Assembly (NCBI GenBank): GCA_030247885.1
Contig: JAPDRO010000002.1
Location: forward strand, 1,054,001-1,118,000
DNA length: 64,000 nt
Direction: 5' to 3'
Source: Taxawa tesnikishii (nom. ined.)
Lineage: Eukaryota; Ascomycota; Dothideomycetes; Dothideales
Position 1 is the stretch's first letter. Each line of letters begins with the position of its first letter. This document shows, in pieces, positions 1 to 64,000 of the stretch. The position numbers and the translations under genes are program-made. The notes below the pieces were generated by a model, which searched no databases, was not told the DNA's origin, and saw nothing but the letters and a program-made list of their open reading frames with translations.

Positions 1-1558
1 CTGTATCTAGCTCACCAACGGTACCCAGCTCTTCAGTCATCATCGGAGCTCCGGTCGCTATCACCCCAACTGCCGAAGCCGCTTCTTCTGCTGCGAGTGC
101 CGACCCAAGCAACGTCGTTTCTGTTGTGCTCCCTGACTCGTCGTCTACCGGCCAGGCTGCCGCAACTGGCATTGTTCCAGGAGCCTCTAGCCTGCTGAGC
201 AGTGTCCTCGGCGGTATCCTGCCAGGCGCTACCAGCAGTGTATCTGCCATTCCATCTGCACAGTCTACACGTGCAGCTGCTACCAACGACCCTGCCATCA
301 GCCTCTCCCTGGGCGTGCCTGTCCTCTCCAGCATCCTTCCTACTGTCAGCCTTTCCCTTGGCCTCCCAGTCTCCGCAGCCCTGCCAACCACAAGTCTTAC
401 GAACGGCGCTGGCCTGACTTCAGTGTCGAACCCCGCAGGATCTGGCGTAGCAGGAGCTCCCTCATCAGTCAGCCCATCAGCAGCCTCCGCTTCTCCACTC
501 CTGTCGATTAGCTTAAGGCTGCCTGTGCCCGTTGTCAGCCGCTCTGGCGCTGCTTCTGCTCCCGCTGCTACCGATGCTACCTCTTCTGCCGTTGCTGCTG
601 GTTCGGCCTCCTCTACTGCAGGTAGCCCACTCGGTGGCATCCTCTCCGGCGTTTCCAGTGTCGTCAGCAACATTCTGCCTAACCCTACCGTGGTAGGTTC
701 TGCGGCCAGCGACAACGCCGCACTGTCCTCTGCTGCCGGACTCTCAGCCAGTGGTATTTCGGGCGGTGTTTCGAGCGTTGTCAGCAATGTCCTGGCTAAC
801 CCTACCGTTGCGGTCTCTTCCGTCACTCCCAATGCCGCATCCCCTTCAGCTGGTGGTCTCCTCGGCGGTATCTCCAGTGCTGTCAGCAACATCCTGGCCA
901 ACCCTACTCGCGTTCCTTCCTCCGTCATTGCTGCTGGTACTTCCTCTGCAGTTGTGCAGGACCCGTCGGCTTCTTCGATCGCAGGCAATCTGCTCGGCGG
1001 CGCTCTTGGTGGTGTCTCCAGCGCCGTCGGGAACGTCCTGGTGAACCCTACGGGAGCTGTTACTTCTGCATCTGCATCTGCATCTGGTCAGCCGTTGCTG
1101 AGCGTTAGCTTGCGCTTGCCAATTCCTGTGGTCGCTGCCAGCGCTAACGCTGCTTCCGCTTCTGCTGCCACCCCTGCTGCCTCATCCAACCCGGCAACTG
1201 CATCTTCCTCCCCGCTGTCGCTGGTGGCGCTTCTGCTGTCCTATCTGTCGCTGGACCTTCTTCTTTCGCTACCGTTCGTGTTTCTTCATCAGCCGCCGCA
1301 CCCGCCTCCTCTTCCGCCGCTGGCGCATCCTCTTCGGAGCCATCCACGACCGCCATGGAAACTTCGGCCGCCACCGGTACCGCAGTACCAGCTTTCGAAG
1401 GCCCCTCCGTCTCTTTCTGTGGAGCCACGCTCGTGTGTGGAGCTACCAACCAGCCTGCCACGGTCACTGTGACCGCGACCAGCACCCTCAAGATTTACCT
1501 GCCCGTCACGGCAGCACCCACCGTCTCGGTGTTTGCGGCCAATGTGCTCAAGGCGTAA
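1..1558 (+). CDS. Ser/Ala-rich repetitive protein, 5' end outside window
   Basis: The reading frame is open from base 3, so the gene starts upstream of the window. The product is very rich in Ser, Ala, Val and Gly and has two kinds of internal repeat. Four copies of a GG[IV]SS[VA]VSN[IV]L.NPT-like unit lie near bases 630-690, 760-810, 855-910 and 985-1050. Two copies of LLS[IV]SLRLP[VI]PVV lie near 500-535 and 1095-1130, and shorter SLGLPV relatives lie earlier. The frame must change near the CCCC run at 1210-1213. After it, a second frame carries a plausible Ser/Ala/Thr-rich continuation and a C-terminus with two Cys and a TVTVTATSTLKIYLP segment, ending at 1558. One missing C in that run would explain this. 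No family is recognised. Low complexity suggests a wall or secreted protein, but no signal peptide or GPI signal is visible in the part present. Confidence 0.6.
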
Positions 1559-1823
1559 ACGTTTCCTTTGTTAGCATTGTATGAGTAGGGGCAGGATGTT
1601 GATCATCTAGGTTGCTTTGCGTTTGCATCACAGGGTTAATACATGGGATCATTACCTAATCTTGTTCTCCTTTGTCAACTACTAACGATCGCTAATACCG
1701 AATACCCGACTACTGTCAATCATTATAGTAGATAATTCTAATGTCAAATGACCAACTTACTACTACGAGCGAAGTGTAGAGCAATGTTCACAAACCATGT
1801 TTCCTGTAATTCGTAATGACGCT

Positions 1824-3316
1824 TCATCTGCCAAATGCCATCGGGCAGCCCATCCTCCCCATAGCCGCCAGTCGCTTCTTGTCCGCTTCGAGCTCCGCTT
1901 TGCCTTTGCCAGACAGAAAGGCTGGGCCGACCTCATGCGGCAACCAGCCTTGTGGCCGGAAGAAATCGCCTCGATCTCCAGGTATGGGCTTGCCGCTTAG
2001 CCAGAGCTGCCATGCTTGCAAGCTCCAACGATTGCCGAGCGAGCGCTTGACGTACCTGCAGCAACAATTAACTAAGATGGGTTGAGATGCGTGTTGGAGC
2101 TGGGACTCACCAAGGCTCGCTGTCGTATTTTGTTCGGTGGATACGTCCTGTTCTCGTGTCAGGCTCAGAGGTGGATTGAATTCTCATGAAGTAGGGCCTT
2201 GGTAAGGATAGATATCTTAGGACGTATTGGCGTATTTTCAGCGCTGTCAGGACAAATCTCTCGAGAGCTTGAGGTGGAGGTGGATACCTGTGTCCCTGTG
2301 AGTCCTTGCTGCTCAGTAAATGTTGGGAAACCGTGCGCAGTACATCATCGCCTTTCTTAGCCGGTCGTCCATCAGTGCGCTCACAGCCTGCCTCGCTACG
2401 CCCCTCAATGCAGCAGGAATACTGTACACGAGCATTGCCGTGGTCTGATCTGCCGTTTTCTTGTTGTAAATGTTAGGCACCATATGCTGCGCCTCGTACT
2501 CCAAACTCCACTGCTCGACCTCCTCCATCCAATGCAGCCCATCCCTCCATCCGGTTTTTGCGGATGGCAAGGACCCGAAATCAATGCCCATGGCATCACC
2601 TGTGCTTTTCCAGAACACGGCAAACGCGCACCGTTCCCAGTCTTCCAGCTCGCGCCATTCGTATCGCCTGACCCACCGAACTGGTTCGAGCGCGAAAAGC
2701 GAAAGCGTATACAGCATGTCATCATTGCTGATCTTGCCCGCTTTCTGGTAGTGCTGCATCTCCAGTTAGTGGGAACACTGAGAAGTGGTATGGCTGGTTT
2801 GAAGCTGACGGCATGAATTTGATTCATCCGGGCGATACCTGCCAGTGCCCGGTCGTGGTCAGGTTCGTGCCCTATAAATTCTACAAGCAGGACTTCAGTA
2901 TCCGCGATGCGCTTCAAAGCGTAGTCCTTATCCGACAGCTGACCCGTCTGGACAAGCAGCTTGCTGATGGTTGGGATACCGTACGTGCGGAACAGAGCGA
3001 ACTCGAGGGCCTTTTGTGCGGTGAACGGGAACTCCAATTCCATAATGTACCGTTGGATCTTGTAGGCGTCTTCGTTTGTCATCGAAGCCAGCGACGCGCG
3101 GTCGGTGTACCCGAATTTGCGCTTCTTGTAGCGCACTCGAGTGTAGCGGAGGAGGCTTACGAGAAGTAGATAGGTTGCAACGAGCACGACACCCCGTGGA
3201 AATGTGATGGCCTGCCGCAGTCGGTTCAGGTAGGCCATGGTAGCTTTCGGAGATGGTTTCCAGCCGAGGAGAGGAGAACTCGAGGTATACTTCCAGGTTC
3301 GAGACGCGTTTTCCAT
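1824..3316 (-). CDS. MpaB-like ER-bound oxygenase (DUF2236 family)
   Basis: Four exons (3316-2810, 2759-2332, 2287-2111, 2055-1824) give 447 residues, a length usual for fungal MpaB-type proteins. The introns are 50, 44 and 55 bp, and the first has a CTAAC branch site. Residues about 42-56 (GVVLVATYLLLVSLL) form one membrane anchor, followed by a basic stretch. The central region carries the family's His-rich helix pair (GHEPDHDRALAGIARMNQIH) and the aromatic region around RWVRRYEWRELEDWER. The C-terminal exon holds QAWQLWLSGKPIPG and GWLPHE, typical of the family end. MpaB of mycophenolic acid synthesis is an ER-bound oxygenase that helps cleave a terpenoid chain; rubber-cleaving Lcp is a distant haem relative. 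The substrate here cannot be read from sequence, and no biosynthetic cluster surrounds the gene. The donors of introns 1 (GTCAGC) and 2 (GTTTCC) are non-consensus. Confidence 0.85.
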
Positions 3317-4036
3317 TGTGATTAAGTGACTGTCATGTAGGTCTCTGAATAGGGAAAAGACTTGGCACGTTGTTCCGCAGGACTGGGAATGGCTACTAAT
3401 AGAACCCGTTCAGTACCCCTTCTTGACCCAAGATGGTCGTTTTTCACTGACCGCGGGTCGCAGTCTGAGGTGCGGGCGCCTCGGGTCTTTACATGAGGGG
3501 CGCCTGCCGTGCCACATGCTCTTGCGTAAGCAAAGGGTGAGACTGACTCGACGGGACATTCACGGAAGGGTGGCCTAACAAGCTACAAAAGGCGCATGAC
3601 CGCTCCCGCTGAATCCTTCATGAGAATTGCTGGTCGTGATATATACGGAAAAAGTTTAGATGGAAGAGGACCGTAGGTTGGCCATGACGATAGGCGTCGC
3701 TTGATCCAGTCAGCGCCGCGCAGCAGCATTTGGAGAAGGTCGATGGTTCGCACTAGCTGACAACCGCAACTCCATGCTGAAAATCACGTGATTGCGCGCG
3801 CTGTAAGAGACCTGAACAAGTGAGGAAGTTCAGACGCTTGGTTCATCATCGTGTTTCTGTTGCGTATCTCACCAAGCCAAAGGAGGTTCAACGCTGAGAC
3901 GTTGATAGTAAGAGTAGTTTTAAGCTTTGCACGTATCCGACACTGCTTTCTCACGTCGTTGTGGACGATTTTCGAGGACACTGCTACAAGGCCTCGAAGA
4001 CGAGAAAGCTAACGGAGGGTATTGCCAGGGGCCCAC
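3317..4036. other. Intergenic, no gene seen
   Basis: About 720 bp between the start of the MpaB-like gene and the 3' end of the WD40 gene. Short open frames here have no recognisable protein character. The right end (about 4070-4150) is pyrimidine-rich because it is the reverse complement of the Lys/Glu-rich tail of the WD40 gene. Confidence 0.6.
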
Positions 4037-5509
4037 TTAATCATCGTCTTCCATTAACTCCGCCAGCTCCGCTTCCTCCTCAGCTGTCAACATTCCCTCC
4101 TCCTTCTTCTTCTTCTTCTTCTCCTCCTCCCCTTCTACTTCTACTCCGCCACTTTCCGCGCGCTCCGCCTCTTCACGTACCCTCTTCACCTCTTCGGCCT
4201 CCAAACTCCACACTCGGACCGTACCATCAATACTGACGCTGACAATCCTGTTTCCCCTCTCCCTTCGTCAGCGTCAGCCCCGTAACTTCTTCATAATGTC
4301 CACTATACACGCACGCCAGGTCTCCAGATGAAGCGTTCCAGACTCGAACTTCTTCGTCTCGGCAAGCGGTAACGACGAAGTTGTCTTGTGGGGAAAAGAC
4401 CACATCGCGCACGAAGTCCGGGTGCTGGAGTGTCGTATCGGATTCCCAGTTCCGCGACCGCACAAGGTGGGCCGCCGTCTTGTCCGCTGAGGCCGTCCAC
4501 AGATCACCTTCGCTATTGACGTCGCCTTCGAACCGTAGCTTGTTGACTGAAGTCGCGTGCGCTAGGATCGGAGCCGCAATCTCCTGCGCTGAAGTCTGCA
4601 TGATCTTCCACGATCGGATTTCGCGGTCGGACGAGGCGCTGAAGAGCACAATTTCCTCCGAGGAAGATGAATAGGGATCGATAGCAAGGTCTAGGATGCC
4701 GCGTATGTGACCTTTGAGTACATGTAGTTTTGCACCTGAGGCGACGTTCCAGACGATGATGTTTGCGTCTGCACCGCCCGAAATGAGGTAGGAGGTTCCC
4801 TTGAGGGAGAAACTGAGCACGCATTTTACGAAGTCGGTATGGCCGTTGGTATACCGACGAAGGGGCTGCCGGGTGCTGAGAGACCAGGAGTGAATTGTTT
4901 TATCCCAGCAGCCGGCAAACAAGATCTTTGGTTCGGATCCGGAGCTTGAGTACGAGATGGCCAGGCTGGTCAAAGGTGCTGTGGCGCCTGTGAATACTGT
5001 ACTTGTATCACCGGACTGCAGATGACGTTAGCCGTTGGTTAAGCACCAAAAACTACATATGTTCACAACGACAGGAAGAGTATATAAAACAAGTAAGGAT
5101 ATGGGGTAAAGGCGAATCGTGGGCGCTCACCTACATCCAAAACAACTCGTCTGGCGGTGCCTGCAGCTTCAGCGACAAAGACGGCGCCGTCATCGAAAGG
5201 ATCTGCATGTATGGCTAGGATCTTTGAAGGGAGAGCAATCGGATTGCCGTTCTTGTTTTTCGACTTGGCAGTTTTGCGTTCTTTGGTGGCGAGGGAGTCT
5301 CTGGAGTTGCTCCGTCAGCTGTTGCTCAATTCCTCCCTCTCTCTCCGACTTTTCAATAGATAAAGAACTAGTATGGTGTAGTATAAGCGAGAACGGCGGC
5401 TTAGGCTTCCATCTGTCTCCGACGCTGCAAAGAGATACTGGAGCATTCTTGGTACGTACGTCGTCTGGAAGAAATGCCCTGTATCGTTGGACCGTGACAT
5501 GGTGTGCAA
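4037..5509 (-). CDS. WD40-repeat protein with acidic/lysine C-terminal tail
   Basis: The best model is three exons (5509-5460, 5300-5135, 5015-4037), about 398 residues. Exon 1 begins MHTMSRSNDTGHFFQTT. Its junction to exon 2 is chosen because the phase fits and avoids an in-frame stop, so it is tentative. The body is a WD40 propeller: visible blades include LFAGCWDKTIHSWSL, SGGADANIIVWNV, FSASSDREIRSWKI, WTASADKT, TACRDEEVRVWN and DGTVRVWSL. The tail has a run of six lysines followed by an acidic end (AEEEAELAELMEDDD). The last blade and tail are in another frame. A net change of -1 or +2 bases is needed at the C runs 4254-4257 and 4261-4263, and two single-base undercalls would do it. WD40 proteins are scaffolds. 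I do not recognise the orthologue, and the partner and compartment are unknown. Confidence 0.75.
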
Positions 5510-6700
5510 GTTCCTGAGGTAGCCGACGAGCTTGTGTTACGGACTTTGTTTCTATGTTGACGTGAAGTTGTATACCCCCGGTCTAGAATCTATAAGGCAA
5601 AGGTTCGTCTGATCGTATAGGCGATGTTGCGGCTGACTCGTTTCGAACATGTGGAAGTCAATCTTGGCAGCCTCCCGCAAACCTCCCGGCGATTTCCCTA
5701 GTTTCCGCTTCCGTCTCCGTTTCCGTTTCCCTTTCCGTTCCCCAGTCTTTGTCCGCAGGGGTTAATGACACTCTCCTTCATGTTTTCCCTTGTACGGCAT
5801 CTTTCCAAGTTGCTGCTCGCAAAGGGAGCAGTTCCCGCAGCTGTGTATGGCGTCAATTTTTACAAGAGCGCTTATCGGCCAGTAACACCGCCAAGAACGC
5901 ACGTCTTATATTAGACTCGACGCCGCTGCACTCGTACATGTTCAGCCGGTGGCACAGAAGTCCTGAGATTGATGATGGCGTTTCGACATGCCATTAACAT
6001 CTCCATGTTGAGGTGTAGTGGCCCGCCGATGCCGAGTCCAGGCAAGCTCTATCGACGCACCGTGCGCCATCCGTCTTCATCGCAGATAGAGTATGCGCGT
6101 GTTTCACCAGAGCCGTGCTCGCTTGGGAACACGGCAGATGTAACTTTCGGCCAGATGCAGCCTTTACGTGAGACCGACCAGCCAGTCGGCGCTCATAGAC
6201 TTGCCTCAAAGTTCTCACACACGCAGTGTCGATCGACGCGGTCTTTGCCGTGCGATATCCCAGAGTCAGGGGGCATGGATATCGAGTTTTCGCCTGCATT
6301 GCGGGTCAATCCAAGCTGCCGATTCCATAGAAACACGTCGCGCCAAGCTTCTTCCACAGGCAACCTCATTTCTGGCAGGGAAGAGCTCTTGCCGCCACGT
6401 GCGCCACGACTGGCAACATGTGCACCAACCTTGCGCTCGGCGGGCTTTCTGGCCCTCACACCCGTCTCCGCATCTTGAAGGTTCTCTGGCCTCGAACCCG
6501 AAGCCTAATTAGCCGTATGGGTAGTACATGTCACCATTGCCCTGCATATAATGACCGCCGAGCGCAATGATAAACACTTAGCGTCCTCCTCTGCTCCATC
6601 CTACGCGTCAAGTGGTCTTTTGTTTCGTCGGTTCGCCCGCTGCAGGTCTTGGGCTTCATTCTGTTCTATCTCTCCTTTCGTCTCGTCTCATTTTGCTGAC
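5510..6700. other. Divergent intergenic region, no gene seen
   Basis: About 1.2 kb between the divergent WD40 and permease genes. Around 5700-5745 there is a CCGTTTC-type pyrimidine tract. Mutually overlapping open frames on both strands (5969-6512) show no domain, no codon preference and no conserved start, so I call nothing. The 6551-6700 stretch is open in the permease frame but is probably 5' leader. Confidence 0.5.
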
Positions 6701-8517
6701 ATGGCGTCTTCGTCCTCCTCGGCCGCAACTGCTCCCGACAATGGACTGAGGAAAACAGCCCCTGCAGCATCGGAAAGAGAAATTTCGGCATTCGATGCTG
6801 TTGAAGATGACACGGACCTGTACCATGGTCATCTCCGCTCCACGCACAAGGATGATGGCTTCACAAAGACGGATGCAAGAGACATGCAGCGCATGGGCAA
6901 GGCGCAGGAACTGAGGAGGAACTTCCGCCTACTTTCTACGATTGCTTTCACCGTCATCTTACAGGGCACATGGGAGGTGCTTCTGACCGCGACATACCAA
7001 GGTCTGGTCGACGGGGATTAGCAGGTCTGTTCTGGTCCTATATCTGGACTTTCATCGGCTTCTCCTTCGTCATGGCCTCACTTGCCGAAATGGCATCTAT
7101 GGCACCCACAGCTGGCGGACAGTACCACTGGGTCTCTGAGTTTGCTCCGCCACGCTGGCAAAAGAGTTTGAGCTACGTGACGGGATGGATGTCCACGCTG
7201 TCATGGCAAGCCGGTACTGCATCCGGACCATACTTGGTCGGAACAATGATCCAGTCAATGATCTATGTAAAGAAATATCCAGACGTCAAGGATTCAAACA
7301 GTATACTGACTTCTACCAGGTGAACGATCCTGATTACTCCGGAACCAACTGGCAAGGCACCCTGTTCGTCATTGCCATCACTATCGTGGTCTACGGCATG
7401 AACGTGTACGGCGCACGCGCCATGCCGGTCTTCCAAAATCTTATGTTGATTTTGCATGTCTTAGGTTCGTTCCGTCTTCTGTACGATTACACATACGAAA
7501 GCGAACTGACACATCCTAGGCTTTGTGACCATTGTCGTGTGCTTTTGGGTTCTAGCTCCTCGCAACACTGCAGCGACCGTCTTCACGCAGTTCACTAACG
7601 ATGGGGGCTGGAACAGTATGGGACTGGCTCTCATGGTGGGCCAGATTTCTGCGATTTACGCCTGTATATGTAAGTCACCTGTGTGAATGGCTGGACTTGG
7701 GCCGTATTTTGTTGACGACAGCACAGGTTCAGATGCAGCCGCTCACATGTCCGAGGAGATCAAAGATGCCGGGCGAACAGTGCCTAAGGCCATGGTCGGA
7801 TCATACCTTCTCAATGGAGCTCTGGGATTGGTGTTCCTCATAACCTACCTCTTCTGCATCACCGATCTTGAAGGGGCTTTGAACGACGATACCGGCTACC
7901 CACATCTCTTTGTCTTCCGCAATGCATTCAGTCTCCCCGCGACTAACACGCTCTCGGCTATCGTCATCATCCTAATCTATGCCGGCACTCTTTCCTACAA
8001 CATCTCAACGAGCCGCCAAACATGGTCCTTCGCTCGCGATGGCGGTCTACCCTGGTCCGACTGGATCGCCAAAGTCAATCCCAAACTCGAAGTCCCCGCC
8101 AACGCAGTCTTGGTCACATGCGCCTTCACCGTACTTCTCTCGCTCATCAACATCGGTTCCGACGCCGCTTTCAACGCCATCATCTCTCTCAACGTCGTTT
8201 CGTTGATGATCACGTACATGACGTCCATCGGCTGCGTCCTCTACCGCCGCATCTACCACCCTGAGCTGCTGCCGCCTGCACGCTGGAGTCTGGGCAGGTG
8301 GGGCGTGGCCGTTAATACGGTTGGAGTCCTGTATTCGACGCACGCGTTCTTCTGGTGCTTCTGGCCGAATTACACGCCCACAGACGCACCCGGATTCAAC
8401 TGGGCTAGTGTCATGTTTGTTGCCGTCTTGCTCTTCTGTGCTATTGACTACATGCTTCGCGCCAAGAAGGTCTACAAGGGCCCTGTCGTTCTCGTCGAGG
8501 GATGGAGGGGCGAGTAG
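6701..8517 (+). CDS. APC-family permease (choline/GABA/amino-acid transporter type)
   Basis: Exons are 6701-7266, 7320-7464, 7520-7669 and 7727-8517. Introns are 53-57 bp, two with GTAAAG/GTAAGT donors. The product is about 550 residues, normal for the fungal amino acid/choline transporter group of the APC superfamily. The start at 6701 (MASSSSS) is preferred over an upstream in-frame ATG at 6551. A soluble N-terminus is followed by about 12 membrane segments. Family landmarks are TWEVLLTATYQGLVDG in TM1, MASLAEMASMAPTAGGQYHW, YNISTSRQTWSFARDGGLP and a short cytosolic C-terminus. The frame breaks at GGGG 7013-7016, inside the usually invariant GLVDGGLAGLFWSY stretch; one more G restores it exactly. 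It is a plasma-membrane importer of choline, GABA or a related amine or amino acid. The substrate cannot be decided from sequence. Confidence 0.9.
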
Positions 8518-9379
8518 AGGTAAAGGGGCGGTTGTACGACTTAGTCTGGATAAGGAAGGAACAGGACTATTGTGCGTGGACGGTTGATTAGCTATCTTGG
8601 TACCGCCGGTCGCCATAACTCGACGGCCTTCGGTCTCTAAGACTTCTGGGTTGACGTCTCAGGACCCCGATGGGTTGAGTGCATGTGATAAATGAGACCG
8701 TGAAGCGCTTCGGTGGGAAGCTCTACCGAACGCCCTACCACGATGGCTCACCATTCGAAGCGATATCACACATACACGGGTTCGCTGTATTTGGTTTGCG
8801 GGACGGCCGACAATTCGCAGTCGCCGAGCTTGGGACTGCTTGAAAGGTTTCGGGTTTGAGGTAGATGATATCAGTGCCGATAAGCCGTCGTCCAAATGAC
8901 TGCGCGTCTTGGTATGCTCCTTGGCATCCAGCGCTCAGCCGCGTCTCTCCCCACCATGGCACGCCGTGTCTGGGCCATCAGATCGCTCAATCTCAGTTCA
9001 GCCGCTGCATATATTACTTGGTCAAGGCAAAGACCTCATCGCCGTAGGCAATGCGTGATGTCGACGCGGGACGCCATGATACTCTCCAGCCATGCGGTAC
9101 CCGTCCTGCACGCATGTCTTGCCGTTGCGGTTGATCACATGTTCCATCGAAAAAGCCACAACAATGACTTCCCGCATCTAGAGCGAGACGACTAAGTTCC
9201 GTGTAATGAGGCGCTCGTCACTCGTAACTGATGGCGCCTTGTCCGTCCTACCCAAATCATCCCCACCGTTGCCGGGGTATAGGTAGCACTGCATGCCCAA
9301 CACTCGACAGGCATTTTCGATTCTCCTTTCTCGCGTTTCTCTTCTAGTTTTTCTACAATTTCCGTTCTGTAATACCGCC
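8518..9379. other. Intergenic, no gene seen
   Basis: About 860 bp between two genes on the same strand: permease 3' flank and receptor promoter. Open frames are short and overlap on both strands. I see no repeat, RNA gene or clear terminator. Confidence 0.5.
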
Positions 9380-10731
9380 ATGGGCGCCTATATAAATGGG
9401 TTCTACGTTTTCGCGCCGGTGACCGCGACAGATCATGCAGGCCTTCTCTACGTTGCCGTCATCCTCAGTCTTGCATTTTCGGTTCTCACGTTGGCGACGA
9501 GGGTTCATATTAAGAGACGGATTTTTGGCTCGGACGATTGGCTCGTTGCTGGTGCTACGGTGAGTAGACTCCCTGCGGTGGTGAAGTTTCGCTGAATGTG
9601 TCCGAAGGTGGCTGCGCTGGCGCAGTACACCGCGCTCCTTGTCGGGTTGAACGATGGAAGTCTGGGAAGAGCAGTGCAGCTGCTGAGCAGCAGCCAGAAG
9701 GTCAAGGCTGGCAGGGTGAGTATTCTGGCATGTTGTTCCATGGACGGACGTGGTACTGACGTCTTGCGTAGACAATCATCGCGAGCGAGGTCATGTTCCT
9801 CATAGCAGTCGCATTATCCAAGTGCTCGATCGTGTTCTTCATCAGGCGACTCTTCACGCGAGACCATAAGGGCGCTTGGATGATCTGTAATGGGATGCAG
9901 GCGTTGATCGGAATATGGACAATTGTCTCAATGCTCCTGCTCACAATCGGTTGTGGCCCATCGTCCAAGCTTGCTGGAGACAAGTGTAACGGACAGGTAT
10001 ACCATCATACTCGAACCTTCCGTTACACAAAGGCTAAAAGTTCAGCAGTTAACACGCTGGACCGTCGTAGTCTCACTCGACGGGATCCTCGAGATCGTGT
10101 TCGTAGCTATGGCAGTATTTCTTATCACGCCGCTACAGATGGCATTCAAAATCAAGGCTGCCGTATGCCTGGCCTTCTCCTTCCGCCTCTTGTGCGTTCA
10201 CGCCCAAGCCTGCTCTCTCTCTCTACCACATAGTCCACCTTCGACTGACAACCCTCACAGCGTCGGCGTCTTCGCAGCCATTCGCGTACACTATGGTTTC
10301 CAGTTCGCACGTTCGGCAGACCCGGGCCTGGGCATTATCCCTCCACTGATATGGCAAGAAATTGAGCTCGGGTATGCCCTCATCTCCGCCACTATCCCCA
10401 CTCTGCGCTCCTTCATCCGCGGGTATGAGAAGGCGATGGGCTGGGATCCCTCTTATTCCGCCAGCAACAGCCACCAGCTGCAGTCGTTCCACCAACACAG
10501 CGCGCTGCGCTCGCAAACCCGTGACGACCCACTTGATGTGTTGAGGTCGGACAGACAGGATTACAAGGCGGATATCTGGGGTCAGCCGGAGCAAGGGAAG
10601 CAAGACCATAAGAGAGTGGGCAGCAGGGGAGTGGGGACAGTACGGATCCGATCATCAGGAGGGACGTCCAGATCCATGTGTCGTCGGAGAGCGCGACGAG
10701 AGGTCCGTGGACGGGCACTAAGACTCCCTGA
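9380..10731 (+). CDS. SAT4-type fungal rhodopsin-like 7-TM membrane protein
   Basis: Five exons (9380-9559, 9608-9715, 9772-9996, 10046-10191, 10261-10731) give about 376 residues with seven hydrophobic segments. The start MGAYINGFYVF is the first good ATG with a membrane segment directly after it. Family landmarks are FGSDDWLVAGAT after TM2, AQYTALLVGLNDG, a Cys-containing loop (GCGPSSKLAGDKC), a WTVVVSLDGILEIVF helix, and RVHYGFQFARSADPG before the last helices. The tail frame switches at GGGG 10626-10629 or 10633-10636. With one more G it ends in DPIIRRDVQIHVSSESA, matching the short IRR/IRK-V-Q tail seen in this family; otherwise the frame runs to 10762 as basic noise. These proteins resemble the Pth11 seven-helix fold without the CFEM domain. 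Ligand and signalling role are unknown. Confidence 0.85.
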
Positions 10732-10985
10732 AATCGGTGTAAGTCCCATCCAGGCTGGATGATGTGAGTTGCTATTCTTGTGTCTCTAATCTGCGAATCA
10801 CCTTCGGGATCGCGCAGAAGCTAGAGCTTGTGATTAGCAGTCAACACGAGAAACCCGTAGCTGTCATGCTCGTCCGTGCGCCCGTCTGGCTACGGTCCAT
10901 TCGCAGGAAGCTCTTCTGCGGCTGTTTCTCGTTGATGTCGTAAGATTGTCTTGAAGCTCCTCTGTATTCCGTACAAATGACCATT

Positions 10986-22661: not shown

Positions 22662-24696
22662 TCAACTTTGACACTTTGGTAGGCTGTTGTTCCTCATCAT
22701 GCTTCTGGTCCCTGCTCGCTTCTTGTCCCCCGACCACATCCTGTTGTGTGCGAACCCCGGTACTTGACCCGGCTCCTGCTCCTTCGCCGATAGTCTATCG
22801 CTGCCCGGTTCCTGTTCCTTCCTCAATTCTCGGATCAGCTCGTCCATCTCCCGTTCTTGACCGGCCGCATTGTTGGCTACCACGTCCAGCTCCGTGACCG
22901 CTGCCAGAGACTCTCGCGAAGGCGCCTTGTCAATCTCCGAGAACCTTCTCATCTTCAACCGCTCCGGCCACCGTAGGAGATAGCTCAAGCGCTTGCCTTC
23001 TCCGCCTTCTGAGGCTCTGCGGGCACTGGCGCCGGACACGCGAACGCTCGATCTAGTGGCCCCCGGCGCTGGGTCAACACCGTTCTCTACAGTATCTTCG
23101 CTCGGCGCATCTACAGTCGCTTGGATCCGTTCCGGCCAACGCAGGATCCAGCTTAGTCGCTTGCTTGCTGTGAGATCGTTCGAGGGCTGCTCTAATCGCC
23201 TCTTGTCCTCTTCGCTGACGGGCACATCCTCGAGCTCTGACACGTCCATCGGAGGTTCTTCCTCTTCGGTATGCTCCGTCACTACGATGTGAGGGACGCT
23301 CTCTCGTTTGTTGGACACACCGTCCTTACCCAACGTCTCAGGGCTGTCTTTTTCCGGAACGGTGGGGAGATGCAGTTCATCAACGACTGAAGGCCTGTAG
23401 GGCCGATAACCTCCAGGAGGAGGACCTTGGGTCTGCCGTCGGGCCCCTCGCGGGCCGTGGGCAGACGGCTGAGCCCTTTGTTGGCCTTGAAGAGGCTGTT
23501 GAACCCTCTGCTGGCCCGGCGGCCCCTGGAGAGGCGGCTGACGTCTCAGAGGGCCTTGTCCAGGTGGCGTGACCATCCGTGGTAGCGGTCTACGATACGG
23601 AGCATTGGTCACTGCTCCTGCAGGCATCCCTAGCTTTCCTTTCGGTGGAACTGCAGGAGCATGAGATGGGAACGAAGCCCAAAGAGAAGGCGCGCCATTT
23701 GCTTGATACGGTTCAGGACTTTTAGTAAGCTCTTCTGGGTGGTACACGTCGGACTTTTGCAAGGTCTCATGTGGAAGAGGATCTTGAGGTAGAGCATCAC
23801 TTTGGTTGGAACCTCGTGTCTTGTCTGCAGGAGATGCTTTTGGCCTGTTCCCGAGTTCCCGAATATGGACTCTGGATGAGACTCCACAAAAGGGGTGCGT
23901 GGTTCCTTTTCTTGACGCCCTGCTTCCCGCCGAACAAGGAAGAAAACTCCCAAGGCTATGAGAGCAATACCACCGATAATCCCGATGGCGATTCCTGCTT
24001 TGGCTCCTCCGGACAGTGACAGAGGGGTGTATAACCGGATGTTGGAGTGTTGGTTGGTGTAGTAGACGGAGTAAAGGTACGGGCTGGCGTTGTAGACTTC
24101 GACGATGACTTCGGTGGCGAGCTGGTTATACCAGTACTGGATGCTGTGGCGTAGGATAATGAAACGATTGATGTAGTTCCAGGTAGAACGCTTGTTGTAA
24201 TGTCTGCCGAACTGGTGTCCGCGAGCATTGATGTGGCATCGCTGTCAGATGCAGCGGTGGACGGATCCGTATCGTATGCAGTACTGGTTTGCGTATCATC
24301 AGAACTCGTTATTGGATCGGGCGAGGGTGTGTTGTTTGCAGTATCCGCCGAATCAGTGCTGCTCGGCGTAGCAAACTCGACTGATACAGTGCTTGTGACT
24401 GGCACTGCGCCTGGCGCATTGCTTGATGGTGCAGCGGCGTCTGAGGATTCAGGGGCAGCCGTGGAAGGCGAAGAATCTGCGGGTGATGTTGGCTCGGTCG
24501 ATGTGGTAGGGGAGTCCGAGGACGCTGGCGATGCGTCGGCTGCGGACGATGTAGGATCAGGAGTGTTGCTCGTAGGGCTTGCCAATGGTGCAGATGTGGA
24601 AATTCCGGACGTACCGGTGCTGGAACCAGAAGAGCTGCCCGGGTCCGGTGAAGCGGTTGCACCATCCGTATCGGTGTCATCAAAGGGACTGTCCAT
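22662..24696 (-). CDS. Mucin-like single-pass membrane protein with repeated cytosolic motif
   Basis: From 24696 leftwards the protein begins with about 215 residues of Ser/Thr/Pro/Ala-rich, presumably O-glycosylated ectodomain. A single membrane helix follows (AGIAIGIIGGIALIALGVFF, then RR) and then a cytosolic tail of about 450 residues. The tail has a Gln/Pro-rich stretch near 23420-23560 and two copies of a motif, KRLSWILRWPER and KRLSYLLRWPER, near 23150 and 22980. Two frame changes are needed: one extra G in GGGG 24024-24027, just before the helix, and one base near the CCC runs at 23850-23860. The frame is also open upstream of 24696 to about 24805, so the true start and signal peptide are not resolved. 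The layout resembles fungal wall-stress sensors (Wsc/Mid2-like), but no WSC domain is seen. The function is an inference only. Confidence 0.7.
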
Positions 24697-25016
24697 CTCT
24701 TTACTGTTGACCTGCCTGTATCGCAGCGTGCGAGGAAAATGTTCCTACTCTTAGATTTTCCACTTCGCTCGAACTCGGTGAAGTTAGCTGTTCCAAGGTC
24801 TTTCCGACCTAGCCACCCAACACATGACATGTTGTACGCATCCGTCTCGTTCATTGTCTGAAGCTGAGCAAGAGAACAAAGGAACGGGGAGATTGAAAGG
24901 CATTTGCGTCCAAAGCCCGAAGACGCGTTCGCCGCGTTCGCCGTGTTCGGATGAGAGCGTTGAAAGGAAGAACGACCGCTTGAAGCGCTGGATTCGTTGT
25001 TCCATGGTCAAGTTAT

Positions 25017-25040
25017 TACTGTACACTGTACACTGTACAC
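25017..25040. repeat. Three tandem copies of a 7-bp unit (ACTGTAC)
   Basis: A short perfect tandem array of the self-similar heptamer ACTGTAC, followed by ACGCGT. It sits in the gene-poor region. Confidence 0.8.
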
Positions 25041-26381
25041 GCGTCATCTGCCCTCGAGACTTCCACGTTGTCCACGATTTTGAGCAATTTCTTGTCTGTG
25101 CCCTCATATGTGGACTCGCAATACTGGGAGATGTTGTCCGTGGAATATCCAGAGGTTAGTGTCGCGCGGCTGCAGGGTACAATCGATCTGCATGCAAGAC
25201 GCAGGGCGTTGTGACCTGCAGCGTTCAACACACGAGGCGGGATGACGGGTCCAACCAAAGAGACATTGCACGACGCTTAATTTAGATGTCCTTGCAACAC
25301 AATAACAGGAATGCTTCTGTCAAATAGTCTGAGACTGATACACGGCTGGACGTCAAGCCTGTACAGACCTCTACGTGTGCTCAGTAAAGCAGGGCGACGT
25401 AGTAGACTCACTGCATTGACTGTATCCGTGGTGGACGGAAGCGGACATCAACACACCAGCGGCAATGCAATGCATCTAGGCCGCCGCAAGATAAGGTCAG
25501 GGCGGAGAGAGGGGGTTGACGTTGACGAGAACACTGGCGTCTTGTGACCTGCCTTCACTATTGTCTCAGAGTGGGGAAGGTAAGGTTCACATGCAATTCC
25601 CCACGGCCGCATGCCGCGGTCACCAGGCATTCATTCATTGATCGATTTCGGAAGGCAATTGACCTCAGGTGCGGCGAGGGTGCTCAATGGACGGCGTTGA
25701 GTCTCGGCGAGATGCCACCGACTTCTGGCAGCATGTGCTTCATGACGGAGTTTGCGGAGGGAAGGATTCCGTCGGAGGTCAGCTTGTATATCGCCATGAT
25801 TCAATGGGAATGGGGGCAAAGGAGGTACCGCCCGCGCCCATTGCACGCCGCTGTATTGCGACAACAACTAGACGGAGCTAACGATGGCTTGCTGGCCGTC
25901 TTCTGCACACTCACGGCCGCCTACGTCCGGTGAGCCGGTCAGAAGGACGGCCGATCAGCGGGCGAGCAAACAGATGTCGCAGCTCGACCGCTCGCCTGCT
26001 GCTGCTGCTGTGTGAGAGAGGCGGCCACCCAATGACGACTGACTGCTGTCAGGCGGCCGTGCTGCGGGCTCTCTCGGACGGACACGCGTGCACCCTGCTT
26101 GCCTCGCCGCTGGCACTCGAGGTATCGGAGTTCAGGCAACAACACAGTGCATTGGGTTGATTGGAACAAACCATGGGTCAATTGCAGAGTAGTCGTTGTT
26201 CGTACCAGAGATGCTCGCCGGCCTGAAACCCTGGCTGCCAACAGACCAGACGGACATGGGCAGCAGATCCGGTTCGGTGTGGCGGAGTGCGGGTGCGCTA
26301 GTGGCGCCAAGCCGACCGGGAAGAGTCATCCCATGAGTCTTGTGGGAGCGTGCGGAACGACTCCAGTTTTGCGACGTGCCT

Positions 26382-26431
26382 GAGTACAGTACAGTACAGT
26401 ACCGTCCAGTCCAGTCCAGTCCAGTACAAGC
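26382..26431. repeat. Compound pentanucleotide microsatellite
   Basis: About four AGTAC-type pentamers run directly into about four CCAGT pentamers with one transitional unit. This looks like point change followed by expansion of the changed unit. Confidence 0.85.
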
Positions 26432-27110
26432 AGAGCGTTTGCAAAGATGCAGTCGCGCATCGCCGTGGTGCTTCCCAATTGCGCCCAGATTGGCCCGCCT
26501 ATCTTGCTTCCTTGCTTCCACCACCCTCCGTTCCCTTCTGGCTACGCGGTTTGCCCGCCATTGGCCAATTGGCGCCGCCCTCTCCCATGGAAAGCGAGCG
26601 CTCACCTTCCACTGCCTTCTGCTCTAGTCATGCTCTATTCGTCAGCAGGCAACAATCACAAGCCAATGCCACTTTGATTCACGGTTTGTAACCAGTCATC
26701 CCGAAGGCACTCGTACCGCTGCCGCCTGAACCCAACCTAACCTAATCTAACCCTACTTAGCCACCCCTTCGCAGGTGACACATGCTTTGCGACACTCGTC
26801 TGCTAATCCTCTCAGTCGCCCATATAAGCACTCTCTATCCCTCTCCTTCTTCAAAGACGCTTTCCCCCACCCACCTTCCATTGACCCGCCCAGCTCACCG
26901 ATCTAGTGCGACAACAACCAATTGGCCTCAATTGGTCGGCCATTAAGTCTCTGCCTAACTTCGCAAAAGTCAAAAGGACATACCTACCACACCATTACAA
27001 CGGCGTCGCCACTCTTAACCACTCGCTTGAATAGACCGGTTCTTCCTACATTGCAACCGTCTTTCTCTTCCATCAATACATTTCAAGAGTCGGATACAAC
27101 ACAACACCTC

Positions 27111-28237
27111 ATGGAATACCATACACTTTCGCCAGAAGGCAACAAAGCGCCGCCTATGGGCTTCTGGTTCTCCCTCCAGAACTACCCAAGGTCGACAGCT
27201 TCTCTGACTCTCCTTTGACCGAGAAGCACAGAGGTACTCCAGCAGACATGGATAGCATCAACAAGACTCAACTTCCCTCTATCCGCACACTGCTGGCTCG
27301 CACACCAGACGCGTCGCCGCAGACGCTAAAGGTGCAAGAGGAGGAGTACTCGCCACGCATGACTGCAAGAGAAGTTGATCCGCAACTCTTCCCATCAGAG
27401 AACAAACTTCGCCACTCAGAGGCCATGCAGCGCCCTGAGCCTGAGCAGACACCATCGATTAGCGACATCATCAGCACACATATGGCTAGGCAAGCAAGAA
27501 CCTTACCTCCGCTACCCCAGCCGAAAGAGGACGAGTATCAGCTTATCGCCGACGTTGTCATGGTGTCTAGGGTGCTCAAGAAAGTCGCCCGCGATCCAAA
27601 GGCCTGGGCAAACAGAGAATTGGAGTACTTGAGTGCAATGAAGACATCTACTACCACTCATGCTCAGACATCCAAGGCCACCAGAAAGACCACCACAACG
27701 AAGACAACGAAAACTTCTGCCCCAAAACGTCGCAGGGTGGCAAAGGATCCATTGGCGCCGAAGCCAGAACGAGTGCAGAGGAAGGCAAGATCAGAGCACG
27801 ATTCGCTTTCTCCAGTTTTCATGGATGCGATCGCACACACGAAACCTTCAAAGCCTGCACCCTCGAAAGACACTACACTTTACACTGAGATTCCCGACTA
27901 TTGTCCTCCCATCTCGACGCTGGGCGACAACCCAAGGGCACTCAAAGTCACCTGGCCAAGCCAGCCACTCGACCTTTCCGCGGACCCGGACAGACACCTG
28001 CTGCATGAGTCTGAGATCTACGTTGCGTCTGCGCTGCGTTTAACATGTCAAGCCTACCTTCGCGCAAAACGTCGCCTGTTCCAGGCTCGCTTTCAGTCTT
28101 ACTGCAACGGCAAAGAGTTCCGCAAGACCACCGCTCAGCAGGCCTGCAAGATCGACGTCAACAAGGCCAGCTCTCTGTGGTCGGCCTTTGAGAAGGTCGG
28201 CTGGTTCGACCCAGAGTGGATGGAGCAGTATCTGTAA
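27111..28237 (+). CDS. SWIRM-domain protein
   Basis: A single exon of about 375 residues when the frame is read from ATG 27111 with one more G in GGG 27158-27160; otherwise the first in-frame ATG is 27251. The first half is a disordered Ser/Pro/Thr region, and a lysine/arginine-rich patch (PKRRRVAKDPLAPKPERVQRK has a likely nuclear signal) follows near residue 205. The last 80 residues form a SWIRM helical domain: LHESEIYVASALRLTCQAYL, then a KRRLF..R helix, and KIDVNKASSLWSAFEKVGWF at the end. SWIRM domains bind nucleosomal DNA or partner proteins in chromatin complexes. The architecture (SWIRM alone at the C-terminus) resembles Fun19-like fungal proteins rather than Ada2, Rsc8 or LSD1, which carry additional SANT or oxidase domains. 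Confidence 0.85.
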
Positions 28238-28837
28238 GACTGCTCGCGTCCACTCATCGTATCATGATTCACGCATTTGAAGTACGACACGACGCATAAT
28301 ACCACTTCAGCACCAAGACTTGTTTTCAGTGGCCTCGACGGCCACACTCGGCATCCTTTCTTTTGTCACGTTAGAACATCATGAGCCGCAACAAGCCACG
28401 GATGGCCGGGACTGTCATGGGATTACGGCGTTGGGCTAGGCATCAGACTCCGCTTATACTTCTGCAGCAACGGAGTTCTTGGTTTTTTTATCATACCGAC
28501 TGGTTAGGATGGTGTTCTGGGACTGCGGACAGCATGAGATACCCCAATCAGCCGCCTTTTCTGTAATTTTCGTACTAAATTGACACAATGCAACGTTTCC
28601 TTTTGCCACAACGCTCAATTGAGTGAGTGTGGCAATCATTCATTAGTGATCTGTACTTGTGGACTAGAGTTTCGGCACGTGATGGATCCGGTAGCCGTGG
28701 ACTTCCGCTGTCAGCTTCACTGTTGACAAGAATAGGCTTGAGACCCTGGGGAAACGCGGCTGCTGCCCTAAGCAGACATTGCCCGTACCATCGTTCTACA
28801 CCTGCCATCGTGGATGCTGTCCCAACATTCATAGGCC
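28238..28837. other. Intergenic, no gene seen
   Basis: 600 bp between two genes on the same strand. No open frame with protein character; one T7 tract near 28482. Confidence 0.5.
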
Positions 28838-30404
28838 ATGTCGCAAACACAAATAGAAAACGCCGACTCGATCCGGGAGGAGGAGGTTGAGGATAACAAG
28901 AAGAAGCAGAAGAGCAGAAGACCAGCGAGTGCGCGCATCCGTGGAACCCGCACGTATAGTAGAGCGGAGGCTTACAGATGATATGGGACAGATACTGCTT
29001 TCCGGCAACAGCGCTTGAAGGCCTGGCAGTCAGTCCACACTGTTGCGAGAAAGCGCGGGATCGCGTTGTCACTAACAGTACATACGCAGACCGATCCTTA
29101 CGCCTAAGACCGTCCTACCCCTCTTCTTCGCCGTCGGCATCATCTTCGCGCCAATTGGAGGCCTCCTGCTATGGGCAAGCGCTCAGGTCAGTCAAGAGAG
29201 CAGATACGATTCAGTCGGCAGACGGGCTGATTGAGGATATACAACAGGTTCAAGAGCTGTCTATAGACTACCAGGATTGCGCGACAAGAGCGCCAGAATG
29301 GCCTACCTTCAGCAGCGTACCGTCCAGCCATTTCTCCACTTCGTTCAAGAACGCTACGCCTGCCGCTGAGGTTCCTAGCTGGTCCAGGAATACCACGCTT
29401 GTACACTATGGCAATGGGGGCGACTACACCGTCAACACGACTGTCTGTATGCTGCAATTCTACGTCCCTGACGTGATCGGCCCTCCGGTTCTCTTCTACT
29501 ATCGACTCACCAACTTTTACCAAAACCATAGAAGATACGTCAAGTCTTACGACCAGGATCAGTTGTCGGGGAAGTTCCGCAGCAACACGTCTATTCACGA
29601 GAGCGACTGCGATCCTCTCCGTACAGATGACGCAACCGGCAAGGCCTACTATCCTTGCGGCTTGATCGCAAACTCAGTGTTCAACGACACCTTCTTCAGC
29701 CCTGTCCTCCTCAACACGCCTGGTTCCAATGCTGGCAACACGACCTACCAGATGTCGAACAAGGGAATCGCTTGGGACAGCGACAAGGACTTGTACAAAA
29801 CAACAGCATATACGGTCGATCAGGTTGTACCACCACCAAACTGGCGCGTGCGGTACCCAACATACAACGAGACATTCCCACTTCCCGACCTGCATGATGA
29901 TGAGGCATTCCAGGTATGGATGCGCACAGCTGGTCTTCCGTCGTTCAGCAAGCTTGCTCTTCGCAACGACGACACGGCAATGGCAGTTGGGCGGTACCAG
30001 GTGGACATCCACGATTGTGAGTCTAGACTATCGCTCTGTGGAGGCAGAGCAGCTTCGCATTAACGCCACCGCCCCGCAGACTTCCCGACAACCATTTATG
30101 ATGGCACCAAGTCCATCCTGATCAGCACTCGCACCGTCATGGGTGGCAAGAACCCGTTCTTGGGTATCGCCTACATTGTTGTTGCTGGTATTTGCATTCT
30201 ACTGGGTGCACTATTCACTGCTACTCATCTGATTCGTCCTCGGTGAGTATTGATTTGGCATTTCCGTATAGAAGGAACAAAGAATCGGTGGCTAATCGGT
30301 GGCGTAGGAAACTCGGCGACCACACCTACCTCAGCTGGAACAATGACCAGTCCTCCTCAGCAACGGCCACAGGAAGAGCGAGCCGGCCAGGTGACACGGC
30401 GTAA
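28838..30404 (+). CDS. CDC50: CDC50/LEM3-family flippase subunit
   Basis: Six exons (28838-28928, 28992-29028, 29090-29186, 29248-30016, 30080-30242, 30308-30404) give 417 residues with no frame problem. The N-terminus is short, cytosolic and Lys/Arg-rich, then [20 protein letters not shown] assembles perfectly across two introns. TM1 is [20 protein letters not shown] and TM2 is [20 protein letters not shown]. The large lumenal loop between them carries the family's paired cysteines ([21 protein letters not shown]) and several N-x-S/T sites, plus [13 protein letters not shown] and the [15 protein letters not shown] region. These proteins are obligate beta subunits of P4-ATPase phospholipid flippases: they bring the ATPase out of the ER and support its cycle. 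Fungi have two or three paralogues (Cdc50, Lem3, Crf1); which one this is cannot be decided by eye. Confidence 0.93.
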
Positions 30405-31101
30405 GAGGCTGCCTGTTCTCTGCGTGCGGACGATGTTCCATTCATCATGATTCTATGGGTGTACAGGATGTCCCAGGCGTTGCATTAGGTAGGTCAGGTT
30501 TTGTGACTTTACGACAGTATCTGATGGCTTCCCTCATCAATCAAATTGCATTCTGTGTTTGATATAACAAAGTTTGCTGTGCAGGTTCCAGAGTCTTGTT
30601 CTCCACTTCGCAGAAGTTCCCCTTGTTGCGCACATTCCTGGAGCCGCGCGCTCCGCGACCGAACATCCTGCACGCGGTCTTGGCATTGTGAAGCGCGTCC
30701 TTTCTCATAAGACTTCGATCCGGACTGCTGTCCGCGCAGAGTCTAGATCGGAGTACTATATTCCCCTATAGACTGGTCTGGTCGGGAGCGTTGCCTATTC
30801 GGGCTTTCTTTGTGGCTTCGTTCAAAGGTGAGTATAGCCGCAACCAACATATTGAACAACAACCAGTGAACGCCACGATATTGGTTCCACTTGCCTTGAC
30901 CACACTCCCGGCTCTAGACCGACCGGACGGAAGCACATAAATACAAGAACGGGCCCGATCTGTTCATCGGAGCAGCAGATCGCTGATTACTCTACCGCGA
31001 CCTCGAGGACTGGCATTGCCAAGGAAATAGGTCCATTACTTTGGCTTTGTTGTACATACCTACCGTTCGTTGTATACACTTATAATTACCCCTCAGCAGC
31101 A
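30405..31101. other. Intergenic region and probable metalloprotease promoter
   Basis: About 700 bp. A TATA-like CATAAATAC at about 30936-30944 lies roughly 160 bp before the metalloprotease ATG. No gene seen. Confidence 0.45.
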
Positions 31102-32048
31102 ATGCATACTGCAGCACTTTGCACGGGCCTGGCCAGCCTTCTTTCGCTGGCCGCAGCCAGGAGAGCCGGGAAAGCCACCATTATTCACCAGAACGAGACA
31201 GCCATCGAGTACAAGCACTTCGACTGCGGTACCCATGCAGGACACGGTTCGGCAGCTTTTAACAGATCGCTCGCCGTGCTCCATTCCCACGAGAAGGCCC
31301 AGAAGCGCTTTTTCAAAGTCCCAGGTGCCATGACGCACAAGCCCAAGGCGTCCCAGAAGCAGGCTCAGATCAACGTCGACGCTGTTTTCCATGTCGTCAC
31401 CAAGCAGGCATCTGCCGGTAGCATCACTCCACAAATGGTGCAAGACCAGGTCACGGCGATGAACACGGCGTACAACCCCTACGGGGTCAATTTCAACCTC
31501 GTCAACACGACCTGGACCGTCAACGACCTCTGGGCCGTAGCCGCGGGAAGCGACATGGACGCCGTCAAGGCGGCCCTGCGCCAGGGCACGTACTCGACGC
31601 TCAACCTCTACTTCCACACCGACCTCGCCGGCAACATCCTCGGGACCTGCACGCTGCCCAACACCGTACCCGCCGGCGCCGACCCCACCCTCTACGTCTC
31701 CGACGGCTGCAACGTCAACGCGAACACCATGCCCGGCGGCATCGTGCTCGGCTACAACCAAGGCATGACGGCGGTGCACGAGACGGGCCACTGGCTCGGG
31801 CTCCTGCACACCTTCGAGGGCTACTCGTGCACCGGCGACGGCGACTCCATCCTGGACACCCCCAAGAGAGCACCAGCACCGACGGTTGCCCGAGCAAGCC
31901 CGCCAAGGACAGCTGTCCCGGCGTCGTCGGCGTCGATCCCATCCACAATTACATGGATTACAGCACCGACGCTTGCTACACCGGCTTCACCCAGGGCCAG
32001 CAGCAGAGGATCATGGATATGTGGACCCAGTACCGCCAAGGTCACTGA
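31102..32048 (+). CDS. Secreted M43 (pappalysin-type) zinc metalloprotease
   Basis: A single exon of about 315 residues. The signal peptide is MHTAALCTGLASLLSLAAA. A propeptide-like region of about 80 residues precedes the catalytic domain. The zinc site is the metzincin motif HETGHWLGLLH near residue 216, followed by the Met-turn region NYMDYSTDACYTGFTQGQ. The Cys pattern (GTCTLP, DGCN, YSCTGDGD, DGCPS, DSCPG, DACYTG) fits disulfide-linked fungal extracellular metalloproteases. The C-terminal part is in another frame: one more C in CCCCC 31859-31863 joins GDSILDTP to QESTSTDGCPSKPAKDSCPG, and the gene then stops at 32048 rather than 32112. It is expected to digest extracellular protein and may act on host tissue if the fungus is associated with one; that last point is inference. 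Confidence 0.92.
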
Positions 32049-32164
32049 GGCGGCTGGCTCTCTGGGTAATTCTTTCTTCCCCCATGTCCAAGAAACTCCT
32101 TTTTCCTTGTAAAAAATGGTGTTTTTGGTTTGCTGCTCAGGAATGTTTTACGGGAGGGTGCTTC

Positions 32165-32185
32165 TATTTTATTTTATTTATCTAT

Positions 32186-32232
<47 letters not shown>

Positions 32233-32239
32233 TTTTTTT
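32165..32239. repeat. (ATTT)n microsatellite
   Basis: About 70 bp of near-perfect TTTA/ATTT tetramers, about 120 bp after the metalloprotease stop, ending in a T7 run. It may lie in the 3' UTR. Confidence 0.95.
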
Positions 32240-33015
32240 GGAAGAGAGATCATGGACGGTCCTTTAACGAAACGCATAGCGATGCGCAATGTCTTTTTCC
32301 AATGATAACGGATGCATTGGGGTCGGGGTGTTGGTCGGAATGCTGTCGCTTTGAGCTAATAATACATACAATACATATTGCAAATGTACATGCAAGCTGT
32401 TTTGTTACGTGTATATACCACTTCCGCACATTCCGGCCTAGTTCGCGAAGCGACACTTCGAGCGAGATGACGGAGCAGAGAGAGTGTAGAGGAAGGGGGA
32501 AAAAAATTAACGTCTCTGCCTAGGGAAGCGGGATACCCTTTGCAAGATGCAGCTTTTCCCCGTCCGATCAAGACTAAGGAGAGCTAGCGAGGAAATCTGG
32601 AGCCCCGTCCATTATGCAAGCGTTCGAGTAAGGTCCCCCAGTTTTGATTGTCCGTGTGGGCATGTATGCAACGGGAATCAGCAGTGCTTGGACCGTCAAG
32701 GGCCCATCACGTTGCTTCCAACGCCCAGTTCGATGGGGGCTCGCAGCACGCTTCCGGCAGGTCTCGTTCCATTGCTCCGCTCTACTCAAGAACTGGGCTT
32801 TTGTCGACAACAGTGAACCACATGCTGGAAGCCGTACATGTTCTCTGACAGGGACCAAAGCCGATCCGGATGATCGATGAGGCCCCAAGAAAATGCGTCC
32901 TATACGTCCAGAAGCAAGGTGGGAGCGAGGACGTATCCCGACCGAGCTACGCCCGAAGGTGCAGTCAACATGAGTTGTGAAGATGATTCCACAGATGGGA
33001 CTCAACCTCCCAGTT

Positions 33016-33056
<41 letters not shown>

Positions 33057-33555
33057 CAGCTATTGATGTAGGTGAGAACCTATGCCGATTGCACTTCGAA
33101 CTTGAACCATCAGAATGACTTGGTAATTACGATAGAACGATATGAGTGAGTAAATCTGTATTGTCCTCCGCAGCCGTGGGTCACGCAGTGCGTACAACGT
33201 ACGTGCCCTTGGCTCCCTAGAAGGAAATCTAAAACTACAGATAGCGAGTCCGGCTCCCCAGCCTGCTTTGCCCAAGTAACATGTGGTCTGTCACAACCAT
33301 TTCTGCAGCCCAATATCCACAAGAAAAGAAAACACAAACGCCTTGCCCAGCCCCCAAGAAGATATAAATGTCTTTCGTTACAGAGTCGCTCCACTCGCTG
33401 GTGGTTCCCGTTCCCCAAACACCTTGCCCACCTCCACAAAGGAGAGGTGTATATATTTGTGCAAGAAACATTCAATGCCGCCCCTAGACTGCAGAAACCC
33501 AAAGAAAAGAGTTGTGACAGAGGCAAAGCAGGTATACAAACAAAAGGGGAGTAGA
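32240..33555. other. Convergent intergenic region, no gene seen
   Basis: 1.3 kb between the 3' ends of the metalloprotease and kinase genes. Overlapping open frames (for example 32574-33005 minus, 33110-33589 minus) have no domain signal. It contains a (CT)n repeat. Confidence 0.5.
33019..33054. repeat. (CT)18 microsatellite
   Basis: An uninterrupted CT dinucleotide run followed by CTTGCAG. Confidence 0.95.
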
Positions 33556-35661
33556 CTACAAGTGGAGGTCTTGCCAACCTCCAACCCACTCAAGGTCGCC
33601 GATGTCGTCGGCGCCGTCATGGCCGGGCTTGGCACTGAGCAGCTGCTGTGCGCAACTCAGAGCCGGCGAGCGCGGCTTGCTGGACATAAAAGACGTATGT
33701 TGGTGCACCTGCGGCGAGCGCCAGTTGCTGGAGTTCCATGAGTCGTTGCCAAAGACATTATAGTGTCCGTTCGGTTTGCGTTCCCAAACGCGTTCTCCGC
33801 TATTGTTGCTGTGATTGGTGTGGCTGTAAGCCGGCGTGCTTGGATCCTGACCCTTGCGCCAACTGCCAGCTCGGTCGCGAGATTGCGATTTGGGCTTCTT
33901 GCTCGAGCTGAAAGGCGTGGTGAAGTTGAACCTGCTGGGGGATGTTTTCTGCGGAGTGGCAGGCGCCAGCACAGGTCGAGATGCGGTGCCCTCGGACTCC
34001 GTGCCGCGTCTACGGTTACCGAGCGCTGCCCACTTGTCCATGATGGATGACCTCGACGGTGCCGGGCCCGCTGGACGGCTCTGAGGACCGGTGGCGGTCG
34101 TGCTCTTAGCTGTGGTGAAAGCGCGACGGCGAGGTTTCTCAGGACTGTTGCTGCGGCTGTTGGCGTGCTTCATTTCGTTCAAAGCAGCACGTGGAGTGGC
34201 AGACTTGCGGCCGTCATCCTTGATGTCTATAGCAGGAGTAGTACTGCGGGGCTTGTCCATGCTGGGTTTGGCAGTGCTGACACAGTCCATTTCCATACCA
34301 GATTCGAAAGAAGAGCGGTGCTGTTCCTCCTCATCTTCATCCCAAAGGTCGCTCCAGCTCTTGGAGAAGTTCTCGTTGGCATCGCCATAGATCTTGGACA
34401 GGGAGTTGGCCCCGCGCGAGAAGTTAATCGGCACAGAAGATGAGAATGGCACAGGCTTGGACGCGGTTGAGTTGATGGAGACAGTGCTTGACTTGTATGA
34501 CATGCCTATGCCGGAATCCAGGGCAGAAGACAAGGAAGCAGCGTCAGGGTCGACGACATACCAATCCTTGCTGTCGTACTGAGATCCCGGGAACAGCTCC
34601 TCCGTGTAGCTTTCCGTGTCCTGGATAGTAGACAGCTGGCGGGCCGTCTGCTGGGACCTAGCCTGCAGTGCCTTCGCCCAAGGAAAGGAACCTCCTTCGC
34701 TGACCTGCGGAGTGCTGAGAGATGGAGTGCGGAGTGGCTCACGGTGCGCAGTAGCAGGAACCGGTTCGCGGTCCTCGTTGCAAAACTCATCAAGAGACTC
34801 GTCGTCCGTAGTGAAGCTAACCACAGTCTTGAGGGCATCACGCATGGCGGAGAGAGAACGCTTAGTGGAGTCGATGGCAAGGCAATGCACCAGGACGTTG
34901 AATGTGTCCTGGGACATGCTCGGGAAGACATCGAACAAAGACTGACGGTCCCTGACAAAGTCCGCGAAAAGCGGGTCCGATTGAGTTGGCGTGGCGAACG
35001 GGTTGCGGGAGAACAGAACGTTTAGCAAGCAGATACCGATAGCCCAGATATCAGCAGCAGCAGGGGAGTAAGCATAGCCGGTACATTCGAACTGCTCAGG
35101 AGCCATGTAGCGGTCACTGCCGACGGCGAACTCGGTCGACCAAGTATCCATAGTAGCAAGGCCAAAATCCCCGATCTTCATCGATCCAGAGTGGGTCAAG
35201 AAGATGTTTTCCGGCTTGATGTCACGATGATAGATGCCCTTCGAGTGCAAAAAGTCGACAGCATTGATGAGCTCGAGCATGAAGTCTCTGACGTGCTCAG
35301 TCTCCAAAGGACCTTTGTCCAGACGAATGGCTTCATAGAGATCACCGTTGGAACAAAACTCCAGGACCAAGTAGACATGGTGCTCCGTCTCGAAAGAATG
35401 GAGAAGGTTGACAATGTTCGGGTGGTGGCCGATGCGGGAGTGGATGTCGAGCTCTTCGGAGCGGTCGTCGATGGCAATGGCAGTCGGGCACATGTTGGCG
35501 GCCGAGCTTTTAGTCAAACACTTGATAGCTACAAGCTCGTTGGTGTAGGTGTCCTTGGCCATGAAGACCTGTCCGAAAGAACCATGGTTGAGAGGGGAGA
35601 CGGTCTGATAGCGACCATCCAGCAACACATCTTCGCCAAAATGCTTCCGCATACAATCCAT
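33556..35661 (-). CDS. KSP1: Ser/Thr protein kinase, Ksp1/Ran1-like
   Basis: Intronless, 701 residues from MDCMRKHFGEDVLLDGRYQT. The frame stays open upstream to 35862, but kinase homology starts at this ATG. The kinase domain (about 15-280) has the glycine loop NHGSFGQVF, the ATP lysine in VAIKCL, a Glu-containing C helix, HRDIKPENIFL, the metal site IGDFGLAT, and GSDRYMAPEQFE in the activation segment. All catalytic residues are present. LFADFVRDRQSLFDVFPSMS after the domain is a feature of the fungal Ksp1/Ran1 group. The tail is long, Ser/Pro/Arg-rich and disordered, ending GDLEWVGGWQDLHL. Yeast Ksp1 acts under TOR/PKA in filamentous growth and autophagy, and fission yeast Ran1/Pat1 blocks meiosis; transfer of either role here is inference. 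Confidence 0.88.
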   Translation of the reverse strand: MDCMRKHFGEDVLLDGRYQTVSPLNHGSFGQVFMAKDTYTNELVAIKCLTKSSAANMCPTAIAIDDRSEELDIHSRIGHHPNIVNLLHSFETEHHVYLVLEFCSNGDLYEAIRLDKGPLETEHVRDFMLELINAVDFLHSKGIYHRDIKPENIFLTHSGSMKIGDFGLATMDTWSTEFAVGSDRYMAPEQFECTGYAYSPAAADIWAIGICLLNVLFSRNPFATPTQSDPLFADFVRDRQSLFDVFPSMSQDTFNVLVHCLAIDSTKRSLSAMRDALKTVVSFTTDDESLDEFCNEDREPVPATAHREPLRTPSLSTPQVSEGGSFPWAKALQARSQQTARQLSTIQDTESYTEELFPGSQYDSKDWYVVDPDAASLSSALDSGIGMSYKSSTVSINSTASKPVPFSSSVPINFSRGANSLSKIYGDANENFSKSWSDLWDEDEEEQHRSSFESGMEMDCVSTAKPSMDKPRSTTPAIDIKDDGRKSATPRAALNEMKHANSRSNSPEKPRRRAFTTAKSTTATGPQSRPAGPAPSRSSIMDKWAALGNRRRGTESEGTASRPVLAPATPQKTSPSRFNFTTPFSSSKKPKSQSRDRAGSWRKGQDPSTPAYSHTNHSNNSGERVWERKPNGHYNVFGNDSWNSSNWRSPQVHQHTSFMSSKPRSPALSCAQQLLSAKPGHDGADDIGDLEWVGGWQDLHL

Positions 35662-37400
35662 TTGCGTATGTGAGCCGGGTGGAAAGTTTGTCGGCTGTGT
35701 CGACAGGTGTTCGGATCTACCGTGAACCTGAGGTGAAACAGCTAGGTGCAAGGGAGTGCTCCGGAACCCAAATGGAACGGGACAGGTGAAGCAGTCGACA
35801 GGAACCGATCCGGAAGAACCAAGAGAAAGCTCTATAACTTTTCCGTTCCTTTGCAGAACCACAGATAGAGGGATAAGGACGAATAACAGTACCGGGAGTA
35901 AGCTTCAGACACTATGACTCAGAAACAAACAACCAAGAAACTGGACTCGTGGTATGTCTGCTTCCGCGGGGTTCAGGGATTCCGAAGGCCAGAAATCGGG
36001 ATGCAAGTATAAACAGAGGAAAAGTCCGACCAAGAGTTCGTATCGAACGTTGCTATAAATAGGAAATTGTAAGGATCGTTGTTGTTATCATTGACAAAGT
36101 CGTAGATGGTAAATGTCCGGACAGCGAGTGTCGAGTAGGGGAGGAGGTAGGTGGTAGCGTGGGATCGCGGTGGTGCAAAAGCAGTAGAGAGAAGAAGGGT
36201 ATCGTAGCGTCAAGTCGGCAAGTAAGTCGTGAGAGTCGTGAGGATATGGGAGGGGATGTCGTCGAATAGATAGCTGAAAGCTGATGGTACGGTCGGAAGA
36301 GAAGCAGGGTGCAGAGAGGTCGATGGAGGAGTCGGCTGCTGCGTTGAATGCTTTCTGGAGTTTGGCCTAATGGAGCGTTCAAAGGCACAATCGAAGCTGT
36401 TGACTTGTAGGCTGCTGGCGTACTGTGCTCGACAAGCTTCACTGTTGTGTTGGCTGCAAGTGATGCAAGGAGCAGAACCGAGAGAGGGATATGCAGATCA
36501 GAGCTCGGAATGGCTGGTTGGCTTTGGAAGCTTGCTGTTACATCTGACGGCTGCAGGCGTAGTGGTGGAGGGCGGAGGCGTAGGAGCTCAGGTATGTGGT
36601 GGTGCGAGGTGTGAGACCGGAGGGGAGCAACGGTAGAGAAAGTCCCCGTTGAGGTAGGCAGTAGTGCTTGTCGTTTCGTTGGTTCGCGAGGTAACGTAAG
36701 GAATGTAGGAAGTGGACCGATTAGGATAGCGGCGGGTAGGCAGTTCTGGAAGGAACGAGACAAGACAGGTGCTACATCAACGGCGAGCAGGCAACGGCTT
36801 CGGATCACAGCAGGAGCATTGGGGAAGGCGGGAGAGCGTGTGGTATTGTAGGCAATTGGAATGAAGTGGTTGAGAAAGATCAAGGTAGCGGTGTGAAGTT
36901 CGAGAGCAGAGGTGCAGCCAAGGTGCAGCGTGCTTGGAGGATGGCAGCGGCAGCATGATTCGGGGTCGTCTGCTACCGTCCCGAATCTTCCAGACTCCAC
37001 TGCTTTGTTTAGATTGGCTGCCGAGCCACACTGTCGCTATGCCGAGTTGGCTCAAGCGCGCAGCCCACGCCCCAGCTCGACGTTAGTGCCATCTAAGCTT
37101 GGAAAGAAGTGGTCATGCGCGTGCAGCGAGCCAACGGCGGCGAGTCAAAGCGCTCCGTAATCGTGGCTTCCTCCGGCCGGCAAACCAAGGAAGTCAAGGA
37201 ACGACGCAAGCAACCCAGCACGACGTGGCCTCCGTCTTGTGCGTGAGCTGGGGGAGTCGTCACGTCTGATGGCGGCGTTCCCATTGTCTCATCAGTCCCT
37301 GGGCCCTCTGTCACGCACGCACACAATGCCACAAAGCGCATCATCGCCATCGTCGCATCGCAGTCGAGGCTTCCCGGGAAAACACCTGTCCCTTGTGCGA

Positions 37401-37442
37401 TGCTCATCCTCATCCTCGTCCTCGTCCTCGTCCTCATCCTTG
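37401..37442. repeat. (TCCTCR)n hexamer repeat
   Basis: About seven TCCTCA/TCCTCG hexamers in a row, imperfect. It could encode a Ser-Ser or Glu/Asp-Arg run but lies in no supported gene. Confidence 0.85.
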
Positions 37443-38088
37443 GAGCGTCGCAGCACATGTGCTTCCACGTTCTTGCCCCTGATTGCCGCTGATGACAGCG
37501 GATCGCTGACGGCTCACCAGCCAACGAGGGCACATCTGTCAACGTTCCAACTGCGCGGTTGCTGCTGAAACGAAATAACCTGTTTACACTTCAATGCTCC
37601 TCCACGCTCGCTCGGACGCCATCTTCTTGCGTCTGCAGCGTCTGCTTGAATTAATTGCTTCATTAGAGTACCCCATGTTACCCTGTGCCCTGCGCCGGCA
37701 TGCAATCCAAGAAATGCAGACTGCGGATAGGGCAGAGATAATGGACTCCACCTTCCTATCTCCCAGTTGCTCCTGAATCTGCTCGAAATGTCCGATTGCA
37801 CAACTCGTGCACTAAAGTACTTCTTCGTGTGATCGTCATCAGTGTCCGGCTAACACAAACAAGCTTGGCGGGCTGGCCCTCGTCTCCGGACTTTCAGTAG
37901 CCAGCCCCGATAGCTGCCGGAGAGAGTCGAGAGCGACGCGAGGAGGTAGGGGGTAGCTGTGGTGTGATAGCTCTCCCTGCCACAAGCTGCAAGCACCAGA
38001 CACTCGTGCGACCAGCTCCGTACAACCACCAGCCTTGATTGTCGAGTGGTCGCATCCTGCCCTCTGTTTTCGAACAGCAACAACAACA

Positions 38089-38223
38089 ATGGCAACCCCC
38101 GGCAAAACATTCAAAGATCGACTGCGTTCCAGCATTGACAGTGGAGACGGGACCGGAGCGGAAAGCACTGTCCTCTCCTCCACGAAGACCCCACTGTGGC
38201 TCGTTTCCCGAGACGAGGCATGA
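38089..38223 (+). CDS. Possible 44-residue small protein
   Basis: An ATG in an excellent fungal start context (CAACAACAACAATGG) opens a 44-codon frame, MATPGKTFKDRLRSSIDSGD at its start. It is preceded by about 100 bp of C/A-rich leader-like sequence. No homologue is recognised and there is no clear second exon. A frame break in a homopolymer, as elsewhere in the window, could hide a longer protein. Confidence 0.25.
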   Translation: MATPGKTFKDRLRSSIDSGDGTGAESTVLSSTKTPLWLVSRDEA

Positions 38224-39148
38224 GCGGTGTGACAAGTGCTAATGCTCTACTCTGTATAACGCCCTACTTGGAACACCAATAGAGCCAGGCGCATTTGCAG
38301 AGTTTTCCCTCCGCATGCAAATGGCCGAGTTGGCGCAGACTAGAGGGGGTTGGTGTTGCACTCGACTCGTGGAGATAAAGTCCGCATGCAGACTTGAGGC
38401 AGTGCCTTGCAGCCAGTGCAGCCACATCGCGCTGATAGCGTCTCGGGCAGTCTCGCCTGCGCACTATTGGCTCTAGCAGATTTACATTCGTATTTTCCGA
38501 TATACGAGACTACCCGGGTGGGCATGCGAAGGAGATTTTGTAGATGCCCCAGAGAGCGATGCGTGGACCGTGTTCGATCTGTGGCTTTGGAGAGGTGTTT
38601 TGACGGAGAGCGGTGTAGCAGTGGCAACTTACCGTATTGGCCTGGCCAGCGAGGTACGATGTTTGTTTACCTCTGTGAAACCTCAACACGTTGGAACACG
38701 AACGAACGCACGTTTCAGACCACAAACGCGCAATCAGCGCTTCTTCGAAACGCCCAACAGACCTCCTGTATTCCACTTCTATTAGCACAATCACGTGAGG
38801 CAGTCCTTCTCGGTCGCTCCGTTACACATTACCATCGCGCCAAAAAGCAACCAAGATGCGATAACTCAAGCTTCGAGGACTGTATGCACGTTTCTGCAGT
38901 AGGCAAATAAAGGCAAGTAGCAAAGCTTCCAGTATGCATGTTTGTGGATATACAGCCCTGCGGGAGGAAGGGAGGGCGTGGCTTCGGCCCGCAATACCCA
39001 CCTTGTTGAACTTTGGGAAACCTCACTGCAGCACGAGCGTCCCGTCGGGTGGTGACACGACATCTTGCACTCACCGCTCCAACCCTATCACCAATCCGCC
39101 AACCACGAGTGAAAACATCAAGAGGAGAGGAATTCCAACGTTGCGGTA

Positions 39149-40383
39149 ATGCTGCCCGAGTACGAGGGTGTGAGCGTTGTGCTCCTCGATATCGGTGAGT
39201 GAATCCAGAACATTTCGGCCAGTCCATAGACGTTGAGAAGACGAGATGGGTCTGTCTTCCACGTTCGGCCTCCTACTGACGCTGCTGGATGTGTTTGTAG
39301 AGGGCACGATATGTCCGATCTCATTCGTCAAAGAAACATTGGTATGAGAATAAAAATTTTGTCACTTTTTTCCACGTTCACTTCCATGCCACTGTCCACC
39401 GCTTTCCTCTCTTTGCTTAACCTGCCTCGCATTTTCCGTTTCTCTATCCATGCGACAGTGCCTAACAGCCACGCGGCCCTGCAAGATCTGCAGATAAGAT
39501 CCTCTCAAGATAGCACGCATTCCGTCCCATCTCGGGCGATTCTAAGTCCGCATTCGCTTGTTTCAGCAACCGCTACATGCTAGCGAAATAGCTCGCTTTG
39601 CCTCGTGCAGCCACCCGCATCTAGCTAACCCGACCGCCAGTTCCCATACGCGCTGCAGGCTCTACCAAACGTACTCGCCGAGCGCTGGGATGCGCCTGAC
39701 TTCAAGCCCTATCGGGATGCCTTCCCAGAAGAAGCGCGCGCGTCACCTGAAGCGTTCGAGGCGCACGTCAAAGACCTTACTGCACGTGATGTGAAAGCAG
39801 CGTACTTGAAGAATCTCCAAGGTGACCGGGTCCCTCCCTTTCAAGATACCCTTTCACTGGTTGAATAGACAGACTAAGCGCGATTAGGCTATCTATGGCA
39901 ATCAGGCTACGAAAATGGTACATACTCCAGCCCTTTCTTCGCGGACGTGTTGCCTCAGCTGCGCTATTGGAAAGCTTCGGCCTTGCAGCTGGTCATCTAC
40001 TCCTCCGGCAGCGTCTTCGCGCAGAAGCTCCTTTTAGTCATGTGCAAGATTCCACTTCTGCTGACTCCAAAGCTACGGTCGACCTCAGAGATCTCGTCAG
40101 TGATTGGTTCGACACCACCAATGCGGGCCAGAAGACCGAGGCGAGCAGCTATGGCAAGATAGCTGCAGCGATCAGCAAACGACCGGACGAAGTCCTGTTC
40201 TTTAGCGACAACGTGAAGGAAACCAACGCTGCCGAAGAAGCGGGCTTGAAGGCGGTTGTCGTGGATCGTCCGGGTAATGCACCCTTGACAGCGGAGGATA
40301 GACAGAGGTTTAAGGTAGTGGAGTCGTTGGAGGAGATTAGTCTGTCGCCCGCCAAGATTGATGCGCGGTTCTGGAAGCGGTAA
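39149..40383 (+). CDS. UTR4: Enolase-phosphatase E1 (methionine salvage)
   Basis: Four exons (39149-39194, 39301-39341, 39641-39821, 39888-40383) give 254 residues. The second intron (299 bp) is long for this genome. It is a HAD-superfamily enzyme that converts diketo-methylthiopentyl-1-phosphate, via enolisation and dephosphorylation, to the acireductone in the methionine salvage pathway. The catalytic loop is VVLLDIEGTICPISFVKETL, spread over two introns. Motif II is VIYSSGSVFAQKLL, and later motifs are DWFDTTNAGQKTEASSY and EVLFFSDNVKETNAAEEAGL. One T is missing at TTTT 40033-40036; with it QKLL joins FSHVQDSTS and the reading is continuous. The short first exons were placed by protein fit and exact phase. 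It lies tail to tail with TRM9, 165 bp apart. Confidence 0.93.
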
Positions 40384-40548
40384 CAGAGCGCACCTCGCTG
40401 GCGAAAAGAGCAGCATCACGCGAATTGCGCTGCTGCTTGAAACACTCTTCAGCATTGTTTGCCCGTGCATCTCCGCAAATGTCAACGTCCCAAATGTCTT
40501 GGTCTTAGATAAAAGCAGGAGCGTCGCCAAGATGGCCCGAAACGCTCG

Positions 40549-41352
40549 TTAGCGGGACCTCTGGGCAATAGCCCACCAGTTATCCTTTTCGTAACCAGCT
40601 TCCAGAACAGTACCGCCAGCGGCCTCAACGTCGTGTTCCAGCTCCCCTTCCTGTACAGATGATAATAGCGATGGAATGTCCGATCAGCGCTAGGCTCAGC
40701 GTCTGACCCTAGAGCTGTGGCCACGTCTCCCCTGTTCGACTTCTGCTTGTCCTTCTTGCCCTTCATCACCCATGGCACCATGACATCCTGCTCGTGCCCC
40801 TCGTCCCACCCCTCCGACTATCCTTCTGCTCCAGCGCCCACACGTACACCAGGGCCTTGCCCCTTCGCTCGTTCCTGTCGTAGCAGGCTTGAGTGTCTCG
40901 AGGATCGTTCGCACGGCCTGGATCCGTCTTTCGGATGTCGAGAGATGATGCACCACAGCAATTGAAATGGCAAAGTCGAAGTAGGCTGTCCGATGCGGCA
41001 GAGAGAGTATATCGGCGACAACGGCAGCATGGGGCTGGTGTTTGTTCGCGATTGCGGTGAGGTTGGTGGATCGGTCAGAGCCCACGATAAAAAGGTCGGG
41101 ATTCACGGCGAGGTATTTGCCATTTCCACACCCTATGTCAAGACCCACGGAGCCTTGTGGGAGTTCCTTTAGGAAGCGTTCGATGATTGGCCATGGCTGT
41201 GGAGGTGTTAGAGGTGCGGAATCGAGAGGGTAGGCGATATTGGCGCGGACCTGGATTCACACCTTGTATCTTGTCGAGGAGAAGTGCGAGGCTATTTGCT
41301 CGTAGACGGAATGGACGTGCTCCTCCTCATACCGCTCGTGATGAGTCTCCAT
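40549..41352 (-). CDS. TRM9: tRNA wobble-uridine carboxymethyl methyltransferase
   Basis: Two exons (41352-41263, 41196-40549) give 246 residues. Exon 1 reads METHHERYEEEHVHSVYEQI and exon 2 opens PWPIIERFLKELPQGS. Trm9 methylates 5-carboxymethyluridine at U34 of certain tRNAs, completing mcm5U, and works with Trm112. The SAM-binding loop is VGLDIGCGNGKYL. Downstream come FDFAISIAVVHHLSTSERR and the conserved end RYYHLYRKGELEHDVEAAGG, then EKDNWWAIAQRSR. Three single-base gaps break the exon, at CCCC 40860-40863, CCCC 40809-40812 and CCCC 40644-40647. With each one base longer, the family segments ALVYVWALEQKDSRRGWDEG, EQDVMVPWVM and the C-terminus are all recovered and the total is an exact multiple of three. 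Confidence 0.93.
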
Positions 41353-41991
41353 GTTGCTCTGAACCTAGACCGGTGCACAAATTGGGTACGTGTGTATAGA
41401 TACTCTTGTAGTGGGTTGGTGGGGAAGACTTCGAACCCATGCCCATGCCCGTGCCTGCCAAGAAGCCGCGGGCTTGATGTCACGGACGGGTTGGATCGCT
41501 GCACTTTTTCCGCGACAACGCATGCGCGTGCCGCCTATCCTCACTCTGCCCACCACACGGTTTGTATAGCATTATCTTAACATTGTACCTCTTTTCTTTG
41601 CTCCCCTGTCCCGAATCGTACACACCCAGCCCGCCTGTTTTCTATACGTATCCCGCATCCGCCCTAATTGCACAGCATCCCACGTCCCCGAGCGCGACAA
41701 ATTCTGCAAGTGGCGCACGCGCATTTGAACCACTGTTCGTGGTGAATATCCGTCCTGAACACAGTATTCTACTTCACTGTACAACACTAGAAACCGAGAA
41801 ACAACCTTAAGTTTCGAGGAGGTTTCTTTTCTTCAATTTTCCTACTGTACCTCCGTTTCCCATCGTTGCTGTCAATAACCCCCGTCAACCTCACTTCTGT
41901 CGAACTCAGTCCGAAGGCCATTCTTGCTATACAGGCCTTTACTCACTCTATTGTCTCGAGCCGGGTGTCTGTTATAGTCTCTATTGTAGAG
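41353..41991. other. Divergent promoter region TRM9 / ubiquitin hydrolase
   Basis: 640 bp between divergent genes. The frame of the hydrolase is open back to about 41866 but without an ATG before 41992. No other gene seen. Confidence 0.5.
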
Positions 41992-43661
41992 ATGTCTCCG
42001 ACAATACGAAGAGGTTGCAACAATGGCATTGCAGCGGGTTATATCTCGCACGCCCGCGCACGCAGACTCCAGCAAACCTTTCACACTCTTGCGTCCACTT
42101 CTTGCTCTCGTTGCCGAACAAAATCACTCAACTCTTTCGTGCGACAACAACGCAAACTCCGGCGTACTCTAAAGATGCAACGTTTCTTGGCTCTCAATGC
42201 GCGGCAGGTCCGTCAGAGACAGATTGCAGCACGTTGTACAAACTCTGCACCACCGCAGCCGCGTTTCCTGGAAGAGCAGTCTCCTAAGAGAAAAGCAGAT
42301 TCTGCGCCACCTCACCAGCATGTATCGCAGCATCAATCCCCGAAGAAGGAGGTTGCGAAATCTGCGTCTCCCACCCAACGTGCTCCGTTGACAAACGGAG
42401 TCAAACGCAAAAGGCCGCTTGAAGAGGATGTGGGCGCTAGACGTGCTGCTTCTTCTCCACCAACATCATCAGTGAAGCAACCAGCACCGTCAGCCCGCCA
42501 GATAGCACCGAGTACGTTTTTCACGTCAAAATCGGCGTCCACAACAACCAAACCAGTCACAAATGGAGTCATTAAGACAGTACTCAAGCCAGCACCCAAG
42601 CCAATATCCGACCCGGCCGTCAAATTAAAACAAGCACCTCAGCCTAAGGCGCCTAAGCCTGTTGCCACCGGAACCAGAATCTCCAAGTCCTGGCCCGAGA
42701 AAGTCGGAAGACCCAACGTGCGCGGCATGAACAATCCTGGAAATTACTGCTACCGTCGTAGCCTCCTCCAAAGTCTCTTTAGCGCACCGCAATTTTTCAA
42801 CCTGTTGGATGCTTCTCATCCCAATTGCGATCACCGTTGTGTGACATGCGCGCTGCGCCAGCTTGTGCGGAGCTATCACACGTCTTCGGCTTCGATCGGC
42901 AAAGAGGTCAACCAGCTGGACCAGGCCATCAAGGCAACCGGTAAGAAGAGCGACCCTCGCTGGATCAGCAACGTGCGTCAAGAGGACGCACACGAATTCT
43001 TACAATATCTGCTCGGTACCATGGAGGCTGCAAAGGGCATTGGGTGAGTACACGAAGACGACAGTGACTCGTCATAACACACTGCTGAGACTCGTTCAGC
43101 AAAGACACGTTCTCGACTCTCTTCAAGCTCGCTCACCGCACCTCTTGGGTTTGCGTCAATTGCAAGAAGGTCCACACCCGTGTGGACCAACCAAACCTTG
43201 GCATCTCCTTACCCATACCCAAAGGCACCGCTCCGGTCCGCCTCGAATCCTGCCTGGATGCCTATCACAAAGAATCAGGCCTTCAGATCCGCTGCGACGA
43301 CTGCCGCAGCAACACAAAGCGCACGCGCAACCTCTCCATCGCCGCCGCGCCCGAAATCCTGTTTGTTCAGCTGATGCGCTTCGCCTTCGACGGCCGTTCT
43401 GCGAGGAAGAACAGACGCAAGATCGTATATCCGGAGCGTTTAGACCTGGCGCGCTGGGGTTGTGCGGCGCCGAACAGATACCGTCTTCAGGCCGTGGTGG
43501 CGCAAAGCGGAAGTTTGCACGCCGGCCATTATGTGGCGTATGTACGTGCTGGAGGGAACCTTAGCTTCATCAGTGATCACGAGGTGAAGGCGAAGAATGC
43601 GGGGATCTTGTTGGATCCGAAGGAGTATGACCCGTACATTCTCATGTATGTGAGGGAATGA
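41992..43661 (+). CDS. Ubiquitin carboxyl-terminal hydrolase (USP, C19 family)
   Basis: Two exons (41992-43043, 43100-43661) give 537 residues with exact phase. The first 230 residues are basic and Ser/Pro/Lys-rich, probably disordered. The USP domain begins at GMNNPGNYCYRRSLLQSLFS (Cys box), with QEDAHEFLQYLL next. A zinc ribbon is formed by CVNCKK and CDDCRS, then come FVQLMRF and the His box SGSLHAGHYVAYVRA. The last catalytic position is probably the Asp in FISDHEV. The protein ends soon after in PYILMYVRE. It removes ubiquitin from proteins. The overall shape (basic N-terminal arm plus a minimal USP domain) is closest to the nuclear/nucleolar Ubp10/USP36 group, but I would not assign an orthologue. 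The Cys box departs from the GNTCYxNS consensus. Confidence 0.88.
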
Positions 43662-44232
43662 AGAGTCTGCGGGACACAAGAGGAGGCTGCTTCGAGGTGT
43701 TTGCAATTTTCCGGGAGAGAGGGGTAATATGAAGTTATTCGCATTCAAAGCGTGGTGTTGGAGGGAACAGGATGCACTTTCTTTGTAATGGAGAGCATTC
43801 CCTGTATGACCATTGCAACGGAGGTCCTCAAACCTCTGATATCAACAAGCTAGCCCACTCAGCGGAATGATACATTGTCAAAAGGCAGCGACAACACCGC
43901 CATACTCTCAACTTACGTCTTGTCTCGATTCCCGACCTTCGTTGGCCTGCCCTCCAGAAACGATATTTAAGAGCTACTAAGAAGCATGGCTACGCAAACT
44001 TGCCTTATCTGTATAGTGCGCAACAGTAGCTATGGACGCTTTAGTCGGTTAGTGCTCCCCCCCAAATGTTCGTTCTTACGCGAAAACACTGTTGAGCTCG
44101 TAGCGGCATAGTAGTGCTGGGGAACTTGGGATGATAAGAAATGCATCATGAAACACCCCCCCTCCCAACCCACGGAATATGGTATCGGATGCTTAAACAC
44201 ATAACAAAAACAGGATTCGCGCGGATCCGACC
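43662..44232. other. Convergent intergenic region, no gene seen
   Basis: 570 bp between the 3' ends of the ubiquitin hydrolase and carnitine acetyltransferase genes. Two C7 runs (near 44049 and 44153). No gene. Confidence 0.5.
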
Positions 44233-46926
44233 TCAGTACTCTGTCAACTTCAATTTCTTGCCCACTTCCCTCCTCTGCACCACCTTCTCGCTCGGTCTCG
44301 CCTGTCCCTCATCCTTGGCCTTGAGCGCCTGGAGAAGCATTCCGGCATCGAAGAAGCCATCTGTTAAAAAAAAACAAGGTCAGCCAACTGTCCACCTTGT
44401 TCTCTCACGGCAGAGAAACGAAGAACGAGGGAAGGGAAGGGAAGGGAAGGGAAGGGAAGGGAAGGGAAGGGACTTACATCCACCCAACTCGTCATCACTG
44501 GGATCCACACTCTCCATCTGCAGCGGCGTCCTGGCGCCCGTGCCGTCAATAAGCCGGCCCCTACTCTTCACTCTTTGCGACTTTGGCCGCAGCTTCTTGC
44601 GCTCCTCCTCGGCTTGCCTCGCCTTGCTCGCGTTCTTGTCCGTGCTCGTACCCCTCCTTTGCGTCTGCCTCAACAGCTTCCTGATCTCCAGGAAGTAGCT
44701 CTCCAGCGCGTCGATATACCGCTGCGTTTGTCTGTGCTTGCTGCTCGCACAGATGCTCACACTGCCGTCTTTGATGATGTACCCGATACCGAACCCTTCG
44801 GCAGAGGTCGGGCCGAAACCGAACTGACGCAGGGACGGGTTGCCGCAGTTGGAGGTTGAGAGAATGGTGTTGTTGATCTTGTCCCAGCCCGAATCGGCGA
44901 ACAGGGCGGGCATACTGTGGGGCTCGTTGCGGCGCGGAGAACGGGAGACGGAGCCCTCTTCGCTGAGGAGGCTGCTGGTGCGCCCGGGGCTGCCGACGAT
45001 GCTGTCCTCTTGCGGGCTCGAGTATCCATTGCTCATGCTATCGCCGTTAACGCTCTCCTCTCGCTCGGCGCCCTCTGCGTCAATCATGCGCTGCCAGACG
45101 CAGAACAGAGCATACAGATGCCTATCCTGGCCCTGTGCTTTCGCGCACTCCTTGGTGATGTCCGTGTGCTTCTGGCACGCCTTCTTGAGCGCGTCTATTT
45201 TCATCGTGGACGGATTTTCGCCCCAGAACGTGCGTACAAAATTTGCACTCTCGGGTGTGACGGAGCGAATCGCCTCCGTACGGCCGTGGTAGAAGATCTT
45301 GGTCATTGCCGGTTCGTAAACGCATTCCATGCGTCCGTACAGCCCGTAGTAGGCCGCCTGGAACGCCATCTGCACGAATGCGTCCGGAGAGAAGCCCATA
45401 CTCGTCATGAAGTTTTTGCCGTAGTGGCCGAACTCGAGCGTTGCAAATTCGTTCTGCTGGATCAGATCTGCAAGCCGTGTTTCAGCGAATCGTAACGCGG
45501 TCGAAAGTTCAGGAACCATGTCCCATTCGAGTTTGTGCGGCGTGGTGGAGACATCGCCAAAGGACTTGGGGTCCCGTTTGGCCGGATCAGGGGATATGGA
45601 GGCCCAGAGCGAAGGTGCTTGACCGTTGATGGTGCGGGCAAAACGAAGAATCGTGTCGGTGTAGACGTCCGAGGCAAAGCGGAGAACAGTGTGGCCGTCA
45701 ACACCCGTGTGTTCGAAGTTGATACCCGCAGATCCGTTCTTGCAAACGATGATCTGAAGCTTGTCGTACCAGCGGTTCGTGCAGGTGCCGACCTGGACGC
45801 CCCTTTCGATCTTCGAGGTTCCGCAAAGCATGTTTCCACACAAGCTTGCGCTGTCTGTCGGTTCAGTGTAGTCCAGGCAAAGCACAAACAGCGCCGAATC
45901 GACAATGTTGAGGCAGTCAGAGTTGTTTGAGCCTTCTTCACGTGAGAGCACGTCCCGAAGGCCAGACCATACTTTGCGATTCTCCGTGGTAAGCACACCT
46001 AGTGCGCCTTTGGCGAATTCTTGAACCGGCGTTTCCTGAGCGTCGGCAACAATGACTTGCAGGTTCAGGGTGACGTCTTTTTCGGTCATGATCAGGTCAT
46101 TGTTGTCATCAAGGACGTCGAACCAGTAAAACTGTCCCCGTGCAAGAACCACGATGTGCTTGGAGCTCGGATCCTGGCCGATTTGGCAGCCATTTTCGGT
46201 GGGAATTCTTGCTGTTCCGAACAGTCTCGAATATTGGTACATGTCGAGAGGTTGCCCCCGTAGCGTATCTGGTGGAAGCTCTTCTTTCCTGACAGCGCGT
46301 ACAAAAGAGAGTGCGGAGACGACAAGGGAAGCAGCTCGAGTCACCTGATCGTTTCTTGCAGGCGTTGGGTCATCCTCAAGCAAGAAAAAGGGGTTGAGGT
46401 TAAGTACAACTGATTGGTCATAGTTGAGGTAAGAGTCGTACCCTGATTGATGTCAGCTCAAGAATGCTCCTTTGAAGGGATCTGCAGCCTGCGGATCCCA
46501 GATCTGGTTGGCCCTTACAAAATTGCTCAATGTAGCTGGATTTGCCAGTAGCGTACTTTTTCAGTCTCTCCTGGAGGTCAGGACCGTCGACCCTCAAAAA
46601 TTCATGTACAGCGGATTCTGTATCGGCACGCTCTCTAGCCGTCTGCAGTGGGTCTAGTGCAGCCAAGTACTTTTGCAGCTGCTTTCCAGATCTGGAATTG
46701 GCAGCTTGGGGAGCTTGTCCTGGGCAGCAAAGGTGATGCCAGGCTTGGAATCCGGATTCTTGGACTCCTTTAGCGGTTCCTGTTCCTTCTTTGTGAATCC
46801 ATCGGTGGTTTCTTTGGCGGCTTCTTCCGAGCGCTTAGGCTCGGTAGTTGCTGCTTCGTTCTGCTTATCTGCAGATGCCAAAGCGTTGTCCAGCCCCGTC
46901 GGCATTGTAAATGTTCTGACAGCCAT
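44233..46926 (-). CDS. Carnitine O-acetyltransferase
   Basis: Three exons (46926-46519, 46442-44478, 44360-44233) give 833 residues. Exon 1 ends SSYIEQF and exon 2 opens WYDSYLNYDQSVVLNLNPFF, the invariant substrate-tunnel region of choline/carnitine acyltransferases. The catalytic His is in FEHTGVDGHTVLRF. Later landmarks are YGRMECVYEPAMTKIF, the RTEAIRSV carnitine-binding loop, and GFGPTSAEGFGIGYII. The last exon supplies YGFFDAGMLLQALKA after the GG at the end of exon 2. The C-terminus (KLKLTEY) is not a peroxisomal signal and the N-terminus is not a clear presequence, so a cytosolic Yat/FacC-type enzyme is likely, moving acetyl units as acetylcarnitine during growth on acetate or fatty acids. 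One base is missing at TTTT 46671-46674 (plus strand), inside SCKKYLAALDPLQ. Confidence 0.93.
44430..44471. repeat. (GGGAA)n repeat inside an intron
   Basis: About eight GGGAA pentamers on the plus strand (TTCCC on the coding strand), starting directly after the GTAAGT donor of the last carnitine acetyltransferase intron (44361-44477). Confidence 0.95.
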
Positions 46927-48148
46927 GTTTGTTAGCTTCCTAGTCTAACCGTAAAGAGGCGAGATACAAGTGGCGATCGAAAGACCGCGCAGAGCAGTGC
47001 GGTAAAAGTAGTGACAGTCTTGAAGACAGTATGCTGGCATCGGAATGTGGGTAACGGTAGAGGATGGGGAGATGGTGTGCTAGGCACTTGGGGTATATAA
47101 GACGGAGAAGTGGAAACACGGAAGTGGCCCCGCAAGCAACCGAACTCCTAGGAGTAAGAACGTCCTCATGTGATTGATTCGATCAAGCGAGGGAGTGGAT
47201 AATGGCATGACAAAGGGCAGGCGTGAGAGACCCGGGGACGTTTGGAGCACGTGGAACTATGCCGCTGCCCCGAGAGTAGGCACGGGGCGCATAGAGTGGC
47301 TTGGAACGAGACAGCGAATAGCGTGTACGAACCTCGTGGGTAGTAGGTGTCCCTGCTCTAACCTTATCTTGGACAGAAGTCAAAAGACTTTTGAGGGGGT
47401 TATGCAGACGTGTGGATACGAGCCGAAGTAGTTTGTGCGGACGCGCGGATGGAAGAGCTGCAGGTGGTGAAATAGCCGCAAAGCAAAGCACAAGCGTGTA
47501 ATTGGGTATCTCAAACGACGTGACTCGATAGCGCTGCCGGCAATGTTCGCGCCTCTTCTGTGAGCTGGACAGCGGGGATTCTGCCGAAGGGAAGGTGTAC
47601 AAGGATACTGGCAAAGCAAGGAGAACAACAGGAAGACAGATAGATATGAGAGCGAGAGAGAGAGAGATGTATATATACAAGGACAGGAAACTGGCAAGAG
47701 AAGCAAAGAGCGGAAGGTTATATCGTGCAAACACTCCTGCTTTACCGATGACCTGGGCAATCAGCTCTTGCGGGCCAACGGGAGGTGGGAGGTGTGTCTC
47801 GGCCGGCCACGGTCAGTGACAGCTTTCGACCCTCGAACCGGTAGCGCCCCTCGGTGACGTGCCTGCCTGTTCCGGTGCTTGCGGCTTGCACCTTCCCCAC
47901 GCTTGGCCAGGCTCGAGGTTTCGCGGGGCAGCGGAAGAATGCAGTCTTGCACAGCGCAGCACCAGCACAGGCACAAGCACAAGCACAAGCACAAGCACAG
48001 GCACAGGCACAGGCACCAGCACAGGCACAAGCATCAAGACGCCATCACATCACGCCCTCGCATTGACTCTCACGCAACCACCGGCAGGTAGCAGGTAGCG
48101 ATAACGTGATGGGCCGCGCTGACCCGACCCTCTCCTCCTCTTTCCCCC
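46927..48148. other. Divergent promoter region, carnitine acetyltransferase / RAD57
   Basis: 1.2 kb between divergent genes. A TATATAA at 47095-47101 lies about 170 bp upstream of the acetyltransferase start. Purine/pyrimidine-biased tracts (47640-47670 is AGAG-rich) and a hexamer repeat are present. The open frames overlapping these repeats (Leu/Cys/Val or Gln/Ala strings) are artefacts of the repeat. Confidence 0.5.
47960..48032. repeat. (GCACAA/GCACAG)n hexamer array
   Basis: About twelve imperfect copies of GCACAR, located 120-190 bp upstream of the RAD57 start. Confidence 0.9.
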
Positions 48149-49543
48149 ATGACTGACCTGGCCCACGTCTTGCCCGACTTCGACTCCAAACCATTCTCGC
48201 ATGTTCTCCCGTCGCTGGAGAAGGCCTACGTTACAACCACCGACCTTCTTACTCTCGACGCCTTCGATGTCGCCAAACGCGCCCAAGTGCCTCCGCCCGA
48301 GCTGAGGAAACTCGCAGATGCCTTGCTGAAGGCATTACACGCGCCGTTTCCTGGTGCAGACGTGCAGAACGAGCAACCAAAGCCGTCAGAGCACCCCGAT
48401 CATGAATGGGCAACCATCAGTACACTGGACGAAGGCGTAGACGCTGCGCTGGGCGGAGGCTTCCCTGTCGGTTATCTGAGCGAGATCACGGGCGAAAGGT
48501 ACACGCCGGTCCCTTCGATCCTACAATGCACGCACAAGCTAACACTCTACTCCCAGCGCAGCAGGCAAGACTCAGCTCCTGCTTTCCCTCCTCCTCGCCG
48601 TACAACTCCCCCACCATATGGTCTCTCCAAATCGGCTCTCTACATCTCAACTGAAGCGCCTCTCCAAACAACACGCCTGAGCCAGATTCTCTCCGCCAAC
48701 GCCCTGATCTCTCGCTTCTCCTCTTCCGAGCGACCCTCCCTCTCCGCAATCCAGAGCACCCACCTCCACGACCTCGAAGCACAGGACCATATCCTACGCT
48801 ACCAAGTCCCTGTGCTGATCCGTCGCGCCAACATCGGTCTCGTGGTTCTAGACTCCGTCGCCGCCAATTTCCGCGCCGAGTTTGAGGTTCAGAACAAGAA
48901 CAGAAAGAGTGCAGAGGCGTTCGCGAAGCGTAGTGCGCAGCTCGTCCAGCTGGGATCTCTGCTGCGCAATCTGGCACGGAACGAAGGCGTTGCCGTCGTC
49001 GTCGCGAACCAAGTCCTAGACCGGTTCGCACCCGTCGCACAGGCATTCGAACATGCATCCCAGCATCTGAGCCAGAAGAGTCATGGACAGTTTGAAGACA
49101 AGGCATCCAACTCCGGCCGCTCAACGCCTCTCTCGGCATCCGAAACAGGGCAGCAAAACGTCGGCAGTACGCATCCAGAGGCCATAGGAACCGTTCTTAG
49201 TACGAACGATCCTCTGTCCCTGGACCACCAACAACGCTTCTTCACCGGTTGGGGCGACACGCAGTTCGCACGGAACATGAAGACGCCCTCATTGGGCTTT
49301 ACCTGGACCAACCAGATTGCAGCTCGCGTAGCACTGCTCAAGGACCCCATCTACAAATCACAGGATTACGTCCTAGGCCCCGAGAAGGAGATCGTCGGAT
49401 GGCGGCGATACATCAAAGTCGCCTTCGCCGGCTGGGCCGAGGACCGGAATGGCGAGAGGGGCGGCGTCGGCTTTGAGATTTGGGAGGGCGGAATCAGGCT
49501 TCCCATTGATGAGGGAAAGGAGGAGAATAACGGATCAGCGTAG
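48149..49543 (+). CDS. RAD57: RAD57-type Rad51 paralogue
   Basis: Two exons (48149-48498, 48557-49543) give 445 residues. The 58-bp intron, with branch GCTAAC, falls inside the P-loop: joining gives GESAAGKTQLLLSLLLAVQL, a proper Walker A (GxxxxGKT). Walker B is IGLVVLDSVAANFRAEF. The N-terminal helical region precedes the ISTLDEGVDAALGGGFPVGY lead-in typical of RecA/Rad51 paralogues. ANQVLDRF and LGFTWTNQIAARVAL form the L2/C-terminal core, and a Ser-rich insert lies near residues 310-350. Rad57 works with Rad55 to help Rad51 filaments form against Srs2 during homologous recombination. One C is missing in CCCCC 48608-48612, directly after the P-loop helix. RAD57 fits better than RAD51 or RAD55 by length and lead-in; XRCC3 is the animal counterpart. 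Confidence 0.9.
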   Translation: MTDLAHVLPDFDSKPFSHVLPSLEKAYVTTTDLLTLDAFDVAKRAQVPPPELRKLADALLKALHAPFPGADVQNEQPKPSEHPDHEWATISTLDEGVDAALGGGFPVGYLSEITGERYTPVPSILQCTHKLTLYSQRSRQDSAPAFPPPRRTTPPPYGLSKSALYISTEAPLQTTRLSQILSANALISRFSSSERPSLSAIQSTHLHDLEAQDHILRYQVPVLIRRANIGLVVLDSVAANFRAEFEVQNKNRKSAEAFAKRSAQLVQLGSLLRNLARNEGVAVVVANQVLDRFAPVAQAFEHASQHLSQKSHGQFEDKASNSGRSTPLSASETGQQNVGSTHPEAIGTVLSTNDPLSLDHQQRFFTGWGDTQFARNMKTPSLGFTWTNQIAARVALLKDPIYKSQDYVLGPEKEIVGWRRYIKVAFAGWAEDRNGERGGVGFEIWEGGIRLPIDEGKEENNGSA

Positions 49544-50703
49544 CCCGCCCGAAAACGATCCATTTTTGCAACCATGTTTTGATACCCAGATAGAGCTACA
49601 CGTTTTCTCCCTTCTCATGCGCCAACACCACCTCTGAACGAAACCATTGTGATGAAACCGAGAGAACAGATGGCTGATACATGGCTCGCCGTCAACGGGT
49701 TCGTTCAGCATGCATGGATGGAGTCGGATTCCCAACCCATTTCTCCTCCTGTTCACTCAGCGCAGGCGCCTTTGCGCAGCTTCGGCCCCGCGGGGAAATC
49801 CACGCTATGATGCGTCCGATCCGAGCCATATCAGATCAAGATGTGATATAAGCATGGAAACGTAGCATAGGCGGCTGAAGAACGTGACGTACAGTCGAGT
49901 TTGACGGGGGTATCAAGGGCGAAGTGAGTAACGGGATCGGGAGACGGGTCCATCGGTCAGACGAACTAACCAAGGTTTAGTTGGCGGGACAGGTTTCTTG
50001 CGTGCCCACGTCTCGAAGGGTGTTGCTCTGCAACAGGCTGTCCTGCTGTACCGGAAGTGCTTTCGCCATCGTCCGTTGATGCTGGAAGGTCTCCCTCTTT
50101 TGCTGCCCGCGCTGGCACGGGATATGGCGCTTCCGGCAGTCGTCGCATGCTCGAATGCTTGAGGTCTGCGCGATCGTAGACGTGTCAATCGCATGGTTGT
50201 TGAGCATATCCAACGCGATGTTTGAGAGAAGGGCAGAAAGTTCGTAAGGACCAACACGAGGTCGATGGCACACAGGGCTGGGAAAAACAGTTCCATAAGT
50301 GTAACTTCCCAAGACTCAAACCACTCTACCACCAAACCGAAACGATTGTAATTCAAAAAAGCAAGGTATAAAGCAGAACGCCCATCAAGCAACAGCAGCA
50401 AACATCCCAACACTTTCATCAGCATTAGGTCATTACGACCATTTTGCCCTCAACTTCCGCTCATCAGCCCGAACCAAAATCCCAACTTTTCAATTCTTCT
50501 GCAGTCTGCTTCCGGAGATCAAGGAGAAGCGTTATCGTTCAAGAACAAGACCGTGTTCTTCTCATCTTCCTCCATCGTTCCATGCTGTAAATCCTGCGCT
50601 GCGCGACTGAGGGGTATCGCATGAGAAAGACTGTAGGTGTATCGCGGACAGGACATATCGTGCGTCAAGAGAATCGTGAAGTTAAGACAATACATCTCCT
50701 CGT
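49544..50703. other. Intergenic region with one possible small gene
   Basis: 1.16 kb between the convergent RAD57 and GLT1 3' ends. Apart from the small Cys-motif frame listed separately, nothing is recognisable. Confidence 0.45.
49966..50312 (-). CDS. Possible small protein with half a Zn(II)2Cys6 motif
   Basis: From ATG 50312 (or 50207, MLNNHAIDTSTIAQ) the minus strand encodes SSIRACDDCRKRHIPCQRG, which has the C-x2-C-x6-C spacing and basic spacer of the first half of a fungal Zn(II)2Cys6 cluster. After QRG the likelier continuation is in another frame (AAKEGDLPASTDDGESTSGT and on to 49966), reached if GGG is one base longer. No second Cys triad follows. It may be a fragment, a short protein or chance. 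Confidence 0.35.
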
Positions 50704-53700
50704 CTAAGAGGCAGCGCTGACAAGCGCGCTCGGCGCACCCTCAACCTTGTTCAGCAACTCATAAGGTGGACGCTTGACGATACCACCCGTGACAGGCAGC
50801 TGAGTGCCGACGCCAGTAAGGAAGCTGTCGACGTCGCGTGCGCACATGCGGCCCTCGTTGATACCCCAAACGATGAGGGATTGACCACGACGGCAGTCAC
50901 CCGCAGCATAGACGCCCTTGAGGTTGGTGTTGTACTTTCCTGGTGGAGTTTTGACGTTTTTGCGCTGGTCTTTCTCAACAGCACCAGCAAGCACGCGCTC
51001 CTCGGGACCCAGGAAACCCATGGAGAGGAGGACGAGGTCGGCGGGGAAGAATTGCTCGCTTCCCTCGATCTGCTTCATGTCCCATCCACCCGAAGCAGAC
51101 TTGGTCCACTCGACGCGAACGGTATTGATACCCTTAACATGGCCATTGCCATCGTCGACAAAGTCCTTAGACATAATACTATATAGTCGTTAGCAGACAT
51201 GGTAAATCAGTGCTTAGAGGAAACCTCTTACCAGTATTCTCTCGGGTCTCGGCCGCTGTGAGTCTTGACCTCGGAGTGGCCGTAGTCGACACGGTAGATA
51301 CGGGGCCACTGCGGCCATGGGTTATCACGGGCACGTTCTGGAGGAGGCTGAGGCAGCAACTCGAAGTTAACAACAGACTTGGCACCATGGCGGACAGAGG
51401 TACCAATGCAGTCGTTACCAGTGTCACCACCACCAATGACAACAACATGCTTGTCCTTAGCAGAGATGTACTCTCCATCAGAGAGACCCGAGTCGAGAAG
51501 AGACTTGGTGTTGCGGTGCAAGAACTGCATGGCGAAGTGAATACCGTCCAGGTTGCGGTTGGGAATTGGCAAGTCTCTCGCAACTGTGGCACCAGTGGCA
51601 AGAACGACAGCATCGTGTCTCTCGCGAAGCGAATCGAGAGTGACATCACCCTCGCCAACATGGCAGCCGGTAACGTACTCGACACCCTCAGCACCCATGA
51701 AGTCGACACGACGCTGAACGACGTTCTTATCAAGCTTCATGTTGGGAATACCGTACATGAGCAGACCACCGACGCGGTCAGACCTTTCGTAGACAGTAAC
51801 CTTGTGGCCAGCTTTGTTGAGCTGGTCAGCGCAGGCAAGACCTGCAGGCCCGGAACCGATAACGGCAACAGTCTTGCCGCTGCGATACTGCGGAGGAGAT
51901 GGTACCATCCAGCCCATCTCAAAGCCACGGTCGATGATGGCACACTCGATTGACTTGATGCCCACAGGATCTTCATTGATGCCCAACACACAAGCGCCTT
52001 CGCAAGGGGCAGGGCAGACACGACCAGTGAATTCCGGGAAATTGTTGGTCATGAGCAACCGGTTTAGAGCATCCTGCCACTGGTTCGCAAATACTAATTC
52101 GTTCCACTTGGGAATGATGTTGGAGATAGGGCAACCAGTGTCAGATTGGCAGAACGGGACACCACAGTCCATGCAACGAGCGGATTGATACTTGAGCTCG
52201 TCCTCGTTGAGACGCGAAGAGAGCTCCTGCCAGTCACGAGTACGGGTCTTCGCGCTGCGGTACTTCTCGGAACGGCGCTGGTACTTCATGAAGCCGCGGG
52301 TCTTATCGAGAACAAGAGCAGACCTCTTCTTCTCGGCCTTGCCGTCCTGGACACTCTCCTCAATATCGAGCAGGTCATCCTTCTTTTCTCACGAGCCTCA
52401 TGCTCGTGTTGCTTCTTCTTAGACTCCTCGTGCAGGTCACGCACTGGGTTGCCTGGAAGGATGGGAAGTGGGTACTCTGCCTTCTTGGCCTCAGCAGCCT
52501 TGGCAGCCTCCTCCAGCATGACACGCTTGTAGTCGGTAGGAAGAATCTTGACGAAGTGTGGCAGAGCACGGTTGAAGTCCAGGAGGATACGAGCAGCCAG
52601 TTCTGAGCCTGTGTAGTGGTGGTGGTCTTCAATCAGGCCGCGAAGGAAAGCGATTTCGGTTGGGTCCTCAAGGCCGGAAAGCTCGACCATCTCCGGGTTG
52701 ACCTTGCTCTCGAAGTCGTTGTGCATGTCGAGAACGTAGGCGATACCACCGGACATACCAGCAGCGAAATTACGACCGGTCGAGCCAAGAATGAGCACAC
52801 GACCACCGGTCATGTACTCACAACCGTGGTCACCAACACCTTCAACAACGGCAGTAGCGCCGGAGTTGCGGACGGCGAAGCGCTCGGCAGCCACACCACG
52901 GAAGAAACATTGACCGCTAGTAGCACCATACAAGCAGACGTTGCCGACAAGGACATTCTCCTCAGCCTTGAAGACGGCAGATCTTGGGGGTAGACAATGA
53001 GACGGCCGCCAGAAAGACCCTTGCCCACATAATCGTTGGCGTCACCCTCAAGTTCGAGAGTAATACCAGGAGCAAGGAAAGCACCAAAGGACTGGCCAGC
53101 AGAGCCCTTGATGTTGGCGTGGATGGTGTCTTGAGGCAGACCCTTCTCACCGTACCTTTTGCTGATGTGGTAGGAGAGGGTTGCACCGAGAGCACGGTCA
53201 GTGTTGACAATGTCGCACTCGATCCTGCATGGAAGACCCTTCTCAAGAGCAAGCTCGGACTCAGAAATGAGCTTGTTGTCAAGGCGGACGTGCAGACGGT
53301 GGTCCTGCTTGCGGACATTGTAAGTAGCCACGCCAGGACGGAGGGAATGAGCGGGAGTCAGGATGAGAGAAAGGTCGATGTTCTCAGTCTTTGCGTTACG
53401 CAATTCCTCACGAACGCGGAGCATCTCGGTGCGTCCAACCATCTCGTTGACCGTGCGGATGCCGAGCTTGGCCATGATGGCGCGGAGCTCGTTGGAGACG
53501 TAATAAAAGAAGTTGATAACATGCTCGGGTGTACCCTTGAACTTCTTCCTCAGCTCCGGGTCCTGGGTGGCAATGCCAACTGGGCATGTGTTGAGGTGAC
53601 ATTTGCGCATCATAATACATCCCATGGCGATCAGAGGGGTGGTAGCGAAACCCCACTCTTCGGCACCCAGCAAACAGGCGATAGCGACATCGCGACCGGT

Positions 53701-56700
53701 GCGAAGTTGACCATCAGTCTGGACAACGACACGACCACGCAGATCGTTGAGAACCAGAGTCTGATGGGTCTCGGCGAGACCCAGTTCCCATGGAAGACCG
53801 GCGTACTTGATACCAGTCCAGCGAGAAGCACCAGTACCACCGTCATGACCGGAAATCAGGATATGATCAGCCTTGGCCTTGGCAACACCAGAGGCTACGA
53901 TACCGACACCAACCTCAGATACTAGTTTCACGGAAACGCGGGACCGAGGATTGGAACACTTGAGATCATAGATAAGCTGCTTCAGGTCCTCAATTGAGTA
54001 AATGTCGTGGTGAGGTGGAGGCGAGATAAGGCCGACACCGGGAGTGGAGTAACGAGTGTGGGCAATGGGGCCGACAACCTTGTGGCCGGGCAGCTCACCA
54101 CCTTCTCCAGGCTTAGCGCCCTGGGCCATCTTGATCTGCAGCTCGTCGGCATCGGCAAGGTAGTGGGAAGTCACACCGAAACGGCCGGAGGCAATTTGCT
54201 TGATGGCAGAGCGCATGGTGTCACCATTCTCCAGTCGCTTGCTACGCTCAGGGTCTTCACCACCTTCGCCGGTGTTGGATTTACCACCAAGACGGTTCAT
54301 TGCGATGGCCAATGTGGAATGAGATTCCATAGAGATGGATCCGTACGACATGGCACCTGTCACGAAACGACGAACAATTTCAGTCCAAGGCTCAACTTGG
54401 TCGATAGGAATGGGGCTCCGTTGCTCGAAGTCGAACTCGAGCATACCACGCAGAGTGCAGTTCTTGATCTGCTCATGAGCAGCCTTCGCGTAAGCCTCGT
54501 AAGACTTGTCGTTCTTGGTACGGACAGCATCTTGGACATTGGCGATGGACGTCGGGTCGTTGACGTGAGGCTCACCACCGTCACGCCAGTGGTATTCACC
54601 AGTCTCGGCAAGACCTGGAACCTCGAGGATGTTGCGAGTTGGGAAACCCTTTTCGTGAAGAGCAAAGGCATCCTGAGCAATGAGCTCAAAGGTCATGCCC
54701 TTGATACGGGTAGCCGTACCGGTGAAGCACCGGTCGACAACGGAGTCATCGATACCGAGAGCCTCGAAAATTTGGGCACCCTTGTATGACTGCAAGGTAG
54801 AAATACCCATCTTGCTCATGACCTTCAGGATACCACCGTCGCAGGAGTGCTTGTAGTTATCAATAAGCTGGTCCTTGCTAAGCTTCTTCCTGATAAGACC
54901 TTCACGATCCATCTTCAGGATGCACTCAAGTGCGAGGTATGGGCAGATGGCATCAGCACCGTAGCCGATAAGGACACACATGTGGTGGACTTCACGAGCC
55001 TCAGCGGTCTCAGCCATGAGGGCAACCTGGGATCTCCACTTGTTGCGGACAAGGTGGTGGTGGACCATTCCGGTGGCCAACAAGGTAGAGACGGAGACAC
55101 GCTCAGCGGAAGTGGCGCGGTCAGAAAGAATCAGGAGCTTGTGGTTGTTCTCAACAGCTTGGGTAGCGGCATCACAGATGCGGTCAAGGGCGTTCATATA
55201 ACCCTGAATACCCTCCTTCTTTGGGAAGGTGATGTCGATAATCTCGACAGTCCAGTCACGGTAAACGTCGTTAATACTCTTGAGCGCGTTGAGCTCTTCG
55301 ATGGAGAGGATGGGAGACGGCAGAAGCAGACGGTGGCATTGCTCCTGGCTCATCTCGAGGAGGTTGCCCTGAGGACCAACATAGGCCTCCAAGGACATGA
55401 CAACAGCCTCCCGAATAGGGTCAATGGGAGGGTTGGTGACTTGAGCGAAGAGCTGGCGGAAATACTCGTAGAGCAGACGTGGCTGCTGGGCGAGGCATGC
55501 CAGAGGCGCGTCGTTACCCATGGAACCAAGAGCCTCCTTCGAGTCTGCGGCCATAGGTCCAAGAAGCAGAGAAACCTGCTCAAGCGAGTAGCCAAAAGCC
55601 TTTAACCTTGGGTCTTCCTGGACCTTGGTCAAGGTAAGAGTGTGCGAAAGGTCAGTGCCCTTGTCTGCAAGCTGGCTGTAGACGCCGTTCATGGTAAGAA
55701 GCTGGTTCTGGATCCATGACCTGAAGTCCTGACGCTGAGAGACAGTCTGCTTCAGCTCAGTGTCGTCCACAATTCTTCCGGCGACAGTGTCGACCAGCAA
55801 CATCTTTCCTGGCTGAAGACGGCCCTTCTGCACAACACGCTCAGGGTCGATTTGGATGGTTCCAACCTCAGAAGCGCAGACAATGCGGTCATCGTCCATG
55901 ATGTAGTATCTACAAGGACGAAGACCGTTACGGTCGAGGTTTGCACCGCAGTATCTGCCATCGGCGAAAGTGAAAAGGGCAGGTCCGTCCCATGGCTCCA
56001 TCATGCAGGCAGCCCATTCGTAGAAGGCTTGCTTTGCTGGGTCCATGGCGCGGTTACCTTGCCACGCTTCTGGTACCATGAGCATGACAGCTTCTGGTAG
56101 AGATAAGACGCCGTTGATAGTAAGGAGTTCCAGAACGTTGTCGAAAGCAGCAGAGTCCGAACCGCCATCCTCGATGATGGGGTAGAGCAGATCCAACTCG
56201 TCTCCAAACAAGTCTGACTTCAGCACACCCTCTCGTGCGCGCATCCAGTTCTTGTTTCCGCGCAAGGTGTTGATTTCACCATTGTGGGCAGCCCATCGCA
56301 AAGGCTGTGCACGGTCCCAAGATGGGAAAGTGTTCGTGGAGAATCGTGAGTGGACAAGGGCAAAGTGACCTTCGTAGTCAACGTTTGTCAGGTCGTAGTA
56401 ATACTCGTAAACCTGGCTAGGCGACAGCTGTCCCTTGTAGACAATGTTTCTGTTGCTCAGGGAGCACAGATAGAACCAGTTGTGCAGACCAATAACGTGG
56501 GTGGCACGCTTGCGCAGCACGTAAAGCTGGCGCTCAAAGTGTGCCTCATCGAACTCGGACTCGAAAGACTCCTTTGGCTCCCTCCCATCACCGTACGCAG
56601 ACTTGAGTACAACGAATGGTTGAAGGATGATTGGCTCTCTCGAAGCTGCAGCAGGTCCGAGGAGGGTAGAGTCCTTTGGCACCTCACGCCACCCCAATAT

Positions 56701-57274
56701 CCGCAGGTCCAGCCCGTCTGCCACCTCTTCGAATGTGTCGAGCGTTTGCTTCAGAACCTCAGTGTCCGGCTTGAAGAACACGTTGCCAGCGGCGTATTGC
56801 CCCTGCTTCGGCAGCTTGAACCCTTGCTCCCTCTCAAAGTTCTTCAAAAGAACTTGTGTGGAATCGAAGTCATGACACCAGCGCCATCACCGTCTCTTGC
56901 GTCAGATCCAACGGCACCACGGTGGGTCATGTTGCAAAGGAGGCTCTTTGCTATCGAACTGTCAGCTTATATGTACTCGGGAGTCGGCTCATAGGTTCCT
57001 ACCATCGCTGACGATCTTGTGGCTCGCCTTGCCCTTGATGTGGCTGCAGCATAGTCAGTAACTAGTCGACAAGGACTCGGCGCGTTCACTTACGCGGCGA
57101 AACCGACACCACAGGCATCCTTCTCAAGCTCCGGGTCATACAGACCCTGCTTCTGGGGAGCGCTCCAGCCCATGACTTGTTGTCGGGCGTGTCCTCGTAG
57201 GGATAGATGTTCACAGGCTCATCCTCCTGGATGATGTTGACTTGTTCGGTTTCGGCGAAAGACACCCGACCCAT
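50704..57274 (-). CDS. GLT1: NADH-dependent glutamate synthase (GOGAT)
   Basis: Four exons (57274-57094, 57043-57003, 56950-51233, 51178-50704) give 2139 residues. It makes two glutamates from glutamine and 2-oxoglutarate, the second step of the GS-GOGAT ammonium route. A propeptide precedes the nucleophile Cys in [11 protein letters not shown]. The class II amidotransferase has [20 protein letters not shown] and [11 protein letters not shown]. The FMN synthase barrel has [34 protein letters not shown] and the 3Fe-4S cysteines in [15 protein letters not shown]; the GxGxG beta-helix follows. The fused small subunit has [16 protein letters not shown] and [10 protein letters not shown] (4Fe-4S), a FAD loop [15 protein letters not shown], an NAD loop [13 protein letters not shown] and [14 protein letters not shown]. 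Four single-base gaps, at 57155-57158, 56846-56849, 52986-52990 and 52384-52387, break the frame. With each run one base longer the length closes exactly. Confidence 0.97.
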
Positions 57275-59961
57275 TCTTTCGGCCAGAAGCCGAGGGTACT
57301 AAAGACGATTGAGGTAGTAGGTTGGGGTAACAGGCGAAAGGAGTGTCTGTAAAGTGGATGCTCTGATTGCTAGTGTGACAGCCTAGAGCAGAAGAACAGG
57401 TCAGTCGCCCGAACAGTGAAGGTCTAGAGGAGGAATTGTGTGGCAAGAACGTGAACTGTCGTGGAGAGATGGAAGACGGAGTGTCTCAATGAGGGATGAT
57501 CGGGAATAGTTCGCGAGGCGGAGGTGCAACTGATATGCAGCGCTGGACTAACGGCGCCAAAGGCTCTGTCGCGCGCTATGCCAATTGTTGCACGATCTTC
57601 AGCGAACGATGATGTCGAGGACGCGAGGGAGGAGAGTGCGCGTTCGCGGAAGGAGCTTGCAAAAAGCACACGATAGTGGCTTGCCGGGTGGTCGATAAGA
57701 CGGCGCTGGCGAATGAGGTGGCGGGGTATGGAAAGCAAGCTCCTGGGGAGGAGGACAATCCTCGGTCGATCGCCGCACACGTGGGTTTCACAGACGATGA
57801 GAGCACACTGGGGGTTGACTTACACTCTGACTGATTATTGCTACTTCAAGTAACAGGGAGCGAGAGTGTCTGTCGGAGGCAAATGGTGAGTGAAGAAAGG
57901 CAGAGGGAGGGAGGGAGCGGAAGCACTATTTCTACACGAGGCAAAGGTGGAGATCTCTCGAGAAGGAGGCTAGCGGCAATGGGAGATTTATTGCCAGACC
58001 ACGACACTCTCACACAGGCTAGCAGAGAGTTATTCATGTGCGCGAGGTCTCCCTACATGGCTGCACTGCGACCACTCATGTCCTCCCGTGTAACAGGAAA
58101 AAGCAGCCCCTCAATTCCTCTCAGCCCACGCTTCTCCTCGTCCATATCCTCTACAGCAGTGCTGTGCTGGCAGACGGCCCTGAATTCCACCGTTTCTCAA
58201 ACACACGCGCTCCAGAGTCAACTTCAAACCGTCCCAGGCCCCCGCTTGATCCGCGCCGCCAGGCTGTTCCGAGCCTCTTGCACCGTCCTCTCAGAGGCCG
58301 TCTGTTTACCAAGCTTACGTTCAGCGCCTCACAGAGCAGAGGTGGCTCCAGAATTTTTATGCGTGATCCTAGTCTTCCCCACAACTTAGCCTGAACTTTG
58401 CTCGCATGTCCCAGGGCGGTGAATGCAGCCTGGCCCAATGGGTCCCTCTGATTTGTCGGCCGCATCTGCCACCGTGTAACCGTGCAGGTGTCCGAGCGGC
58501 AGTCAGATGCGCCGGAGCAACCAAGTGCGACCAGGCTGAATAATTACTGGTTGTCAACTGGCAGGGTGAACACCTTATCGCTAGGCATAAGAGACGTCGG
58601 CCCTTGATGAAGATATGCCATAAGAACGAGAGCGCGCCGCCGGCAGCATGTGTGCACAAGACCTCACGCCTCTCAATATCTGCTGCAGCGACTAACCTTC
58701 TGGTCACTTGGCACTGATCGTGACCGAACCCCTCGAGAGAATTGTTGTCGTCGTACTTAATGCAGTTCCGTCGTCCCGTCCGCTGGAGGCAACTCACGCA
58801 GGGTCGAAATTTGAGGGTCGAATCGAGTCGGGTCCAGTCGAGTGTCCCTGTCTGGCTCACGGCAATAGAAACGGTCGCCTCCGACAGAAAACTCCACTGC
58901 AGCCATCGGGAGGATACGGAAGCGTCTCAACACTCCCCAAAATGCACTAACTCAAAGGTGATTACCTCACGCGTTTTTGGACTTTCTCCGACTTTCCAGA
59001 CCTTCCGCCGTGTCTCCGCCATCACGGAAGAAAAGTGGTGAAAGCGTGGAGTAAAGAAAGTCTGGGCCGATTTCGGAGCGCAAGCGAACTTTGGCGCATG
59101 CACCAGGGACCGCGGGATCAACCTTGTGAGCCTCAGTGACCCTGGGGGCTCCCCGTCGAATTCATCCGGAGAGGACAAATGCTCGTAAAACGATTGGGTA
59201 CGCAAACTGGCATTCCTGGCTTCGGGCCTTACCGGTGCTGTTAGTGACCTGCCTGCCGAGATCTGTACTAGCAAGGGTCCGCTCATGCGCAGATGGCTCG
59301 TTGGACATGCGGGAAACGACTGCAGAACTGCAAAAACGAGGTGTTCGTCCGCAGTCGCTTCGTGTTAGCTGGAGAACTCGAACGTTTCTTTGCTACGCCA
59401 TTAGATGCCCGCAGAAAGAGAATTGCATTTTATTAGGCTGTATGCCGCACGTGAGGCTGAATGGCTTCGGGTGATACTGGCAGACCAAGGGAAAAGACAT
59501 GGCAAAGTCTGCAAGAGGACCCATGATGTAGCTGGAAGGCATTCTGCATGAATGATGAGCAGTTGACCAGAAAGCGAACCGAGACAGCCATGAGGGAATT
59601 GGTCCAACAATCTGAATAGGTAGATATGTTCCATTGGAGTTTTGAGTGCATAAACCATGGCTATCCTGCCCACAGTCGCCAAGACTCCCTCGTAAATGCT
59701 TTGCCATGCAATATAGGCTATGCTGATTCCCTTCCTCCGCCAGACGCCTTTTCCAGAGACAATGACCCCCTCTATGCAATACCCAAGGCGCCCTTCTTAT
59801 GATTATCTGAAAGGCTTTCGATAGACCACCGGAGTCTCCTGCTGGTCAGCAATGGCGTCTCACATTCAACAGCATCGTAAATGGTTCAAAGAGTATAGCG
59901 GGCAGAGCAGAGCAGAGCAGACGAGCAGCGACCTTTGCGACGTACTCACACTTGGAGGCTC
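57275..59961. other. Long GLT1 upstream region, no gene seen
   Basis: 2.7 kb between the GLT1 start and the 3' end of CHZ1. The several frames of 90-180 codons overlap on both strands and show no domain, start context or splice pattern that I can support. A short GAGCA repeat (five copies) is at about 59900-59925. Confidence 0.5.
57693..57699 (-). promoter_or_regulatory. Possible GATA-factor site upstream of GLT1
   Basis: CGATAAG matches the HGATAR core bound by AreA/Gat-type nitrogen regulators, about 420 bp before the GLT1 start codon. Another GATAAG in reverse lies near 58573. GATA control of nitrogen assimilation genes is established in fungi; single sites arise easily by chance. Confidence 0.3.
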
Positions 59962-60472
59962 CTAATCCTTCATCTCGTCGTCAGGGTCGACGAAGTCCGC
60001 ATCATCCTCCTCGTCATCCTCATCGTCGTCGAGACCCTCAGCAGCCTTGGCGAAGTCGATGTTCTTGCCGCGGGTGCGTCTGCCGCCGCTGATGATGTTG
60101 TCGGTATCGATCTCCTCCATGTTGTCCTCATCGACATCCTCAGCCTCTTCTGCTTCAATCGTTAGCGCGCTTCATCTCGCTTCCATGCGATATCGCCACG
60201 AACCTTGACCGTGCTGCAGCATGTGTGTTAGCATATGCCGCCAAAGGTGATGTTGCAACGATACTAACCGGCTCCTCGTCCGACGAGCTCTCGTCGTCCT
60301 CCATCATGCTGGTGTCGGCGCTCTCAGCTAGAGCTTTGCCCTTTCCCTTATCCTGAACCGCCTCAGAAGCGTCACTGCCGCTAGCCTGACCACCCTTAGA
60401 AGCGATCTCCTTCACCTCCTCGGTTGGACGGTTGGCGAAGTTGCCTGGGTTGGTGTTTCCGTGGTCGGCCAT
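59962..60472 (-). CDS. CHZ1: Histone H2A.Z chaperone Chz1 with an N-terminal KGG-type segment
   Basis: Three exons (60472-60269, 60213-60204, 60152-59962) give 134 residues with exact phase. The middle exon is only 10 nt. The C-terminal half is the Chz1 signature: an acidic stretch (EEAEDVDEDNMEEIDTDNII) followed by GGRRTRGKNIDFAKAA, then a second acidic run ending DDEMKD. Chz1 carries H2A.Z-H2B dimers to the SWR1 remodeller. The middle part (DKGKGKALAESADTSMMEDD, ESSSDEE) is also typical. The first 35 residues are not: NPGNFANRPTEEVKEIASKG and GQASG match the opening of Con-10/KGG-type stress-induced small proteins. The gene is head to head with CTF4. Confidence 0.88.
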
Positions 60473-60842
60473 GGCGCAGGTCGAACTGAGTTTTGAAGTG
60501 AAGTGGGGGTCGTTGTCGTTGTTGACGACTGAAATGGTGTTGCGAATGCTATTGATGGTGTGTTTGGTGGAGAGGTTGCAAATGTCTGTTGGTAAACTGA
60601 GCAGTTGTTAGCGTGGGGTACTCGACGCGGTTGCCAAAATTCGCTGGAAGGGTCGCGCCTGCCCGGTCAGGTTCTATGCGAATTCCCTATTCTTGTGGAA
60701 ACCACAACAAAATATCAGTGTCTTTGACCGTCTCTGATACTGCCCTAGAAATCGCCATCCGTCTCACAAGAATTCCTTTGCTTCTTGAGCGAGTTTCCTT
60801 TCTTCGTCCGGAAACTACGTTTTGTCCCACCGGCACGAATCT

Positions 60843-60875
60843 AACGCGAACCCAATCAAACACGCGTCAACGCGT
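60843..60875 (+). promoter_or_regulatory. Cluster of MluI cell-cycle boxes (MCB) before CTF4
   Basis: Two perfect ACGCGT boxes at 60862-60867 and 60870-60875 and a one-mismatch box ACGCGA at 60844-60849, 75-110 bp before the CTF4 start codon. A CCAAT lies between them at about 60852. MBF (Mbp1/Swi6) binds ACGCGT and drives G1/S transcription of replication genes in yeasts. Its use here is inferred. Confidence 0.65.
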
Positions 60876-60951
60876 CTTCCCTGTAATTAGTTGTGTATCG
60901 TGTATACCCTACCGCTTCCACGGAGAAAAACACACCACCATTCACAACAAC

Positions 60952-63667
60952 ATGGCAATACCCACACGTCTTCGTGCAAGACCAGCTCGTAAGTCTTCAG
61001 ACGAGTCTTCAAATCCAAATCTGATTTTGTTCAACAGACGCCCCTGGGCCAACTTTCCTAGCCTACACGCCGAACGGCAGGAAGGTCATCACGGTTGGTC
61101 TCAACAATGTCATACGCGTCTTTACCACAGGGTCCGATGCGGAGCCCGTGAACATCGATGTTGTTCAGGACTCACATACGGCTGTCGCTGCTACCAACGA
61201 CTTCTTCGTTGCCGGCGCGGAGGACGGAAGCGTGTGCAAGTACTCGTTTTCAACCAACGCTCTGGATGAGATATTGTTACGATGCACGCTTCCTGTGCGA
61301 GATATCGCTATCTCCCCAGATGGACTTTGGGCTGCTGTTGCAAGCGAGTTTGTAACTCCTCCATTGTGTGCTTAGGCAACAACTGACCCTCAAACAGCGA
61401 GCTTGTGGTGAAGGTGGTCAACACACTCGACATGACACGGGTGCTCTATCTGCGAGACCAATCAAGACCGGTCAAACATGTGTCGTTTGACCACAGCGGT
61501 GCCAATTTGGCTGTGTCATGCTCTGATGGAATAGTGTACATCTATTCCTTAAGCCACGAGCAGCCACAGCTCGTTAAGCGGTTGGATGGCTTAATCAAGA
61601 TGCTAGAAACGGACGCTCAGGCAAGCTCAAAAGGCGTCTGGCATCCGGACGGTAGAGCATTCGCTGCGCCTACTGCAACAAGAGGTCAGTACGTATCCTG
61701 TGATCGCGAGCGGTTGCTAACACTCGTGCACAGCCATACAGGTAGTCTCAAAGGGCGATTGGCAACACCATCGCGCTTTCCAGACTGGAAAGGGCGATGT
61801 TACAGCAATTGCATGGTCGCCCAACGGTGCACTTCTGGCTGTCGCCAGCGATGATCGCAGCGTCACGTTGTTCGACACTAGGACGCAAAAATCTATCAAA
61901 CAGTTCGTGTCAACGATTCCAGTGCCTTCTTCCAATGTACTAACATTTGCCAGAATCGAAAGCGAGCGCGAGCCTATTCTGGCACTAGCTTGGCATCCTA
62001 CAGAAAATCTCTTGTCCTACACCAATAACGACGGTGAACTCTACTTGCACACGGATTTCGTGCCGGCTGAGTACGCATCACTGCTTCGAAAGACCCTCTG
62101 TCCAGCGCCTCTGAACAACGAACTGTTTGCTGAAGCCTCCGACAATGTCGGGCGACAACAGATGGCTGGCGTAAAGCAACCGGCTCCGGATGGTTACCAT
62201 AGAGATGGAACACCAGACTCGCTTGACGAGATCCTTGGACCTGACGCCATGTCTGAGGGTGGGGAGCCTTTCATCGAAGACGACGATGGCGCCGGATATG
62301 CAGAAGTAACGAATGGCAACGGCAAACGTCCAGCGTCTAATCTTCTGGCCCCATATGCAAAGCGACCCTCGAGCTACCGGTCATCATGGCAGCCTCGTTT
62401 GCATGAACCTTTCCAACCTGGGAGTACGCCGTGGCGCGGCAACCGGAGGTATCTTTGCCTGAACCTGACTGGCTTCATCTGGACGGTGGACCAGGAAACT
62501 CACCATACAATAACCGTTGAATTCTATGACCGAGCACTGCACCGAGACTTCCATTTCACGGATCCGTTTCTTTATGACAAGGCCTGCCTAGGTGAGCATG
62601 GCGCGGCGTTTGCATGTCCGGCATCAGATCAACATCCCAGCATGATCTATTATCGGCCCCACGAAACATGGACAGCAAGGACTGACTGGAGGACGCAACT
62701 TCCAGCCGGCGAGGAAGTCACAACGTTGAGTCTGAGCACGAGCTGTGTGGTTGTGACCACGAACAAGGGCTACGTCAGAGTATATACGCTCTTCGGCGTT
62801 CCTTTCCGTGTGTACAGACAGAAGAGTATGCCCGCAGTAGCCTCTGCATCATGGCGAGACTACGTTCTCACTATCGGCAACGGCCCCGTCGGTGGCAACG
62901 GCACAAGCAAGCTCATATACACTGTTGAAAATGTCAAGCGCGACGAGGTTTGCCAGAACGAGGATACTCTCCCGCTGCCCGAGGGTGCTGAGCTTCGCAG
63001 CGTGTTCTGGTCGGACAAGGGAGACCCGTGCGTCTACGATTCCGATGGCGTGTTGCTCATCCTGCTGCACTGGCGGACGCCAGGACAGGCGAAGTGGGTT
63101 CCCCTACTTGACACCACACAGATGGAACGATTAGCGGGTGGCCGCAAGGACGAAAGCTACTGGCCCGTCGCCGTGGCCATGAACAAGTTTCATTGCATCA
63201 TTCTCAAGGGCGGTGAGAAATATCCTTACTTTCCGAGGCCGTTGCTGTCAGACTTCGATTTCAAGGTCCCCATAGCAGGCAGAGAGAAGGACGACGACGA
63301 CGAAGACGGTGAAAGCGAGACCCAACGGCTCGAAGAGCAATTCGTTCGTAACTCAGTCCTATTGGATCTCCAGGACGATCTGGTTCAGAACACCAACGCT
63401 ACGCATTCACAGAAGACGGAAGTCGCGCAGAGAGAGGTTGATGTCGATAAAGTTCTTCTGCAGTTGCTAGCAGCTGAGTGCAGGGAGGGCGAGGAACGCG
63501 GTATGAGGGCACTGGAAATTGTAGGCTTGATGAAAGATAGGACGGGCAGGATGTTAGAGGCCGCTGGAAAGATTGCGGCAAGATTCAATAGGGAGGTTCT
63601 GGGTGAGAAGATCACGCAGCTTGCAGAGAGGAGGCTTGTTGGATTAGCGGATGAGGACGAGCTTTAG
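60952..63667 (+). CDS. CTF4: Ctf4/SepB replisome adaptor
   Basis: Four exons (60952-60988, 61038-61347, 61398-61684, 61734-63667) give 855 residues with no frame problem. The introns are 49-50 bp. The N-terminal WD40 propeller has GLNNVIRVFTTGSDAEPVNI, FFVAGAEDGSVCKYSF, DIAISPDGLWAAVASDELVV, NLAVSCSDGIVYIYSL and AIAWSPNGALLAVASDD. An acidic linker (GGEPFIEDDDGAGY) leads to the SepB domain, starting at RRYLCLNLTGFIWTVDQETH and containing HDFHFTDPFLYDKACLGEHG-like sequence. The C-terminal helical bundle ends AERRLVGLADEDEL. The metazoan HMG box is absent, as in other fungi. Ctf4 (SepB in Aspergillus, Mcl1 in fission yeast) is a trimer linking the CMG helicase to polymerase alpha, with roles in sister cohesion. 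Confidence 0.95.
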
Positions 63668-64000
63668 ACGTATGGATGAGGCCATATTGCGTGTCCTTTT
63701 TCCCACTGAGATCAAGACAATCAAGGCAAAGTTCCTGACTTCTGCTGCACGAATTGTTCTCTTCCGAGGGTATCTTAGTCCGCCGAATTTTCCGATCCGG
63801 TCCATATGATGTTACCGCATCGATGAAGGATGCATGCGTACGGAACATTCTCTCGCGCAGTGTGCCACCAAACGCGTTGGTCTCTCAAACTATCCCACTA
63901 CCACTCAAGCAGCAAAGTCCTCACTCAATCTTCTCTCCTTCATCTCCAACACCGTGAACATAATTGCCCCACCCGGTACGTCTTTAATCGGGTTTTCCTC
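63668..64000. other. End of window, no gene resolved
   Basis: 333 bp after CTF4. Probably its 3' UTR and the start of the next locus. A short plus-strand frame at 63754-63957 has no recognisable character. Confidence 0.4.

Follow-up and report, generated by a model that had tools for sequence, protein, structure and literature searches.

Do the many interrupted reading frames at this locus record mutations in the living fungus, or do they reflect errors in its assembled sequence? The window analyzed here, a 64-kb stretch of DNA, came from the desert soil-crust fungus Taxawa tesnikishii JES_119 (Dothideomycetes), and a first-pass annotation had reported a missing base at each of 19 short runs of identical bases, with a net loss of two at 4254-4263. 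When the sites were examined by three-frame reading or tblastn, all 19 proved to be frame changes in the missing-base sense and none was refuted; 18 lacked one base and 4254-4263 lacked a net two. The sites were spread over 14 genes, which corrects the earlier figure of about twenty broken frames. The breaks are most likely assembly errors in genes that are intact in the living organism. No tRNA (ARAGORN) and no Rfam match at the gathering score was found in the window.

Nine of the 19 sites (grade a) were anchored by collinear pieces of unbroken homologues lying in successive frames. In GLT1, on the reverse strand, four minus-one changes were located at 52384..52387 and 52986..52990 (five homologues each), at 57155..57158 (four of five homologues), and at 56846..56849, where residues 1-28 of the homologue P0001 were read in one frame and residues 29 onward in the next, with one base shared. 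Outside the junctions, P0001 and the window disagreed at 35 residues, and thus P0001 represents a relative and not the same isolate. TRM9, also on the reverse strand, carried three minus-one changes within about 220 bases, each at a 4-base run (40860..40863, 40809..40812, and 40644..40647), as determined from the tiling of the protein P0121 and the frames; the protein was otherwise identical to P0121. In UTR4, on the forward strand, the minus-one change was placed at TTTT (40032..40036) by the frames and by alignment to two PDB chains, the upstream frame aligning with residues 115-164 of 1yns and 110-158 of 2g80 and the downstream frame with residues 154-251 of 2g80. The run itself occupies 40032-40035, one base before the 40033-40036 given earlier. 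The ninth site was in a WD40-repeat gene on the reverse strand (4254..4263, net two bases fewer), where the protein P0242 tiled two frames with two bases shared. After residue 1, P0121 and P0242 tiled the window without a mismatch, which indicates that these genes are intact in the same fungus or in one nearly identical to it. The two proteins narrowed their four shifts to intervals of 7 to 10 bases, every one of which overlapped a 4-base run.

The WD40-repeat gene also illustrates the consequence for annotation. The deposited gene model P0241 (H2203_001280) skips 52 nt (4262..4313, reverse strand): its pieces stop at 4314 and resume at 4261, while P0242 is translated straight across. This gap is probably a spurious intron, and the prediction that automatic annotation would suffer was borne out in this one deposited model examined. 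There is only a slight chance that some of the listed breaks are themselves short introns and not indels. A frame-shift hidden Markov model (HMM) preferred introns at 1432-1481 and 4247-4313, and probable true introns were present at about 51190-51230 in GLT1 and at about 48490-48555 in RAD57. However, an intron at 4254 would remove a conserved WD40 stretch through which P0242 is translated, and the bases shared at the junctions in GLT1 and TRM9 leave no room for one.

Five further sites (grade b) were supported by a protein family or motif. In an amino-acid permease gene on the forward strand, the PF13520 match began at profile position 28, about at the minus-one change in GGGG (7013..7016), in the downstream frame. 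The haem-binding motif of a P450 gene, which is how we read the split motif, was divided between two frames by a minus-one change at 17208..17211 (reverse strand), with PF00067 matched upstream. In an M43-type metallopeptidase gene on the forward strand, the minus-one change at CCCCC (31859..31863) separated PF05572 positions 67-105 in one frame from a weak match to positions 127-149 (E 0.22) in the next, and an HMM call fell 4 nt from the run. The minus-one change at 46671..46674 (reverse strand) was assigned to the N-terminal part of a carnitine acyltransferase gene from PF00755, the HMM, and the frames: PF00755 started at profile position 10 near the site in the downstream frame, and an HMM call lay 11 nt from a run. 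The piece presumably carries the N-terminal motif of the family, and it gave only weak PDB matches. In RAD57, alignment and frames placed the minus-one change at CCCCC (48608..48612, forward strand), beyond the probable intron; the exon on the 3' side of this intron contains the Walker A motif.

The remaining five sites (grade c) were judged from amino-acid composition or open reading frame (ORF) continuity, all in the minus-one sense. They were CCCC at 1210..1213 (forward) in a Ser/Ala/Thr-rich gene, by composition only; 10626..10636 (forward) in a fungal-rhodopsin-type receptor, within its C-terminal tail, with PF20684 upstream and composition only past the site; 22087..22090 (forward) near the C terminus of a patatin/DUF3336 lipase, with PF11815 and PF01734 upstream and a tail read from ORF continuity and codon scores; 24024..24027 (reverse) separating a Ser/Thr-rich stalk from a membrane segment, by composition, where the HMM placed changes at 23768 and 24197 and not at 24024; and GGG at 27158..27160 (forward), upstream in a SWIRM-domain gene, by ORF and codon scores with PF04433 downstream. 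A Pfam search with 10 short flanking ORFs gave no match for seven, a weak M43 match for one, and weak, chance-like matches to unrelated families for two. It is improbable, though conceivable, that the errors conceal a few genuine mutations or strain-specific gene losses at the five composition-only sites.

A codon model applied to 120 nt on each side favored the expected change at 13 of the 19 sites but did not favor it at 1210, 10626, 17208, 24024, 40860, and 48608. Sites 40860 and 48608 have another shift or an intron nearby. Runs of at least 4 bases (n = 484) made up 3.2% of the window; the run at 27158 has only three. The runs of three to four bases at some of the shifts are short for Nanopore homopolymer error. 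Clustering of the sites within the window was not clearly above chance, with five gaps of <620 nt observed versus 3.3 expected.

The same signature was found elsewhere in the genome. Minus-one junctions at GGGG or AAAA were present on three other contigs, in genes for a CCT subunit (C1), an HSP70-family protein (C3), and the second-largest subunit of RNA polymerase (C7). Seven families gave 114 matches (105 in six of them plus 9 sugar-transporter matches without neighbors), and only three clear one-base junctions were detected among these, fewer per kilobase than in the window. The HMM, run de novo as a rough counter and not as proof, was used to scan the window and 20 other 10-kb stretches and returned 39 missing-base and 10 extra-base calls. 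Of the missing-base calls, 23 of 39 lay no more than 15 nt from a run of at least 4, compared with 1,826 of 8,400 random coding positions (P of about 6e-7). Twelve calls fell in the 33.5 kb of coding sequence of the window and 37 in 99.6 kb elsewhere, slightly unevenly across the 20 other stretches (P = 0.04); together with the genes on the three contigs, the calls elsewhere indicate that the frame shifts are genome-wide and not local. In the window, 6 of the 19 listed sites were recovered de novo (within 20 nt), along with 6 other calls. On 96 kb of uninterrupted ORFs, its training set, the HMM made 18 calls (16 missing-base and 2 extra-base). False positives, real but hidden shifts, or method bias may account for them, and they make the absolute rate of the HMM and part of its imbalance unsafe. 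Pfam was used to check flagged genes outside the window. An MFS gene had a 32-nt junction, read as a non-intron because it is too short; a sugar transporter had a 104-nt gap, which may be an intron; and in a third locus (L010), one of eight pieces matched, weakly and below the cutoff. A GH28 gene (L027) was also flagged and checked in this way. C/G runs became scarce at greater lengths: those of at least 5 reached 6 bases in 9 of 159 cases versus 38 of 238 for A/T runs, a comparison internal to this assembly.

It is very unlikely that the breaks are real in this strain, whether as pseudogenes or through a mutator lineage that loses bases from runs. The deposited sequence does carry the breaks, and homopolymers are natural indel hot spots too. 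However, decaying pseudogenes would show other disabling changes and spare essential genes, whereas the CCT and RNA polymerase subunit genes, which are essential, were broken likewise, and TRM9, despite three shifts, was otherwise identical to P0121. Near-identical sequences were intact. The earlier argument that essential genes would not carry such breaks holds for these two subunits but is weak for GLT1, its original example, which is dispensable in baker's yeast. In addition, BUSCO completeness for the same isolate was higher in the Illumina row (97.4%) than in the Nanopore row (92.9%) (PMC11195213).

Several observations supported homopolymer undercalling, as proposed in the first-pass annotation: relatives are unbroken, the shifts are in the missing-base sense and fall in runs, and other contigs show the same signature. 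The chemistry that the annotation named was not supported. Pyrosequencing (454 or Ion Torrent) typically leaves homopolymer deletions, and 454 resembles the present case in its run-length undercalls, although its chemistry is different and is not named for JES_119. That it undercalled these runs is extremely unlikely: the available text of PMC11195213 names only Illumina and Nanopore, and a 2.8-Mb contig fits long reads. According to its methods and Table 2, which confirm the use of Nanopore, JES_119 was sequenced with Nanopore (194.58x) and Illumina (25.38x) and assembled as a hybrid by MaSuRCA, and the ONT data were base called with guppy 3.4.4 (PMC11195213). No consensus polishing step was found in the available text; in the main text, "pilon" and "medaka" do not occur and "polish" occurs once, referring to Exonerate (PMC11195213), and these word counts suggest a consensus without effective short-read polishing. 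The paper also mentions an Illumina-only SPAdes assembly and gives BioProject PRJNA631111, which includes the Illumina reads of JES_119 (PMC11195213).

We are nearly certain that residual Oxford Nanopore base-calling errors in the hybrid assembly explain the frame breaks. The indels lay in homopolymers, judging from the P0121 and P0242 intervals and the HMM proximity, with one listed site at a run of three; they were mostly base losses, at all 19 sites and in the HMM calls, subject to the similar imbalance on uninterrupted ORFs; and the shifts were absent from P0121 and P0242, which come from the same or a near-identical organism. The short runs appear to have arisen in base calling, presumably on flow cells of the older R9 type, and the hybrid assembler apparently let the run-length errors through. 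Nanopore signal, which resolves run length poorly, would leave short runs, mostly of C or G, one base short; thin Illumina coverage (25x) would fail to override the deep Nanopore coverage (195x), so that the consensus kept the short lengths. Every shortened run would then shift the frame by one base, and gene callers would cut the gene short or span the break with a false intron.

Ribosomal frameshifting, programmed or tolerated, occurs in Euplotes, and we know of no such system in Dothideomycetes. Shifts at runs and mainly in one sense would suit such a mechanism, but it is practically inconceivable here, as the near-identical P0121 and P0242 lack the shifts, relatives were unbroken at all 9 sites tested where a shared shift site would be expected, the runs differ from one another in base and in length, and the window holds 484 runs of at least 4 against 19 listed sites.

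Nanopore homopolymer errors are an ordinary, well-known kind of sequencing error, and the breaks in this window are useful as an assembly warning. In the fungus Drechmeria coniospora, indels likewise occurred mainly in homopolymers, and conserved single-copy genes were frameshifted and missed by BUSCO, but there polishing added more insertions than deletions, whereas losses in a hybrid assembly were seen here (PMC7500977). The Nanopore errors described with Homopolish are also mainly homopolymer indels that shift frames and survive polishing, although those data were mostly bacterial and Nanopore-only, with no hybrid assembly in the available text (PMC8011154). Scaled up from the 19 sites in this 64-kb window, the 29.4-Mb assembly would contain very roughly 9,000 detectable breaks in coding sequence; this figure extrapolates from a single window taken as typical, and the rate was lower in the conserved families searched. 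A 377-residue deposited model can seem complete yet omit a conserved stretch. For users of the Taxawa tesnikishii genome, checks are needed before gene counts, missing genes, protein truncations, or odd short introns are given a biological reading.

At all 19 short homopolymer runs where the first-pass annotation had placed frame breaks, frames were read, and none of the breaks was refuted. Together, they affect 14 genes. Support comes from relatives or families at 14 sites and from composition or open reading frame (ORF) continuity only at the remaining five (1210, 10626, 22087, 24024, and 27158). With a codon model covering 120 nt on each side, the expected change was favored at 13 of the 19 sites and not favored at 1210, 10626, 17208, 24024, 40860, and 48608. 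The test was blunted at 40860 and 48608 because another shift or an intron is close by, and 40860 was nevertheless fixed by alignment with P0121, an unbroken TRM9 relative.

In TRM9, the window passes through all three frames and back to the first, and P0121 is continuous. Residues 2 to 200 of P0121 align to the window as four mismatch-free tiles, with one base shared at each of the three junctions. For the WD40 gene, residues 2 to 261 of the unbroken relative P0242 tile the window in two pieces sharing two bases; thus, the break is a net two, as originally proposed for 4254 to 4263. Runs of at least four bases make up 3.2% of the window, and all four junctions placed within 7 to 10 bases by these two relatives overlap one. 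Five unbroken homologues of GLT1 gave collinear pieces in changing frames (tblastn). Four of the five reached 57155; the other, P0001 (98% identical), starts downstream of it. The GLT1 gap from 51231 to 51189 resembles a normal intron. Against window positions 56847 to 52987, P0001 has 1 residue difference over residues 29 to 798 and 25 over residues 799 to 1315, a mosaic that may reflect a diverged strain or chimerism in the public contig. For UTR4 (plus strand), the solved UTR4 structure 2g80 is matched over its residues 110 to 158 by the upstream frame and over 154 to 251 by the downstream frame.

Family or motif evidence agrees at five further sites. RAD57 has a probable intron followed by the shift at 48608, and the frame change in the P450 gene splits the haem motif. 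The M43 peptidase has a family match on both sides of its break, the second piece being weak (E 0.22). The permease and the carnitine acyltransferase complete the five.

A frame-shift HMM was run without the site list. It made 12 calls in the window (33.5 kb coding) and 37 in 20 other stretches (99.6 kb coding). Combined, 39 calls were in the missing-base and 10 in the extra-base sense. A run of at least four lay no more than 15 nt from 23 of the 39 missing-base calls, versus 1,826 of 8,400 random coding positions; 6 of the 10 extra-base calls were also near such runs. In a simulation with 69 of each, the HMM recovered 50 deletions and 55 insertions, so it is not blind to insertions. It picked up just 6 of the 19 sites on the list, and it made 18 calls (16 missing-base and 2 extra-base) in 96 kb of uninterrupted ORFs, the same ORFs used for training. 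The scan shows the breadth and direction of the shifts, not exact numbers. A frame change is called at 12495 even though it falls inside an uninterrupted 521-residue HET-domain (heterokaryon incompatibility) ORF at 10986 to 12551. In another 10-kb stretch (C12:150001-160000, minus strand), seven missing-base HMM calls lie within 2 kb (approximately 5866 to 7808), adjoining an uninterrupted ORF of 1,249 residues; the errors may be patchy.

C or G forms 15 of the 19 listed runs, as chosen in the first pass, versus 237 of all 484 runs of at least four (p ~0.008). Across 264 kb, C/G runs of at least five number 159, of which only 9 extend to six; the A/T counts are 238 and 38. In this comparison, made within the one genome, the fall-off is what C/G shortening would produce. 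No G runs of six or seven were seen in the 264 kb; three are exactly eight long (L011:1148, L011:7345, and L013:6829, in other 10-kb stretches).

The genome searched comprises 34 contigs and 29,367,862 bases. The window spans 1054001 to 1118000 of contig C12. Its WD40 protein has a public record, H2203_001280, under Taxawa tesnikishii (nom. ined.), an unclassified member of the Dothideales, on a contig of 2,079,929 bases, exactly as long as C12. The best named relatives of the GLT1 piece are Elsinoe, Elasticomyces, and Aureobasidium (89 to 90% identity). According to the portions available of a preprint on strain JES_119 (PMC11195213), the published assembly has 38 scaffolds and 29,383,553 bp (longest scaffold, 2,828,030; N50, 1,232,081). 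The genome searched is 15.7 kb shorter, with four fewer sequences, and the printed longest scaffold and N50 match contigs C1 and C34, respectively. Nanopore (194.58x, guppy 3.4.4) and Illumina (25.38x) reads were assembled with MaSuRCA 3.3.4; thus, homopolymer undercalling was the right kind of error, and pyrosequencing, to which it had been attributed, the wrong chemistry. In the main text, "pilon" and "medaka" are absent, and the sole "polish" refers to Exonerate. For BUSCO completeness, the preprint lists 97.4% under Illumina and 92.9% under Nanopore. Frame-break errors are not discussed in those portions of the preprint, the sole relevant paper found for Taxawa.

This type of error is already well known. 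Frameshifts from homopolymer indels in Nanopore consensus are described in the accessible parts of PMC8011154 and PMC9262707. The damage is of the same kind as in a Nanopore assembly of Drechmeria coniospora, whose authors warn, in the text available, that BUSCO overlooks short indels (PMC7500977).

The first-pass warning that annotation would suffer was borne out in the one deposited model compared, WD40 model P0241 (H2203_001280). It skips 4262 to 4313, so that a conserved WD40 stretch present in P0242 is missing.

The same signature was found elsewhere by reading match coordinates in seven families, with 3 junctions among 114 matches. One shared-base junction each occurred in 24 CCT, 20 HSP70, and 4 RNA polymerase matches; none was recognizable in 14 aldehyde dehydrogenase, 19 AMP-binding, and 24 proteasome matches, and 9 sugar-transporter matches had no neighboring pairs. 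In another 10-kb stretch, a sugar-transporter match is broken by a gap of 104 nt across which the profile positions continue (L026:2835-2938), a candidate intron or error. The three junctions lie on contigs C1, C3, and C7, all at a run of four and all in the minus-one sense. Thus, the frame breaks are neither local nor gene-specific. GLT1, on which the earlier argument from essential genes had relied, is not essential. Yeast requires its CCT subunits and second-largest RNA polymerase subunits for viability, and real losses in these genes are therefore unlikely.
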